Of a DNA stretch of 49,321 nt, positions 1 to 49,321 are shown one piece after another. The stretch lies in IMG/VR virus record IMGVR_UViG_3300049433_000029, positions 1 to 49,321 of that record. The stretch is one strand, 5' to 3'. The position numbers were made by a program, and so were the translations under genes. The notes beneath the pieces were generated by a model. That model was not told where the DNA came from, did no database searches, and was given only the letters and a program-made list of their open reading frames with translations. Within the stretch, counting starts at the first letter, position 1. The number at the start of each line of letters is the position of its first letter. Source of the DNA: a virus.

Positions 1-232
1 CGGTGGTGTTGGCCTGCATGAACTCGAGCAGCTTGGCCGAGTACTCGCTGGCGCCCTTGCCGGCGGAGCCGAACACGGCCTCGATGGTGCTGTTGTGGCT
101 TTCGGCGACGTCCTTGAATTTTGCGTAGCTGTCGCGGGCCTGCGACAGGCCCTTCTCGGCGAAGGCGCGCATCTGCTCGGGCGCCTGGAACGGGATGATG
201 GAGGCGGAGAACGGATCGGTCGAATTGGTCAT
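1..232 (-). CDS. Phasin family protein (N-terminal part, runs off the window)
   Basis: The reading frame starts at an ATG at 232, preceded by an AAAGGA ribosome site, and is still open at base 1 (77 residues visible). The N-terminus (MTNSTDPFSASIIPFQAPEQ) and the amphipathic helix that follows fit phasins, which coat polyhydroxyalkanoate granules in the cytoplasm. A second phasin gene lies just upstream in the same direction, a tandem arrangement common in Bradyrhizobium relatives. It is host DNA outside the prophage. The 264 bp between the two genes (233-496) hold no gene; I saw only a short CCCC/GGGG hairpin near 325-338. Confidence 0.85.
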   Translation of the reverse strand, partial: MTNSTDPFSASIIPFQAPEQMRAFAEKGLSQARDSYAKFKDVAESHNSTIEAVFGSAGKGASEYSAKLLEFMQANTT

Positions 233-496
233 GCGGAATCCTTTTGCATCGGGTGGGTGTGACCTCCGCAAACGGCGACCCGGCCCACAACAAGGGCTTG
301 ACCGTCGAACAGGATCACGGGAATGCCCCTTTTCGGGGGACGACAACACTTAACGCCATTATCATGTCAATTTTGTGCATTGCACTGCGATTTCAGCTGC
401 AATGCCGCATGGCTGCCCCCGGCCGAACGCACGTTCTGGCCGAGGAACAACCGATTTATCAACCTATGGAAGTACTTAGCTCAGGTTTTCGGCTTT

Positions 497-880
497 TTAC
501 GTTTTCGGTTTGGCCGCATCCATCGCCGCCCGGCTGACGAGCTGGCCCATTTCGCTGGCCTGCTCGGCCAGCGAGCGCATCTGGTTCTGCACGTATTCGC
601 TGTGCAGCCGCATCACCTCGGCCAGATCCTTGGCGTGGAGCAACTGCTGGGCGTAATCCAGCGAGGCCGTCACGTTCTTTTCGGCGTAGGCAATCGCCTT
701 GGTGCTGATGTCCTTGGCGCCGGCGCGGACGGTGGCGCCTTGGCCCTCGATCTTGGAAGCGGTCTGCTGCGCGCTGGCGAGAAAACCCTCGAACGCCTTG
801 CGGGCCTGATCGAAGCTGGTCTCAGCCATCGATCGCATTTCCTTTGGAATTTCGAAACGGTCACGCACATCTTCACTCAT
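497..880 (-). CDS. Phasin family protein
   Basis: 127 residues, ATG at 880 after an AGGAGAG ribosome site. The protein is almost entirely helical, without a signal peptide or membrane segment, and carries the phasin pattern: an F-x-x-F-L-A-S-A-Q core followed by a heptad-rich helix (LRLHSEYVQNQ-like phasin_2 region, residues about 85-105). Phasins bind the surface of polyhydroxyalkanoate granules and control their number and size. It forms a tandem pair with the phasin at the left edge. It is the last host gene before the prophage. The histidine kinase now beyond attR would have been its divergent neighbour before integration. Confidence 0.85.
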   Translation of the reverse strand: MSEDVRDRFEIPKEMRSMAETSFDQARKAFEGFLASAQQTASKIEGQGATVRAGAKDISTKAIAYAEKNVTASLDYAQQLLHAKDLAEVMRLHSEYVQNQMRSLAEQASEMGQLVSRAAMDAAKPKT

Positions 881-1160
881 GGTCCCACTCTCCTGTTTGC
901 GTTCGCGGGGCGTTGCGAATCGGCCCCGGTTCCCCGTTCGCCCACTTCAAGCTACCGGCCAAATAATATCGCAAGTGTGACGCGGTGCGATGTGTTTTCA
1001 GGCCGGGTTCCGCATCGTGAACCTCTGATTTTGTTTTGCAACACCCCAACGCCAAAGCGGGCGCGAGGTTCGCCGCAGGGCGAGCGAATTAAGGTTATTT
1101 GCGGCTTTGCTCGGCGCAGCGCCAGTCGGACCGTGGACCTGACGGAGCGTGGGGGCGATA

Positions 1161-1175
1161 CTAACGACCTGTTAA
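1161..1175. repeat. attL core
   Basis: CTAACGACCTGTTAA, identical to 47001-47015. The bases on either side differ, so the shared core is exactly 15 bp. It does not lie in a tRNA gene. Restoring the empty site joins 881-1160 to 47016 onward, which puts the core in the divergent gap between a phasin gene and a histidine kinase gene. The host part of the gap, 881-1160, holds no gene I can support. The core reads CTAA-N7-TTAA, one base off the CtrA box. Confidence 0.9.
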
Positions 1176-1194
1176 AATCATCCCCTTGATTTCA

Positions 1195-1223
1195 TTGGTC
1201 GACGGTCCCGGGCGGGTTATGAT
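1195..1223 (+). promoter_or_regulatory. Candidate sigma-70 promoter just inside attL
   Basis: TTGGTC (1195-1200), a 17-bp spacer and TATGAT (1218-1223), 27 bp before the start of the 1251 gene. The spacing is ideal and the -10 hexamer matches 5 of 6 bases; the -35 is weaker. The spacer contains ACGGTCCC, the reverse complement of the GGGACCGT repeats near attR, so an integrase or excisionase arm site may overlap this promoter. Confidence 0.4.
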
Positions 1224-1250
1224 GTCATTGCAGGACAGGGAGAAGTTGGG

Positions 1251-1508
1251 ATGGCGAAGGCGGTGACGGACTTGCGGTCGGCTATCGACTACATCCGCGA
1301 GCTTCAGGCGGGATCATCTCCGAGCGGCGGGCGGCTTTCCGCTATCGCGGTGCCAAAGGCGGTGCGCGACAAGATAGTCGATGAGTTGGGGGAAGAAAGC
1401 ATGATTCCGGTTACGCGCAAGATGCTGCAAATGTACGACGATCAAGCGCCAACGGAAGTCAGGGTGCTAGGTGTCCTCATCAAAGAGCAGAAACCGAACG
1501 CCACATGA
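1251..1508 (+). CDS. Hypothetical protein at the extreme left end of the prophage
   Basis: 85 residues, ATG at 1251 after a GGGAGAAG ribosome site. It has no membrane segment, signal peptide or motif I recognise; it looks like a small soluble alpha/beta protein. It stands alone on the + strand just inside attL, pointing against the late lysis genes, with its own candidate promoter. Genes in this position are often expressed in the lysogen and alter the host (lysogenic conversion), but the function here is unknown. Its 3' end overlaps the oppositely directed 1480-1623 gene by 29 bp. Confidence 0.7.
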   Translation: MAKAVTDLRSAIDYIRELQAGSSPSGGRLSAIAVPKAVRDKIVDELGEESMIPVTRKMLQMYDDQAPTEVRVLGVLIKEQKPNAT

Positions 1509-1623
1509 AATACCCGTAGCCGAGATTGTAGCAGAACGGCCATTCTCCGGGCGGACGTTCGCCGGGACCGGAGAAGGCGGCCAGCCAGCCGCGCCGCTTC
1601 CCATTGCTGTATCGGATGGTCAT
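1480..1623 (-). CDS. Small hypothetical phage protein
   Basis: 47 residues. The ATG at 1623 overlaps the stop of the upstream gene as ATGA, which is why I chose it over longer starts in this frame. The protein is rich in Gly, Trp and Tyr toward its end (GYGYFMW) and resembles nothing I know. It is the last gene of the late operon, after the lysis module. Translational coupling is the main support that it is real. Confidence 0.5.
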   Translation of the reverse strand: MTIRYSNGKRRGWLAAFSGPGERPPGEWPFCYNLGYGYFMWRSVSAL

Positions 1624-1886
1624 TTCTGCTTTCCTGGCTCGTGATGATTGTTGCGATGCTGGCGCGGATGCTCCTCGCCCTGCGTCACGCCCTCGGCAAA
1701 TTTCGCTTCTCCAGTCACCTTGACCAGCGCGTCCTTCATGCCGTTGGTGGCTTGGCGGACCAGTTCGATGCGATCGCTGTTGACGCTGATCCTGCGGGAA
1801 TTTCTCAACCCGACGGCCACCCCGCCGCACGCCGTCACTAGGGTCGCGATAGAGATGATGATGCTGGAAATCTCTGCCCCGGTCAT
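1620..1886 (-). CDS. Small membrane protein of the lysis module
   Basis: 88 residues. One hydrophobic helix (about residues 5-25, IISIATLVTACGGVAVGL) is followed by a short charged helix and a very polar tail rich in His, Glu and Lys. Single-span proteins with a charged cytoplasmic or periplasmic tail, next to an endolysin gene, are usually holins, antiholins or spanin subunits; the sequence does not say which. Its stop overlaps the next start (ATGA). Confidence 0.65.
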   Translation of the reverse strand: MTGAEISSIIISIATLVTACGGVAVGLRNSRRISVNSDRIELVRQATNGMKDALVKVTGEAKFAEGVTQGEEHPRQHRNNHHEPGKQK

Positions 1887-1897
1887 AGCGTGGCGTC

Positions 1898-2182
1898 CTA
1901 CAAGATCGAATCCGACGCGGACTTAAACTCGCGATGGATAACGAATCCCCGCCCGTGCCGGATGTCGTCGAGCTGGCGGTCGAACATGTTCATGCGCTCG
2001 TTCGCCACCGCCTGCGTCGTCACGATCTGCTCTAGCTTGTCGATCTTCACGCCGTGCGCCTGCACGTCCCTGGAAAGCATCTTGAGTTCCCCCTTCATGG
2101 TCCAAATGATGCCGAGGCCAACGACCAGAAAACCGATCAGCGTGAAGATGTCGCCGACCTTGATAGTTGGTTCGATGGTCAT
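1898..2182 (-). CDS. Membrane-anchored coiled-coil protein of the lysis module (holin- or spanin-like)
   Basis: 94 residues. An N-terminal membrane helix (about residues 10-29, FTLIGFLVVGLGIIWTM) is followed by a heptad-patterned helix (residues 30-75). This build fits inner-membrane spanins and some small phage holins. It lies third after the endolysin in the same operon. No lipobox or nested reading frame for an outer-membrane spanin was seen, so a complete spanin pair cannot be claimed. Confidence 0.65.
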   Translation of the reverse strand: MTIEPTIKVGDIFTLIGFLVVGLGIIWTMKGELKMLSRDVQAHGVKIDKLEQIVTTQAVANERMNMFDRQLDDIRHGRGFVIHREFKSASDSIL

Positions 2183-2202
2183 TCCGGCATTCCGATCCCA
2201 AG

Positions 2203-2520
2203 CTAGCCGCTGCCGAGCTTCGATGCGTCGAGCCCGTCCTGCGCGGCCAGTACAGGTGAGTTCGGCTGGCCCTTGCTGACGTGCTGCAGCAGTTCGAGGA
2301 ATGCGCCGAAGGCATCGCCGCCATTGCCGGCCGCGATCTGCGTCAGCGCCTTCTCGACGAAAGGCACGACGGTCAGCACCCAGGGCTGCACCATCGCAAG
2401 CACGGGCGCGGCACCGGGTACAAACATACTGGTCACGCCAACGATGGTCGGCTCGACTTTCATGACGCCTTCGATGATTTTCTCGGCAGCGCCGGCGGCG
2501 CCCTTGATATCGATATCCAT
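2203..2520 (-). CDS. Hypothetical protein, holin-like
   Basis: 105 residues with an ATG at 2520 after a strong AAGGAGA ribosome site. The centre (about residues 25-62) is hydrophobic and rich in Val, Pro and Ala, with room for one or two membrane segments; the ends are polar. It directly follows the endolysin gene, the usual place for a holin, which would permeabilise the inner membrane at the end of the lytic cycle. Assignment rests on position and hydropathy only. Confidence 0.55.
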   Translation of the reverse strand: MDIDIKGAAGAAEKIIEGVMKVEPTIVGVTSMFVPGAAPVLAMVQPWVLTVVPFVEKALTQIAAGNGGDAFGAFLELLQHVSKGQPNSPVLAAQDGLDASKLGSG

Positions 2521-2531
2521 GGTTCTCTCCT

Positions 2532-3722
2532 TCAGGTGACTTTCGGGGTGGTGGATGGTTCGGCTAAAGGGCTCTCAACGAACGACCAATCGACCAGCCC
2601 CTTGCCATCGATGCCGAGCGCCTTGGCCGCGGCGAGGGTCAGGTCGATGCCAGCGCTGTTGGTGTGGCGGCCGGTCATGTCGGTGCCGGATTCGGCTTGC
2701 GGTCGCGCGCCGGTCTTCCAGTAAGGATCGTTGGTATTCCAAGGGCCTACGTCGACAATGTCGCACTCGATCGATTGGCCGGTCTTCTTGCTGGTGACGC
2801 GGACCTTGGGCCTTTCGCCCGCGAAGTGCAGCGGCAGCGCCACGCCCGGCGCATTGTCGTCGATCGCGCCGCCATAGGCGGAGCCCTGCCCGCCGAACAT
2901 GGTGGCGGTGATGCCGACCTGCAGACCGGGTGTCGGGGCCGATGCCGGTATACCGACTTCGGCCGGCGGCGTTTGGATGTGCACCGGCGATCCCGTCGGC
3001 ATCAGCACCGGGCCAATGGCAGGCAGCGGGACCGACTTCGGCCACCAATAGCCGATCAGGCCGAAGCTGGATCTGGACTTCGGCAGCGCCTCGATCTGCA
3101 CCATGTCGTTTTCGTTGCCGCCCAAGGTCCAGACCCGATCAGCGTCCTCGCCGCGGTAGAAGCCGACATGACCGAGGCCGGAATCCTGCGAACCCCGCCA
3201 GAACACCGCAATGGCGCCGAGCGCCGGGCCGGATAGCTGGACGTAGCCGGCATCATGTCGTGGCGACTGTGACGAGGCGCTGCGGGTGCCCGGAATGCCC
3301 GAGGACTCCATCGCCGCATTGAAGAAGATGGCGCACCACGGGTCACCCAGCGAGCCGCAATGGGCCAGCCCGATGTAGCGCTCGATGCCTTGGTTGTTGC
3401 CGGTCTCATGGAATCCGATCTCGTGCAGCGCCCATTGGAACCACGGTGGCGCAGCGGCGAAGGGGCCCGACGGTTTCGGCGGCGGCGGGGGTGCGGGCAG
3501 CCTTGCGGGCGTCAGAAACGGCGGCGGTGCGAGGGGCGCGGGCTTCGGCACCGGCGTCACGTCGATGACGGAAGGAATCGGTGCCGGCCTCTGCCCGATC
3601 AGCTGCAGCATCACCTTGGCCAGATCGGCCGATTGCGACTGCCCGCGCCAGACCAGCGCGGCCATGACGGCGAACACCGTCAGCAGCACAACCCATGGAA
3701 TGACGGTGGAGAATTCGGCCAC
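2532..3722 (-). CDS. Endolysin: membrane-anchored TIGR02594/CHAP-type peptidase with C-terminal RlpA-like domain
   Basis: 396 residues, GTG start at 3722 after a GGAGA site. Order: N-terminal membrane helix (about 8-25), proline-rich linker (45-90), a papain-fold peptidase of the TIGR02594 phage family (about 90-240) with candidate catalytic Cys130 (GDPWCA) and His185 (GHVGF), a second Pro linker, and a double-psi beta-barrel region resembling RlpA (about 265-385; DVGPWN and GIDLTLAAAKALG). It should cleave peptidoglycan cross-links or peptides at lysis. The membrane helix suggests signal-anchor export, with release controlled by membrane collapse, rather than dependence on a holin for export. 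A late-motif copy and a hairpin precede the gene. Confidence 0.85.
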   Translation of the reverse strand: MAEFSTVIPWVVLLTVFAVMAALVWRGQSQSADLAKVMLQLIGQRPAPIPSVIDVTPVPKPAPLAPPPFLTPARLPAPPPPPKPSGPFAAAPPWFQWALHEIGFHETGNNQGIERYIGLAHCGSLGDPWCAIFFNAAMESSGIPGTRSASSQSPRHDAGYVQLSGPALGAIAVFWRGSQDSGLGHVGFYRGEDADRVWTLGGNENDMVQIEALPKSRSSFGLIGYWWPKSVPLPAIGPVLMPTGSPVHIQTPPAEVGIPASAPTPGLQVGITATMFGGQGSAYGGAIDDNAPGVALPLHFAGERPKVRVTSKKTGQSIECDIVDVGPWNTNDPYWKTGARPQAESGTDMTGRHTNSAGIDLTLAAAKALGIDGKGLVDWSFVESPLAEPSTTPKVT

Positions 3723-3726
3723 AAAG

Positions 3727-3745
3727 GTCTCCGTTTCGGGGAGAC
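3727..3745 (-). promoter_or_regulatory. Hairpin covering the endolysin ribosome binding site
   Basis: Minus-strand transcript: GTCTCC, 7-nt loop, GGAGAC. The right arm is the Shine-Dalgarno sequence itself, ending 4 nt before the GTG start. If it folds, translation of the endolysin would be damped. Confidence 0.35.
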
Positions 3746-3765
3746 AATGGCGGGCCTATCCCCAG

Positions 3766-3777
3766 CCGCAACGCACC
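3766..3777 (-). promoter_or_regulatory. Late motif copy 1 (GGTGCGTTGCGG)
   Basis: First of seven exact copies on the minus strand. The core ends 43 nt before the endolysin GTG. It shares CCCGCCAT at the same distance downstream with copy 2. It also lies upstream, in reverse, of the + strand cargo pair. Confidence 0.7.
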
Positions 3778-3818
3778 GTTGGATTGCGCGCCGTAGGGTT
3801 GTGGTGGTAGGAGGGAGA

Positions 3819-3938
3819 ATGGACGCCCCGGCGCATTGGACTGGTACGGATCGATTTGAGCGGCGGCTGGTCCTTTGGGCCATGGTCGCGAGTGTCGCCG
3901 GATCGCTTGTCCTGCTCGTTTTCCGCAAATTCTCATGA
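3819..3938 (+). CDS. Small single-span membrane protein (cargo pair, first gene)
   Basis: 39 residues. ATG at 3819 follows an almost perfect TAGGAGG ribosome site. Residues 1-15 are polar and 16-34 form one membrane helix (LVLWAMVASVAGSLVLLVF) ending in RKFS. Its stop overlaps the start of the epimerase-like gene (ATGA), so the two are translated together. The pair runs against the late operon around it. The role is unknown; it could anchor or regulate the enzyme at the inner membrane. Confidence 0.7.
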   Translation: MDAPAHWTGTDRFERRLVLWAMVASVAGSLVLLVFRKFS

Positions 3939-4771
3939 GCAGCTTTGTCATCGGCGCAACCGGTAAGATCGGCAGCTATATCGTCAAGCACCTGGTTGAG
4001 GCTGGCGAGGCGCCGTTTGCGCTTTCGCGTGTGCAGCGATCGACCGAGGGCGCCAGCTGGATTCAGGGCGATCTTAAGCGCCCCGAGATGATCAGCGCGC
4101 CTTCCGTCGATACCCTCTACTGCACCGCCAATTGCAAACTGTTTTCCCTTGCGCTGCCGCTCCTGTACCGACCCGGCCTGAAGCGCGTGATCGTGTTCAC
4201 CACCACCAGCATTGCGACCAAGCTGTCATCCGATATCGATGCCGAGCGCGACATGCTCGAGGGCTACGTCGCGGCCGAAGAAAGCATCAAAGCATTTTGC
4301 GAGGCGCGCGGCGTCGAATGGACAATCCTACGACCGACCCTCGTTTACCTGGAAGGCCGCGACCTCAACATCACTCGCATGTCGCGAACCATCAGGAAAC
4401 TCGGTTTCATGCCGCTGTCGGGCAAGGCTTCGGGTTTACGTCAGCCCGTCCATGCGGAAGATCTAGCGATGGGAGCGATTGCCGCGGCCTCAACTCCCGC
4501 CGCCGCAAACAAAACCTACGCGCTGCCCGGCGGCGAAACCCTCACCTATCGCGAAATGGTCGGGCGCGTGTTTGACGGAATGAACCGCCCGCGCCGTCTG
4601 ATATCTCTGCCTCCCGCTTTGTGGCGCTTTGCCTTCATGCTTGTGCATCGCTTCTATCGTGGCTTCAATGTTGCGATGGGTGACCGAATGTCCAAGGACA
4701 TGACGTTCGATGCATCGGATGCTGTGCGGGATTTCGGATGGAAGCCGCGAGAGTTTCGCCCGAAGTTTTAA
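3935..4771 (+). CDS. NAD(P)-dependent epimerase/reductase-like protein (extended SDR), phage cargo gene
   Basis: 278 residues. The start at 3935 is set by ATGA overlap with the small membrane gene. A Rossmann nucleotide-binding motif GATGKIG lies at residues 7-13. The protein has the layout of atypical/extended SDRs (nucleoside-diphosphate-sugar epimerases, NmrA-like proteins), with a C-terminal substrate region including ALPGGETLTYREMVGRVF. The canonical YxxxK pair is not obvious, so the reaction cannot be named. No phage structural role is known for such enzymes, so this is a host-type metabolic gene carried as cargo. Modification of surface sugars, and so phage exclusion, is a reasonable guess but only that. 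Confidence 0.8.
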   Translation: MSSFVIGATGKIGSYIVKHLVEAGEAPFALSRVQRSTEGASWIQGDLKRPEMISAPSVDTLYCTANCKLFSLALPLLYRPGLKRVIVFTTTSIATKLSSDIDAERDMLEGYVAAEESIKAFCEARGVEWTILRPTLVYLEGRDLNITRMSRTIRKLGFMPLSGKASGLRQPVHAEDLAMGAIAAASTPAAANKTYALPGGETLTYREMVGRVFDGMNRPRRLISLPPALWRFAFMLVHRFYRGFNVAMGDRMSKDMTFDASDAVRDFGWKPREFRPKF

Positions 4772-4778
4772 AGGGCAA

Positions 4779-5201
4779 TCACTTGCACTCTGGAATAGCG
4801 ATCTTCTGTAGCCTGTCCTCGACGAATTCGGCGCGATGTTTGAATTTCCGATAATCCTTGATCTGGCCCGCAGGTACGCCATCCTCGCCTTCCGCAGGCC
4901 GTTCCGCGTTGGTAGCGTCGTCGGGCAGGAAGGGCGCCAGAAACACCGTCTTGCCGAACTGCTTCAGGCAGTAGGCTTCAAGGCTTTTGATTTCATTCAG
5001 CCATGCGTCATCGACAAGGCGCACCATGGCTGGTTTCACATCTTTGGCCGGATGCTTCTTCGCTTCCACGATCTGTGCCGACAGGCTGCGGATTATCGAC
5101 ACGCGACCGCCAAGGCCTATTTCGACGGGCGCAACCGTCTGCGCCACCGCCCCGGTCTGGATCGCGAACATTATCAGCAGCGTCGCCAGCTTCTTAATCA
5201 T
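4779..5201 (-). CDS. Secreted hypothetical phage protein
   Basis: 140 residues, ATG at 5201 after GAGGAG. It has a clear Sec signal peptide (KK, then a hydrophobic stretch, cleavage near AVAQ at about 21). The rest is soluble, has two cysteines (CLKQF and the C-terminal PECK) and no known motif. It lies 10 bp after the tail fibre gene in the late operon, so it may be a periplasmic or virion-associated partner of the fibre. Function unknown. Confidence 0.7.
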   Translation of the reverse strand: MIKKLATLLIMFAIQTGAVAQTVAPVEIGLGGRVSIIRSLSAQIVEAKKHPAKDVKPAMVRLVDDAWLNEIKSLEAYCLKQFGKTVFLAPFLPDDATNAERPAEGEDGVPAGQIKDYRKFKHRAEFVEDRLQKIAIPECK

Positions 5202-5211
5202 TCGCGGCTCC

Positions 5212-8200
5212 TCATTGGTTCTGGTAAATACCCGAAAGTGTAAAATGATTATTCAGAGCAAGGGCTGTCTGCATTTGACAGCTGGCTGCGGTTGTTGATG
5301 CGGTGATCTTGCACCCCACCGGGATTGCCGAGACGGCGCTCTCATCACCGCCGCCGCCTGCACCAGTTTGCGGCGTGTTCGGCAAGGTCCAAGTAAAGGT
5401 GCCTCCGGTGCAGGAGCCGATCGCGGTGATGGTTAGGTCCATGGACCAGTGCGTAACCTTGCCCCAAGTTTTGAAAGCGGCAGAGGTAACCGTCCACGTG
5501 GCGGTGCCGCAAGTCGGGGAAGGCGTGAAAGACGGCCACGCGGTGTTGTCCATGTTGGCCGCCGGCAGGTTTCCGGTGACCGTCGAAGTGCTGAGCGCGA
5601 CCGTAAAGCTCGCGCCGGTCGCGCCGCCGGTGAGCGTGCCGACGGACGTGAGCGAGGACGCCGTCACGCCAGCTGCGAGCGTCGATCCCGTAAGCGCGCT
5701 CGCCGCGACGGCGCTTGCCGTGCCTGCCGTGAGGCTGGCTGCAGTGCCGGTCAAGCCGGTGCCGGCACCCGAGAAGCTGGGCGCCGTCAACACCCCGGTC
5801 GACGGATTGAACGTGTATTTGGTGCTGCTGACCTTCTGCGGCAGGTTGCCGGTCGCCGCCGTCACCCAGGTCGGATAGACCGTCGCGTTGGTGGTGGTGT
5901 CGTCCGTGATCGCGGTATTAGTCGCGTTGGTGGCCGTGGTCGCCGTGCTTGCAGCGATCGAGGTATTGCAGCCGAAGCCGGTATTCGTCGTCCAGATCAG
6001 CGCGCTCGACGACGAGCTGCACGACGACATCGAATAACTGGCCCAATTGGCGGTGCCGCTGGTGGCGTTGGCCATCACCGTATTTGCGGCGGTCTGGCCC
6101 AACATCGAAATCGGCAGCGTGTTTGCGCCGCTGGCCGTTCCCGAGATCGCTGGCCCGTTCAAGGTCGGGCCGGTTCCGAAGCTGGTCAGGGACGATGCCG
6201 TTACGCCGGCGGCCAACGTTGCGCCTGTCAGCGTTCCGGCTGCTGCAGCACCCGTGCTTGTGCCGCAGGTGATGCCGGTGCCGCTTACGTAATTGACATG
6301 GTTGCCGCCGCTGTCCGAACACGATGGCATCGCGAAGCTGGCCCAGCTTCCAGTCGAGCCCGTGAAGTTCGCCAGCATCGTATTTGCCGCAGTCTGCCCG
6401 AGCACCGCGATCGGGATGGTGTTGTTGCCGCTGGCCGTGCCGCTGATGACGGGGCTGGAAAGCGCGGGGTTGATGCCGAACGTCGTGAGCGATGAATTAA
6501 CGACGTTGGAGGCGAGTGTCGTTCCGGTCAGCGACCCAGCTGCAGCCCCACTGAGGACGCCGACCGTCAGCGGGCCACCAAGCGTGGACTGCTGCAGCAC
6601 GCAGCCCGCGCAGCCCGTCAAGGTCATGTCGAGATTGGTGCCAACAGAAAATCGAAACTGTCCGCCTCCGGACGGCGGCGCTTGAAAGGTAAAGATGCCC
6701 GGCACCATGTGAAGGCCGCTCACCGTCGCGAACCCGAGGACGGTCAACGGATCGGAGCCGCCTATTGTCCCGATATTGACCTTCTGCGAATTGATGGAGC
6801 TGCTGCTGTTGAGGGCCGCGCAGTCCGCCGTGACGCCGTTGGTGGTGCAATAGTTCCCATTGAAGCTGAGGTTTACCGACGCGGCGGTATTGAGCACATG
6901 TGGCGGGGTTGCCGCCGTCGTCGCGATGCGGTTCGAGACGATCTTGATGTTTTCCGCGTTGCGGACGCAGCTCGGATAGACCGTTCCGACCGATGAATTC
7001 TGCGAGATGGTGTTGCCGTCGATCAAACCGCCCAGCACCTGTGAGGTCGCGCCCGTGACGTCGATCAGGCAGCCTTGGGTATTGGCAACGTTGCCCATCT
7101 CGAATTCGACGTTGCCGGTGATCGACGGGAATACGCCGCCATCGATCACCACCATGCCGTTGACGTTGGCGATCAGGCCGCCTTCAAGGCGGACGCTGGT
7201 GGCGCCGCCGACCTGATCCCATCGATAGCCGGGATCGCCGCGCAGCTCGTTCTGCCCGACGGTGACGTCCTTGAACGTGATGCTGTCGCCGACGTTCTTC
7301 ATGTTCACCGACATGAAGACGCTGCCTTTGATCATGGCGTTATTCAGCCCGCCACCGCCATTGTTGCCGAGCGCGATCAGCGCCGTGCCAGGCGCGACTG
7401 TCTGCGACGGCGTGATGGTATAGGTCCCGGCGCCGCCGGTGCCGCTGCCCAGCGCCGTCACCCGCGCGATAATCACGCCGGATGTGTTCACCACATTGCC
7501 GCCGACAAAGATCGTACCGGAACTCACCGACGCAACTGTCATCGTGGTGCTGGATATCCCCGCAATGATCGACGCATTCGGCGACGAGAACGTCTTGAAC
7601 GACTGGCCGGTTTTCATATTGCCGATGAAAACGTGGTCGATCACCGTCTTGTATTCGAAATAGTCGGGCTGTCCGGTTGCGGTGATGTGAATGCCGTGAC
7701 GGCCGACGCCAGCGCCATAGAAGCCGGTGCTGGGATAGAACGCAAAATTCTTCAGGACGGTGCCGAACACGTTGTTGGCGCCGGCCCGGCGGATGAAGTC
7801 GCAATCGTCCGGAATCGACGGGCCGAGCAGAAACGCCGTGCCGCCGGGATTGCCCGCGGACCATCCGGTGCCCTCGATGGTGATCGACCTATCCCGGATC
7901 GTGGTCGGGGAGAAATCGAACACCGCGTTGTTGACGCAGGAATTGACCAGGTACTGCCCGGCCGGAAACAGCAGCTTGCTGCCGTTGGGGATTAGCTGGA
8001 TCGCCGCGCGAATGCCGGGGCCATTATCGATTAAGCCGGTTGGATCAATGCCCGCGTAGTCAGTGGCGAAATAGGTCTGCGCAAGCCGGTTCTGCACCGT
8101 TTGCGCGATACCGCCCGGCTGCAGGAAGGTGACGTTGCTGGCCGATGTGACTCCGGAGACAGGCGAATACGTCGTGATGTTGCCGAGCGCGTCGAAGCCG

Positions 8201-8763
8201 AGAACGGTACTGGCGCGAGCTGAGGCCGCGGCGAGCAGGCGCAGGGTCTCGCCGGGCGGCGCGAGGATCGAGCGGCCCGTGACGTCGTTGGTTTTGTCCC
8301 AAATCTCGCGGTTTTGCGAGATGATGTCGGACAGTACGACATTGAAGTTGCGCGTCGGTACGCCGCCACCCTCGTTGAACTGCGAGGTTCGCCGCGGCCG
8401 TCGCGCGCCGACGATTTGCACGGTGCCGGTTTGCGCCGAGTTGAAGGTCAGGACCGCATTGGTGACCGGGCGGGCAATGCTGGCGAGCGAACCGGACGGC
8501 GAGGTTATGGTCCAGCCGAACGTCGAGTCGTTGTAATTGACCCTGGTGCCGTTGAGGAAAACCTCGATCCAATTCTGATAGTCGGTGGAATCACCGTACA
8601 GCGCGAAATTGACCGCGCAGGCGCAGGTTGAGGCGGTGATGGCGTAGGACTGCCGCCGCTCGGTATCCGGCAGCGCCGGGACGGGAGCCGGAACCTGTGC
8701 GAATGCCGGCGCAAGGCCGGCGGACAGCACAAGGGCGAGAAGGGCGCGGCGCAGCGGTTTCAT
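5212..8763 (-). CDS. Tail fibre/tailspike protein with signal peptide and pectate-lyase-like beta helix
   Basis: 1183 residues. It begins with a textbook Sec signal peptide (ends APAFAQ, about residue 23). Residues about 30-175 resemble T7-type fibre heads (NFNVVLSDIISQNREIWDK). A right-handed beta-helix region starts near 235 with the typical D-x-x-G-x-x-D-(N)-x-x-x-I-x-x-A entry and extends to about 650. From about 700 to 1040 there are imperfect Gly/Ser/Thr/Ala-rich repeats (LTGxTLAAGVTASSLTSFG; ISGTASGxNTxPIxxLGQTAANT). The C-terminal 140 residues look like a beta-rich tip. It should bind the host surface polysaccharide, possibly degrading it. A signal peptide on a virion protein is odd. 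Late motif copy 2 lies 29 nt before the start, which has no good ribosome site. Confidence 0.85.
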   Translation of the reverse strand: MKPLRRALLALVLSAGLAPAFAQVPAPVPALPDTERRQSYAITASTCACAVNFALYGDSTDYQNWIEVFLNGTRVNYNDSTFGWTITSPSGSLASIARPVTNAVLTFNSAQTGTVQIVGARRPRRTSQFNEGGGVPTRNFNVVLSDIISQNREIWDKTNDVTGRSILAPPGETLRLLAAASARASTVLGFDALGNITTYSPVSGVTSASNVTFLQPGGIAQTVQNRLAQTYFATDYAGIDPTGLIDNGPGIRAAIQLIPNGSKLLFPAGQYLVNSCVNNAVFDFSPTTIRDRSITIEGTGWSAGNPGGTAFLLGPSIPDDCDFIRRAGANNVFGTVLKNFAFYPSTGFYGAGVGRHGIHITATGQPDYFEYKTVIDHVFIGNMKTGQSFKTFSSPNASIIAGISSTTMTVASVSSGTIFVGGNVVNTSGVIIARVTALGSGTGGAGTYTITPSQTVAPGTALIALGNNGGGGLNNAMIKGSVFMSVNMKNVGDSITFKDVTVGQNELRGDPGYRWDQVGGATSVRLEGGLIANVNGMVVIDGGVFPSITGNVEFEMGNVANTQGCLIDVTGATSQVLGGLIDGNTISQNSSVGTVYPSCVRNAENIKIVSNRIATTAATPPHVLNTAASVNLSFNGNYCTTNGVTADCAALNSSSSINSQKVNIGTIGGSDPLTVLGFATVSGLHMVPGIFTFQAPPSGGGQFRFSVGTNLDMTLTGCAGCVLQQSTLGGPLTVGVLSGAAAGSLTGTTLASNVVNSSLTTFGINPALSSPVISGTASGNNTIPIAVLGQTAANTMLANFTGSTGSWASFAMPSCSDSGGNHVNYVSGTGITCGTSTGAAAAGTLTGATLAAGVTASSLTSFGTGPTLNGPAISGTASGANTLPISMLGQTAANTVMANATSGTANWASYSMSSCSSSSSALIWTTNTGFGCNTSIAASTATTATNATNTAITDDTTTNATVYPTWVTAATGNLPQKVSSTKYTFNPSTGVLTAPSFSGAGTGLTGTAASLTAGTASAVAASALTGSTLAAGVTASSLTSVGTLTGGATGASFTVALSTSTVTGNLPAANMDNTAWPSFTPSPTCGTATWTVTSAAFKTWGKVTHWSMDLTITAIGSCTGGTFTWTLPNTPQTGAGGGGDESAVSAIPVGCKITASTTAASCQMQTALALNNHFTLSGIYQNQ
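5625..6541. repeat. Imperfect coding repeats in the tail fibre
   Basis: Two long units at about 6066-6237 and 6367-6541, and a shorter one near 5625-5700, encode similar segments (LTGxTLAxxVxxSSLTxFG and LGQTAANT). They probably form the repetitive shaft of the fibre and may recombine to change its length. Confidence 0.6.
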
Positions 8764-8792
8764 GCCCAGCAGGATGGCGGGCTGGCGGGGTG

Positions 8793-8804
8793 CCGCAACG
8801 CACC
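8793..8804 (-). promoter_or_regulatory. Late motif copy 2
   Basis: Exact GGTGCGTTGCGG on the minus strand, ending 29 nt before the tail fibre ATG. If transcription starts at or next to that ATG, the motif's TTGCGG falls at -35 to -30. Confidence 0.7.
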
Positions 8805-8891
8805 GTGGGGATCGGGGACACTCCGCGCGTCCCTTGCGAGGCCGCTATGGCCGGAAAATGCGGGCCACCACGCTATGTCCCCGAAACGGCA

Positions 8892-9155
8892 CTATCCTAT
8901 CGGCCTCAGTTTGATGATCTCGGTAGTCCTGCCCGCAGCATTCTCGATGATGGCGCTTTCGAACCGCGGCGGCGCTCCCTCGTTATGTGGCGCTGCTTCT
9001 TTAATGTCGACGCGGGAGTCGTCAGCGCCATTTTTTTGATGCAGGGTAATCTCGGCGCTGCCGTCGTCGGCGCGCAGGATTGTGAAACTTTCGGCCTGCT
9101 TAATGACCTGTCGTGAGCCGCCCGCGCTCGTCTGGTAAAACTTGATCGTGAACAT
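8892..9155 (-). CDS. Hypothetical late protein
   Basis: 87 residues with an ATG at 9155 after AGGAGA. It is predicted all-beta and soluble (alternating hydrophobic pattern, MFTIKFYQ, SFTILRADDGSAEITLHQ). There is no known domain. It lies between the tail fibre and the HNH gene and is preceded by late motif copy 3, so it is probably transcribed late; a small virion or chaperone role is possible. Confidence 0.65.
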   Translation of the reverse strand: MFTIKFYQTSAGGSRQVIKQAESFTILRADDGSAEITLHQKNGADDSRVDIKEAAPHNEGAPPRFESAIIENAAGRTTEIIKLRPIG

Positions 9156-9221
9156 CTGCTTCTCCTGCTACTGCTGCTGCCGGACTGACCGGATGCCACA
9201 GCATCGCAAAGCAAGCACCGC

Positions 9222-9233
9222 CCGCAACGCACC
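9222..9233 (-). promoter_or_regulatory. Late motif copy 3
   Basis: Exact GGTGCGTTGCGG on the minus strand, 66 nt before the ATG at 9155, in the gap after the HNH gene. Confidence 0.7.
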
Positions 9234-9261
9234 GCCGGTTAGTGGCGCTCCGGCCTGGCCC

Positions 9262-9780
9262 TTAGTCGAAGCGCGCGAACTCGCCGCGAACGCGTGCGGC
9301 TTGGCAATAGGCCGCGTGCGCCAGATCAGGACTGTCGAACTCGCCGAGGAATTTCTGGCGCCCGTCGAGATAGATGTCCGCTCTAAATCGGCCGCTCCGC
9401 TGACGAGCTGTGACGCCCTTTGGCAGCACCTTCCCAGCGTGGCGGCTCTGGTTGTGCATATTTTGATGGTGTGTGGCCGGCCGCAGATTATTGAGCCTAT
9501 TGTTCGTTCCGTCGGTGTCCTCATGGTCGAGTTCGGGAGCGTCCTCGCCGTAGACCATTTTCCAGATGATGCGATGGGCGAGATAGAGACGCTTGCCGAT
9601 ATTTAGGACAATGCGGCCATTGCTCTTGCTGATGTTGCCAGCGATTTTTCCGGTATGCTTTGCGTTCCATTGCGGCGTGCCGGTCGGTCGATAGCGCCAG
9701 CGCAGCAGGCCCGTTTCCGGATCATATGACAGCAATTCCAACAATTCGTCTTGTGCCGGTAAATCGCGGGCTTTTGGCAT
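9262..9780 (-). CDS. HNH homing endonuclease with AP2 DNA-binding domain
   Basis: 172 residues. An HNH core spans about residues 65-115 (LAHRIIW, then LDHEDTDGTNNRLNNLR, then HNQS), followed by an AP2-like DNA-binding domain (about 120-170; GVTARQRSGRFRADI, FLGEFDSPDLAHAAY). Such free-standing enzymes cut intron- or gene-less alleles and spread their own gene. The ATG overlaps the stop of the giant ejection protein gene (TAATG), so it rides on late transcription. It interrupts an otherwise structural gene order and was probably inserted. Confidence 0.88.
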   Translation of the reverse strand: MPKARDLPAQDELLELLSYDPETGLLRWRYRPTGTPQWNAKHTGKIAGNISKSNGRIVLNIGKRLYLAHRIIWKMVYGEDAPELDHEDTDGTNNRLNNLRPATHHQNMHNQSRHAGKVLPKGVTARQRSGRFRADIYLDGRQKFLGEFDSPDLAHAAYCQAARVRGEFARFD

Positions 9781-12700
9781 TATCGATGCTCGGGTTTGAC
9801 TTTCATTTCTATACCAAATGCGTTGTTGCCGGAAGCTTCGATTTGATTAAAAAGCCCCCTAATATAAAAAACATTTTGGGCCGCCACCAGCCGGCGCAGC
9901 GCCTTGCTGTCGGCCTCGCTCCATTCCGACGGCTTTGACGCGCCGGAGGCGACGCTGAGGATGCCTTGGATTTTGCCAGCGGTCGGCCCGAGCAGCTGAT
10001 CCATCGCCGAGCGCGAGGCAAACCTGGACAGCGGCTTATCGGCGCCCATCAGGCGGTAGACGTCGAGACCGCCGCGGGTGGCCTTGGACGCCAGCGCGTT
10101 CGCTTCCTCGAACCAGCCCAAAAGATTGCCCTTCGATATCGCCTCCTTGATCCAGTCCTGCGGCTTGTCGCTGGTCGGCTGGCCGCCAGTGAGGGAGCCG
10201 ATCTTATAAGACAGCATGCCGAGCCCCATGGAAAATACGATGCCCTGCAATACCTGCGCATCCCTGCGCTGCAAGTTGGCGATCACGATGCGCTCGTTGG
10301 CCGCCGCAGTGAAGGATTTGAACTGCCCCATGGCGTTGACGACCTGTTGCGACATCCATAGCGGCTTTTCCTGGCCCGGCGTCACCACCGAAATATCCAC
10401 GTCGCGCGCCACCGCGCCCTCGAATACCCGGCGGGCCTCCTTGTCGGTCCAGTCCGCTGTGTTGGGCAGATGCACGCCATCGCGGATTTCGCCGCCGGTC
10501 TCGAATGCCTTGCTGATGCGTTCGGCCATGTGCGGCTCGATGCCGGATTCGCCCAGCGTCCGCAGCATCCGAGCCGAGGCGGTGCCACTCGCCGACGCCT
10601 TGGTGGCGCGAAGGATTTCCGAGCCCGCCACCAGCGAGGCGTTGATCTTGGCAAAATCGGTCCATGGTGCCAGCAGATTGACGAACTGGAATTTGCCGGT
10701 CGCCCATTGCATCGTCCGTTCAAGCCGATTCTGCGGGTGGTAACTGTCCAGCGTATCGGTCAGGGCGTGGTGACGTTGCGCCAGTACCGATTCCACCGCG
10801 ATGCCCATGGCGCGGTATTGCCGCCCCGCCTCTTTCCAGACGGGTGACTGCCCGGTCAGCATGTTGAAAAACGGTATCCACGCATCGCTGAAAGTGTTGA
10901 CCATGCCGTGCCGCAGCACCGTGCCCGCCATGTCGGGCAGCGACGACAGCGCCGCCGAGCCCAGCGAGGTCAGCACGTTGTAATTCTTGATGACGCCGGC
11001 AACACGGGCGATGTTACGCAGCGGGCCTTCCGGGGCGATACCGTAGACGCCGCGGATGCGGTCGCGGATCGCGGCCAGATCGGTGATGACGCCCTGCCGC
11101 TCGGTTTCCAGCGCGGTACGGGCCTTGTCGGACTTCGCTGCCGCCGATAGCGCGGCGTATTCATCGTTGATCTTGCGGAACGCTTCCGTCATCCGCGTAT
11201 CGCCGAACTTCTCGGTCAGCAGCACGTCGGGCACGATGGTGCGCAAATGGGTGGCGACGATGTGGTCGATGTTGTTTTCGAGGAAGTCGCGGATGGTGGC
11301 GTCCGGAATGTTGAATTCGCGTGCCGCCAATGGGCCTCGGGGAGGCTCACCACCGCCCTTGAAACCGACTTCGGGGCCGCCGGAGCCTATATCATAGGGC
11401 AGCCGGCCGTCTGGCGAGCCGATGATGCGGTCGGTGATCTCGTCGGCGCGCGACTGCAGTTCCTGTCGGGACAGATCGCGGTCGGATTTGAGGATGCGCT
11501 TGACCGCCTTGTCGATGGCCTTATCGGCGGATGAGAGGCGCTCGTCCTTGCCCTTGTAGGTTCCGGCAGCCTTTTGATCGGTGCGGGCCTTCTCCGCTTC
11601 CGCGCGCGCCTTCAATGCCGCCTTGGCTTCCGCCGTCGATTTTCCCTCCCATGCGCCGATCTCCTTTTCGATCTTGGCGCGCATCAGGTCGTGATTCTGG
11701 ATTTCTTCGGCAAGGTGGCCTTCCAGCTTCTCGATTTCGGACAGCTTTGCGGACGCCCGGTCGGCCAGCAGGTTGCCGCGGTTGCGGGCCAGCGTCTCGA
11801 ATACCGCGCCACCCTGCGCGTTTTTGAGCGGCAACGGGTCCTGCTCGCTTCCGCGCAGTTTGGTCGCGCGCTGGTTCGCGGCCTTGTTGATCCGGGTGGT
11901 TTCTTCGTGCCGCGCCGCGATAACGTCGGCGTCTTCGGACAGCTTCGCGATCCGGCCTTCCAGCTTCGCAATCGTGCTGCGGTGCGATTCCAACGCGCCC
12001 TGAAACAGCCCGATCCGCTGCTGCGACTGCGCCTTTGCCTGCTGATCCCCGGCCAGCCAGTCGGTCACGCGATTGACGAATTCCGGTCGGCGTGCCGCGA
12101 TCACCTGCTTGTTGTAAAGCCGCTGCATGTAGCTGTCGGCGGTTTTGACATCGACGCCCTCGGGCAGCAGGCCAGCATCAATCGAGCGCTTTTTCCACGG
12201 CTCAAACACCTTGTTGCGAACAAACTGCGCCGCCGCCTGCAATTGCGGAATAGGCGACACATCGCCATTGCGGCCGGCTTCGGTGACGGCCTCGGCAAAT
12301 TCCTGATAGCTCATCTTGCCGGGCTCACCGCGGCCGATAACGCCTTCGAACAGCGCCTGCGCGCGTGGGGCCATCTTCTGCTCGCCGTAGCGGTATTCCG
12401 AGAACAGGCGCGACATCTCATCGGTGTGCGCGACCTGCAACTGGTTGATGAACAGCCGCGCTTCACGGTCCACCGCCGGGCCCGCCGTAGTCACCCCACC
12501 CTCAAGGTTCTCTTTGGTCAGCAGCGAGGTCTCGCCGAGGTCCGCGCCGGTACGCCGAGCCGTGACGCTTTCGGAGCCGAACACCCGCTGCATCGGCGAG
12601 GTCTTTTCCACCACAGTCCGAACGCCGGGGATTTGGTTGAGGCCGAAGTCGACCAGCTCGACCTTGCGGGTATCGGACGCGGCGGCACCGGCGGCGAGCG

Positions 12701-13490
12701 CATAGCCCGCGCCGGCCGGTTCTTCCAATATCGCACTAGGGGTGATAGCCGGGCTTTCTTGGGGACGCACCTCTCCCGTCCCCGGATTCCCCGCATGCTC
12801 ATTCATCGCCTGCCGGTCGGCGTGCAGTTCGGTTTCCAGCTTCACCCGTTCGGCCGGGCTGAGCAGCCGCACCGCCGAGCCGCCGAGCAGCGCGGTCAGC
12901 AGCGTGCCGCTGGCGACATTGATGGCCGATTCTTCATAGGTGCGGGTTTGCTGGCTGGTGTGGAGCAAGGCTTCCTGCGCCACGGTCTGCACCAGGCCCG
13001 CCTTGCCCATCTCGACGGCGGCCTTGGTGAAGGTCAAGCCACCTTTTGCCGCATCGATCGCGACACCGCCCGGCAGCAGCATGGTCGGATCGAGCATGCC
13101 CGCCACGGTCTGCGCCACGAAACCCATCTTGCCGTTGGCGGCGAGCAGCTTCCGGTCGGCGGTCTCGGCGTCGATCTGGTCTTTGATCGACAGGGTTTCG
13201 GCTGGTGATTGCGAGCCGACGAACTTCTCGCCGTGTGTACGCAGGTATTCGTCACCACCGAACGTCGCCCAATTCTTGAGATCATCGACCGGGTTGTAGC
13301 CCGGCACCGGAGCAAACGGGCCGGAATTGCGCATAGCGTGAAACGCCGACATGACGCTGTTCGACTGCCGGAACGCGGCGCCGAAGATTGCCTCGCCGCC
13401 GTCGGTCGGGTCCTGACCGGGCGATGGCGCAATACCCTCCGCGGCGCGTAGGCCGAACGCGGGATCGACAGGAGCGTCAAGGGCGGCCAT
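9780..13490 (-). CDS. Giant internal virion (ejection) protein
   Basis: 1236 residues. No catalytic domain is recognised. It has hydrophobic, Gly-rich segments near 115-200 and 840-900 and a long charged coiled-coil stretch near 470-640. Size, position after the tail tubular genes, and pairing with the transglycosylase-bearing protein match the inner-core/ejection proteins of short-tailed phages (T7 gp15/gp16 type), which leave the capsid and extend a channel across the envelope. Start and stop are coupled to both neighbours (TGATG and TAATG). The last 100 bases (9780-9880) are clearly A/T-richer than the rest, close to the HNH gene. Confidence 0.75.
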   Translation of the reverse strand: MAALDAPVDPAFGLRAAEGIAPSPGQDPTDGGEAIFGAAFRQSNSVMSAFHAMRNSGPFAPVPGYNPVDDLKNWATFGGDEYLRTHGEKFVGSQSPAETLSIKDQIDAETADRKLLAANGKMGFVAQTVAGMLDPTMLLPGGVAIDAAKGGLTFTKAAVEMGKAGLVQTVAQEALLHTSQQTRTYEESAINVASGTLLTALLGGSAVRLLSPAERVKLETELHADRQAMNEHAGNPGTGEVRPQESPAITPSAILEEPAGAGYALAAGAAASDTRKVELVDFGLNQIPGVRTVVEKTSPMQRVFGSESVTARRTGADLGETSLLTKENLEGGVTTAGPAVDREARLFINQLQVAHTDEMSRLFSEYRYGEQKMAPRAQALFEGVIGRGEPGKMSYQEFAEAVTEAGRNGDVSPIPQLQAAAQFVRNKVFEPWKKRSIDAGLLPEGVDVKTADSYMQRLYNKQVIAARRPEFVNRVTDWLAGDQQAKAQSQQRIGLFQGALESHRSTIAKLEGRIAKLSEDADVIAARHEETTRINKAANQRATKLRGSEQDPLPLKNAQGGAVFETLARNRGNLLADRASAKLSEIEKLEGHLAEEIQNHDLMRAKIEKEIGAWEGKSTAEAKAALKARAEAEKARTDQKAAGTYKGKDERLSSADKAIDKAVKRILKSDRDLSRQELQSRADEITDRIIGSPDGRLPYDIGSGGPEVGFKGGGEPPRGPLAAREFNIPDATIRDFLENNIDHIVATHLRTIVPDVLLTEKFGDTRMTEAFRKINDEYAALSAAAKSDKARTALETERQGVITDLAAIRDRIRGVYGIAPEGPLRNIARVAGVIKNYNVLTSLGSAALSSLPDMAGTVLRHGMVNTFSDAWIPFFNMLTGQSPVWKEAGRQYRAMGIAVESVLAQRHHALTDTLDSYHPQNRLERTMQWATGKFQFVNLLAPWTDFAKINASLVAGSEILRATKASASGTASARMLRTLGESGIEPHMAERISKAFETGGEIRDGVHLPNTADWTDKEARRVFEGAVARDVDISVVTPGQEKPLWMSQQVVNAMGQFKSFTAAANERIVIANLQRRDAQVLQGIVFSMGLGMLSYKIGSLTGGQPTSDKPQDWIKEAISKGNLLGWFEEANALASKATRGGLDVYRLMGADKPLSRFASRSAMDQLLGPTAGKIQGILSVASGASKPSEWSEADSKALRRLVAAQNVFYIRGLFNQIEASGNNAFGIEMKVKPEHR

Positions 13491-16400
13491 CAGTGATAGT
13501 ATCCCGTAACGTCGCTTTTGCGCGGGTCCGGCACGGCAGGCGATTCCGTGATGCCGGCCCCACCCGCGCCTTGCAGCGCCGGATCAAGGTTGCGGAAGAA
13601 ATCGGCCGCCTGCTTTGACTTCTGCAGGCTGTCGCCGTGCTTGGCGATATGGTCCGACGGATCGAAAAAGACTCGCCCGGCCAAGATGTCGAGCGTGCCG
13701 TCCTTGCGCCTGATCGCTACCTCATAGGATGGCGGACGACCCGACGCGATCTCGGCAGCGGTCTGGCCGTTCGAGATCAAGCCCTCCAAAGTCCAGTTTC
13801 GGGTCGCTCCCGCGCCGCCGATGCCCGCCTCCAATGAACGGCGATCTGCCGACATTTCCGCGCCCGCCCGCTTCTCGATCCATGCCGACAGGTCCGGCTT
13901 CATCCAGTCATGCGAGCCGCCGATAGCCGGGTAATAGCGCTCGGGCGGGTTTTTCATCACCTGATTGCCTGCGGCTTCCGACGCGCCCCACGTCGATTTC
14001 AGCCGATCGACCGCGAGATTTGAGGCCTTGTCGGCCTCGACGCCATAGGACCGCAGCGCGGTATAGGTGGCACGATAGTCGGCCGCCAGTTCGCCGCCCT
14101 TGATCGCATCGAACGGCGCCGACGGCGTGGCACCGGTGGCGAGGTTGATCACCCGCGACACCAGCGGGATGCCCCATGAGGTGCCGAGTTTGTAGGCCAT
14201 GTCGGACGGAGTGAGCGCCTTGGTTTCGGTCTCCGCGGCTTCCTTGGCGGCTTCCCGGGCTTTCAGCGTCGAGGGCTCGTCCGACATATTCAGTTTCTCG
14301 GCGAGCTCGACCGCATTGAAGGTGCCCCGCAACCCCTGCCATGCCTGCAGCTTGGTGATTGCGGAGTCGCCCAGCGTTTCCTTGGCATCCGCCGGATTGT
14401 CCCGCCACAGCTTGTCGGCGACGCCCATCGCGACCGACATCTTGGCCGGGTCCTTGCTCGACATCAGGCCGGTCAGCGAGTCCGTGAAGCCTTTTTGTTC
14501 AAGCAGCGACGTCATCTGGTCCGGGTTAAGGCCAGCAGCGATATTCGCCAGCACCTGCGCGCCGGCGGGGCCCTCAAGCGCTGCCTGCAGCTGCGGCAGG
14601 TCGGACTTGTCCAGCACCGGCGGCGGCGGCGAATGGTTCATCGCTGCGATGCGCTCAGAGGCCGCCACGCGCTGCGCCAGCGCCGCGGGAATGCTCTCGG
14701 GCTTGCCGGGATCGATCGGGGCCACCGGGGTGATCCAGCCGCGATGCGCAGCCTCATCGAATGGCGCGTCGTTCAATCGTTTTTTGGATTTCTCTTGCTG
14801 CTCAAAAAAAGCGGCTGCGACCCGCTGATGGTGCTGGTCTTGCCCGTTGGACATTTCACGGTACTGCGCCGTCAGCGCCTCTCGCTCTGGCGCTGGTAGC
14901 TTCGAAACGATCTCGCTATTCAGCCTGCCGTCCATCGCCTCGACTTCGGCGCCGAGTTTTTCTGGATATTGAATGCCCTTCTGCCGTCCGAGCGCTACGT
15001 CATCGGCGCTCGGGGCCACCCCAGAATCGATTGCCTTGTTGACCCCGCCAATGACAAGCCGCGCCGCAGGCACCGCAGTAGATTCATCGGCGGCGATTGC
15101 ACGAACTGCCGCCGAGATCAGATAGGGATTCCGCTGCACCTGCTCGTAAGTGAAGCCGGGACCGCCATTCGCCGACGGCGCAATGGCGCGACCGCCGCCA
15201 CCAGCAGCAGGCTGGCGGCCACCCGGCAGCGACGACCACTGGCCGGACAACTGGCGCGGCACGTCGGCGATGGCGGCTTGATCGCCGGATTTCAGCACAC
15301 CGAGCAAATCCTTGCCGGTTTTGGTCTTGTATTCGGTTTGCGCCAAATCCCACGCCGCGGCATCCTGATTGGCCGGGGAGAAGTCGGCTAAGCCGAGCTT
15401 TTGCTTCTGCGCATCCCATGTCGGCGCAATGAACTGGTAGCGGCCCGTCGCGGTGGACACGTTGCCGGCGTCGGGTCCGGAGGTGATCGGCTCGGCCACG
15501 CGCGGGTGATCGCCGTAGCCCTGAAACCACTTTCCACCATAGCGCACGTCATAGCGACCACCGGATTCCGGCCCCGCAATGTGGTCGAGTAATGCCCGGC
15601 CCTCTACCGGAATAGATGTGTTGACAGCCCCCAACTGGTTGACGCCAAGAGCCTGCGCCTGCAATTCAAGCGGCAAAGTATCGAGACCACGGCGATGCTG
15701 TGCAACCAGTTGGTTTGCGTAGATCTCATGTGCGCCCTTCCCATCGCCGCGCGCCATGGCCTGCGCCATTCCCATGCCAACGAGCGGATCGGTCGGAGCA
15801 ATCTTGCCGCTGGCGAGGTTGTCTTTGAGCAGCGTAACGTCCTCTTTGCCCGCCTGAATTTTTTCGAGAGAGTCGGCGGTGAGGTATTGCAGCCGTGCCA
15901 TGCCATGCGCGTACAGCCGGTTGCGGTCCATCTCGCTGAGGTTAGGGTTTTGCAGCACGCCCTCGGTCAGCGCCTTTTGCGCGTCGCCCTTGCCCTTCTT
16001 GGTGAAGGTCTCGTCGATGTGACTGACTAGCGCCTCGCCCTGCAGCAGGCTTTTGAAACTTTTGACCTCAAGGTCGATCTGGTCCTGCGGCATCTTGAAC
16101 AGCGGATTGCTGCCGAGCGCCTGATAGGACGCCTCCATGCGCTCAAGGGAACGCTTGAACTCCGGCGTGTCGGTGCCGCCGGGCTGCCGGGCAAGACCCT
16201 GCAGTGTGTTCTTCTGGTCGGTGATGGTGGCCTGAATCGACTTCTGCTGGTTGGTGACGTCCAGATTTGCGGCAACGTTGGTGATCGCGTTACCGTGCTG
16301 GGTCTGGACCTGATCGGCCTGCTGCCGCAGCGCCTCGCCGACCTCGCCGCCGCCGTGCTGCTGCAGATATTTTGCCTTCCACGAATCCGCCGCGGTCTTG

Positions 16401-16774
16401 AAGGCTGCCGGGTCGGTTGGGTATTGCTGATGCAGGTCGTTCATCTCGGTCGAGATGATGTTGCTGTGCTGGGCAAGCGTGCCGGCCTGCACCGCGGCAT
16501 GGTATTGCTCGCCCGCGCGGCCGAAGATCAGCGAGTTTGCCGGGTTCTCGACATTGACCGAGCCGTCGGCATTCAGCGTGACTTTCTGCCGCTGCAGATC
16601 ATCGGCGGCCTGCTCTTTGGCTTGCTTGGTCGCAATGTCCATCGTCGCATCGGCGACCTTGCCCATCGCGGACGCCATGCGGTCGGTCTCGCCGATGATG
16701 TCCTGCCGCGAGACCGACGATGTCGGCGCGGCTGAGGTGACGATGCGGTCAGGGACGGCTGGGAGATCGACCAT
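13490..16774 (-). CDS. Internal virion protein with embedded lambda R-like (GH104) lytic transglycosylase
   Basis: 1094 residues. Residues about 391-520 align by eye with phage lambda endolysin R: LLDHIAGPESGGRYDVRYGG, STATGRYQFIAPTWD, LGLADFSPANQDAAAWDL and WSSLPGG. The candidate catalytic acid is Glu403 (GPESGG). The long N-terminal part (1-390) and C-terminal part (540-1094) are helical and of unknown fold. The protein should travel with the DNA and open the peptidoglycan locally during entry, the job of T7 gp16. Overlap with both neighbours is TGATG, which implies coupled translation in fixed ratio. Confidence 0.85.
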   Translation of the reverse strand: MVDLPAVPDRIVTSAAPTSSVSRQDIIGETDRMASAMGKVADATMDIATKQAKEQAADDLQRQKVTLNADGSVNVENPANSLIFGRAGEQYHAAVQAGTLAQHSNIISTEMNDLHQQYPTDPAAFKTAADSWKAKYLQQHGGGEVGEALRQQADQVQTQHGNAITNVAANLDVTNQQKSIQATITDQKNTLQGLARQPGGTDTPEFKRSLERMEASYQALGSNPLFKMPQDQIDLEVKSFKSLLQGEALVSHIDETFTKKGKGDAQKALTEGVLQNPNLSEMDRNRLYAHGMARLQYLTADSLEKIQAGKEDVTLLKDNLASGKIAPTDPLVGMGMAQAMARGDGKGAHEIYANQLVAQHRRGLDTLPLELQAQALGVNQLGAVNTSIPVEGRALLDHIAGPESGGRYDVRYGGKWFQGYGDHPRVAEPITSGPDAGNVSTATGRYQFIAPTWDAQKQKLGLADFSPANQDAAAWDLAQTEYKTKTGKDLLGVLKSGDQAAIADVPRQLSGQWSSLPGGRQPAAGGGGRAIAPSANGGPGFTYEQVQRNPYLISAAVRAIAADESTAVPAARLVIGGVNKAIDSGVAPSADDVALGRQKGIQYPEKLGAEVEAMDGRLNSEIVSKLPAPEREALTAQYREMSNGQDQHHQRVAAAFFEQQEKSKKRLNDAPFDEAAHRGWITPVAPIDPGKPESIPAALAQRVAASERIAAMNHSPPPPVLDKSDLPQLQAALEGPAGAQVLANIAAGLNPDQMTSLLEQKGFTDSLTGLMSSKDPAKMSVAMGVADKLWRDNPADAKETLGDSAITKLQAWQGLRGTFNAVELAEKLNMSDEPSTLKAREAAKEAAETETKALTPSDMAYKLGTSWGIPLVSRVINLATGATPSAPFDAIKGGELAADYRATYTALRSYGVEADKASNLAVDRLKSTWGASEAAGNQVMKNPPERYYPAIGGSHDWMKPDLSAWIEKRAGAEMSADRRSLEAGIGGAGATRNWTLEGLISNGQTAAEIASGRPPSYEVAIRRKDGTLDILAGRVFFDPSDHIAKHGDSLQKSKQAADFFRNLDPALQGAGGAGITESPAVPDPRKSDVTGYYH

Positions 16775-17241
16775 CAGCCACCGCCCGGGAATTTAAAGCC
16801 TGCTATGCCTTTGGCGACGCCTGCCGCCGCGCTGACACCGCCCGCCAGCAAGGCATGGTCCGCAGCGGAGCGGTAATACATCGCGTCCGCCGTGTCCTGC
16901 CGCGACTGCGCCAGAATGCTGTTGACCGTGATGCTCTTCTGATCCTCGCCGATCGCCGCCGCATTGTCGCGCACCGCCACGCCGGTCGGCGAGTTCGGAT
17001 CGGCACGCGCTGCGGCCCGCACCGCCTCGATATTGCCGAGCGTGGTGTTGAGGCTGCGGGTCATCTGCCCGCCGGTCTGCGCGGCTTTCAGTTCGCCGTA
17101 CTTCGCGGCGTTGTCGAGCTTGTCGGCCTGATAATTGTCGGCCGTGGAAACGCCTTCGGCCTGCAGCATGGTTGCGTAGGCCGACAGCCCGATCGAGGCC
17201 AGCGAACTTCCGCCCGCAGCAGTTGCGCCCGAGGCACCCAT
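16774..17241 (-). CDS. Small internal virion protein (T7 gp14-like position)
   Basis: 155 residues from ATG at 17241, after a CGGAG site; longer starts in this frame run into the upstream gene and give non-phage-like Arg-rich sequence. Gly/Ala-rich hydrophobic ends (residues 5-22 and 125-150) flank a helical centre (NTTLGNIEAVRAAARADPNSPTGVAVRDN). This is the build and place of small ejection proteins that insert in the outer membrane. It is coupled to the transglycosylase gene (TGATG). Confidence 0.7.
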   Translation of the reverse strand: MGASGATAAGGSSLASIGLSAYATMLQAEGVSTADNYQADKLDNAAKYGELKAAQTGGQMTRSLNTTLGNIEAVRAAARADPNSPTGVAVRDNAAAIGEDQKSITVNSILAQSRQDTADAMYYRSAADHALLAGGVSAAAGVAKGIAGFKFPGGG

Positions 17242-17254
17242 TATGCGGCTCCGT

Positions 17255-19564
17255 TCATAGGCTGACTTCCATGCCAAATTCGACGATGGTTTCCGGGCCC
17301 GGCGTATCCTTGATGAAGGCCACGCGCGGATCGAACGAATGACCAGACGGCCGCCACGATTCCACGGTCTCGCGCTGTTTCGGCGGCTTCGTTGCGTCAT
17401 CGTCCTGGTTCCACGCCGGCACGCGCTTGATGCTCATGGGCGTACCGAGCGGAGGTGATGTCGCAGTCTCCTTGCGACTGAACAGCTTCTGCAGCGTGAA
17501 GCCGGTCGAGTTCACGACATGGACCGCAAAATTCGAGATGCGCCGCTTCATCATGCGTTGATGCATGTCGACACCGGATTGCGCAGCCGGCGCGAACGGT
17601 TCGACTGTCATGGTCCACGGCTGCCCCGCAACCAGCGACGCAACGTTCAAATCCTCGCCGCCGTTGAACTGTGGAATGATGAAGCCGTTGACGTCGACCT
17701 GATACGTGCCCATCATGCGGGTGCCCTGATCCATCAGCGATACCGGATCGGCAGCCCACCACATCGGCCCCTTGCCGACAGGAGGAGCGAAGCTGAGCGG
17801 CGGGTTGTTGATGGGAAACCCAGCATCGAGATACAGCGTGTCGTCGAGGACTTCGCAAATCGCGTTGTTGAAATAGCTGGCCGTGAACAACACGTCAGCG
17901 GCGGAAGCCGAAATCCATGTCACCGCGCCAACGCCCGACCACGGCCCCCAGCCGACCGCCTGATCCGACTGCACGCCTTGCAGCGTGTATTTGCCGACCG
18001 CCATGCTGCCATCGGCGTTGAGCACATAGGCGTATCGCTCATTGAACGTGCCGTCGGCGGTCGGGACTGCGATGGCGATGATGTTCGAAAACAGATGGCT
18101 ATGAAAGTCGCTGAGATTCTTGGTGTTGAACGGGCGGTAGTAGGCGCCGGACGCAATGACCGCCATCACGCTGTTCTGCCCGGCATTCACGTACAAAATG
18201 ATTTCCTGCGACACACGCGGTTGCACCTGCGCACAGCCGTCGCTCGACAACGTCTGGAATCCGACGCTGCCCGGCTTGAGCGGATTGGAGGCGTCGATCT
18301 TGATGTAATAAAGCTTGCGATCGCAGAACACGAATTCCGAGGATTCCGGACCCGGGACCACGTAATAGACCCGCACTTTGTCCGGTGCGATCTCGAATAT
18401 GGCGTCGGCGGGATTCGGGCCGACATAAAGATCGGTCGGCGAGTTGATCGCGGACCACGCAATGCCGCCCGGCACTGATGGGAAATCGCAGAAGCCGACC
18501 CGGAACTGATCCGAGAACACCGACGCGGGATAGCCGCGATAGGCGTTCATGACCTCCTCGTCCCACAGCGTCACGCCGATGGTCGGGTTGTCGATGGCTC
18601 CGGCGGCGCCGACCACGATGCTGCCGGCCGGCCCGACAACCGTTTCGCCAGTGACGAACGATACCGTCTCGACTTGAGCAGAACCGCCCGGCGGAAGCGC
18701 GCCGCTGATGCTGACGCTGGTCGAACTTGTCGTGATCAGTTGGACGTCGATTGCGATGGCGCTGATCGCGGTGACGATTCCCTTGGAGCCGGATGTGCCG
18801 CCGATCACAACATCGCCAATAGAAAAACTTGCGCGCGGATCGGTCGCTACCGCTAAATCCTGGTGGCCCGGCAGGGACTCCTCGATCGTGACGACGGCAA
18901 GCTGACTGCTGGTCACGGCGGTGATCAGCATTTGCCGGCCGACGAACCGCATGCGGGTGCCGACGTGTCCGGCAACGAACAGGGCGGCCGACGCGAAAAG
19001 GTTGACGCCGGCACCGGTGCGCTGGGTCGGCAACAGCGTGATGCCCTGCGGGCTGATGCGATAGAACGGCGTCCGCTTCTGGTTCGCATTCATGAGTTCG
19101 GAAAAATCGGCGATGGTCCAACTCGCCGGCGTTACGCCATCCCAGGTCAGCACCTGCGGGATCATGCCGGGAAAGGTGACGTAGACTTTGAGGCCGAGTT
19201 GCGCGTACACGACATCCTTGCGCGTCGCATTCGTCCATGGCACGGCGGCGCCATTGCCCTGGACCGGGATGCTGATCAGGCCTTGACCGTCCGCGCTATA
19301 GATGCCGAGGAGGTGGTCGCCGAACACGAATTTGAACGTGTTGCCGGGCGACATCGTGACTTCTTCGGTGCGGGAGCCGTTCTGGAACGGCATGATGGCG
19401 CGGCGGCCCGGGCGGTTTTGTACCGCGCCGGAATTGAGGATGCGGGCATTCGACATCTGCCGCAGGCCCGTTTTGCGCGCCGGATGGTCGTCGGAGCGCT
19501 TAAGCGAAACGTCAATTTCGCCGGATGAGAAGTCGCGCTGCGATCCCTGAATTTGCCGAGGCAT
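17255..19564 (-). CDS. Tail tubular protein B-like (nozzle)
   Basis: 769 residues, predicted beta-propeller-rich. The N-terminal part has the family pattern seen in T7 gp12 relatives: FSSGEIDVSLKRSDD, then a run ending SGAVQNRPGRRAI, followed by repeated strands. Gene order (next to a tail tubular A-like gene and before the ejection genes) supports it. It would form the tail nozzle through which DNA and ejection proteins leave. Recognition is by pattern and context, not alignment. Confidence 0.75.
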   Translation of the reverse strand: MPRQIQGSQRDFSSGEIDVSLKRSDDHPARKTGLRQMSNARILNSGAVQNRPGRRAIMPFQNGSRTEEVTMSPGNTFKFVFGDHLLGIYSADGQGLISIPVQGNGAAVPWTNATRKDVVYAQLGLKVYVTFPGMIPQVLTWDGVTPASWTIADFSELMNANQKRTPFYRISPQGITLLPTQRTGAGVNLFASAALFVAGHVGTRMRFVGRQMLITAVTSSQLAVVTIEESLPGHQDLAVATDPRASFSIGDVVIGGTSGSKGIVTAISAIAIDVQLITTSSTSVSISGALPPGGSAQVETVSFVTGETVVGPAGSIVVGAAGAIDNPTIGVTLWDEEVMNAYRGYPASVFSDQFRVGFCDFPSVPGGIAWSAINSPTDLYVGPNPADAIFEIAPDKVRVYYVVPGPESSEFVFCDRKLYYIKIDASNPLKPGSVGFQTLSSDGCAQVQPRVSQEIILYVNAGQNSVMAVIASGAYYRPFNTKNLSDFHSHLFSNIIAIAVPTADGTFNERYAYVLNADGSMAVGKYTLQGVQSDQAVGWGPWSGVGAVTWISASAADVLFTASYFNNAICEVLDDTLYLDAGFPINNPPLSFAPPVGKGPMWWAADPVSLMDQGTRMMGTYQVDVNGFIIPQFNGGEDLNVASLVAGQPWTMTVEPFAPAAQSGVDMHQRMMKRRISNFAVHVVNSTGFTLQKLFSRKETATSPPLGTPMSIKRVPAWNQDDDATKPPKQRETVESWRPSGHSFDPRVAFIKDTPGPETIVEFGMEVSL

Positions 19565-19572
19565 CGGTCACC

Positions 19573-20256
19573 TCAATTCGGGGTGCCAGTGCCGGACCAG
19601 CCGGTCGGTATACGGGTCCACGGCCGGCGAACACGACGCGAAGCGGTCATGCGAGAGTTGAACATCGCCCGTTTCGGCTTCTGCATGTCGTGGCGGGACC
19701 GCGCCTCGCGCAGCATCTGCATCGCTGCGGACCAAAGCTTGTCGGCCTCCGCGGTGTCGGAGTGCAGGCCGCGATAAATGCCGGACATCACGAGCGCCTG
19801 CAGCGCCAATACCACGGTCGGGGTCGCAAAAGTCGGGTCGGAGTTGGTGGAGAAGATGCCCTTGATCGTCACCGGCAGCGGCGTGGCGGGTGGTGACGGA
19901 GGCGGTGGGCCGCCCTGCGAATTCACCACAAGCTGATCGGCCAGCAAGTCCCACACGCAGGGCCGGTCGTTGATCCGCACCAGGATGAGATGCACGAGAT
20001 CGGCCGGCAGCGGATACGCGGTGTCGAATTGGGTGTCGGCCGGTGCGGTCGGGGATGGCTGCAGGGTCCGAACATCGGTCAGCCACGACCACGAATGGTT
20101 TTCGCAACAATAGGCCAGTCCGCGTTCATAGGCGGGTGAGGCGGCCTTCCATTCCTCGGAGCCGTCATCGGCAACGGCAACAAGATCATCGCCGGTTTGA
20201 GACAGCGACGAGTTAATCAGTTCGAGCTTGCCGAGGGGCCATTCGAATGCTGCCAT
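19573..20256 (-). CDS. Tail tubular protein A-like (head-tail adaptor)
   Basis: 227 residues. The N-terminal 60 residues fit T7 gp11-type adaptors: LELINSSLSQTGDD, then an acidic stretch, ERGLAYCCENHSWSW. It bridges the portal and nozzle. The C-terminal 45 residues are very basic, possibly a separate DNA- or capsid-contacting tail. Late motif copy 4 ends 28 nt before the ATG, which lacks a ribosome site, and an intrinsic terminator lies just beyond the motif, so transcription seems to restart here. Confidence 0.75.
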   Translation of the reverse strand: MAAFEWPLGKLELINSSLSQTGDDLVAVADDGSEEWKAASPAYERGLAYCCENHSWSWLTDVRTLQPSPTAPADTQFDTAYPLPADLVHLILVRINDRPCVWDLLADQLVVNSQGGPPPPSPPATPLPVTIKGIFSTNSDPTFATPTVVLALQALVMSGIYRGLHSDTAEADKLWSAAMQMLREARSRHDMQKPKRAMFNSRMTASRRVRRPWTRIPTGWSGTGTPN

Positions 20257-20284
20257 GCTGCACGCTCTGCCGGAGAGGCGTCAT

Positions 20285-20296
20285 CCGCAACGCACC
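20285..20296 (-). promoter_or_regulatory. Late motif copy 4
   Basis: Exact GGTGCGTTGCGG, beginning 3 nt after the T-run of a terminator and ending 28 nt before an ATG with no ribosome site. This is the copy that most strongly suggests a promoter. Confidence 0.75.
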
Positions 20297-20299
20297 ACG

Positions 20300-20322
20300 A
20301 AAAAGGCGGCCCGTAGGCCGCC
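20300..20322 (-). terminator. Intrinsic terminator inside the late region
   Basis: Minus-strand transcript: GGCGGCC, loop TACG, GGCCGCC, then five T. A perfect 7-bp G/C stem with a stable tetraloop-size turn directly before a U-run. It ends the head-gene transcript after the 20353 gene. Confidence 0.85.
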
Positions 20323-20352
20323 CTTACGTCGCGTGGATCATCCTTGGGAGGA

Positions 20353-20952
20353 TTACTGAGCGGCGCCCGCGGGGATCGGGTCAGCGGCTACCGCGTTGGG
20401 GACTGCCGCCGTTTGAGGCGCGGGAGTGAGGCCGATGCGCCTGTCAGCTTCCGCCTGTTCTTCCGGCGTCAGCTTCAGGAATTCCTCGCGCTTTTCTTTC
20501 TTGGTCGGGCGGCGCGCAGCGGGATCGGGCTGTGGCGGCGGGGAGGCAACCAACGCCTCGTCGGCGGCGACCTGATCGGCGACGGCTTGCTCTTCGGCCT
20601 GCTTTTTGCGGAACGTTGCAAGACGTTCGTTCGCGTCAGCAACCGCCTTGGCATGCTCGTCGATCGCGGCCTGTTCCTCGGGGGTGGCCTGCAGCGGTTC
20701 GGCGCCCAGCCAAACGGGCGCGACGGGAGGCGGCAGGCCACGGGACTTGGCGATGTCGACATCGCGGTTGTATCGGTCGGACAGTTGCTTGCGCGCCGCG
20801 GCAGCGTCATCCGCGTTCCACGGCTGCATGCTCCATTCCAGCGGATGACGGCCGACCGCGCTTTGCGCATCGACTGCGTAGGGGAAGTCCTGCGGACCAT
20901 CGACGACGTGATAGGCGACCGCCGACATATTGGAATCGATCTGGACAGGCAT
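20353..20952 (-). CDS. Hypothetical head-region protein
   Basis: 199 residues, ATG at 20952 after GAGGA. N-terminal part (1-50) is soluble and mixed. The centre (50-150) is a charged helix rich in Ala, Glu and Lys, and the C-terminus is Pro/Ala-rich low-complexity. It is the last gene of the head cluster, directly before the terminator. An accessory virion protein is likely; no family is recognised. Confidence 0.65.
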   Translation of the reverse strand: MPVQIDSNMSAVAYHVVDGPQDFPYAVDAQSAVGRHPLEWSMQPWNADDAAAARKQLSDRYNRDVDIAKSRGLPPPVAPVWLGAEPLQATPEEQAAIDEHAKAVADANERLATFRKKQAEEQAVADQVAADEALVASPPPQPDPAARRPTKKEKREEFLKLTPEEQAEADRRIGLTPAPQTAAVPNAVAADPIPAGAAQ

Positions 20953-20967
20953 GGGTCAATCCTCGGG

Positions 20968-21495
20968 TTAAACGTCGATGCCGGCGCGGCTGATCCACGA
21001 CGTGACCGTCATCGACGGTGTGGTGCCACCAGCGATCAACCGGCATTTCAGATAGCGGTAGTAGATGCGGCAGGACAGGTTCGTGAACGGCTTCTGCTGC
21101 AGCATGCCGGCGAGACCGGTCGGTGGGACCGTCGGCGTGGCGCCGAGCAGGGTTGCGATCACGCGGTTGGCGGCGAGCGCTGCGAAATCGTAGAAAGCGA
21201 GCAGCTCGACATTTCCGTTACCGAACGCTGCGTCGTTCGATCCCAGCAAGGCGAGTTGATAGGTCTCGTCGGTAGTGGTGAAATCGAGCGCCGTGATGTC
21301 GATGCTCCAGATGCCGTCGGTGCGCCCGACGGCGGAAACCGGCTTGGCGCCGCCGAGATCGATGATGCCGGAATTGAGGTTGTTGAGGTATCCGGTCGCG
21401 GTCAGCGTCTGGGTGTCCGTGAACGCGAGCGATGCGTCGAACGGGCACGGAAATTCGCTGATCTGCGAGGGAATGGCGAGAGGGGTCAGGGCCAT
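20968..21495 (-). CDS. Bbp16-like capsid cement protein
   Basis: 175 residues, strong AAGGAGA site. The N-terminal FDASLAFTDTQTLTATGY followed by IIDLGG is the pattern of the Bordetella phage BPP-1 cement protein Bbp16 (F-S-D-A-Q-x-x-T-A, then x-D-L-G). That protein sits on the capsid and clamps hexamers. The neighbour upstream is a Bbp17-like capsid gene, the same order as in BPP-1. Recognised by motif and context. Confidence 0.75.
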   Translation of the reverse strand: MALTPLAIPSQISEFPCPFDASLAFTDTQTLTATGYLNNLNSGIIDLGGAKPVSAVGRTDGIWSIDITALDFTTTDETYQLALLGSNDAAFGNGNVELLAFYDFAALAANRVIATLLGATPTVPPTGLAGMLQQKPFTNLSCRIYYRYLKCRLIAGGTTPSMTVTSWISRAGIDV

Positions 21496-21507
21496 TGGGA
21501 ATTCTCC

Positions 21508-22482
21508 TTAGGCCACGATGGTGGCGTTGGTGACGGAATCGAGCCGGGCGAGCGCCTTGGGGTGTTCGCGGGCGAAGCCGAAATCCCACTTCACATGAGT
21601 GGAATCCTGCGGCTGACCGATGACCGGTCCCTCGGGAACAACCGTGATCGGGGTCTGCTCGATGCAGTAAAAGCCGCCGGGCCGGAACGAGACGCAATAG
21701 ACCGACGAGGTGACGGCAGAGCCGCCGCCCGACGCCACTTCGGTGAAGGGCAACAGGTCCGGTGAATCGTCCGGCTCGTAACCGAACAGAATCGGCAGGC
21801 CCTTGAACTTGATGATGCGGCGGCCGAAATCATCCTCCGCGTAAGCCACGGTCTGGTTGACCAGCGTATTGTTGCGCGCCGCGGTGTCCCATTGCGGCAT
21901 CAGGGCCCTGGGCATGATCCAGTGCGTCGGCTTGTTGACGCGCCAGTACAGCGCATCCATGTTGGCGAGCGACAGTGCTGCGCCGCCGGAGGCCGCCGAA
22001 TTGTGGATGTTGTTGCCGGTCGACGCCGTGGCGTCGAGGCAGCGAACCTGAATGCCGTTCGGAGTGCGGACGTTCGAGGAATGGTCCGACTTGATCAGCC
22101 CTTGCGAGAAGAATTGCCCGAGCGCGGTCGATACGAGTTGCTCTTGCTTGTACTTTCCTTCCGGCCCGAGGCGGTCGATCACGGCGCGGTCGACGAAGAT
22201 GTACTGGTCGAGGAAGAAGGTATCCTCCTCGCGCAGGTTGAAGGTGCCCTGCCCCTGACCGCCGGCCTCGTTGAGACCGCGCTGGGCCACCGTCGGCAGC
22301 GTCGCGATGTCCATATAGGCGCGCTTGCCGCGTTCGGCCGGGAGCACCGGGCACGCCATCATGACGTCCGACTCCCGGACCATATTCTCGACGAAGGTTC
22401 GAGTCGGATCGTTCTCCGGGATCGACTTGTAATACTGGATGAAGTCGGTCGGGGCGGTGATGGTGGTGGTGAGCGAAACCAT
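21508..22482 (-). CDS. Major capsid protein, BPP-1 Bbp17-like
   Basis: 324 residues, close to the length of BPP-1 Bbp17, ATG at 22482 after GGAGG. It contains ENMVRESDVMMACPVLPAER near the start and capsid-like blocks HWIMPRALMP and GLPILFGYEPDD. In BPP-1 this family has a circularly permuted HK97 fold. It follows the scaffold gene and precedes the cement gene, as expected for head assembly. Confidence 0.85.
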   Translation of the reverse strand: MVSLTTTITAPTDFIQYYKSIPENDPTRTFVENMVRESDVMMACPVLPAERGKRAYMDIATLPTVAQRGLNEAGGQGQGTFNLREEDTFFLDQYIFVDRAVIDRLGPEGKYKQEQLVSTALGQFFSQGLIKSDHSSNVRTPNGIQVRCLDATASTGNNIHNSAASGGAALSLANMDALYWRVNKPTHWIMPRALMPQWDTAARNNTLVNQTVAYAEDDFGRRIIKFKGLPILFGYEPDDSPDLLPFTEVASGGGSAVTSSVYCVSFRPGGFYCIEQTPITVVPEGPVIGQPQDSTHVKWDFGFAREHPKALARLDSVTNATIVA

Positions 22483-22497
22483 TTAGAAGTCCTCCGT

Positions 22498-23331
22498 CTA
22501 GGCCGATTTCCGGGCGCGCAACTGATCCTGCGCTTGGCGCTGTTGTGCGAAACTCATGTCCTTGAAACCCGGAATTTCCTTGTCGTCCGGCGCAACGCGG
22601 TGCTGCTGCGAGAATGCAGCCGAGCCCTGCGATGTCGTTTTGGTGATCAGGTATTCGATTGCTTCGACATGGCGAGCGGCAACCATCATCTCTGCAAGAG
22701 CAGCCGCGTGGCGCTTGTCGGACGTCCCGTCAATTCCGGTAAGCCATTGCGTCGCGTTGTCGACGCGGGCGGTGGCGGTGGCGCCCAGCTTGCCGATTTC
22801 AGCCTTTCGCGCATCCGCTATTCGCGCGTCGGCCCCAATTTTGTCGGCGGCATAGAGGGCGACCCACTGCGAGAATTCGTCCTGTGTACGACCTTGCGCG
22901 TGCGCCAGATCGCGGGCCTGTGCCAGCAGCGGGTCACTCTCGTCGAACGTGAACGGGGCAACACCATCCGGCATTTTAAAGTCGGCAGGTAGGCTGGCCT
23001 TGTAATCTTTTGGCGCATCCGGGAGCGTCGCCTTGCGAACATCTTCCGCGGCGACGCGAACCTTGAGACCGTCGCGCTCTTTCAGATCTTTGGCGAGCGC
23101 GACCGGATCGACCTTGAGCGCTTTCGCTTCCGGGTCCCAATAGGAATCGGGGATGCCTTCGGGGCGCTCAGTCGTCGCGGTCGTAGCCGGGGACGCGGGT
23201 GTCTGCGGTGATGCGGCGGCCACCGGGGTTGCGGGCGGGGCCGACGCGGCGGGGCTCGGGGCCGGGGACGACAATGGGCTGCTCACCGTCGCCGGTGTTG
23301 ATGCCGCTGGTGTTGCTACTTCGCCCGCCAC
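22498..23331 (-). CDS. Scaffolding-like head protein
   Basis: 277 residues from a GTG at 23331. A 55-residue Ala/Pro/Ser/Thr low-complexity N-terminus is followed by a helical, charged body (IPDSYWDPEAKALKVDPVAL, a pattern common in phage scaffold proteins) and a basic C-terminus. It should guide capsid assembly and leave before packaging. Its first 164 bp overlap the upstream gene in another frame. Late motif copy 5 lies 67 nt before the start, inside that gene. Confidence 0.75.
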   Translation of the reverse strand: MAGEVATPAASTPATVSSPLSSPAPSPAASAPPATPVAAASPQTPASPATTATTERPEGIPDSYWDPEAKALKVDPVALAKDLKERDGLKVRVAAEDVRKATLPDAPKDYKASLPADFKMPDGVAPFTFDESDPLLAQARDLAHAQGRTQDEFSQWVALYAADKIGADARIADARKAEIGKLGATATARVDNATQWLTGIDGTSDKRHAAALAEMMVAARHVEAIEYLITKTTSQGSAAFSQQHRVAPDDKEIPGFKDMSFAQQRQAQDQLRARKSA

Positions 23332-23542
23332 TTTCCAGAATTCCCTTTGCCATGAGGCCGATCAACTTCGCAGCCAACATCCTTTCTCCCTGATCGGACC
23401 GCAACGCACCGTCGGTGTCCGCAGCCAAAACCGTCATCAGCCGGCGTTGCAGAAACACGTAAACCGTTGCGCCGTCGGGCGTGCGAGCAAAACGGTCGAG
23501 CGCTTCGTGACATTCAGCGGTGGTCGGATGAACTTCGGTCAC
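23168..23542 (-). CDS. Hypothetical protein between portal and scaffold
   Basis: 124 residues. A GTG at 23542 overlaps the portal stop (GTGA), so it is likely coupled to portal translation. Residues 1-70 look like a real helical protein (ECHEALDRFARTPDGATVYVFLQ); the last 55, which overlap the scaffold gene, are low-complexity and may be set by the other frame. Late motif copy 5 is inside its coding sequence (residues about 45-48). Confidence 0.6.
   Translation of the reverse strand: MTEVHPTTAECHEALDRFARTPDGATVYVFLQRRLMTVLAADTDGALRSDQGERMLAAKLIGLMAKGILESGGRSSNTSGINTGDGEQPIVVPGPEPRRVGPARNPGGRRITADTRVPGYDRDD
23399..23410 (-). promoter_or_regulatory. Late motif copy 5
   Basis: Exact GGTGCGTTGCGG within the 23168-23542 gene, 67 nt before the scaffold GTG. 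Its exact conservation inside coding sequence argues for a DNA- or RNA-level role. Confidence 0.65.
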
Positions 23543-25149
23543 GCGGCAGGCCCCGGTGTTGCATCGCCGGGATCGCCGACATGGCGGGCGCCGGCGAGCT
23601 TGGCCATGTTGTCGACGGCTTGCTTAACCTGGTCGAGCGGCCGTAGCTTGATCAGCGTCACTTCGGTTTCGTCGAGCCACGCTTCCATGGTCTTGCGGCC
23701 ATCGACGTTGATCTTGAACTCCTCCGGGAACATGCCGCCCAGCGTGCCGGCGGTGCGGGATGCTTCCGCCACGGCCTGCAGCTTGGCTGCGGCCTGCGCC
23801 GGATTGCGGGGCAGCATCGCCACGGCACGGCCGTCGATGGTGAGGGGCTGGATCGTCTGCGACTTCTCCAGCAAATATTTGTAGCGCAGGAAAATCTGAC
23901 TGAGGTCGCGCCAGAACGAAAGCCCGGGCGTACCGATGCGGCGCTGCATGCGCGCTCGCTCGTCGAGCCATTGCGTTGCGGTCGGCGGCGTATCGCCGGT
24001 TTGCTCCGGTAGGTCGACATAGAACAGCTTCTGCAGCTTCTTCAGCTTGGCCTCGTAGGCATATGCCGCGCGGTCAGCCGGTGGGACATCGTAGATTTTC
24101 TTGATCGCGCCTTCCGAGCCCGGCCGGATCGGATAGCCGAATCCGGATTCGAAGCCCTGCTCGACCGCGGCAAAGCTGTCGTCCGGATAGGTCACCGGCG
24201 GGCGCAGCGCCAACTCGAAGTTTTCCTGCAGCATCAGTTCGGCTTCGTCGATCTGGCGCAGCGACGGCAGACCCTGGATCAGCGGCCCGAGCGCGAATGG
24301 TGAATCCGGCGTCGGGTTGAAACGTCCAATCCACAGCGGGCAGCAGCCTTCGCCCTTGATTTCGACGTGGTGCACGAGGTTGTTGCCGGTTTTCCCGACC
24401 ATGACGACGTGCTGCCAGACCTCGTCGCTCTTATCCGCCCATTTGCGCCAATAGCCCCAAACGACCTGGGTGCGCTCCTTGGCCTTCTCGCCGATTTCCT
24501 TTTTCAGGTCGCCGCTCATCTTGGCCCAGATTTCCTCGCCGAGAAGCTCGCGGACATGGACGTTGCGGGTTGATCGCGTGACGAAGCGATCATCGATATC
24601 GCCATAGGGGCCGAGATTGACTTCCAGTTCGCGCAGTGGGATTGCCGAAACAACGATTGGCCTCGCGGCATGCGAGCGGTCGATCCACAACCCAACCGTT
24701 CCGATCGCCAGATCAGGATAGAAGCCCTTTGCCACCTCGGGGTAGAGGTTCGATGCCCGCATGGCGTTGAAGATCGCCAGATCGTTTGCCTTGGCGGTAT
24801 TCTTGACCTTGTCCCAAACGCCGTCGGGCAGGTCCATGCCGCGGCCGCTCACGCACCACGGCTTGTCGGGCGACATGAATGCCTGAACCACTTCGGTGGT
24901 GAAGTCGCCGCAAAGAATGAATGCCTCGTCGGTGTTGAGTTCGGCTGCGTCTTGAATGCGCGAGTTAATAAGCGCAGTCGATTCCATCTGGCGGTTGCGG
25001 TGCGGAGAGGCGAAGAAATAGCACTCGCGGAAGTCCATTTCCCATGGGCCCTTGATCGCCTTGGCGGCGGCGCGACGGTCGCGGGCTTCGGTTTCGAGCG
25101 CGGCGTCAGCGCTGGGCGGTGGCGCTTTCGGGGGAGGCTTTGCCATCAC
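23539..25149 (-). CDS. Portal (head-tail connector) protein, T7 gp8-like
   Basis: 536 residues, GTG at 25149 (an ATG one codon in is equally possible). The sequence has the head-tail connector family look: Glu/Arg-rich start, TDEAFILCGDFTTEVVQAFM, IRPGSEGAIKKIYDVPPADR, PPTATQWLDERARMQRRIG. Twelve copies should form the ring at the packaging vertex. It overlaps the 65-residue gene upstream by four bases (GTGA) and feeds into the 23542 gene. Confidence 0.85.
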   Translation of the reverse strand: MMAKPPPKAPPPSADAALETEARDRRAAAKAIKGPWEMDFRECYFFASPHRNRQMESTALINSRIQDAAELNTDEAFILCGDFTTEVVQAFMSPDKPWCVSGRGMDLPDGVWDKVKNTAKANDLAIFNAMRASNLYPEVAKGFYPDLAIGTVGLWIDRSHAARPIVVSAIPLRELEVNLGPYGDIDDRFVTRSTRNVHVRELLGEEIWAKMSGDLKKEIGEKAKERTQVVWGYWRKWADKSDEVWQHVVMVGKTGNNLVHHVEIKGEGCCPLWIGRFNPTPDSPFALGPLIQGLPSLRQIDEAELMLQENFELALRPPVTYPDDSFAAVEQGFESGFGYPIRPGSEGAIKKIYDVPPADRAAYAYEAKLKKLQKLFYVDLPEQTGDTPPTATQWLDERARMQRRIGTPGLSFWRDLSQIFLRYKYLLEKSQTIQPLTIDGRAVAMLPRNPAQAAAKLQAVAEASRTAGTLGGMFPEEFKINVDGRKTMEAWLDETEVTLIKLRPLDQVKQAVDNMAKLAGARHVGDPGDATPGPAA

Positions 25150-25343
25150 ATCCCCGCGGCCGGCGGCGCCATCGACATGCCGGTGCTGGACAGCGCCAAC
25201 CGGGTGCCGTAGCGGGTCATCATGTCGGCGGTGTCAGCCCGCGCCTGCGATTGAAGGCCTTCGATCAAGGTTTTCTGCGCCTGCGCCTGTTCGGCCGCAA
25301 GGTTCGGATCGACAGCTATCTGGGGCGCACTGGATTGGCCCAT
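25146..25343 (-). CDS. Small hypothetical protein before the portal
   Basis: 65 residues from the ATG at 25343, with a helix rich in Ala and Gln (NLAAEQAQAQKTLIEGLQSQ) and a Met/Ala/Pro end. Its stop is coupled to the portal start. Its first 110 bp overlap the end of the 25234-25752 frame. Late motif copy 6 lies 52 nt before this start. A small head-completion protein is possible. Confidence 0.6.
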   Translation of the reverse strand: MGQSSAPQIAVDPNLAAEQAQAQKTLIEGLQSQARADTADMMTRYGTRLALSSTGMSMAPPAAGM

Positions 25344-25752
25344 CGTCGCGCACAACTCCACCTTGAGCGACGAGATGGCGGAAAAGCGCGTCGGGCCGCA
25401 ACGCACCGCAGCGCACCCCGATCAGGTGGCTCACCGCGGTGGTGCAGAACAGGCCGAGCCGCATCCAGGGCAGGTTGTCGTCGCGCACCTCGATGGTGAC
25501 GGTGGCGTTGCCGGTGACGATCGCGGCGATGATGGATTGCGCGGACGGGCCATCGACCAGCACCTTCAATCGCGTGCGGCGGAAACCGACGTCATACACC
25601 CACCACTGCGACAGTTCGGGAATCCACGCCAGCGCCGAGACGTGCTTGAAATGCCCGAGCGCGATCATGGAGAAGAAGCGGTTTTCAGCCTGCCGGTGGA
25701 ACACCACGGTCCAGCGCGCAGCCTCGATGCCGAATGGCGGGACTTCACGCAT
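25234..25752 (-). CDS. Hypothetical protein between terminase and portal
   Basis: 172 residues. The ATG at 25752 overlaps the previous stop (ATGCGTGA). Residues 1-110 look natural (ARWTVVFHRQ, HVSALAWIPELSQWWVYDVGF, LFCTTAVSHLIGVRCGALRPD); the last 60 are Arg/Gly/Cys-rich and lie over the next gene, so the functional end may be earlier. Late motif copy 6 encodes part of RCGALRP. Function unknown; the position suits a packaging or head accessory protein. Confidence 0.6.
   Translation of the reverse strand: MREVPPFGIEAARWTVVFHRQAENRFFSMIALGHFKHVSALAWIPELSQWWVYDVGFRRTRLKVLVDGPSAQSIIAAIVTGNATVTIEVRDDNLPWMRLGLFCTTAVSHLIGVRCGALRPDALFRHLVAQGGVVRDDGPIQCAPDSCRSEPCGRTGAGAENLDRRPSIAGAG
25396..25407 (-). 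promoter_or_regulatory. Late motif copy 6
   Basis: Exact GGTGCGTTGCGG inside the 25234-25752 gene, 52 nt before the ATG at 25343 that leads into the portal gene. The bases just upstream (GGTGCGCTGC) look like a partial second copy. Confidence 0.65.
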
Positions 25753-25927
25753 CTGACTTGGAAAACAATTCCAGTAGATCGTTGGCGCGCTCCTGCGCAT
25801 CGACAACTTCCGAAAATGGGCGCAAGCATTCGACTGGCACCATCAACCTGAAAGATGAGCACGGAAGGCTGGGCCTCTCGCCGGCAGCCCTCGGCTTGAT
25901 GGGAAACGGGATAACGTCGGCAGTCAT
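25745..25927 (-). CDS. Small hypothetical protein (MTA-x-VIPFP start)
   Basis: 60 residues from the ATG at 25927, after GGAGGG. The start MTADVIPFPIKP is a leader shared by many small rhizobial and phage proteins, and the end is an acidic helix. It is coupled downstream by ATGCGTGA. A similar start (MTADIIDLPRR) occurs in the 27468-27659 gene. Function unknown. Confidence 0.6.
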   Translation of the reverse strand: MTADVIPFPIKPRAAGERPSLPCSSFRLMVPVECLRPFSEVVDAQERANDLLELFSKSDA

Positions 25928-25962
25928 TGCAAAGCCCTCCAAATCACTCAAATTCTAACACA

Positions 25963-27471
25963 TCACGCGGTTACCCGGCGCATCGACTTGCGGCGGTTCC
26001 AGACCTGGGTGGGCTTCATCTCACCGATCGGCCGCAACCCGATCATCTTGCGGCCCTCGCCAAGGCCGAGGATGCCATACTGCTCGGCGTCGGCCGGATT
26101 CGAATAGCGGTCTTTCTTGGGCCGCAGCACGCCGTCATCCTCCTTGACGAGGTGGTAGCGGCCCGCTTTTGCGACCTTGAGCGTGCGGCAAAGCGGTGAC
26201 AGCACGTATCGCGGCGAGCCGTCGTGCATCTCGTTGTGCACCGAGGTGACCGCGGACACCCGGGTCTCGATCATGTTCTGCTTGAGTCCCGGCGGCGGGC
26301 GCACCTTCATGCCGTTCGCTTCGAAGATATCATAGGCGGTGCGCTCGTCGGCCTGACCCTTGTCCTGCCCTTTTGGATCGCCCCAAAAGTTGACGTCGGG
26401 CATGTTCCAGAGCGGATACTTGTCGGCGAGGAAGCGGCGGACCTTCGGCGCAAAAGTGACCGCGCCCTCGTTCCTGCCGAGCAGCTCGTATTGCACATAG
26501 ACCCGGTTGTTCGCGGCCTGCATGAAAATCGCAGCGGGCTGGCGCCCGAAATCCAGACCGACCGTCAGCGTAACGCTGGGAATCGGCCGCAGCGGCTCGC
26601 GAGCGACGTGGACCTCGACCACAAACTCCGGATAAACCGGCGAGCCATCGACCACCAGCGCCACCACGTTGCGTAAGCGCGAGTCGATCCACGGTTTCTT
26701 TTTCGAGAACAGCTGCTTTTCGTAATAGCCCTTTGGCAGGTTTTCGATGTTCTCGGCGGCAGGATTGACGTCGTAGCGCTGGATGACCTTGTGCTCGTCG
26801 CGCACCTCGACGACCGCCGGCGGCTGCTTGTGAAATCCCCAATGGCTGGGCCACACATAGGCCGCCCGCTCGTCATCAGTCAGACCCGGCGGCTCGTCCA
26901 CCTGCCCGGTCATGATCGCCAGCCAGTGATCCTCATCCGGCGCGTTGGCGTCGGCAATGATGCCGTGCCATTCCGAGCCGCCGTGGTCGGCGCCGGGGTA
27001 GCGCAGCCGCGACGTGCCCTCGTCGAACAATTCCTTCTCGATAAAGGGGATTTCGTTGAAGGCGCCGCCGGTGTATTCGGTCGAGCGCAGCTTTCGAACA
27101 TCCTCCGGCTTGTCGAGCGCGAGGAAGTCGATATCAAGCGACACCCCGCCGAAGCGTATCTTGTGCGACGGCGGCTGACCCCAATTGAACCGGCCATAGA
27201 TGTGTTCGGGAAACATCTCAAGCCAAGTCCGGATCGTGGTCGTTTTCAGGTCCGGATAGGTATTGCGCGCCATGAACCAGCGTGACATTCGCAGGCCGGT
27301 GATCCTCGATATCCGCTGCTGTTGCGCGTGCCGCATGATCCGCGCGCACAGCGCCCGCGTTTTCCCGGAACCGAGCGGCCCCTGGATGATATCGACCTCG
27401 CGGTCGGACAGCACGAAATCGCAGACCTTCGTGCCTGCGACCAGCTTGAATTGGGCGCGACCGTCGGTCAT
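25963..27471 (-). CDS. Terminase large subunit
   Basis: 502 residues; the ATG at 27471 overlaps the upstream stop (ATGA). Walker A motif GPLGSGKT at 31-38; a second ATPase block VSLDIDFLALDKPEDVRKL; nuclease-domain aspartate in TVGLDFGRQPAAIF; late block NPADAEQYGILGLGEGR. It drives DNA into the capsid and cuts concatemers. It belongs to the group found with BPP-1- and T7-like heads. Together with the small subunit at 27855-28358 it forms the packaging motor. Confidence 0.92.
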   Translation of the reverse strand: MTDGRAQFKLVAGTKVCDFVLSDREVDIIQGPLGSGKTRALCARIMRHAQQQRISRITGLRMSRWFMARNTYPDLKTTTIRTWLEMFPEHIYGRFNWGQPPSHKIRFGGVSLDIDFLALDKPEDVRKLRSTEYTGGAFNEIPFIEKELFDEGTSRLRYPGADHGGSEWHGIIADANAPDEDHWLAIMTGQVDEPPGLTDDERAAYVWPSHWGFHKQPPAVVEVRDEHKVIQRYDVNPAAENIENLPKGYYEKQLFSKKKPWIDSRLRNVVALVVDGSPVYPEFVVEVHVAREPLRPIPSVTLTVGLDFGRQPAAIFMQAANNRVYVQYELLGRNEGAVTFAPKVRRFLADKYPLWNMPDVNFWGDPKGQDKGQADERTAYDIFEANGMKVRPPPGLKQNMIETRVSAVTSVHNEMHDGSPRYVLSPLCRTLKVAKAGRYHLVKEDDGVLRPKKDRYSNPADAEQYGILGLGEGRKMIGLRPIGEMKPTQVWNRRKSMRRVTA

Positions 27472-27659
27472 TCCACCACCGGAACGGCCTTGAAGCCGCG
27501 AGCCCATAATTCGGCGAGGATGTAATCGGTCCAGCGCTCCGCGTCATCCCGCCCGGTGTTCTTGAAAGTGAGCGCGAGTTCAATCAGCGCCTCACGCGCA
27601 CCGTTGCCAGGATTGCGCGCCACATCACGACGGGGGAGATCGATAATATCGGCGGTCAC
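27468..27659 (-). CDS. Small hypothetical protein before the large terminase
   Basis: 63 residues, GTG at 27659, starting MTADIIDLPRRDV and ending in a helix (ILAELWARGFKAVPVVE). Its stop overlaps the large terminase start. A small regulator or packaging accessory is possible; no family recognised. Confidence 0.6.
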   Translation of the reverse strand: MTADIIDLPRRDVARNPGNGAREALIELALTFKNTGRDDAERWTDYILAELWARGFKAVPVVE

Positions 27660-27803
27660 GAGAAAACCCGCGCGATATTTAGGGCTGTAATATTTCCCGG
27701 AGGTCCCGATGGTTTGGGGGAGAAGCGTGGGGGTGGATTACCAGCGCCTCGATCGGCGGCCGAATTTACCCCCCGGCCTCGTTGCGAGCGGGTCCTGCGA
27801 TTG

Positions 27804-27823
27804 CGAGGCCACCCCCGGCCTCG
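27804..27823. other. Hairpin in the gap between the terminase genes
   Basis: CGAGGCC, 6-nt loop, GGCCTCG, in the 195-bp non-coding stretch 27660-27854 between the small and large terminase regions. There is no T-run after it on either strand, so it is not an intrinsic terminator. A third GGCCTCG occurs at 27776-27782. A packaging-site or RNA-processing role is possible but unsupported. Confidence 0.4.
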
Positions 27824-27854
27824 GTCGCCACTTCGCGTATTGCTGCGCTGCACG

Positions 27855-28358
27855 TTACCCACGGTCCCCACCATCGTCAGGACCGCGGTTCAACGTTATC
27901 AACGGCTTACCATCATTTGGGCTTAACGGGGCATTAACACCGCCCTGCACAATGACGATCTGCAGCCCTGGAAGGGCCTGAGAACCGCGGCTGACCTGCG
28001 CTTCATCATCGATCTGCTCAAGCCTCGCGACGGCTTGGACGCGCGCCATTTGGTTCGTGGTCTGATCGCGCACTTCGACCAATGTGTGAATGTTTCGAGC
28101 ACGTTCGCTGGTACGCAACACGTCCAACTGCGCCATGTAGTACGCTTTGACGGGAGGCTTACGCAGCGCCTTGTAAAGCCCGTGCTCGCTGATGCCTGCC
28201 TTTTGAGCCGCATCTGCGCGCTGGGAGCCGGACCACACCATGAGGTCGATTGCGACACGGACCTTGCCGGTTACACGCTCGATTTTGTCCGCTTTCGGAG
28301 CGATGGCCGGCGGCTGCGACCTGCTATCCGTCTGCACTGGTACGATTGCGGATGGCAT
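27855..28358 (-). CDS. Terminase small subunit-like protein
   Basis: 167 residues. Residues about 30-75 contain a helix-turn-helix (AIDLMVWSGSQRADAAQKAGISEHGLYKALRKPPVKAYY), typical of small terminases that bind the packaging site. The rest is helical with a Gly/Pro-rich end. It is the first gene of the late operon. Late motif copy 7 ends 107 nt before the start, and an AAGGG site precedes the ATG. Confidence 0.8.
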   Translation of the reverse strand: MPSAIVPVQTDSRSQPPAIAPKADKIERVTGKVRVAIDLMVWSGSQRADAAQKAGISEHGLYKALRKPPVKAYYMAQLDVLRTSERARNIHTLVEVRDQTTNQMARVQAVARLEQIDDEAQVSRGSQALPGLQIVIVQGGVNAPLSPNDGKPLITLNRGPDDGGDRG

Positions 28359-28465
28359 GTCGTCGGCCCTTGGCCTTCCTCATGGTCCTCGGTCGCAAGC
28401 TCCCTGCGGAAGGATTACGGGCGCGATGCGGGACGCGCGGGCTTTGTGGTCCCGTTTGGGGCGAG

Positions 28466-28477
28466 CCGCAACGCACC
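28466..28477 (-). promoter_or_regulatory. Late motif copy 7
   Basis: Exact GGTGCGTTGCGG in the divergent gap 28359-28583, pointing at the small terminase and so at the head of the whole late operon. Confidence 0.75.
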
Positions 28478-28519
28478 GTTGAGTTATGCAGCAGTGGCGG
28501 GCTTTTCATGCCTGTTGCG

Positions 28520-28540
28520 CTGCTACACTTTCGATAGCAG
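28520..28540 (+). promoter_or_regulatory. Candidate extended -10 promoter within an inverted repeat
   Basis: CTGCTA-N9-TAGCAG is a perfect 6-bp inverted repeat. It contains TGCTACACT, a good extended -10 (TGnTACACT) at 28521-28529 facing the 28584 gene. No clear -35 is present, as is common for extended -10 promoters. The 10-mer CTGCTACACT recurs at 34880-34889 in the other large non-coding gap. Confidence 0.45.
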
Positions 28541-28565
28541 GGCGTTGCGGCGCGAATATGAACGT

Positions 28566-28580
28566 TTACACCTTGTGTAA
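28566..28580. promoter_or_regulatory. Perfect dyad operator before the HTH gene
   Basis: TTACAC-CTT-GTGTAA, a perfect inverted repeat 3 bp before the ATG at 28584 and about 30 bp after the candidate transcription start. Likely bound by a dimeric repressor, perhaps the HTH protein itself. Confidence 0.5.
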
Positions 28581-28583
28581 CCC

Positions 28584-28919
28584 ATGGCCGCAGCCCGTCA
28601 TCCCCTCCGATCGCACATCGTCACGCTGTTCCGGCGCGGCGAACTGGTATCGGTGCGAGAGGCTGTGCTGATCTGCGATGCGTCGCGGCAGGCTGTGAAC
28701 CGGTGGCTGAGGCAGGCCGGCATTGATCTGGTCAGCACCAGGTTACGCTACATCGCCCGGCACCGGGACCGCGCCAGACGCATCGAGGAAGGCAGACCGC
28801 CGCGGCGCGGACCGACAAAGGCGGAATTGCGCAAGCAAGGCGAAAAGGCGGTGGTGGATTTCAACCAGCGTCAGGATCGTGCGGACCTTCCTCAGCCACC
28901 ACGACGGTCCGATCCATGA
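28584..28919 (+). CDS. Small helix-turn-helix DNA-binding protein at the early/late junction
   Basis: 111 residues. A helix-turn-helix lies at about residues 18-45 (ELVSVREAVLICDASRQAVNRWL), followed by a strongly basic region (50-85) and a polar tail. It is transcribed alone, divergent from the small terminase, in front of the late operon: the classic place for a late-gene regulator. Its 3' end overlaps the oppositely directed zinc-ribbon gene by 59 bp. I infer, without proof, that it or that neighbour could act at the seven late motifs. Confidence 0.7.
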   Translation: MAAARHPLRSHIVTLFRRGELVSVREAVLICDASRQAVNRWLRQAGIDLVSTRLRYIARHRDRARRIEEGRPPRRGPTKAELRKQGEKAVVDFNQRQDRADLPQPPRRSDP

Positions 28920-29451
28920 ACTTCGCGGAACCGCCGATCATGCTCTGGTAGATATCCTCTGCGGTCTGCGCGTTGCTCATATCCATTTGTAATTGCGCCA
29001 GTTCACGCGAGAGGTCGCGGGCCGCTAAGTCGCTGATCCAGACTTCGGTAAGTACAGCACCAGCCGCGTCACCGGCTGCGATGGATCGCCGGATACTGTC
29101 AGATATGCTCATGTTGCCCTCTTCTCCGCATTTATAGCACCGAAAAGGCGGTACGTGATAGCGGCCGGTCATCGCCTTAGCGATCTTACGGTATCTCTCG
29201 GAGCTTGGCTTCTTGCCCCGATTGCTAAGCCCGAGCGCGTGAAGAGCGGCGCGGCGAATCCGCATTCGCTTGCGAACAGCCCGCTTCTCCAACTCGACAT
29301 AGACCGGATCGGTGGCTCGTATTTTCCGAATCCGGGCAAGCTGCCATTTGCGATGCTGGGTGGCCTTGCACCGCTTGCATCTCACGCGAGGCGCGCCGCG
29401 GCAAACCGTCTTGATCTTGCGTCCACAGCCCCTGCATAATCGGATATGCAC
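28861..29451 (-). CDS. Zinc-ribbon protein, last gene of the early leftward operon
   Basis: 196 residues from a GTG at 29451, one base beyond the upstream stop (a TTG at 29457 is also possible). Two cysteine knuckles (CRGCGRK with CKRCK at about 6-30, and CYKCGEEG near 110) lie in a very basic first half; the second half (115-196) is an acidic helical domain. This build suits a nucleic-acid- or RNA-polymerase-binding regulator. Being the most distal early gene, next to the late operon, it is a second candidate late activator. Confidence 0.6.
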   Translation of the reverse strand: MHIRLCRGCGRKIKTVCRGAPRVRCKRCKATQHRKWQLARIRKIRATDPVYVELEKRAVRKRMRIRRAALHALGLSNRGKKPSSERYRKIAKAMTGRYHVPPFRCYKCGEEGNMSISDSIRRSIAAGDAAGAVLTEVWISDLAARDLSRELAQLQMDMSNAQTAEDIYQSMIGGSAKFMDRTVVVAEEGPHDPDAG

Positions 29452-29453
29452 AC

Positions 29454-29984
29454 TCAAAGCGCCGTCTCCTTCTGCGCGGTTGCTGCTCTGGCCAACCGCT
29501 GCTTGCGCGATCGCGCTGCCTTCATCCGCTTGCGATCCTTCCGAACCCGCGCCATTGCCATCATGCGGGCATGCTCCGAACGTTTTTTCTTGCTCACGCC
29601 GACCCATCGTTTTTTGCGGCCTTCCCGCAAGAAGTGCCCGAAAACACGGTTCATAAGTGGCTTGCTTATAGGTGAAGCTGAATTGTTCATCCGCGCCTGA
29701 TTTGCCTGCCTCACTTGGCACTTTTCCGCGATCTGCTTACGCATCTTTTCGAGCTGTTCCGCATCGGGTTGGGCGCTTAGCTTGATCGCGGCCGCACGCA
29801 TCGCGTCAAACAACTTCTCGGGACCGAGTCGTTTGACCTGGGATGGTCCGAACACCTTGCCGGATAACCCCGGCGCAAATCCGGCCAGCACGTCGAAATC
29901 CTCGTAACGGATGCCGAGGTCACCGATGCGTGCACGGATCACGCCCATCAGTTCGGTGTAGCTGGTGACCTCGGCGGTGGTCAT
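29454..29984 (-). CDS. Helix-turn-helix protein of a rhizobial phage family
   Basis: 176 residues. The ATG at 29984 overlaps the upstream stop (ATGA). Residues about 10-65 have the pattern RARIGDLGIRYEDFDVLAGF...KRLGPEKLFDAMRA, a divergent Xre-like fold I have seen in many small Rhizobiales phage proteins. The C-terminal 60 residues are extremely basic (KKKR, RKDRKR), consistent with nucleic-acid binding. Its role may be regulatory or in DNA handling. Confidence 0.65.
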   Translation of the reverse strand: MTTAEVTSYTELMGVIRARIGDLGIRYEDFDVLAGFAPGLSGKVFGPSQVKRLGPEKLFDAMRAAAIKLSAQPDAEQLEKMRKQIAEKCQVRQANQARMNNSASPISKPLMNRVFGHFLREGRKKRWVGVSKKKRSEHARMMAMARVRKDRKRMKAARSRKQRLARAATAQKETAL

Positions 29985-30205
29985 CGCTGATCCCGCAACT
30001 CGTACGAGCCGGCCGGAACGGTGAGCGTGCCACCATCTGGCGTATCGTTGAGCGCGCGCCTGAATGCGTCCGCATCCGTGCCGTATTCGAGAATGCACAC
30101 CTCACCCGATTTTCGCGGGCCGGAACACCGCGCAAGCTCGAGCCCGACGTCGACAGGCAGCGCAACGGTCGCCAATAGCCCAGCGATGAATCCGCGGCGG
30201 TTCAC
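29981..30205 (-). CDS. Small exported protein
   Basis: 74 residues, GTG at 30205 coupled to the previous stop (GTGA). The N-terminus MNRRGFIAGLLATVALP resembles a Tat or Sec signal peptide with paired arginines. The mature part has two cysteines and a beta-helix-like phrase (DGGTLTVPAGSYELRD) as seen at the start of pectate-lyase-like folds. Function unknown. Its stop overlaps the next start (ATGA). Confidence 0.6.
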   Translation of the reverse strand: MNRRGFIAGLLATVALPVDVGLELARCSGPRKSGEVCILEYGTDADAFRRALNDTPDGGTLTVPAGSYELRDQR

Positions 30206-30402
30206 TCCCCCGCCCTCCTCAGCACGCCGAACGAATTGTTCCGGATCAGGCAGCCGTCGACTGATAGCGTGTCGACGGTCATGCTGCGCGCGTGAACGTT
30301 CTGGATCACGCAGCGCAGCGACCAGCGCGCCTCCGAAATCTCATAACCGACGGTTGCCGCAACGGCCGCTAAGACCACCAAACTCAGAATGGTCAGCTTC
30401 AT
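30202..30402 (-). CDS. Small exported or membrane-anchored protein
   Basis: 66 residues. N-terminal hydrophobic helix (residues 4-21, ILSLVVLAAVAATVGYEI), then a short domain with two cysteines (RCVIQ, GCLIR). It forms a pair with the next exported protein (overlapping GTGA) and may act with it in the periplasm, for instance against superinfection. Function unknown. Confidence 0.6.
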   Translation of the reverse strand: MKLTILSLVVLAAVAATVGYEISEARWSLRCVIQNVHARSMTVDTLSVDGCLIRNNSFGVLRRAGE

Positions 30403-30602
30403 TCCCCCGCCTCCTGGTATGCGGGGCGGTCGAAATTGGCGCGCATCAACCGTTCCGTCCGCTTGAATTCGTCTATCGTCTCGCGGTCGACCGGATCGCT
30501 GACATCGAGGCCGCGGGCCTTGAACCAGCGCTTGATCTCGACAATGTCGTCGACAAGCTCGCTCATGACCTGCTTGCGGCGTTCCAGATCAGTGCTGGCC
30601 AT
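30399..30602 (-). CDS. Small hypothetical helical protein
   Basis: 67 residues from the ATG at 30602, which lies inside the end of the helicase gene (14-bp overlap); longer starts give Arg/Ser-rich shadow sequence. It is highly charged and helical (KQVMSELVDDIVEIKRWFKARGLDVSDPVDRETIDEFKRTERLM). A replication accessory is possible from its position. No family recognised. Confidence 0.55.
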   Translation of the reverse strand: MASTDLERRKQVMSELVDDIVEIKRWFKARGLDVSDPVDRETIDEFKRTERLMRANFDRPAYQEAGE

Positions 30603-31428
30603 CGACCACACCGCCGTACTGAGGGGTGAAAATCCCGGTGGCCGGGTCGACATGGAAAAAGCATGTCCCGATCTTGCCTGCGCCGATTTCGCGGACCTTG
30701 GCGCTGACCACCTTGGCGGCGTTTTTCTCGGCATCCCGCGATATGATCAGCCCATTGTCGCACTTGTTGAACCAGTTCATGGAGCCTTCGATATCCATCA
30801 ACCCGACGGCCCGGCCGCCGCGCTCGTTCACGGCCTTGGTGGGGTGTGCAACCATGATAAACACCACCGGATAGGCGCGGCAGAACGCCTTGATCTGCAT
30901 CAGGCAGTCGCCGATGTAGTCCGTCATCAGCATGTCGCGGGGCTTGGCGCGGTCCAATTCATTCCATGGGTCGATCATCACAATCTCGACGCCCTCGCGC
31001 TCCACGGCCCGCTCTGCCCGTCTCAGCACCCACGACAGGTCGTGCGGCGGCTCGTCCGGCCGGGTCGCCAAAGAGGTTTGCACGAAACACTGCCGGTCGG
31101 CGAAATAGCTAAACCTATGATCGTCACCGGGCCACATCAGCCGCAATTTTTCGAGCAGATGCCCCTCATTTTCGGGCACGTACAGGAACGATTTTACGCC
31201 GCGTTCGCTCGCCAGTTTGAGCAGCGCATTGAGCAAAAATGTGGACTTGCCGTGGCCCGCGATTCCGGTCACGACGATGAACTGCCCGAGATAGAATTTC
31301 AGGATTTCGTCGAGTTCGGGCCAGCCGACGCCGAACGCCTGCTTGGCGATAGATCCCCGCTGCGGCAGGTTCGACAGGGCGAAAAGCCCCTCGTCGCGAT
31401 GTTCGCTAAGCGCGATAATTTCGGCCAT
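30589..31428 (-). CDS. DnaB/Twinkle-type replicative helicase
   Basis: 279 residues; ATG at 31428 overlaps the upstream stop (TGATG). RecA-fold motor: Walker A GIAGHGKST at 55-63, Walker B IVMIDPWNELD at about 137-147 (the PWNE form is typical of T7 gp4/Twinkle relatives), and a later GLMDIEGSMNWFNKCDNGLII block. There is no primase or N-terminal DnaB domain, so it is a helicase-only protein. It should unwind phage DNA with the DUF1376 protein as partner or loader. Confidence 0.88.
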   Translation of the reverse strand: MAEIIALSEHRDEGLFALSNLPQRGSIAKQAFGVGWPELDEILKFYLGQFIVVTGIAGHGKSTFLLNALLKLASERGVKSFLYVPENEGHLLEKLRLMWPGDDHRFSYFADRQCFVQTSLATRPDEPPHDLSWVLRRAERAVEREGVEIVMIDPWNELDRAKPRDMLMTDYIGDCLMQIKAFCRAYPVVFIMVAHPTKAVNERGGRAVGLMDIEGSMNWFNKCDNGLIISRDAEKNAAKVVSAKVREIGAGKIGTCFFHVDPATGIFTPQYGGVVDGQH

Positions 31429-32099
31429 CAGATCACCCCTGGGATTTTGCCGTTCCATTTAAATTCAGTGTTGGTTTCCGCGCGCGCGGCCTTGGCCTTC
31501 ACCTCGCGATTGCGTTTGGCGAGTGCGCCCTTGACAGCGTGGAACCAGTTCGATCCCTCAGTTTCAGCCCATTTGCTGAGGGAAAGAAGCTCGGCACGGA
31601 GGTCGAGATGGCTGTAGGCCAACGCCCATCCGTCGAGATCGCGCTGGTTGAGGCGGATCACTCCGTCCTCGAATGCGTAGACCTTTGCCGTCACCGCGCC
31701 AGCGGTATCTTCTTTCTTATCTTGGTCTAAGGTAAGTGGTTGCTCTGGCAATGCTGTAGCAATGCTAGAGCTTTGCTTGTTCTCAGCCTTAGCTTTGCCG
31801 CCTTTCTCGCCCGCCTTTGCTCGCGCCTCGTAACTCTGCTTCGCGCTCGCCAAGTCTTTCTCGACACGCCCATGTCGCCACCCTGGTCCGAAGAACCTTT
31901 CGAGGATCGGTCGCATCTTCTTCCACTCGCCGCGGGTCATGCAGGCGATGGCGGCAAGTTGCTCATCGTCGTCCGGCAGATCGCCCGTCGACCAGTGATG
32001 GAACAGCAGCAGCAGATAGGCGCCGTGGCCCGCCGCGCGCAGATGCCCGGTGTCGCGCTTATAGTCCCCGATGTGAACTGGCATTTTCGGAGGATTCAC
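31428..32099 (-). CDS. DUF1376-type phage replication protein
   Basis: 223 residues, GTG at 32099 (overlaps previous stop, GTGA). Residues 5-85 carry the DUF1376 pattern (MPVHIGDYKRDTGHLRAAGHGAYLLLLFHHW, then LAAIACMTRGEWKKMRPILERFF). These proteins replace DnaA/O-type initiators or helicase loaders in many temperate phages. The C-terminal half (110-223) is charged and variable. It lies directly before the helicase gene. Confidence 0.88.
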   Translation of the reverse strand: MNPPKMPVHIGDYKRDTGHLRAAGHGAYLLLLFHHWSTGDLPDDDEQLAAIACMTRGEWKKMRPILERFFGPGWRHGRVEKDLASAKQSYEARAKAGEKGGKAKAENKQSSSIATALPEQPLTLDQDKKEDTAGAVTAKVYAFEDGVIRLNQRDLDGWALAYSHLDLRAELLSLSKWAETEGSNWFHAVKGALAKRNREVKAKAARAETNTEFKWNGKIPGVI

Positions 32100-32602
32100 G
32101 TCCCCTCCCTCGCCAGTTGATCCGCTCGGGCGGCGCCAGATTGTGCCGCAGCACGTCTTGCCATCTTGGCAGCGCGCTTATCTTTCGCGGCGATGATGGT
32201 TGCGAGGTCGCTTGCCAGCGGTGATGATCGGCGGTCGCGAAGCCTTCCCCACGCCTCGCTGATTTCTTCAATCGTGCACGGCCTGCCGATACGTGTTATG
32301 ATCGCGACGAGAGTTGCCTCAACATCGACTGATATTCCGCGTAGGCGCGGGCGTCCGCGTTTGTCAGTTTCAGATACATGGATTGGCGCGCTGCCCCAGC
32401 GTCCCTTCGCATTAGGGTCGCCAATGAAGTACCGTTTTTGCTCATCTCGCTTAAGCGAGCCAACACGGACCCCGTTGCGAAGCGCGTTGTAGAGCCGGAC
32501 ACCAAGTCTGTGATCATAACAAAGCCTCCATGGCGCGGCTTCCTTGCCGCAAAGCGGGCACTGCCAGGCGAGAATGCGTTTTTGCTGCAGCGGAGTTTTC
32601 AT
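32096..32602 (-). CDS. Hypothetical protein with endonuclease VII-like zinc site
   Basis: 168 residues. Near the start CPLCGKEAAPWRLCYDHR gives C-x2-C and C-x2-H, the zinc site and catalytic-type CYDH of recombination endonuclease VII and related treble-clef nucleases. The rest is a helical region (GRPCTIEEISEAWGRL, perhaps HTH) and a basic tail. The core is shorter than in known nucleases, so activity is uncertain. Coupled on both sides. Confidence 0.6.
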   Translation of the reverse strand: MKTPLQQKRILAWQCPLCGKEAAPWRLCYDHRLGVRLYNALRNGVRVGSLKRDEQKRYFIGDPNAKGRWGSAPIHVSETDKRGRPRLRGISVDVEATLVAIITRIGRPCTIEEISEAWGRLRDRRSSPLASDLATIIAAKDKRAAKMARRAAAQSGAARADQLAREGT

Positions 32603-33177
32603 CCCCTCCCCCGCTGCATTTCCTCAGCTACTGCGAGGGCTAGATCGGTAGCGTGGGGGGCGGATGGAAACGCTATGGTCCCTTGCCGTGTTTTCCACGC
32701 CGCAGTGACAGCGCCAGAACCGGGGAATAGATCGTCGATGGTGTCTCCCGGCAGCCACCCGAGAAGATCGAGAATCCAGTGAGCGAACGCTGCAGGCTTC
32801 CTGCCGACGAAAGTCTGACCGGATCGAAGTTCGCCCTTTTGCATGGCGTATCGCGGCTGGCCTGCCGGCAGCGGCTCTTGCTTCGTGACGATGAAATCTG
32901 CCGTTCGGTTGCCAGTGTCGGCATAATCGCGCCCGCCGCAAAATATCACCGGCTCGAAATGCTTGCGAACGGGTACGGCCTTGCACATAGGTAGAATTGT
33001 GCGCAGGCTGCGCTCGCTAAGGCTCAGCGCCCATCCGTCCGGGTATTCCGCCTGCAGGCGCCCGATCAGCGCTTGATGCGTGTCCGGCTTGTCCCAAATC
33101 ATGGCGTTGGGATGATGCGCGCGGTAGTATTCCGCCCGGCCGAGATACGGAGGATCAGCATAAGCGAAGCTCTTCAT
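32599..33177 (-). CDS. Orphan DNA methyltransferase (N6-adenine/N4-cytosine type)
   Basis: 192 residues. Catalytic motif IV DPPY at residues 8-11 (AYADPPYLG) and a C-terminal AdoMet-binding F-P-G-S-G (DLFPGSGAVTAAW, about 148). This order matches permuted (beta-class-like) amino-methyltransferases, although the protein is shorter than most. No restriction gene is near, so it should protect phage DNA or alter methylation in the lytic cycle. It is coupled by ATGA at both ends. Target sequence unknown. Confidence 0.8.
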   Translation of the reverse strand: MKSFAYADPPYLGRAEYYRAHHPNAMIWDKPDTHQALIGRLQAEYPDGWALSLSERSLRTILPMCKAVPVRKHFEPVIFCGGRDYADTGNRTADFIVTKQEPLPAGQPRYAMQKGELRSGQTFVGRKPAAFAHWILDLLGWLPGDTIDDLFPGSGAVTAAWKTRQGTIAFPSAPHATDLALAVAEEMQRGRG

Positions 33178-33347
33178 GCCCGCACCTCAACCGTATCCCG
33201 CCATTCATCCTTCGCCCGGTTGTCCTGCAGGAGTTGTGCGTTGTGCTGCTCAGCAACTATCCGTTCTGCGATATCCCAGCCGGGAAGGCTTGCGAGGGGT
33301 GAGCGCGTTACAGCGGATGGGCGGCATAGTGGACAGGTGCAGATCAT
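33174..33347 (-). CDS. Small CPLC-motif protein between methyltransferase and DUF5131 genes
   Basis: 57 residues, missed by a 60-residue cutoff. The ATG at 33347 and the stop at 33174 each overlap a neighbouring gene (ATGA on both sides), which makes it very likely real. It starts MICTCPLCRP, a C-x-C-x2-C knuckle that could bind zinc or hold a cluster, then a polar helix. Function unknown; it may serve one of its two neighbours. Confidence 0.7.
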   Translation of the reverse strand: MICTCPLCRPSAVTRSPLASLPGWDIAERIVAEQHNAQLLQDNRAKDEWRDTVEVRA

Positions 33348-34282
33348 GACGGAAACCCGTTATGTTCGACGCCATCGAGAAGCCGCCCGGCCTTTTTCTT
33401 TCCTAAGCGCGTGTAGAGCGTATGGTTTGTTTTGCCGTCGCCGAAGGCAACTGATTCATTTGGTGAGAGGTCACGCAGGTCTATATTCGTTCCGGGGCGC
33501 GTCTCGCTGGTATGCTCACCCCATTGCTTGAACAGGTACGGCACGCCAGCAGCGGCACATTGATCGCGTAGCGATTGATGCCACTCGTGATGGGATGGCC
33601 GCGCCCCGCCGCCGGATTCGCCGCCGCTGATTACCCAATGAATTTCTGGCGGCGGTTCCGTGAACTGCTTGCGCCAACCGTCATTGCCTTCAAGATCAGT
33701 TTTCCAGAGATGGAGCGGTCCCGAGCCGGTGTAGTGTTGGCCGCAGCGCGTGAGGTTGACGGGTCCAAGCAGCGGCTCGCATGATAAGAACCGAATGCGC
33801 GCCGGAATTTTGCAAAGAACCGGAATGCGGCGATTGGCGTTAGGTTGATCTTCGACCGTCGTTCCGAGCCACACATTTTGATAGCCATCCTTCCAGTCGG
33901 ATGGTAGCATAAGTCCAATGTTTTCGGGCCTTTTTGTCAACAGAAGCCAATCAAGTTCTGGTGTCTGGCGGATCAATGCAAACAAATCTTGCCGCGCTCC
34001 ATCGGGAGCTTGATTGTCGAAAACATCGGCGAGCGAAGCGCAGAACACGCGCGGACGTTTCCCGGTTTCGCGCGCAGCCTTCGCCCATGCCAGTGGATTT
34101 TTCCAATTCGCTGGTGACGTTCGCTTGCGCGGCGCGTGCGGACCCCACGTTCCGCCGTTCCATTTGCGATGGGCGTTCTGCGTTTCCGCATAGCAATGGT
34201 CGCAGCCGGGCGAGACCTTCTGACATCCGATCCACGGATTGAACGTGTGATCCGTCCATTCGATTTTTGAGTTTTCACCCAT
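33344..34282 (-). CDS. Phage Gp37/Gp68 family protein (DUF5131), three-cysteine motif
   Basis: 312 residues, ATG at 34282. N-terminal IEWTDHTFNPWIGCQKVSPGC with Cys20-x6-Cys27-x2-Cys30, then LLLTKRPENI, VWLGTTVED, RIRFLSCEPLLGPV and VISGGESGGGARP: all hallmark blocks of this family, which has a radical-SAM-like barrel and a three-cysteine site. It is often paired with a methyltransferase-like partner. Here the neighbours are a DPPY methyltransferase and a CPLC peptide. The reaction is unknown. Confidence 0.88.
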   Translation of the reverse strand: MGENSKIEWTDHTFNPWIGCQKVSPGCDHCYAETQNAHRKWNGGTWGPHAPRKRTSPANWKNPLAWAKAARETGKRPRVFCASLADVFDNQAPDGARQDLFALIRQTPELDWLLLTKRPENIGLMLPSDWKDGYQNVWLGTTVEDQPNANRRIPVLCKIPARIRFLSCEPLLGPVNLTRCGQHYTGSGPLHLWKTDLEGNDGWRKQFTEPPPEIHWVISGGESGGGARPSHHEWHQSLRDQCAAAGVPYLFKQWGEHTSETRPGTNIDLRDLSPNESVAFGDGKTNHTLYTRLGKKKAGRLLDGVEHNGFPS

Positions 34283-34688
34283 GCGTTTCTTCCCCCGCCT
34301 TGAATTCTTGGGCGCTGGGCAAAGGGCGAATTGTGACGCGGACGCCTTCGATGTCGGCCCAATCCATTGCGAACTTGCGGACGTATCGGTTGCTGTCGCC
34401 TTCGATGATCTTGTGCTTGACGAGAAGGTCGGTCGTCGCCTTCTCCCTGTTCATGAGGTCCATTTCCCGCAAGGTGTGCGGCTCGGCGACCTCGATCAGC
34501 AGCGATACCTTTCCTTTGACCTGGGGAGGCCGCTGAGAGGCTAGGCGCCAGCCCGCCTCCTTGATCCATGCGTTGTATTCGGACGAGCGGTAGCGGCGCG
34601 CGCCGGTCCCAGCGAACAGGTTGTTTGCGGTCGGAGGAAGCGGGAGGCAGATCACCACCTCGTCAGGAATATGGAACGGCGCGCCCAT
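34275..34688 (-). CDS. rusA: RusA-like Holliday junction resolvase
   Basis: 137 residues from the ATG at 34688; upstream in-frame sequence is Arg/Pro-rich and not part of the family. RusA blocks: LPLPPTANNLF at the start, then acidic catalytic positions around EMDLMNREKATTDLLVKHKIIEGDSNRYV and a closing strand IEGVRVTIRPL. It cuts four-way junctions made during phage recombination or packaging. Its stop overlaps the DUF5131 start by 8 bp. Confidence 0.85.
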   Translation of the reverse strand: MGAPFHIPDEVVICLPLPPTANNLFAGTGARRYRSSEYNAWIKEAGWRLASQRPPQVKGKVSLLIEVAEPHTLREMDLMNREKATTDLLVKHKIIEGDSNRYVRKFAMDWADIEGVRVTIRPLPSAQEFKAGEETHG

Positions 34689-34792
34689 CAGTGGGGACCG
34701 ACGAGGGCGCAGCGGCCGTATCCGTGGCGGGAGGATGCGACGCCGCGGATTCGTAAAACCTTTTTGGTATGCTGGTTCATTTGTCCCCGCGT

Positions 34793-34823
34793 AAAACAAA
34801 ATCCCGGCCCGGCTCTCCGGGTC
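34793..34823 (-). terminator. Probable intrinsic terminator before rusA
   Basis: Minus transcript: GACCCGG, AGAG loop, CCGGGCC (one A-C mismatch), then GGGATTTTGTTTT. It would stop leftward transcription coming from the cro operon before the replication genes, which implies read-through or antitermination. The gap 34689-34986 holds only this, a -10-like TGCTACACT and a long dyad. Confidence 0.5.
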
Positions 34824-34928
34824 GGCTGTACACTTTTACGCAACAATTTTACTGGTGAAGGGCTGACGCTCTCGCTATACTGCTACACTGCGAGAAATGC
34901 CCGTTAATCAACGCTTACTTACAAAGCT

Positions 34929-34956
34929 GAGGACGGCTGAACTTTCAGCTATCCTC
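34929..34956. repeat. 28-bp interrupted dyad in the non-coding gap
   Basis: GAGGA-cg-GCTGAA-ct-TTCAGC-ta-TCCTC. Eleven base pairs form with one internal 2x2 mismatch. It is either a long operator or the stem of a small RNA; the extended -10-like TGCTACACT at 34881-34889 (+ strand) lies 40 bp before it. Confidence 0.5.
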
Positions 34957-34978
34957 GCTTTACGCACTCACGCCTACG

Positions 34979-35290
34979 CTACAAAATCACTGCCACCCGA
35001 TGGTGACGTGCTGCGATAGCTTCCACAGGCCGAACACGATCCACGAACCGCCAAGCACAGCGATCAGCAGAAAGCCAATTGCGATCTCCGGCGGAATCCA
35101 TCCTCGAAAGTCCATTAGCGGTCACCCCGTTTGAAATGTTCCCGCAATCGCTTGGACTGCCGGCGAAGCTCTGCGATCTTGGGCATTCGCGTTCGATACG
35201 GACGATGGGTAAAATGATGATCACGCCCATCTCATCGCGAGGACTCGCGGGCCGGAAGAAGTTCGGGAATGGGAGGATGCGGGCGGTCAT
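34979..35290 (-). CDS. Doubtful hypothetical protein (start well supported, end doubtful)
   Basis: The ATG at 35290 overlaps the upstream stop (ATGA) and gives MTARILPFPN, a leader like that of other small proteins in this phage. The first 40 residues look natural. The rest overlaps two better small frames (35115-35186 and 34987-35115) and reads like their shadow. Either the gene is shorter through a frameshift, or the frame is real and overlaps. Listed with low confidence. Confidence 0.35.
   Translation of the reverse strand: MTARILPFPNFFRPASPRDEMGVIIILPIVRIERECPRSQSFAGSPSDCGNISNGVTANGLSRMDSAGDRNWLSADRCAWRFVDRVRPVEAIAARHHRVAVIL
34987..35115 (-). CDS. Small membrane protein
   Basis: 42 residues, ATG at 35115 overlapping the stop of the 23-residue frame before it (TAATG). 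One membrane helix (about residues 10-31, IAIGFLLIAVLGGSWIVFGLW) between short polar ends. Hydropathy this clean in a chance frame is unlikely. Function unknown; small membrane peptides of early operons often act in superinfection exclusion or host takeover. Confidence 0.65.
   Translation of the reverse strand: MDFRGWIPPEIAIGFLLIAVLGGSWIVFGLWKLSQHVTIGWQ
35115..35186 (-). CDS. Very small basic peptide (possible gene)
   Basis: 23 residues starting MPKIAELRRQSKRLREHF and ending KRGDR, a strongly basic amphipathic helix. Its stop overlaps the next start (TAATG). It lies inside the 34979-35290 frame. Support is only the coupling and the helical pattern. Confidence 0.35.
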   Translation of the reverse strand: MPKIAELRRQSKRLREHFKRGDR

Positions 35291-35685
35291 GCGGGGTTAC
35301 TCTTAAGGGTCGCGCGGGCGATTCCCTGAATCTCGACAACCCAAGCGTTATGTTCGGTTGGCGCTTCGTCGCACACCATCAGAATGTCGCGCAGCGCTTT
35401 CTCAGCGGTCAAATGCGCAGCAGCATCATCTTTCGCCCGCTCAATTACACAATCAACCCGCGAAACAGCTTCATCAAAGGTGAGCCCTTCCTTTGCAAGC
35501 TCCACCTCCAATTCAGGCCGGGACATGCGGAGGATGCGCTGATCTTCCGCGTCGAGCGGAGTGTCGTGGTAGGCGTGAAAGCGATCTTCGGTCACACCGC
35601 CGAACCCACCGCAATATCCGCAGAGTCCGCATCCGTTACAGGACGGGCAGCGCACCATGTCATCGGTCGGTTGCTTCGTGCTCAT
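35287..35685 (-). CDS. Small protein with DnaJ-like cysteine cluster
   Basis: 132 residues, ATG at 35685 after GGTGAG. N-terminal CPSCNGCGLCGYCGG is a dense C-x2-C zinc knuckle like those of DnaJ central domains. The rest is helical (LEVELAKEGLTFDEAVSRVDCVIERAKDDAAAHL). Early operon, coupled to the next gene. It may bind zinc and a partner protein or nucleic acid; exact role unknown. Confidence 0.65.
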   Translation of the reverse strand: MSTKQPTDDMVRCPSCNGCGLCGYCGGFGGVTEDRFHAYHDTPLDAEDQRILRMSRPELEVELAKEGLTFDEAVSRVDCVIERAKDDAAAHLTAEKALRDILMVCDEAPTEHNAWVVEIQGIARATLKSNPA

Positions 35686-35691
35686 CTCACC

Positions 35692-35958
35692 TCACTCTCG
35701 TGCGAGATGGCGCCTGAGGATTTCGGCGAAGATGACGGCGAGCGCATCGCCAGACCATTTTTGCGTACCGGACAGGTAAAGCTCGGCATTGCGAACGCTG
35801 CAGCCGACAAGTGCTGCGACCTCTGCCGCGGTACCCTTCGGCCAGAGCAGGCGAGCGACGGCGCCGATGACCGATGCGAAGGATTCTTCGGTAGGCCGAA
35901 GTTGCCTACGGTCGATTTCGATGGCCCCTGCCACCTCCGCGCGCAAAACTTCACGCAT
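35692..35958 (-). CDS. Small HTH DNA-binding protein after cro
   Basis: 88 residues from the ATG at 35958 (AGGAG site); longer starts overlap cro. Residues 35-75 contain ARLLWPKGTAAEVAALVGCSVRNAELYLSGTQKWSGDALAVIF, a helix-turn-helix pattern frequent in small rhizobial phage regulators. As the second gene of the leftward operon it may tune early transcription or replication. No closer assignment. Confidence 0.7.
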   Translation of the reverse strand: MREVLRAEVAGAIEIDRRQLRPTEESFASVIGAVARLLWPKGTAAEVAALVGCSVRNAELYLSGTQKWSGDALAVIFAEILRRHLARE

Positions 35959-36001
35959 ACACCGCTCCTGATACGCAAAACGGAACTGGAAACTGAAATG
36001 C

Positions 36002-36259
36002 TCATGATTCCACGCGCTCCGGCTGGGCGGGCTCGGATTGCGGGGCGGTGGGGGGGGATGGCCACGGCAGATCGGGGCGGATTTCAGCCGGCGGAATGCC
36101 GGTCGCATCGGCGATCAGCAGCGCATATTCGGCGGAAACGGGGATTTCGAGGTTGAGCATCTTGCTCACCGTCTGCTGGCGACAGCGCAGCTTCTCGGCG
36201 AGCGCAGGCTGGGAACCGCAGATTTCGATGGCTCTGGCCACTTGGGGATGCTGATCCAT
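36002..36259 (-). CDS. Cro-like repressor (YdaS/Xre-type HTH)
   Basis: 85 residues, ATG at 36259. HTH at about residues 8-45 (ARAIEICGSQPALAEKLRCRQQTVSKML), the layout of YdaS/Cro proteins, with a Pro-rich tail. It diverges from the CI gene across 88 bp with three operators. The -10 lies only 7 bp from the ATG, so its mRNA is probably leaderless. It should bind the same operators and shut off cI during lytic growth. Confidence 0.85.
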   Translation of the reverse strand: MDQHPQVARAIEICGSQPALAEKLRCRQQTVSKMLNLEIPVSAEYALLIADATGIPPAEIRPDLPWPSPPTAPQSEPAQPERVES

Positions 36260-36266
36260 GAATTCC

Positions 36267-36295
36267 CTCTTAAACCCGCTAGAGGGTTACGTCAA
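36267..36295 (-). promoter_or_regulatory. Leftward early promoter (cro promoter)
   Basis: On the minus strand TTGACG (36290-36295), 17-bp spacer, TAAGAG (36267-36272). Operator 1 fills the spacer exactly, so repressor binding blocks the polymerase. The predicted start falls on the cro ATG. Confidence 0.7.
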
Positions 36296-36335
36296 CACCC
36301 TTGAAAGGGTCGTGCAACACTACCCGCACACGGGT
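36274..36335. promoter_or_regulatory. Operator cluster between cro and cI (three ACCC-N6-GGGT sites)
   Basis: Sites at 36274-36287, 36297-36310 and 36322-36335, each ACCC-N6-GGGT, spaced 23 and 25 bp apart. Site 1 lies in the cro promoter spacer. Site 3 touches the cI -10. Site 2 is centred about 44 bp before the predicted cI start, the position from which lambda CI activates its own gene. Confidence 0.85.
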
Positions 36336-36340
36336 AGAAT
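36335..36340 (+). promoter_or_regulatory. -10 element of the cI maintenance promoter
   Basis: TAGAAT, 7 bp before the ATG at 36348, with no good -35 at 16-18 bp. A weak -35 plus an operator just upstream fits a promoter that needs the repressor as activator. The transcript would be leaderless. Confidence 0.55.
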
Positions 36341-36347
36341 GCCGGGC

Positions 36348-36989
36348 ATGGGAACCATTGGCGAAAATGTCAGGCGATTGCGGGAAGCGGCCGGAATGTC
36401 GCAGGACGATCTCGCTGCAGCCGCAAAGACGACGCAATCCACCATCGACCGGATCGAGCGCGAGGAAGTGGCAAATTCCCGCTTCCTGCCGCGCATAGCG
36501 GGCGTCCTGCGCGTTCCCATCTCCGATCTAGACGAAACCTACGCCACCGGCGCCGAGCCGCCACGGCCTTCCCTGCCGCCAGTAGCGCAGATCGGCGCGG
36601 ACCGGGATTTCCCGGTCTATACCGCTGCGGAAGGCGGTCCGGGCGAAATCATCCGGTCCGTCGATCCGGTAGACTGGTGGCCCCGCCCGATCGAGGTGCT
36701 GCGGGTCAAGGGCGCCTACGGCATGTATGTCGTGGGCGAATCCATGGTTCCCGAATTCGAGCCGGGGCAGGTTGCGGTTATCAACCCGAATCTGCCGTTC
36801 GTGGCTGGTAAGCCCTACATCTTCTATGCCGAGAAGGCTGGCGAGCCGCGCGCCACTGTAAAGCGGCTGCGGCGCGCTACCGGCGATACCTGGCACGTCA
36901 CCCAGCACAACCCGAAGCACGATTTCACGCTGTCGCGCGGGCTGTGGACCATCGCGCACCGGGTTGTCGGCCGGCAGGACCCATCATGA
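36348..36989 (+). CDS. CI-like prophage repressor (Xre HTH plus S24/LexA peptidase domain)
   Basis: 213 residues. Start 36348 chosen because it lies 7 bp after the -10, like the mirror-image cro start; 36339 is possible. HTH at residues 4-53 (GMSQDDLAAAAKTTQSTIDRIE); S24 domain from about 85 with Ser132 (GESM) and Lys172 (ATVKRL), the catalytic pair. The hinge region has AAEGGPGE rather than a clear Ala-Gly cleavage pair, so RecA-driven self-cleavage is plausible but not certain. It maintains lysogeny through the ACCC-N6-GGGT sites. Confidence 0.92.
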   Translation: MGTIGENVRRLREAAGMSQDDLAAAAKTTQSTIDRIEREEVANSRFLPRIAGVLRVPISDLDETYATGAEPPRPSLPPVAQIGADRDFPVYTAAEGGPGEIIRSVDPVDWWPRPIEVLRVKGAYGMYVVGESMVPEFEPGQVAVINPNLPFVAGKPYIFYAEKAGEPRATVKRLRRATGDTWHVTQHNPKHDFTLSRGLWTIAHRVVGRQDPS

Positions 36990-37354
36990 TTGCGCCGGTA
37001 GCAACCATCGCGCTCGGCCTGCTTACCTTGGCAGCAGCAATCGATGCGCCGAGCGATTCTGAATACACAGTCGATAAGCCGGTCCGGGATATTGCCGCTC
37101 TTCACCGCCTCGATAGGCAGGAGACGATCTTGGCTCGGCGAGCGGCCGCAGGATTCGTTTTTGTTGGCATGTGTCACGGCGTCGGATTTCCCGACAGTAT
37201 GGGCGCGATCCAGCTTATCATGGGCGCTGATCCCAAAGTTCCCTATCAGGCCGCCGCTTTGGCGATGGTCGGGGTATACGCCCGGGCCGGGTTCGTGCGA
37301 CAAGAAAAGCACGCCTGCGCAAAGGCGTTCGAGGACGCAACCCGGCCCGATTGA
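36986..37354 (+). CDS. Exported small protein co-expressed with the repressor
   Basis: 122 residues; ATG at 36986 overlaps the cI stop (ATGA), so it is made in the lysogen. The N-terminus (MIAPVATIALGLLTLAAAID) is a signal peptide or anchor cut near AAA-ID. The mature domain has two cysteines (MCHGVGF and HACAKAF), probably a disulfide, and no known motif. A periplasmic protein made with the repressor suggests a role in the lysogen such as superinfection exclusion. That is inference from position. Confidence 0.7.
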   Translation: MIAPVATIALGLLTLAAAIDAPSDSEYTVDKPVRDIAALHRLDRQETILARRAAAGFVFVGMCHGVGFPDSMGAIQLIMGADPKVPYQAAALAMVGVYARAGFVRQEKHACAKAFEDATRPD

Positions 37355-37361
37355 ATATTTA

Positions 37362-37399
37362 ACCCGCTAGAGGGTTGACAGCTTAACCCGCAAGAGTGT
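37362..37399. promoter_or_regulatory. Second operator pair (ACCC-N6-GGGT and a variant)
   Basis: Sites at 37362-37375 (identical in 16 bp to operator 1) and 37386-37399 (ACCC-N6-GTGT), 24 bp apart. The second lies inside the rightward promoter. The pair is about 1.1 kb from the cro/cI cluster, so looping between the two is possible. Confidence 0.8.
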
Positions 37400-37404
37400 A
37401 GAAC
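37375..37404 (+). promoter_or_regulatory. Rightward early promoter
   Basis: Perfect -35 TTGACA (37375-37380), 18-bp spacer, TAGAAC (37399-37404), about 25 bp before the 37430 gene. It overlaps both operators and so should be silent in the lysogen. Confidence 0.75.
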
Positions 37405-37429
37405 GGTTTCCAGCACTTGGAAACCGCCC

Positions 37430-37690
37430 ATGTCCCTATCCTCCGATTTCGCCATCCGCCTTGACGCCCATCTGGCGACGTTCACGTCCGATGCGGCGCG
37501 GCGCGTGTTCCTGCAATCGCAGGCCCGGACGTGGCGCACCCGGTACCTGAATTTCTGCCAGAGGCCGCGGCCTTCCAGTCCCGGCGACGTGCAGCCCACA
37601 GCAACTGACTTCCTTCTCACACTCGGCGAAATCGACACGCGGCTCGGCAGGCTTGCCGACGTCGCCGTTGAAACTCGCGCACAAGCCTAA
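37430..37690 (+). CDS. Hypothetical protein, first gene of the rightward early operon
   Basis: 86 residues, short leader, weak TTGGAAA site. Soluble helical protein (DAHLATFTSDAARRVFLQSQARTWRTRYLNF) with no known family. As the first gene under direct CI control it will be among the first made on induction, a place often used for antirepressors, host-takeover factors or antiterminators. No evidence favours one of these. Confidence 0.65.
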   Translation: MSLSSDFAIRLDAHLATFTSDAARRVFLQSQARTWRTRYLNFCQRPRPSSPGDVQPTATDFLLTLGEIDTRLGRLADVAVETRAQA

Positions 37691-37713
37691 CCCGAACCAC
37701 ACCGGAGAGCGAT

Positions 37714-37917
37714 ATGGCCAATTCCCCGAAAACCTACGGCAGCCTGAAAGTCACTGAGGCTGAACTTCAAGCCGCGCGGAACGTGTCGTGCGGTGACGAT
37801 GCGACCGCCGATGCTGCGTATCAGGTGGTTCGCTACTGCAGCGGTCAGGTGTTCAATCGATCGACCGTCGAAGAGTACCTGAGCATGGCCCGCACGTCGG
37901 CAGAGCGGGTGGCTTGA
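37714..37917 (+). CDS. Small hypothetical protein
   Basis: 67 residues, ATG after GGAGAG. Helical with two cysteines (VSCGDDA, RYCSGQ). No motif or membrane segment. Ends one base before the next ATG. Confidence 0.6.
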   Translation: MANSPKTYGSLKVTEAELQAARNVSCGDDATADAAYQVVRYCSGQVFNRSTVEEYLSMARTSAERVA

Positions 37918-37918
37918 G

Positions 37919-38242
37919 ATGGCGCAGATTGGCGGAAAGACACGGAAGCCCAAGGCGCCGGCCAAACCTCAGGTCGTCATCCAGCGCGGCTTCGGCCTCA
38001 ACGAATATGCGCTGATCGGGATGGATGAAAAATCCAATGCCACCCTGAATTGGGTCGGCGATCCGAACGCTGCCACGAAATACGACAGCAAATACGACGC
38101 CAAGTTTCGGACCCGTCATATCGAAGATATCCCGGGAACCCGCGTGTTCCGCGTTTTGGACGGCAAGGCGACGTGGGCTGCGAATGGCGAAGCGACCGCC
38201 TCGTTCGCCGGAGCCTCCGCTGCGAAAGCGAGCGCCGCATGA
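37919..38242 (+). CDS. Small hypothetical protein with basic start
   Basis: 107 residues. The Lys/Pro-rich N-terminus (KTRKPKAPAKPQ) is followed by a compact beta-rich part and an Ala/Ser tail. No family recognised. Its stop overlaps the next start (ATGA). Confidence 0.6.
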   Translation: MAQIGGKTRKPKAPAKPQVVIQRGFGLNEYALIGMDEKSNATLNWVGDPNAATKYDSKYDAKFRTRHIEDIPGTRVFRVLDGKATWAANGEATASFAGASAAKASAA

Positions 38243-38538
38243 CCCCCCACGCACCACAGCGAAGCACGCATGGCGCCGCCCTCTATAATTGCTGCACTGG
38301 CAACGCTGCGCCCGACTGGACGCAGTTCAAATCACTTTATGTCGGCGGCTGCATTACCGAAACCAGCGGCGATGATTCTTGGACCTCCCCCGAGCCGTTC
38401 GAGACCGCGGATTTTTTCACGGTCTACGCGCGGCACCACAGCGGGGAAGCCGAAGCGATAACCGACATCGGCGACCGTGCCAATGTGAGCGCCATCGTAT
38501 CACAGCTTTCTGAAATATCGGGGCTGCCAGTGTTGTGA
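38239..38538 (+). CDS. Small hypothetical protein
   Basis: 99 residues from the ATGA-coupled ATG at 38239. The phrase PEPFETADFFTVYARHHSGEAEAITDIGD resembles small uncharacterised phage proteins that follow replication genes. Three cysteines near the start. Function unknown. Confidence 0.6.
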   Translation: MTPHAPQRSTHGAALYNCCTGNAAPDWTQFKSLYVGGCITETSGDDSWTSPEPFETADFFTVYARHHSGEAEAITDIGDRANVSAIVSQLSEISGLPVL

Positions 38539-38882
38539 GCAACGCCATGACGGTCATCCCACTCGCCGCCCGCACACATCCCGCAATCCTACGCGCGCAG
38601 GAAGTCTACAACTCCCGCGATGACGGCAACCGCCTGCGCGACCTGACCGATGCGGAAGCCACGTTCCTCGCATCGGTTCATCTGATCACAACGCAGCGCG
38701 CGAAGTCTGTGGGCATCGCAGTCAGGCAATTCGGCGATCTGACGGAAGCCTATTGGTGCGTGGTCCGGCTCGCCGATGCGCAGGAACGTGACGACCTCAC
38801 CCATGCGCTGGAAGTATTCGAGGCCGGCGTAGATGCGGACGACGAGGTTGAGGAAGTCGAACTGGCGATGGCGGCAGAATAG
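38535..38882 (+). CDS. Small hypothetical acidic protein
   Basis: 115 residues, GTG at 38535 coupled (GTGA). Helical with a very acidic end (VDADDEVEEVELAMAAE). Acidic early proteins can mimic DNA or bind host nucleic-acid enzymes, but nothing specific supports that here. Confidence 0.6.
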   Translation: MSNAMTVIPLAARTHPAILRAQEVYNSRDDGNRLRDLTDAEATFLASVHLITTQRAKSVGIAVRQFGDLTEAYWCVVRLADAQERDDLTHALEVFEAGVDADDEVEEVELAMAAE

Positions 38883-38893
38883 GAACGGATGCG

Positions 38894-39106
38894 ATGGCGA
38901 AGAAACAGAAAGAGATCGTACCATTTTTCAAGTTGCGTTTCCAGATCAATGACACGCTTGAAGCGCTGAGCCATCAGATCCTCATGAGCCTGCAGGCGAT
39001 GGAAACCGCAATCCAGCTTGGCGGCATGAACGAGGCCGGCAAGAAAATCCTGCAAGAGCGCATCGATGGCTTGAAGCAAGTCTGCCTGTCGGATGACGGA
39101 GAATAG
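38894..39106 (+). CDS. Small hypothetical helical protein
   Basis: 70 residues. Lys-rich start (MAKKQKEIVPFFKLRF) and one long amphipathic helix; likely a small dimer. No family recognised. Confidence 0.6.
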   Translation: MAKKQKEIVPFFKLRFQINDTLEALSHQILMSLQAMETAIQLGGMNEAGKKILQERIDGLKQVCLSDDGE

Positions 39107-39108
39107 CC

Positions 39109-39234
39109 ATGATGACCACCCCCGAAACCACCTTGCAAGCCACCTATGACGCAATGCTTACGGAAGGGGTGGCGGTTGGTCTTGGACTGGCGATGTTGGT
39201 GATGTGGATTGCGATGCGAGGGCTGGTGATATGA
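39109..39234 (+). CDS. Small membrane protein
   Basis: 41 residues, below common length cutoffs. One membrane helix (residues about 19-38, GVAVGLGLAMLVMWIAMRGL). Its stop overlaps the next start (ATGA), which supports it. Function unknown. Confidence 0.6.
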   Translation: MMTTPETTLQATYDAMLTEGVAVGLGLAMLVMWIAMRGLVI

Positions 39235-39524
39235 CGATGCTTACCGAAGATGAAGCCAAGGCGAAATGGTGTCCGTTGGCTCGCACCTTAGATTTCGACG
39301 GCCACAATGCATCGGCACCGCATAACCGCGTCTACCGTGTGGACTATAACGTAGTTGAGTCAGACATGCCCGGCTGCCACTGCATCGCATCCGCCTGCAT
39401 GGCGTGGCGCAAGGTGGATCAAACCGGCATAGGCCCGAACGGTGAGAAGCGCGACCGCGATATGGACGGCCGCACGCGCTGGGTAGATCGCGGCTTCTGC
39501 GGCGCATTCGGGAAACCGTCATGA
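39231..39524 (+). CDS. Cysteine-rich small phage protein
   Basis: 97 residues from the coupled ATG at 39231. Conserved-looking pattern LTEDEAKAKWCP, then CHCIASACMAWR and GFCGAFGKP: four or five cysteines placed as in a family of small Rhizobiales/Caulobacterales phage proteins of unknown role. Probably binds zinc. Confidence 0.7.
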   Translation: MTMLTEDEAKAKWCPLARTLDFDGHNASAPHNRVYRVDYNVVESDMPGCHCIASACMAWRKVDQTGIGPNGEKRDRDMDGRTRWVDRGFCGAFGKPS

Positions 39525-39563
39525 CCTTCATTGCGTGGTTTGGGATAGCGGGGAGGATGTGAG

Positions 39564-39908
39564 ATGGCTGAGCATACGCCGACACCTTGGGCTCCTGTCT
39601 GGTCGCCTATTCGCTGTCTCGACCTCACTAAGGACGATACGTATCTCGTTCGCGTTGAAGATGCGAGTGGTCGCGGCTTTATCGACAAGGGCTATTACGC
39701 CGATGACGATAAGTTTTGGGCGTCCGATGACGGCAAAAGAATTGAGATCGGGCCATGGAAGATAACGGCCTTCGCGCCGTGGCCCCGAGTGGAAGAAATC
39801 ATCGTCAACCATGCGAGCGACTGCGCGACCGGTAACGGGCCTGCATTGCCCGACGGGCCGTGTGATTGCGGTGCTGTTCGCCAAGTCCCGGCAAAGGTTG
39901 GCGCATGA
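39564..39908 (+). CDS. Small hypothetical phage protein (HTPTPW start)
   Basis: 114 residues. Starts MAEHTPTPWAP, a start common in phage early proteins of unknown function, and ends with a Cys-rich segment (DCATGNGPALPDGPCDCGA). Coupled to the next gene (ATGA). Between 39525 and 39563 only a 13-codon frame is present. Confidence 0.65.
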   Translation: MAEHTPTPWAPVWSPIRCLDLTKDDTYLVRVEDASGRGFIDKGYYADDDKFWASDDGKRIEIGPWKITAFAPWPRVEEIIVNHASDCATGNGPALPDGPCDCGAVRQVPAKVGA

Positions 39909-40102
39909 CCCCCTCCGACCTCCTCCGCATCATAGCCCGTGGCGTCGAGATAGGACAGTCGGGCAATCGGCAGAAGATTTGCCGCACCAAAATGATGAAC
40001 CTTGCCCGCGATTATTGCGATGACAACGGGCTTTCATACGCCACCACGGATTTACGGGTTGAGGAGCGGGGCGGGTTTTTGAATGCGGGAAAGGAAGCGT
40101 GA
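39905..40102 (+). CDS. Small hypothetical basic protein
   Basis: 65 residues, ATGA-coupled start. Helical, with GQSGNRQKICRTKMMNLARDYCDDNG. No family recognised. Coupled to the next gene (GTGA). Confidence 0.6.
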   Translation: MTPSDLLRIIARGVEIGQSGNRQKICRTKMMNLARDYCDDNGLSYATTDLRVEERGGFLNAGKEA

Positions 40103-40335
40103 TGTCACTATCCGAATACGATCAGCGGATTAAGCCGCGCCTTGAACTGATCGCAGCCGGGGCTGAGATGGCTGCCCGTCATGCCCGCGCGCTTCCGTTC
40201 AAGCCCGGCTTCACTACCAGGGCGGAAGATGAACTCGCGGAATCCCGCGAAGTGCTGGAAGCGGCGCTGCGGAACGTTATCGCCGCTCAAGCCGTGATCA
40301 CGTCGAAGCCTACGGAGGCTGACCGTGCAGCTTGA
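40099..40335 (+). CDS. Small hypothetical helical protein
   Basis: 78 residues, GTG at 40099 (an ATG one codon later is possible). Nearly all helix (AGAEMAARHARALPF, EDELAESREVLEAALRNVIAAQ). It overlaps the Gp157 gene by 11 bp and may be its partner. Confidence 0.6.
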   Translation: MMSLSEYDQRIKPRLELIAAGAEMAARHARALPFKPGFTTRAEDELAESREVLEAALRNVIAAQAVITSKPTEADRAA

Positions 40336-40822
40336 TCCGGGCATCGTTCGCCAGCAGATCGAAAACCTCAAGCTCGCCCATCCCGAGCTATTGGAGGATG
40401 ACGAGGCATGGCTGGCAACGCTGGAAAGCGAAACCAGTTTCGAGGAACTGCTCACCAATGTGGTGCGGCGGATCGAAGATACGAAGGCGCTTGTCGTCGG
40501 CACCAAGGATCGGTTCGAGGAACTGAAAGCCCGCAAGGATCGGTTCGAGCATCGCGTGGAATCGCTGCGCGGGCTTGCCTTCAAGATCATGAGCGCGGCC
40601 GAACTCGCCAAGGTCGAATTGCCTGAGGCGACTCTATCACTTCGCGCCGGTACGCAACAGCTTGTCGGCGATGCCGATCCGAAAGAACTGCCGGATTCGC
40701 TCTGCAAGATTTCCCGCGACCTTGACCGGACCAAAATCAAGGACGCGCTGAAAACCGGCCAGACAGTGCCGGGATTTCAACTGTCGAACTCACCACCATC
40801 ACTCTCAATCAGGATCAAATGA
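40325..40822 (+). CDS. Gp157 family phage protein
   Basis: 165 residues, GTG after ACGGAGG. Long coiled coil (residues 5-95) followed by a short beta domain ending KDALKTGQTVPGFQL and SIRIK, the typical end of the siphovirus Gp157 family. The family is linked with phage resistance and recombination functions in early operons; its mechanism is not settled. Next to an OB-like protein gene, as often seen. Confidence 0.8.
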   Translation: MQLDPGIVRQQIENLKLAHPELLEDDEAWLATLESETSFEELLTNVVRRIEDTKALVVGTKDRFEELKARKDRFEHRVESLRGLAFKIMSAAELAKVELPEATLSLRAGTQQLVGDADPKELPDSLCKISRDLDRTKIKDALKTGQTVPGFQLSNSPPSLSIRIK

Positions 40823-40823
40823 A

Positions 40824-41255
40824 ATGAAAATCTCCGAAGAATTCCCAAGCAAATACCTCAAGGCCGCCGATCTGCAAGGCCGCGAAGTCAAGGTCGTGAT
40901 GCAGAACGTTGAAAAGGAAAAGCTGGGCGACGATACCAAGCCGGTCCTCTACTTCAAGGGCAAAGAGAAGGGCGTCGTCCTCAACAAGACGAACAGCAAC
41001 ACCATCAGCGACGCCTACGGCGACGACACGGAAGATTGGTTTGACCAGCCGTTGATCTTGTTTTCCGTGATGGTCGATTTCCAAGGCAAGGTTGGCCCAG
41101 CTATTCGTTGCCGCGTTCCGACTGCGAAGGACAACCGGCAGGGCCGACCTGATCCGATTTCTACCAGCCCGCAACGTCAGGCCGTCGATGACTTCCCCGG
41201 CGACCGCGCACCGCCGCACGGACGCGATGCACTCGACGACGTGATCGACTTCTGA
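40824..41255 (+). CDS. Hypothetical phage protein, possible ssDNA-binding
   Basis: 143 residues. Beta-rich core (EVKVVMQNVEKEKLG, KPVLYFKGKEKGVVLNKTNSNTISDAYGDDTEDWFDQPLIL) then a disordered acidic tail ending DDVIDF. An acidic aromatic tip is typical of single-strand DNA-binding proteins. This type of gene commonly follows Gp157 in phage recombination cassettes. The ssDNA-binding role is inference. Confidence 0.6.
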   Translation: MKISEEFPSKYLKAADLQGREVKVVMQNVEKEKLGDDTKPVLYFKGKEKGVVLNKTNSNTISDAYGDDTEDWFDQPLILFSVMVDFQGKVGPAIRCRVPTAKDNRQGRPDPISTSPQRQAVDDFPGDRAPPHGRDALDDVIDF

Positions 41256-41263
41256 GCACCGCC

Positions 41264-41812
41264 ATGACCATTGCCGACGAAGCCCGCGCCAATTCCATCT
41301 CTTGCGAGATGGTCAAGTATGCGTATCGCCAGACCAGGGATGGCATTGTCGTGAGCTTCGTTGTGCATCCGAACGATATTCCAGCCGCATTGTCGACCTC
41401 GCATATCGGATCGCGTTACGTCGCGGTGCTTGTGCAGATCGGCGACGACGAAAAGCCAATTCCCCTCGAGCCAGCAAAGGAGAAAGCAAAACCTGAGGTT
41501 TCCCCAAAGCCTTCTCTGGCGAACGGAAAGCCGTCAGAGAAGGCGAGGCGGGACTGGCGCGATGTGCAGCCTGCCGCGCAAGCTGGCATTCGATGCGGTG
41601 AGCCGATTTTTTGGGCTTTCATCAACGAGAATTATTCGAGCGGCCCTTCTAACAAAGTGACCGATGCCGAGACGGCTGCAGAAGCTGTGCGCGTGATTTG
41701 TGACGTTCATTCCCGCGTGGGATTTGGAACCGATCATCGCAAGCGCATCCTCTGGCATCAGCTCGATACCGAATATCAGGCTTGGCTCTTGAAGGAGCGC
41801 ATCGGGGCATGA
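41264..41812 (+). CDS. Hypothetical phage protein of the recombination region
   Basis: 182 residues. N-terminal alpha/beta part, a Lys/Pro/Ser linker (about 70-95) and a helical C-terminal part (QAGIRCGEPIFWAFINENYSS, VRVICDVHSRVGF) common in small Rhizobiales phage proteins. No catalytic motif. Coupled to the HNH gene (ATGA). Confidence 0.65.
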   Translation: MTIADEARANSISCEMVKYAYRQTRDGIVVSFVVHPNDIPAALSTSHIGSRYVAVLVQIGDDEKPIPLEPAKEKAKPEVSPKPSLANGKPSEKARRDWRDVQPAAQAGIRCGEPIFWAFINENYSSGPSNKVTDAETAAEAVRVICDVHSRVGFGTDHRKRILWHQLDTEYQAWLLKERIGA

Positions 41813-42204
41813 GAACCGCGAACCTCAAAGAGTGGATAGGTCGCACGGACGACTCCCGTCCGCCGCCTTACGTGCGGCTGCGGGTGTTCGAAAAATACGA
41901 CGGCATTTGCTATCTGTCGAAGCGTAAGATCGTGCCGGGCGACAAGTGGGACTTGGAGCATATCATCGCGATATGTAACGGCGGTGAAAATCGCGAAGGC
42001 AATATGGCTCCTGCCCTGGTAGCTCCGCATAAGATCAAAACCAAACAAGACCGCGCGACGAAGGCAAAGAACGATCACGTCCGCATGAAGCACATCGGGA
42101 TACGTCGGGAAAGTCGGCTGCAATCCCGTGGGTTTCCAGCGCGCCCACCACAGCGAACAGCTTCCAGACCGTTTAAGCGCCGCTCCACAGCCATAGGGGA
42201 ATAG
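41809..42204 (+). CDS. HNH endonuclease
   Basis: 131 residues from the coupled ATG at 41809. HNH core: CYLSKRKIVPGDKWDLEHIIAICNGGENREGNMAPAL, with catalytic-type EH followed by N and a distal His (HKIKTK). Basic tail. It lies within the early operon rather than beside the terminase, so it may act in recombination or host DNA breakdown, or be a mobile endonuclease. Confidence 0.85.
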   Translation: MRTANLKEWIGRTDDSRPPPYVRLRVFEKYDGICYLSKRKIVPGDKWDLEHIIAICNGGENREGNMAPALVAPHKIKTKQDRATKAKNDHVRMKHIGIRRESRLQSRGFPARPPQRTASRPFKRRSTAIGE

Positions 42205-42208
42205 ACGA

Positions 42209-42508
42209 ATGCAACCGCGCGTAACTGATAACGACAAAGACGAAATCACCGTAGCCTTGATAGGTCGTGAACTTCGCGGCTGGTCCTATAAGGACGATGC
42301 CGAACGACGGATCAAGATGCAGATGGCGCACGAATTTGCGGAGGGCTGGTTTCAGGCCACTGAACACCACCACAAGATCGCCGAAGAACAGGAGAGTGAG
42401 AGCGGGAAAGCCGCTTATGAATACGATGGCGGCGCGGGTTCGGGAGGATATGAACAGGCGTGCCGTGATATCGCTGCCGCCATCCGGCCGCAGCAGCACG
42501 GGGCCTAA
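42209..42508 (+). CDS. Small hypothetical phage protein
   Basis: 99 residues. Charged helical protein (DDAERRIKMQMAHEFAEGWFQATEHHHKIAEEQ) with a Gly-rich end. No family recognised. Separated from its neighbours by 3-4 bp. Confidence 0.6.
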   Translation: MQPRVTDNDKDEITVALIGRELRGWSYKDDAERRIKMQMAHEFAEGWFQATEHHHKIAEEQESESGKAAYEYDGGAGSGGYEQACRDIAAAIRPQQHGA

Positions 42509-42511
42509 GTC

Positions 42512-42868
42512 ATGTTTCAGGGTATCACAGAACTCTCGGGGCTCATGGAGCGCCATCCCGGCGGACACAATTTCCCGGACATGGAAATCGTGATTGATCG
42601 CGCTCAAACCGAAGTCGAGGACAACGGGATTTATCTCGTCCAGATCAAAGACCGCGATCCGGTAGTGAAGCGGTGCATCAACCGAGGTAGCGAACTTTTG
42701 CTACATCCGGCCCTTTCGACAATTCACGGGCAAACAACTGTCGAGATATTTGGCCGCAAAATTCCTTGCCAAGGAATCGAGTTCAGCGACAACATCTACA
42801 AGCGATATATCACGGTGCATGGTCGTGTTGTCGGTCTGTGGGCCGTATCCTCCCCGGTGCAGCCATGA
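42512..42868 (+). CDS. S24/LexA-like peptidase-fold protein without HTH or catalytic serine
   Basis: 118 residues. Residues 9-60 line up by eye with the S24 core of this phage's own CI: SGLMERH against GESMVPE, MEIVIDR against QVAVINP, then YLVQIKDRDPVVKR against IFYAEKAGEPRATVKR; the end HGRVVGLW matches HRVVGRQ. The general-base lysine is kept (Lys53) but the serine position is Leu11. It has no DNA-binding domain. A dead S24 protein expressed in the lytic operon could pair with CI and disarm it. This is inference; another S24-fold role is possible. Confidence 0.65.
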   Translation: MFQGITELSGLMERHPGGHNFPDMEIVIDRAQTEVEDNGIYLVQIKDRDPVVKRCINRGSELLLHPALSTIHGQTTVEIFGRKIPCQGIEFSDNIYKRYITVHGRVVGLWAVSSPVQP

Positions 42869-43269
42869 CATCAACACCGGGAGGGGCGACGGGAAATCAA
42901 GGCGCAGCCGAAACACCGATGTCCGATCATGTCGCGAGTTTCTGGCATTTGCTCGAAACCGAAAACGTTCACATCCTGATCAACATTAAGCGGGAACTCA
43001 GCAGCGTCTCCTATTGGGACGGCGCAAGCTATCCCGACGATGTCGCGAAAGCGCTTGTTGCAGACCGCAAATCCTCCCCCGACTCCAAGCGGGAGGCGTA
43101 CAGGAAGGCGCCGGAGGATGCGCAGGAGCGACTTGCGAATATCTCCAGCGGACGTTGCCCGAATGCGCCTCCAGGCACTGGCGGCCCCGTCGCGTTCCGT
43201 GAATGGGCGACGGGATACGCGGACATCGGCTACAGCGTAGTTCGCAAAGCCCTCGCTGCTGGAGGGTGA
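42865..43269 (+). CDS. Hypothetical phage protein
   Basis: 134 residues, ATGA-coupled start at 42865. Soluble, mixed fold (VHILINIKRELSSVSYWDG, GPVAFREWATGYADIGYSVVRKAL). No family recognised. Confidence 0.6.
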   Translation: MTSTPGGATGNQGAAETPMSDHVASFWHLLETENVHILINIKRELSSVSYWDGASYPDDVAKALVADRKSSPDSKREAYRKAPEDAQERLANISSGRCPNAPPGTGGPVAFREWATGYADIGYSVVRKALAAGG

Positions 43270-43270
43270 G

Positions 43271-43465
43271 ATGCCGTCGCGCAGGGTAATCAAGCCTCCC
43301 AAGAAAGCGAAAGAGCCGCGCTGGGAAACGCACGTCTATTTGAACGAGGCTGACTACCTCGCATTGAAGCGGATAGCCGATCAGGAAAGTCGCAGCGTCA
43401 CAATGCAGCTTCAACATTTCGTGCGGCTTGGCATTCGATCCGCCACACCAAAGCAACCAGAGTGA
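43271..43465 (+). CDS. Small ribbon-helix-helix-like protein
   Basis: 64 residues. A basic N-terminus, one strand (ETHVYLNEADY), then two helices (LALKRIADQESRSVTMQLQHFVRLGIR) fit the Arc/MetJ ribbon-helix-helix fold, a dimeric DNA-binding repressor. It may regulate the early operon late in infection or the integrase end. Confidence 0.65.
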   Translation: MPSRRVIKPPKKAKEPRWETHVYLNEADYLALKRIADQESRSVTMQLQHFVRLGIRSATPKQPE

Positions 43466-43474
43466 GGACGTGAA

Positions 43475-43582
43475 ATGCTAACCGCTGTGATTGGCATCGC
43501 TTTGATCATCGCTGTGATGGTCTGCACCAGATTCATTCCGGCGGAACGCGATGTCCCGCCCGGCTCATCAATGGGAGAGTGA
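43475..43582 (+). CDS. Small membrane peptide
   Basis: 35 residues. One membrane helix (LTAVIGIALIIAVMVC) at the N-terminus and a short polar tail. Starts after a GAGGACGTGAA context, ends 3 bp before the next ATG. Function unknown. Confidence 0.5.
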   Translation: MLTAVIGIALIIAVMVCTRFIPAERDVPPGSSMGE

Positions 43583-43585
43583 CTT

Positions 43586-44584
43586 ATGCCAAGCCACACG
43601 GTTACAGGACCGCTGCCATACGATTGTCAGGGGGGTAAGCTGCATTCGCCGGATGAGGTTGACAGCGCCATGACCAACGATAGCAAGGAACTGCTGGCAC
43701 TGGCCGAATGGTGCCGGATTGAGCGCGAAAGGCTCGGCGCCATTGATGGCTACGATTATCGTAGCGGAGAGGAATTTGGATTACGTCGCGCTCAAAATGA
43801 GATTGAGCGCCGATCTGCCGCCGCCCCGCAACCCGGAATGCGAGCGGAGGGGGAGTTAACTGAAGCGGCGGCAGTGCTTGCCGGCCTATTCAGCAATCTA
43901 AGCATGAACGCAGCCGAGAACGGTCGCCGCGCCTTACGAACATTGATGCAGGCTGCTGGAATGACGATCCTGCCCATGGTGCTCCCCGCCGCTTCTCCTG
44001 CGGACGCTCTGCCACCCGACGCCGAACATCCAACCAACTACCGCGAAGCTTTTGCGAAGGCCGCCCTCAAGCCCGCGCCTGATGCGATGCGGGAGGCGCT
44101 GCAAGCGCGCGTAGCCGCTTATCGACAGAACGGGGGAAAGCTGTTCAGCGGATTTACTGTTGCCGATGAGCTTGCAGAAATCGCCCTCTCCGCACCCGTG
44201 CCGCCACCCGATGGGGCTGTGCAAAAGCAAATCAACCAGAACTATGCAGCTTCAGCCATAGGCGCGTGCATTGCCGTAGCTGATGAACTTGTATGCGTCA
44301 AAGGTAGCGCGCAAGACGTGGCAACAGCCCTACGAGTGAGGTTTCGGACAGACAACGTTGTACCCCCCTCAGACGATGTGCGGAGCGCGCTGGCGGATGC
44401 TCGTGAAGCAATAGTTTTGACGATCGCATTCTTGGGCCGGGACACTGGTAGCGGCCGGCTCGCCAGCACAATTAGCGCCTTGATATCGCGTCTCGCCAAA
44501 ACAGACGCGACCATTCTCGCCGCCCTCCGCTCAGCCCCGGGCTCAGCCCCGGTCTCCGCTCCCGCAACTGGAGAAAAATCATGA
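43586..44584 (+). CDS. Large hypothetical early protein
   Basis: 332 residues, the longest unknown in the early operon. Helical blocks (SKELLALAEWCRIERERLG, ELTEAAAVLAGLFSNLSMNAAENGRRALRTLMQAAG, ASTISALISRLAKTDATILAAL) alternate with Pro/Ala linkers, a mosaic look seen in variable phage accessory proteins. No catalytic motif or membrane segment. Coupled to the next small frame (ATGA). Confidence 0.65.
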   Translation: MPSHTVTGPLPYDCQGGKLHSPDEVDSAMTNDSKELLALAEWCRIERERLGAIDGYDYRSGEEFGLRRAQNEIERRSAAAPQPGMRAEGELTEAAAVLAGLFSNLSMNAAENGRRALRTLMQAAGMTILPMVLPAASPADALPPDAEHPTNYREAFAKAALKPAPDAMREALQARVAAYRQNGGKLFSGFTVADELAEIALSAPVPPPDGAVQKQINQNYAASAIGACIAVADELVCVKGSAQDVATALRVRFRTDNVVPPSDDVRSALADAREAIVLTIAFLGRDTGSGRLASTISALISRLAKTDATILAALRSAPGSAPVSAPATGEKS

Positions 44585-44697
44585 TCGGCGCCATCCTCTG
44601 CAACAATCCTCCTGTCGTCATCGAATTGACGCGCGGATATAGCACGCTCGTTGACCGGATGGCCGCTCCCAAAGCCAGCGAAGGGAGGCCCGACTGA
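44581..44697 (+). CDS. Small hypothetical protein
   Basis: 38 residues, ATG overlapping the preceding stop (ATGA). MIGAILCNNPPVVIEL then a polar end. The following 129 bp (44698-44826) contain no gene I can support. Confidence 0.45.
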   Translation: MIGAILCNNPPVVIELTRGYSTLVDRMAAPKASEGRPD

Positions 44698-44826
44698 GAA
44701 GGAGCCTGACCGCCCCTATTGCAAGCCAGATCAATCATGCTGTGACTTCTGCTGCGGTAATTAGTCCGTCGCTTCACACGAAAATGGCAGTAGTCCACAA
44801 ACCTTACTCCCTCAGAGCATCCCCAA

Positions 44827-45219
44827 ATGACAGTAGTAGTCCAAGACTTAATCGAGACGAAGGCGCCCGTTCGGATTCAGCGCAAACGGTCGTGTGGCTG
44901 GAAGATGCCGCCGAACACGGTGAGCGTCACGCGGCCGGGCAAGTGGGGCAATCCACTAAGGGTTGGCCAGTGGAAAGGCTACACCGCTGCGGATGCCGTT
45001 CGCGACTACCGGAAATGGATTGAGCGGGAACCGACCGTTCGGTCATTCGAGAATGTGTACGGCAAGCCGCCGTCTTGCGAGGAAATACGCGAACATTTGG
45101 CAGGCAAAAATCTAGCATGCTTCTGCGCGGCAGACCAGCCGTGCCACGCCGACGTGTTGCTAAAAGTAGCGAACGCGCCTGATACCCGCGCCCGCGCAAG
45201 CATCAAGGGGGAGGGATGA
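44827..45219 (+). CDS. DUF4326 family protein
   Basis: 130 residues. Family blocks are clear: RIQRKRSCGWKMPPNTVSV, RPGKWGNPL, and the C-terminal GKNLACFCAADQPCHADVLL with paired cysteines and a His. DUF4326 proteins occur in phages and bacteria with no settled function; the Cys/His end suggests metal binding. The upstream region lacks a good ribosome site. Coupled to the next gene (ATGA). Confidence 0.85.
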   Translation: MTVVVQDLIETKAPVRIQRKRSCGWKMPPNTVSVTRPGKWGNPLRVGQWKGYTAADAVRDYRKWIEREPTVRSFENVYGKPPSCEEIREHLAGKNLACFCAADQPCHADVLLKVANAPDTRARASIKGEG

Positions 45220-45404
45220 GCACGGAAGCAAGACGAGCGATGGACGGAATCGAGCTTGCGATCAGGCGCGTATCGGAGCGTCTGAAAAGTCGCACGCCAT
45301 GGGATATGGGCGTCACGCAAGCCTTGGACGAGCTCGCCGACGAGATAGCTACAATTTCAACAGGCATCCCGGACCCCTCCCCTCCCAGGGGTGGCCATGA
45401 GTAG
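45216..45404 (+). CDS. Small hypothetical helical protein
   Basis: 62 residues, ATGA-coupled. Amphipathic helices (GIELAIRRVSERLKSR, VTQALDELADEIATIS). Overlaps the excisionase-like gene by 8 bp. Function unknown. Confidence 0.6.
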   Translation: MSTEARRAMDGIELAIRRVSERLKSRTPWDMGVTQALDELADEIATISTGIPDPSPPRGGHE

Positions 45405-45681
45405 GGCGCCGCTCACGATCGACAGGCTGCCGCTGTTCGCCGGCGACGAGCAGATCGGCGAAGCTTTGTTCGGGAAAGAGCGGGCAAAGGAGTTTTCGGC
45501 CCTTGCTTCGGCGCGGGAACGTGATGGAATGCCGCCGGTCAGCAGCTATTGGGGCGGGCGCTTTGTGCCAGCGGTTGTCGAGTATCTAAAGCACGACCAG
45601 GGACTCGGCGTCACCAAGCCGCTCAAGGAAAACGGAGTGGAGGGGGTATGGCCGAGCAACGTCCGCAAAGCCCGGGCCTGA
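45397..45681 (+). CDS. Excisionase-like DNA-binding protein
   Basis: 94 residues; ATG at 45397 preferred over a GTG two codons earlier. Pattern LPLFAGDEQIGEALFGKERAKEF, then GMPPVSSYWGGRFVPAVVEYL fits the small winged-helix proteins that sit directly before integrases in Rhizobiales prophages. It probably directs excision with the integrase by bending DNA at the att arms. Its end overlaps the integrase start by 34 bp. Confidence 0.65.
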   Translation: MSRAPLTIDRLPLFAGDEQIGEALFGKERAKEFSALASARERDGMPPVSSYWGGRFVPAVVEYLKHDQGLGVTKPLKENGVEGVWPSNVRKARA

Positions 45682-46892
45682 AATGGCGCAGGCGCGCGAC
45701 CGGTCCCGATGTGCCGGGCTGGTACGCCAGCGAGGCCGCGATCAAGGCGGGCTATCCGGTCAAATACGCCGATCTGAAACGGCACATCGACCATCCCGTA
45801 CTGCTGATCGAGAGGGCCAGGCGCCTGCAGGCCGAGATGCTGCTATGGATGTCGGGACAACATCAGTCGACCGCGGAATTCGACGGCACGTTCAAATGGC
45901 TGTTGGAGAACTACCAGAAAGACCCGGAGAGCCCGTTCAATACCACGCTCGGCGAATCCGGTGTCAGCCTCTACACCACATACCTGAAAAAGCTCATTCC
46001 CCATATCGGGCCGCGTCGCATAGATCAATGCGATGGCCGCGACGTCATGCGCTGGTTCGCGCAATGGCGGATCGCAAGCGACGGTTCCGCGCGCGATCAG
46101 CTTTCCGTGGCGCGCGTCTGTCTCGCCATCATCAAGGCAGCGGTATCGTTCGGCGTCGTGTGTCGCGCCAAGGGTTGCGCCGAATTCCAGATCATCATGA
46201 AGCAACTGGAATTCGAGACCACGAAGGGCCGGACGCAGGCGCCGACCGCGGATCAGGTTGTTGCGGCGCGAGCCGCCGCCCATGCCGCCGGCGCACCGCT
46301 GCGCGCGCTTGCCTATGCCATCCAGTTCGAAACCACGTTGCGGGCATGGGACGTCATCGGCAAATGGATTCGGATGTCCGATCCAAAGCCCAGCGCCGTC
46401 CTGCACAACGGCAAAAAGTGGGTCGGGCTTACCTGGACCTCGATCGACAACAATCTGATCCTCGCCAAGGTGAAGCCGACCAAAACCGAGGAGACCACGG
46501 AAGTCGAAGTTTCGTTCGATCTCGCGGCCTGCCCGATGGTGGTGGCGGAACTGGCACTGATCCCGCAGGACAGCCGCACCGGACCCCTGATCGTCAATCC
46601 CCGAACCGGGCTGCCCTACATGCGCGAGGCTTGGCGGCAGGGCTGGCGCGCCGACTATAAGGCGGCCGGAATTCCCGTCGACATCTGGAACCGGGACATG
46701 CGCGCCGGCGGAATCACCGAGGGCCAGAGGGCGAAGGTTCCGCGTCCCGACCGCACCCTGCTCGCCGGCCACGCCAGCGAAGCGACCACCAAGGGATACG
46801 AGCGCGACCGCGACAGCAAGGTCGAGGACATGCTCGAGGCCCATCGCCGCGTGATGGGTCCCCGCGTGGCGTCGCGTAAAAAGGATGACTGA
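45648..46892 (+). CDS. int: Tyrosine-type phage integrase
   Basis: 414 residues from the ATG at 45648 (GGAGGGGG site just before); the earlier in-frame ATG at 45549 gives a non-homologous extension. Candidate catalytic residues: Arg232 (TLRAWDV), Arg352 (RDMRAGG), His375 (LAGHAS) and nucleophile Tyr384 (KGYERD). The first His of the usual H-x-x-R box is Arg here. An N-terminal helical core-binding domain precedes it. The gene ends 109 bp before attR, as expected for integration at the flanking 15-bp core. Confidence 0.92.
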   Translation: MAEQRPQSPGLKWRRRATGPDVPGWYASEAAIKAGYPVKYADLKRHIDHPVLLIERARRLQAEMLLWMSGQHQSTAEFDGTFKWLLENYQKDPESPFNTTLGESGVSLYTTYLKKLIPHIGPRRIDQCDGRDVMRWFAQWRIASDGSARDQLSVARVCLAIIKAAVSFGVVCRAKGCAEFQIIMKQLEFETTKGRTQAPTADQVVAARAAAHAAGAPLRALAYAIQFETTLRAWDVIGKWIRMSDPKPSAVLHNGKKWVGLTWTSIDNNLILAKVKPTKTEETTEVEVSFDLAACPMVVAELALIPQDSRTGPLIVNPRTGLPYMREAWRQGWRADYKAAGIPVDIWNRDMRAGGITEGQRAKVPRPDRTLLAGHASEATTKGYERDRDSKVEDMLEAHRRVMGPRVASRKKDD

Positions 46893-46914
46893 GAACGTCC
46901 GGGAAACAGGTCCA

Positions 46915-46943
46915 GGGACCGTGCCGGGACCGTGAGGACCGTG
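46915..46943 (+). repeat. Three GGGACCGTG iterons between int and attR
   Basis: GGGACCGTG at 46915-46923 and 46926-46934, then GGACCGTG at 46936-46943, about one helical turn apart. GGGACCGT also occurs reversed at 1202-1209, inside attL. Short repeats beside att cores are the usual arm-type sites of integrase or excisionase. Confidence 0.55.
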
Positions 46944-46946
46944 CGA

Positions 46947-46975
46947 TTGAGAAACGGTAACGTTATCAATAGAAT
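46947..46975 (+). promoter_or_regulatory. Near-consensus promoter pointing out of the prophage
   Basis: TTGAGA (46947-46952), 17-bp spacer, TAGAAT (46970-46975): 5 of 6 matches in both hexamers. The predicted start is near 46982, 68 bp before the kinase ATG, with attR in the leader. The spacer holds the palindrome TAACGTTA. No phage gene lies downstream, so the host kinase is the only target. Confidence 0.65.
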
Positions 46976-47000
46976 ATTCAGATGCCGGGAGCCGAGACGC

Positions 47001-47015
47001 CTAACGACCTGTTAA
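47001..47015. repeat. attR core
   Basis: CTAACGACCTGTTAA, identical to attL, 34 bp before the kinase start codon. The direct orientation and the integrase next door confirm site-specific integration. Confidence 0.9.
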
Positions 47016-47049
47016 GGCTGTCATCCTTTGGCCGTTGAGTTCTGGCGGC

Positions 47050-49321
47050 ATGCGAAAGGCCCAACCAATCGATCATGCAGTACCGATGAACAATGCCGAA
47101 TTCCAGTTGCGGGATGGTGGCGATCCGAGGTTGGCGGCGCATGCCGCCAGCCATTGGCCGGCATGGCTGTGGTCGACAGACGGCAGCAAAATTCTCTGGG
47201 CCAATCCGGTCGGCGCCAGCCTGTTCGGCGCGGCGAAGACTTTTGGGCCGGCCGACCTGCATCGCCGCCAGGTGACGCAGCTCGCGGGCCGGCTGCTGCC
47301 GACCGGTGCGACGCGTCTCGAACGCCTGCGCGGCTTTGGTGCGGCACTCGGCACGCTGACGACCTGCGCCTGCGCGCGGCTGGATTTCTCCGACGGCGGC
47401 ACCGGCATTCTGGTGATCGCGATGCTGTCGCCGGGAGAATTGCAGCGGATCGGTACCCCGCAACGGACGGTGGGCCAGTTAGAGCGCCTGTCTGTGGAAC
47501 AGGAGGTTCGGGGTTCTCATCCGGTCGCGCCGGAGCAACCGACCGAGGCCGTGGAGGCGACCGGCCATCTGGTGGTCGAGCCATTGCCCGAATCGCCTGA
47601 TCATGCGGAGATCGCGCCGACGCATCAGCCGGATGCCGCGGCGATGGACTTCAAGACGCCTGACTATGAGGAGGCTGCGACCACCGGCGAGGCGCCGGCT
47701 GAATTTGCCTTGATCGATGAGATCATCGAGCCGGCGCCGGACGCGGCCACGGAACATGTTGTTGCCGGCGAGATCGCGTCACCCGTTGACGTTCGCGACG
47801 ACGAACCGTCGCCCTACATCGAAGCCGTCGCCGATGAACCACCGCAAGCAGCGGAGGCCGAACCGTCCGTACGCGAGACATCGCCCGTGGTTGAAACCCC
47901 GCGAGCCGACCAACCGCCGCCGCTGCAGACCATCGAGCCTCGACCCGCCGCGGGCGTTGGCGCGCCGCCATGGCTGGACCAGCCGCCGCCGCACACACGG
48001 CGGCATCCGCTGCGCTTCATGTGGCAGATGGACGCCGAAGGCCGCTTCTCGCTCGGCTCGGACGAATTCACCCGGCTGATCGGTGCGCGCACCGCTTCAG
48101 GCTTCGGCCGGCTCTGGAGCGAGATCGCCGACGTTTTTGGCCTCGATCCCGAAGGCCGCGTGCTCAAAGCCGTCGCCACCCGCGATACCTGGAGCGGCAT
48201 CGCGCTGGACTGGCCGGTCGACGGCGGCGAGCGGCTGCGGGTGGAATTGTCGGGACTGCCGATGTTCGATCGCGCGCGCAATTTCGCCGGCTACCGCGGC
48301 TTCGGCGTCTGCCGCGATCTCAATGGCCTGGCGCGGCTCGACGCGCTGCGCCGCTACGAATTTTTCAGCGACCCGCCGGCGCCGCAGCTTCTGTCCGCCG
48401 AGGTCGCGCCGGCACATCCCGCTGCAGCTGCGCCAGCCGCTGCGCCCGATACTTCGCCCACTCCTGAATTGTCAGTACCGATTGCCGTTGAGACTTCACA
48501 CCAAACCGATTTGGAACATGCCGTGGATAATCAATTGGAAACCCCCAAAAACGTCCTGCCGTTTCGGCCGATGAACGAGCCGAAATCGCCGTCGCTGACG
48601 CCGGTTGAGAACAGCGCCTTCAACGAGCTCGCGCGGCAGTTGTCGGCGCGGCTCGAGAACGAGACCGCAGCACACTCGGAAACATCGGTGCCCTCCGATC
48701 CCGAGGCCGTTGTCGAACAGCCTTCCGCGCCGGACGCATCGGAGCCTATGGGCGACCGCCCCGACTGGCTGTCGCAACCCGAGCCGCCGCCGCGCGGCGA
48801 GACCGCGCGCGACAAGACGCTGCTCGATCTGGTTCCCACCGGCGTGCTGATCTACCGGCTGGACCGGCTGCTCTATGCCAACCCCGCCTTTCTTAGCTGC
48901 GTCGGCTATCACAGCCTGCACGCGCTGGAAGAGGCCGGCGGCCTCGACGCGGTTCTGGTCGAGCCCGGCGTCTCCAACGCCAGCAGCACATCCGACACCG
49001 GTACCCCCGTCACCATTTCGGCAACGCAGTCGTTGCCCGGACACGCGCCGCCCTCGGCGACCGACGCGCATCTGCACGCGATTTCATGGGACGGCGAATC
49101 CGCGCACGCGCTGATCTGCGCCGCGCCGCGCGCCGAGCCCGCTGTCGCTGCTGTCGCCGGTGTTCCCGCTGTTGAGCCCCCGCGCTCGCAGGTCGGCCAC
49201 GCCAGCGCCGAAGAACTCGGGGCCATCCTCGACACCACCGCCGAAGGCATCGTGATGTTCGACGCCGAGGGCGCGCTCAATTCATGCAACCGCAGCGCCG
49301 AGGCGCTGTTCGGCTATGACG
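47050..49321 (+). CDS. Multi-PAS sensor histidine kinase (N-terminal part, runs off the window)
   Basis: 757 residues visible from an ATG at 47050 (47086 also possible); open at the right edge. A PAS-like segment near 35-120 (WLWSTDGSKILWANPVGASLFG), a long acidic Pro/Glu linker (about 140-310), PAS-like segments near 322-440, 591-660 and from 725 (TTAEGIVMFDAEG). The kinase core is beyond the window. This layout is typical of large Rhizobiales cytoplasmic kinases of the PdhS/PleC/DivJ group, which act on DivK in the CtrA cell-cycle pathway; membership is inferred, not shown. The prophage now replaces the native upstream region. Confidence 0.8.
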   Translation, partial: MRKAQPIDHAVPMNNAEFQLRDGGDPRLAAHAASHWPAWLWSTDGSKILWANPVGASLFGAAKTFGPADLHRRQVTQLAGRLLPTGATRLERLRGFGAALGTLTTCACARLDFSDGGTGILVIAMLSPGELQRIGTPQRTVGQLERLSVEQEVRGSHPVAPEQPTEAVEATGHLVVEPLPESPDHAEIAPTHQPDAAAMDFKTPDYEEAATTGEAPAEFALIDEIIEPAPDAATEHVVAGEIASPVDVRDDEPSPYIEAVADEPPQAAEAEPSVRETSPVVETPRADQPPPLQTIEPRPAAGVGAPPWLDQPPPHTRRHPLRFMWQMDAEGRFSLGSDEFTRLIGARTASGFGRLWSEIADVFGLDPEGRVLKAVATRDTWSGIALDWPVDGGERLRVELSGLPMFDRARNFAGYRGFGVCRDLNGLARLDALRRYEFFSDPPAPQLLSAEVAPAHPAAAAPAAAPDTSPTPELSVPIAVETSHQTDLEHAVDNQLETPKNVLPFRPMNEPKSPSLTPVENSAFNELARQLSARLENETAAHSETSVPSDPEAVVEQPSAPDASEPMGDRPDWLSQPEPPPRGETARDKTLLDLVPTGVLIYRLDRLLYANPAFLSCVGYHSLHALEEAGGLDAVLVEPGVSNASSTSDTGTPVTISATQSLPGHAPPSATDAHLHAISWDGESAHALICAAPRAEPAVAAVAGVPAVEPPRSQVGHASAEELGAILDTTAEGIVMFDAEGALNSCNRSAEALFGYD

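Follow-up and report, generated by a model that had tools for sequence, protein, structure and literature searches.

Seven exact copies of a directional 12-bp element, GGTGCGTTGCGG, very probably mark late promoters of a temperate phage, as judged from sequence comparison. The whole stretch of viral DNA that was analysed (49,321 nucleotides; IMG/VR record IMGVR_UViG_3300049433_000029), here called the window, belongs to a temperate podovirus-type phage with a T7-like tail and internal virion proteins, terminase, a CI-like repressor and replication genes; neither tRNAs nor Rfam families were found in it. To our knowledge, little has been described of how temperate phages of Alphaproteobacteria control their late genes. 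The explanation considered likely as a whole is that the elements would be phage-read -35 boxes of late promoters for host RNA polymerase. Each element would form the recognition box of the -35 region, at about -40 to -29, followed by a weak sigma-70-type -10 (xAnnnT) 16–17 bp after TTGCGG, and transcription would start ~7 bases past the last T of the -10. At ~40% of sites this start would fall on the next gene's ATG, so that the mRNA would be leaderless, and at the other sites a leader with a Shine–Dalgarno sequence would be made. A phage DNA-binding protein would read the box and recruit RNA polymerase, switching on many late units together. The box and its direction, the placement of the A/T pair and of the ATG, and the clade-wise words come from sequence statistics, whereas the transcription start, leaderless translation and dependence on an activator are deduced from them. 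Beyond the preliminary description of the same DNA, the analysis points to a positioned -10-like element, to many predicted leaderless mRNAs and to a clade-wise replacement of the word at the same places.

The seven copies that had been listed were all found again at their positions and on the minus (late) strand, at the reported 28–107 nt from the late genes, and no copy occurs on the plus strand of the window (Table 1). GGTGCGTTGCGG is the commonest repeated 12-mer of the window, with an order-2 Markov expectation of 0.024 on both strands, and in an unbiased search it ranks first among strand-asymmetric 8- to 10-mers. When two mismatches were allowed, the motif was not enriched in the window (19 against 12.4 expected), indicating that the signal resides in the strict word. 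The nearest start downstream of the copy at 25396 is that of the 65-residue gene (ATG 25343). Several other readings of the word were discarded. The spacing does not fit a sigma-54 promoter (GG-N10-GC), and pairing of GTGCG with a downstream CGCAC as a hairpin suits some sites only. De novo discovery of 12-mers with two mismatches gave only GC-rich coding repeats among the words returned, and a literature search for the word itself yielded merely incidental sequences.

Table 1. Late-strand elements of the window, their associated signals and the candidate reader gene.
Feature	Position	Strand	Remarks
Element 1	28466..28477	-	Exact copy; before small terminase (ATG 28358); no clear -10
Element 2	25396..25407	-	Inside 190-aa ORF; before 65-aa gene (25146-25343) and portal; no clear -10
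Near-copy GGTGCGCTGCGG, one mismatch	25406..25417	-	Overlaps element 2
Element 3	23399..23410	-	Exact copy; before scaffold gene (GTG 23331)
-10-like GATGTT of element 3	23376..23381	-	17-bp spacer after TTGCGG
Element 4	20285..20296	-	Before tail tubular A; ATG 20256 is element base index 40
-10-like GAGCGT of element 4	20262..20267	-	17-bp spacer; predicted RNA start at or beside ATG
Terminator-like hairpin and T tract	20300..20323	-	Ends 3 bases upstream of element 4; seen by eye, absent from pattern-scan list
Element 5	9222..9233	-	Exact copy; before gene 8892-9155
-10-like GATGCT of element 5	9200..9205	-	16-bp spacer
Element 6	8793..8804	-	Before tail fibre; ATG 8763 is index 41, predicted leaderless
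-10-like CATCCT of element 6	8771..8776	-	16-bp spacer
Element 7	3766..3777	-	Before endolysin gene (GTG 3722, GGAG upstream)
-10-like CATTGT of element 7	3744..3749	-	16-bp spacer
176-aa basic XRE-fold protein gene, candidate reader	29454..29984	-	Family in 13/13 records; ClgR/C.BclI profile matches

Relatives gathered by their capsid protein comprised 70 viral and 5 genome loci. Within these loci, selected by the MCP, the core of the element, GTGCGTTGC, has >100 copies on the late strand against 2 on the other. The sites lie at shared positions, namely the small terminase, a conserved ORF ahead of the portal (inside which the site lies), the scaffold, tail tubular A, the tail fibre and others. 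Among 12 fuller records, nine contain the core (53 late-strand copies against 2 opposite), and the remaining three have a different word or none that was found. The view that a phage-specific late promoter or activator site unites scattered late units is supported by these comparative data. Site statistics were drawn from 86 non-redundant GTGCGTTGC copies (<70% identity over 60 bases), a filter that reduces but does not remove kinship among sites of one gene class, which share descent. Conservation at the portal and scaffold sites is in part coding; a 'GA' at +15/+16 of the first logo was dropped as a signal, being largely an in-frame Asp codon at these two sites. A scan of viral contigs with ACGGTGCGTTGCGG was also set aside, the matches listed being mostly single-copy and probably on unrelated contigs. 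No capsid relative above 35% identity was present among 50,697 phage records, the best match in these being Microcystis phage Mwe-JY08 at 34%, so the group seems to be without a sequenced isolate among those records.

Two side observations concern the terminase–portal region. The 190-aa ORF (25234-25806, minus strand) between the large terminase and the portal, in which element 2 is translated as Gly-Ala-Leu-Arg, has a homologue in 13/13 phages, and no Pfam or PHROG match was obtained for it. In addition, a CGCGCGTCCCGCATCGCGCCCG-like block at 28418-28439 (minus strand), downstream of the terminase-side element, is present in the window, G005 and G019, with a related form in others, and may be a packaging or leader signal.

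Downstream of the element, a second signal stands at a fixed distance. Counting from the first G of the element as index 0, 57 of the 86 sites have an A at index 29 or 30 with a T four bases further on, the highest value in 2000 shuffles being 14; in counts per offset, such pairs pile up at index 29 (23 sites) and index 30 (36 sites) against ~2–3 at most others. The spacer after TTGCGG is 17 bp at 36 sites, 16 bp at 21 and 18 bp at 5. These positions are those of A-11/T-7 in a sigma-70-type -10, and the spacing is the 16–18 bp of an RpoD promoter. The pair is found in 21/21 tail-tubular-A and 8/8 scaffold sites and is missing at 24/86, including 7/12 portal-side and several terminase-side sites. 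In the window it accompanies five copies (3766, 8793, 9222, 20285 and 23399) and is absent from the other two. A search with the tail-tubular-A protein recovered the element in 20 of 22 loci and the pair in all 20 of those, of which 12 were new contigs and the remainder overlap loci already counted. The -10 hexamers of the five window sites are poor matches to TATAAT (CATNNT/GANNNT-like), and a plain sigma-70 scan of 19500-29000 found nothing. With its strict GGTGCGTTGCGG and deviant -10, the arrangement departs from a consensus RpoD promoter, in which the -35 is near TTGACA and the -10 near TATAAT. The earlier statement that the element is not sigma-70 is hence true of the box itself, which is no consensus -35, but does not extend to the spacing and the A/T pair, both of sigma-70 type.

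Host genomes were compared with these patterns. Outside the prophages of two Bradyrhizobium genomes (8.5–9.7 Mb), the 10-mer has 24–26 copies, about equal to the 18–20 of a reversed-pattern control, and their prophages carry 5–6 copies in ~45 kb, all on one strand. A motif search of related Bradyrhizobium prophages had been proposed as a check, and in these the elements are concentrated on one strand, with the host background near control level. The composite promoter pattern has 2 and 6–7 copies outside the prophages of the two genomes, against 7 and 4 for controls. These counts give no sign of a host regulon. Promoters of the RpoD type in Bradyrhizobium japonicum have the form TTG-N(16-18)-TATA, and many mRNAs of this species are leaderless, with 192 mapped starts exactly at start codons (PMC4842269). 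The phage sites resemble them in the spacing and in starts predicted at ATG (PMC4842269), whereas the strictness and length of their box and the poor fit of their -10 set them apart from the host consensus, and such promoters are absent as a set from the two host chromosomes. Host biology is compatible with the phage promoter reading.

Alternatively, a phage or host alternative sigma factor could read GGTGCGTTGC as its own -35, with no separate activator. An asymmetric -35 box, a fixed spacer and a weak -10 would suit such a factor, and weak Sigma70_r4 matches exist in some records. Nevertheless, no sigma-like gene is common to the phages and none was seen in the window, the two host genomes examined hold no such promoter set, and the A-11/T-7 pair is that of an ordinary sigma-70 -10. 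An alternative sigma factor is consequently regarded as unlikely.

The position of start codons agrees with that of the A..T pair. At 36 of the 86 sites an ATG lies 39–43 bases from the first base of the element, 17 of them at exactly 41, which amounts to 7.2 per offset against 1.4 elsewhere; GTG, TTG and CTG show no enrichment at this index in the same sites. The T of the -10 stands 6–9 bases before this ATG, so that the RNA would begin at the ATG. No Shine–Dalgarno sequence precedes 20 of these 36 ATGs, and a match of at least 4 bases precedes 3. Genes farther downstream tend to have one, although picking the best among several candidate starts biases this comparison. In each of the 20 tail-tubular-A contigs with an element, an ATG occurs at 39–43 or at 56. 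Leaderless mRNA at sites of the tail-tubular-A and fibre type is considered quite probable, and in the window the late mRNAs of tail tubular A and the tail fibre are predicted to be leaderless.

Tracts of T lie upstream of the element in 15 of the 20 tail-tubular-A contigs and at 9 of the 86 sites, against 1–2 in controls. A T tract followed by the element would be expected of a promoter placed after a terminator. The same arrangement offers a possible place for antitermination, and the element, being directional and preceding genes, might work at the RNA level, in transcripts begun at promoters farther upstream, as a signal for antitermination or a leader signal. Such a signal would however leave the leaderless ATGs unexplained; the -10 pair and the ATG stand at fixed downstream distances, as a promoter predicts, the element comes after the terminator and not before it, and no Rfam match was obtained. 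A role in RNA thus appears very unlikely.

In diverged clades the core is replaced at the same genes by another word, namely TGTGCTTTGC (G016, G018, L064-L068), GGTGCGGTGA (L049-L051, L058, L069), GGGCAGTGCG (L059, L073, L075) or GGGGCGTTGC (L028). In the TGTGCTTTGC clade, 8 of 10 sites again have the A..T pair at index 30, and the -10 hexamers are clearer, e.g., GATTAT and CATTCT. As in T4 middle promoters, a box specific to the phage keeps a constant distance from the -10, also in the TGTGCTTTGC clade. Further clades have GTGCG-type variants with TAnnnT ahead of the tail-tubular-A ATG. The rarer words have 4–7 non-redundant sites each, too few for their -10 statistics to carry weight by themselves. 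Since the word has changed genome-wide with the architecture unchanged, the reader would have changed along with it and is probably carried by the phage. That a phage-encoded protein reads the box is accordingly rated as probable.

Which protein this might be was considered from gene content. Among the non-structural ORFs tested, only two families occur in 13/13 records, the CI-like repressor and the 176-aa protein encoded at 29454-29984; the generic XRE profile can drift, and the 13/13 may include looser relatives for the CI-like gene and, less so, for the 176-aa protein. The latter matches profiles of XRE regulators (ClgR at E 1e-5, and also C.BclI). Its structural model (mean pLDDT 89.6) has an N-terminal domain resembling HipB, ClgR and C proteins, folds that also lead its Foldseek list at E 0.02 and above, so that fold and profile similarity both place it in the XRE type. 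It matched no relevant Pfam family, no PHROG with an E-value of 0.01 or lower and nothing in the phage collection, and homology to the described Ltr family was not found in Pfam or PHROG. With the XRE protein alone as query, four contigs were recovered, each of which contains elements; in total, 14 copies lie on one strand against 0 on the other. XRE proteins of phages with the same word are only ~25–45% identical to that of the window. Proteins of this type are usually dimeric on near-palindromes, and the asymmetry of the box is a point against an XRE reader. From position, universality and fold, the protein is the best candidate, and on balance we lean towards it as the reader.

Two further observations were made on XRE genes. 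In the two phages with the TGTGCTTTGC word (L218 15159-15692, L226 8471-9016), an excisionase-like helix-turn-helix at the N terminus precedes the XRE domain and the basic tail is lacking, a different architecture that counts against the XRE protein as reader. An element-like copy without the -10 pair lies upstream of the XRE gene at late-strand position 5430 of G004 (L197-L199), which may reflect either chance or autoregulation.

A single-subunit phage RNA polymerase of the T7 type could also be imagined to read the element as its promoter, given that the structural module is T7-like and that promoters of phage polymerases are directional repeats whose sequence differs from clade to clade. 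Matches to RNA_pol families nevertheless numbered 0 in 13 records, with the control of the same search silent; these records share no universal large non-structural gene, and what lies downstream is the -10 pair of a sigma-70-type promoter, which together make this reading highly improbable. Sites for packaging, replication or recombination can also take the form of scattered directional words, the gene positions then being incidental, but a role in DNA only is scarcely credible in view of the precise placement relative to start codons and the -10 pair, and of sites that keep the same genes while the word changes.

In its broadest form, the preferred promoter reading is that a family of temperate podoviruses spreads its late regulon over promoters with one box each, many of them leaderless. 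An asymmetric box would stand in for the -35, a new XRE-type activator would read it and redirect host RNA polymerase, and regulon-wide exchange of the word in separate clades would have produced orthogonal promoter–activator pairs. This broad form is offered tentatively, with a chance slightly below even. If the promoter reading is right, a late-gene map would become computable for many uncultured prophages, leaderless expression of virion genes would become testable, and related phages with a change of control word throughout the regulon would bear on the joint change of regulator and sites.

Among known systems, the middle promoters of T4 (MotA box, AsiA) also have a short upstream box in place of the host -35, which a phage protein reads on host RNA polymerase (PMC6024815). 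The MotA box, however, has its centre at -30 and belongs to middle genes, whereas the present box lies at about -40 to -29 and serves late genes of a temperate podovirus; no relative of MotA or AsiA was identified in the phage. The Ltr/RinA late regulators in temperate phages of Gram-positive bacteria are similar in gene order (PMC13123087), but Ltr has a single main late promoter as its target, where several repeats of 18 bp lie between -107 and -42, whereas here at least seven separate promoters carry one box each. The system is filed as neither T4 middle-type nor Ltr-type, since homology to those proteins was not found and the activator dependence is one that we infer. The C protein of phage Mu provides a further parallel, being one phage activator for several late promoters whose -10 and -35 deviate from consensus (PMC4461284). 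Mu C binds as a dimer upstream of or over the -35, whereas the box described here is single, asymmetric and located at the -35 itself.

Follow-up and report, generated by a model that had tools for sequence, protein, structure and literature searches.

Phage integrases are usually classed by their targets, which are tRNA genes, protein-coding genes or dif sites, and the core of a lambda-type tyrosine integrase site needs a dyad with a 7-bp spacer. An instructive case for the locus described here is prophage HK022, which sits at torS/torT in E. coli and for which a phage promoter and its effect have been proven experimentally (Carey et al. 2019, PMC6814406). That an outward-facing prophage end can replace the promoter of a sensor kinase is already known (PMC6814406). 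In the Alphaproteobacteria, phages carry CtrA sites for which a role in controlling phage genes has been proposed (Mascolo et al. 2022, PMC9437464; Jorvik, PMC10589892), the CtrA consensus being given as TTAA-N7-TTAA (PMC9437464), and Jorvik relies on XerCD to integrate at dif-like sites (PMC10589892). On the host side, the pdhS1 promoter of Agrobacterium was picked for study for its predicted CtrA site (PMC7003649).

Here we analysed a 49,321-nt stretch of viral DNA (the window) in which a prophage adjoins a host sensor histidine kinase gene. As in HK022, the outward-reading integrase is the last phage gene, a sensor histidine kinase has attB in its promoter region, the native promoter is cut off and phage sequence faces the kinase. 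The two differ in that the window is known from sequence alone, its target is a PdhS-like kinase and its attB is a CtrA-type box. Like the phages of Mascolo et al. and Jorvik, the window carries the host CtrA motif in phage DNA, but in those phages the sites have a proposed regulatory role, whereas the box in the window forms the attachment core. We consider it probable that the locus combines a lambda-type attP (46893-47015) of a clade that uses CtrA-type boxes with a stranded native promoter, leaving the kinase either silent or dependent on transcription from within the prophage.

The features on which the analysis draws are as follows.

497-880, minus strand: host phasin gene (Pfam Phasin_2), the divergent neighbour of the kinase before integration
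1134-1162, plus strand: candidate native kinase promoter (TGGACC 1134-1139, N17, GATACT 1157-1162), stranded at attL and reading into the prophage; conserved in the empty sites of relatives
1161-1175, plus strand: attL core CTAACGACCTGTTAA, a CtrA-type box and an exact 15-bp repeat of the attR core
1176-1210, plus strand: putative P arm of attP left in attL, with TTGATTTCATTGG (1186-1198) and an inverted arm site GGTCC (1204-1208); similar layout in relative L172 (by eye)
1251-1508, plus strand: leftmost prophage open reading frame, 85 aa, with the captured host promoter on its 5' side
45648-46892, plus strand: tyrosine integrase, last phage gene, reading outward; AF2 model with pLDDT 86, best PDB match full-length lambda integrase
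46914-46943, plus strand: three arm-type repeats, GGACC at 46916, 46927 and 46936; comparable repeats directly after int in relatives
46947-46975, plus strand: sigma70-like site TTGAGA-N17-TAGAAT facing the kinase, 10/12 match; not conserved in relatives
46964-46976, plus strand: IHF-like site TATCAATAGAATA, one mismatch to the IHF consensus WATCAANNNNTTR, 24 nt before the core
47001-47015, plus strand: attR core CTAACGACCTGTTAA, a CtrA-type box rebuilt upstream of the kinase, matching 8/10 of the Agrobacterium CtrA consensus
47086-49321, plus strand: host PAS sensor histidine kinase, PdhS/DivJ-like, running off the window; the ATG at 47086 is common to homologues

The integrase and its attachment site

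The integrase by itself gave no match in Pfam or PHROG. Five of seven relatives match Pfam Phage_integrase, the catalytic residues are conserved, and the protein combines a tyrosine recombinase fold with these residues. The structural model suggests a lambda-Int-like enzyme: the predicted fold has arm-binding and catalytic domains, the adjoining DNA has arm repeats and IHF-like sites, and the core has a 7-bp spacer between its half-sites, as in the lambda system. Unlike lambda, the window has a CtrA-type box as its core and arm repeats of GGACC type, and the fold match shows very low sequence identity to lambda integrase (14-16%). A single-sequence search of viral contigs detected no integrase relatives; an alignment-based search did find some. 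Wider searches then yielded 104 full-length integrase rows with downstream DNA, among which a quick maximum-likelihood tree placed the window within a 28-row clade (support 100).

The 15-bp core is duplicated at the two prophage ends, and none of 100 shuffles gave two matches. Host homology starts again at 47016 (GGCTGTCAT) with sequence conserved in empty sites, and when the two flanks of the window are put together at the core, they agree with the consensus of 74 such sites. The preliminary description had put attR at about 47052, with a cut 34 bp before the start codon. That position is ruled out, as the core ends at 47015; the cut instead falls 71-85 bp before the conserved kinase ATG.

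Arm-type repeats, an IHF-like site and the core all lie directly beside int, and we interpret 46893-47000 as the probable P' arm of a lambda-like attP, which with the core would span 46893-47015. An IHF-like motif, presumed from its sequence to bind IHF, recurs at two distances in ten clade members in all: 13 nt before the core in L085, L172, L134, L175, L176, L170 and L186, and 23-24 nt before it in the window, L086 and L117. These two placements are one helical turn apart. On the opposite arm, TTGAT-N3-ATTGG and the inverted GGTCC site are common to the window and L172 (read by eye), the latter of which looks like an uncut attP.

Elsewhere in the phage genome, the sole exact CtrA-type box of the window is TTAACGGGGCATTAA at 27923-27937. 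Seven copies of CCGCAACGCACC occur, all on the plus strand (3766, 8793, 9222, 20285, 23399, 25396 and 28466), several of them just upstream of leftward phage genes; this is perhaps a phage-wide regulatory motif. A DUF4326 protein is encoded near the right prophage end (44827-45219; Pfam E 4e-21).

CtrA-type boxes across the integrase clade

The window core is a close variant of TTAA-N7-TTAA, with one mismatch in eight and CTAA as the first half-site at the kinase, and it agrees with 8 of the 10 positions in the consensus used for Agrobacterium (rule from PMC7003649). The exact box stands at the same place in the nearest integrase relatives, L085, L086 and L117. Across the clade, reduced from 28 rows to 27 non-redundant members that are related and whose counts are thus not independent, a box with at most one mismatch lies within 130 nt of the int stop in 21 of 27, where shuffles average 2.0 and never exceed 6 over 200 runs; an exact box is present in 12 of 27, where shuffles give 0.15. 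The corresponding figures for the sister rows, many of which have a tRNA gene there, are 7/66 and 2/66. Exact boxes are rare in the genomes (26-56 per genome), and TTAA-N7-TTAA is not consistently commoner genome-wide than a reversed control.

Second copies of the core were recovered for several elements: 15/15 positions in the window, 15/15 at 6.3 kb for L133, 14/15 at 8.9 kb for L131, 14/15 at 16 kb for L085 and 14/15 at 56 kb for L134. None was present in the stretches read for L086, L132 and L137. Six clade rows have no box in the expected place, and the genes neighbouring L117, L170 and L181 are without a shown CtrA link. In clade members L087 and L088, the DNA after the integrase has neither arm repeats nor box, and the attachment site must be elsewhere.

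The boxes are native to the uninterrupted targets. They are found at 74/80 empty kinase loci, at all 28 empty sites read for a DUF2336 gene, at 28/30 for a penicillin-binding protein 1A-like (PBP1A-like) gene and at 26/30 for a PilZ gene. At the last three targets a -10-like TAGG motif lies 3' of the box in many rows (by eye), so the gene side would keep a rebuilt box and a -10 after integration, which resembles the target rebuilding by tRNA-targeting elements. The tRNA-targeting integrases among the sister rows (e.g. L141-L147) are related to the window clade, have similar arm repeats and likewise carry a piece of the target in attP; they differ in targeting a tRNA gene, while the window clade targets a regulatory box in a promoter. 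Taken together, these data suggest that a clade of alphaproteobacterial integrases uses CtrA-type boxes as attachment sites, with CtrA itself expected to bind them on the strength of the motif alone. The preliminary description had missed this main point. Speaking against it are the CTAA half-site at the kinase, the genome-wide frequency of TTAA-N7-TTAA relative to its reversed control, the six clade rows lacking a box, and the members for which a second core copy or a CtrA link of the neighbouring gene did not emerge.

Several elements of only 6-16 kb, possibly satellites or islands, also have integrases of this clade and attachment sites of the box type, namely L292 (G325:C1 1251848-1258182), L280 (G364:C2 129496-138361) and L115/L120 (G067:C24 45555-61578), and the system is therefore not limited to full-size phages. 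In L131, L132 and L133, AATTGTTTTCC precedes the box on the element side of attR. It matches GTTTTCC, which is conserved 5' of the box at DUF2336 promoters without an insertion, and attP may thus imitate the host promoter beyond the box itself. At the DUF2336 promoter of L278 (G139:C78) the upstream DNA is unlike that of any empty site. Ahead of the box it has GGGCTATTAATC in common with the occupied L086/L275 site, and it may represent another insertion or a remnant.

The host kinase and its candidate native promoter

A full-length homologue of the kinase (L010) has PAS, HisKA and HATPase_c domains. Its best NCBIfam match is PdhS (NF041593) at 569.7 bits, far below the curated cut-off of 2000, followed by DivJ. 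The earlier assignment to a kinase of cell-cycle type is a fair one in view of these two matches; with the PdhS cut-off missed, we call the protein PdhS-like only and do not claim PdhS itself. A start at the ATG at 47050 is unlikely, as homologues align from 47086.

Upstream DNA was compared across 80 kinase loci, nearly all from Bradyrhizobium. A conserved block, ccGTGGACCtg followed after about 17 bp by GCGATAcTAAC-N6-TTAAGGCTGTCAT, precedes the kinase in 74 of the 80, and in 58 of 75 rows TGGACC and GATA are separated by 17 bp. The strongest candidate for a native kinase promoter is TGGACC-N17-GATACT. Because the box (CTAAC-N6-TTAA) overlaps its -10 and expected start, the arrangement would suit repression by CtrA.

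In the window, TGGACC and GATACT remain at attL, and the same register at attR reads ATATTC and ACGCCT. Judged by this conservation, integration has cut the kinase off from its native promoter, in agreement with the earlier proposal that the kinase is separated from its own upstream DNA. The alternative that a native promoter lies downstream of attR found no counterpart, there being no conserved promoter between the core block and the kinase ATG in the kinase loci of relatives.

At the other end, the reading frame at 1251-1508 is preceded by a ribosome-site-like GGAGAAG and is possibly a phage gene driven by the captured host promoter, which carries the regenerated CtrA-type box. No relatives of this frame were found.

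The sigma70-like site downstream of the integrase

The sigma70-like site consists of TTGAGA (46947-46952), 17 bp and TAGAAT (46970-46975) on the plus strand, between the end of int (46892) and the attachment core. Its presence there, directed at the kinase with no phage gene downstream, is as first described. At 10/12 it is the only match of at least 10/12 on both strands of the whole 49-kb window, and dinucleotide shuffles of the 108-nt arm (46893-47000) reached this score in 0.18% of cases (p 0.0018). Terminator-like sites between int and the kinase were not detected, nor did the stretch from the putative start to the kinase show a structured leader (z 0.34). What had gone without mention is that the site lies within the P' arm of attP and that its -10 overlaps the IHF-like sequence at 46964-46976; its bases are also explained as an attP arm segment with an IHF-like site. 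Promoter function is plausible, and kinase transcription could equally come from read-through of int.

The reading that a dedicated phage promoter evolved here for transcribing the host kinase in the lysogenic state, on the pattern of HK022 and torS, falls just short of an even chance in our estimation. The uniqueness of the match and its rarity in shuffles of its own arm speak for such a promoter, as do its outward direction, the lack of a terminator-like site, the loss of the native promoter and the experimental HK022 precedent, in which an outward int is likewise the last gene before a sensor kinase (PMC6814406). Against it, no related attP arm in the clade exceeds 8/12, and a conserved outward promoter therefore does not appear to be a family feature; the IHF-like site that the -10 overlaps recurs in relatives; and no second prophage at the same kinase, sought as a check on promoter conservation, was found among integrase neighbours or viral contigs. 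A promoter specific to this phage is nonetheless reasonable, at about one chance in two, because the kinase target loses its native promoter while other targets keep theirs. We give somewhat less than even weight to the reading that the match is an inactive by-product of the A+T-rich IHF and arm segment, with the kinase either silent or read through from int. The conserved distance of the IHF-like site, the arm repeats, the lack of a conserved sigma70 site in the clade and the lack of a terminator-like site after int all fit this account; against it, the match is unique in the window and better than shuffles of its own arm give (0.18% of cases).

A further alternative concerns the core itself. 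If the integrases recognised any A+T-rich dyad with a 7-bp spacer, likeness to the CtrA box would be incidental. Such a dyad is what a tyrosine integrase core requires in any case, the CtrA assignment is made from the motif, and the box is not over-represented genome-wide relative to the reversed control. However, the box is conserved in promoter position at four unrelated phage-free targets, unlike a random dyad, and we judge this explanation distinctly improbable.

Discussion

We favour a mechanism in which a lambda-type integrase exploits CtrA-type boxes. Boxes in host promoters, with half-sites 7 bp apart, would supply the dyad at conserved places in alphaproteobacterial promoters, where TTAA-N7-TTAA and near variants would serve as attB. 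Since attP carries the box as well, integration would regenerate the operator at both prophage ends. At most identified targets the gene would thereby retain a rebuilt box plus the downstream -10. The PdhS-like kinase would fare differently: its native -35 and -10 lie upstream of and overlapping the box, and integration therefore strands them at attL, pointing at the leftmost phage reading frame. With that promoter lost, kinase transcription in the lysogen would come from inside the prophage, most likely starting at 46947-46975 or by read-through from int, or else the gene would be silent.

A more far-reaching version of this model is that the integrases evolved to use the CtrA operator as attB, such that occupancy by CtrA makes integration and excision depend on the stage of the cell cycle, the target receives a rebuilt box (or, as here, a phage promoter) and the left-end phage gene comes under a captured host promoter with its box. 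This we regard as speculative and rather unlikely.

In the literature searched, which included few subscription papers, we found no integrase clade described as attaching at CtrA-type boxes; the novelty of such sites is likely but not certain. If true, the targeting of a cell-cycle master regulator's operator by an integrase clade would define a new class of attachment site, one that occurs at several promoters in each genome and is conserved between species. Targeting of CtrA boxes predicts where prophages insert and would tie lysogeny to the host cell-cycle circuit, with some targets keeping CtrA-type control while the kinase of the window loses its native promoter. The locus also joins HK022 as a second candidate for that mechanism of promoter replacement, in another bacterial class and at a kinase of cell-cycle type.
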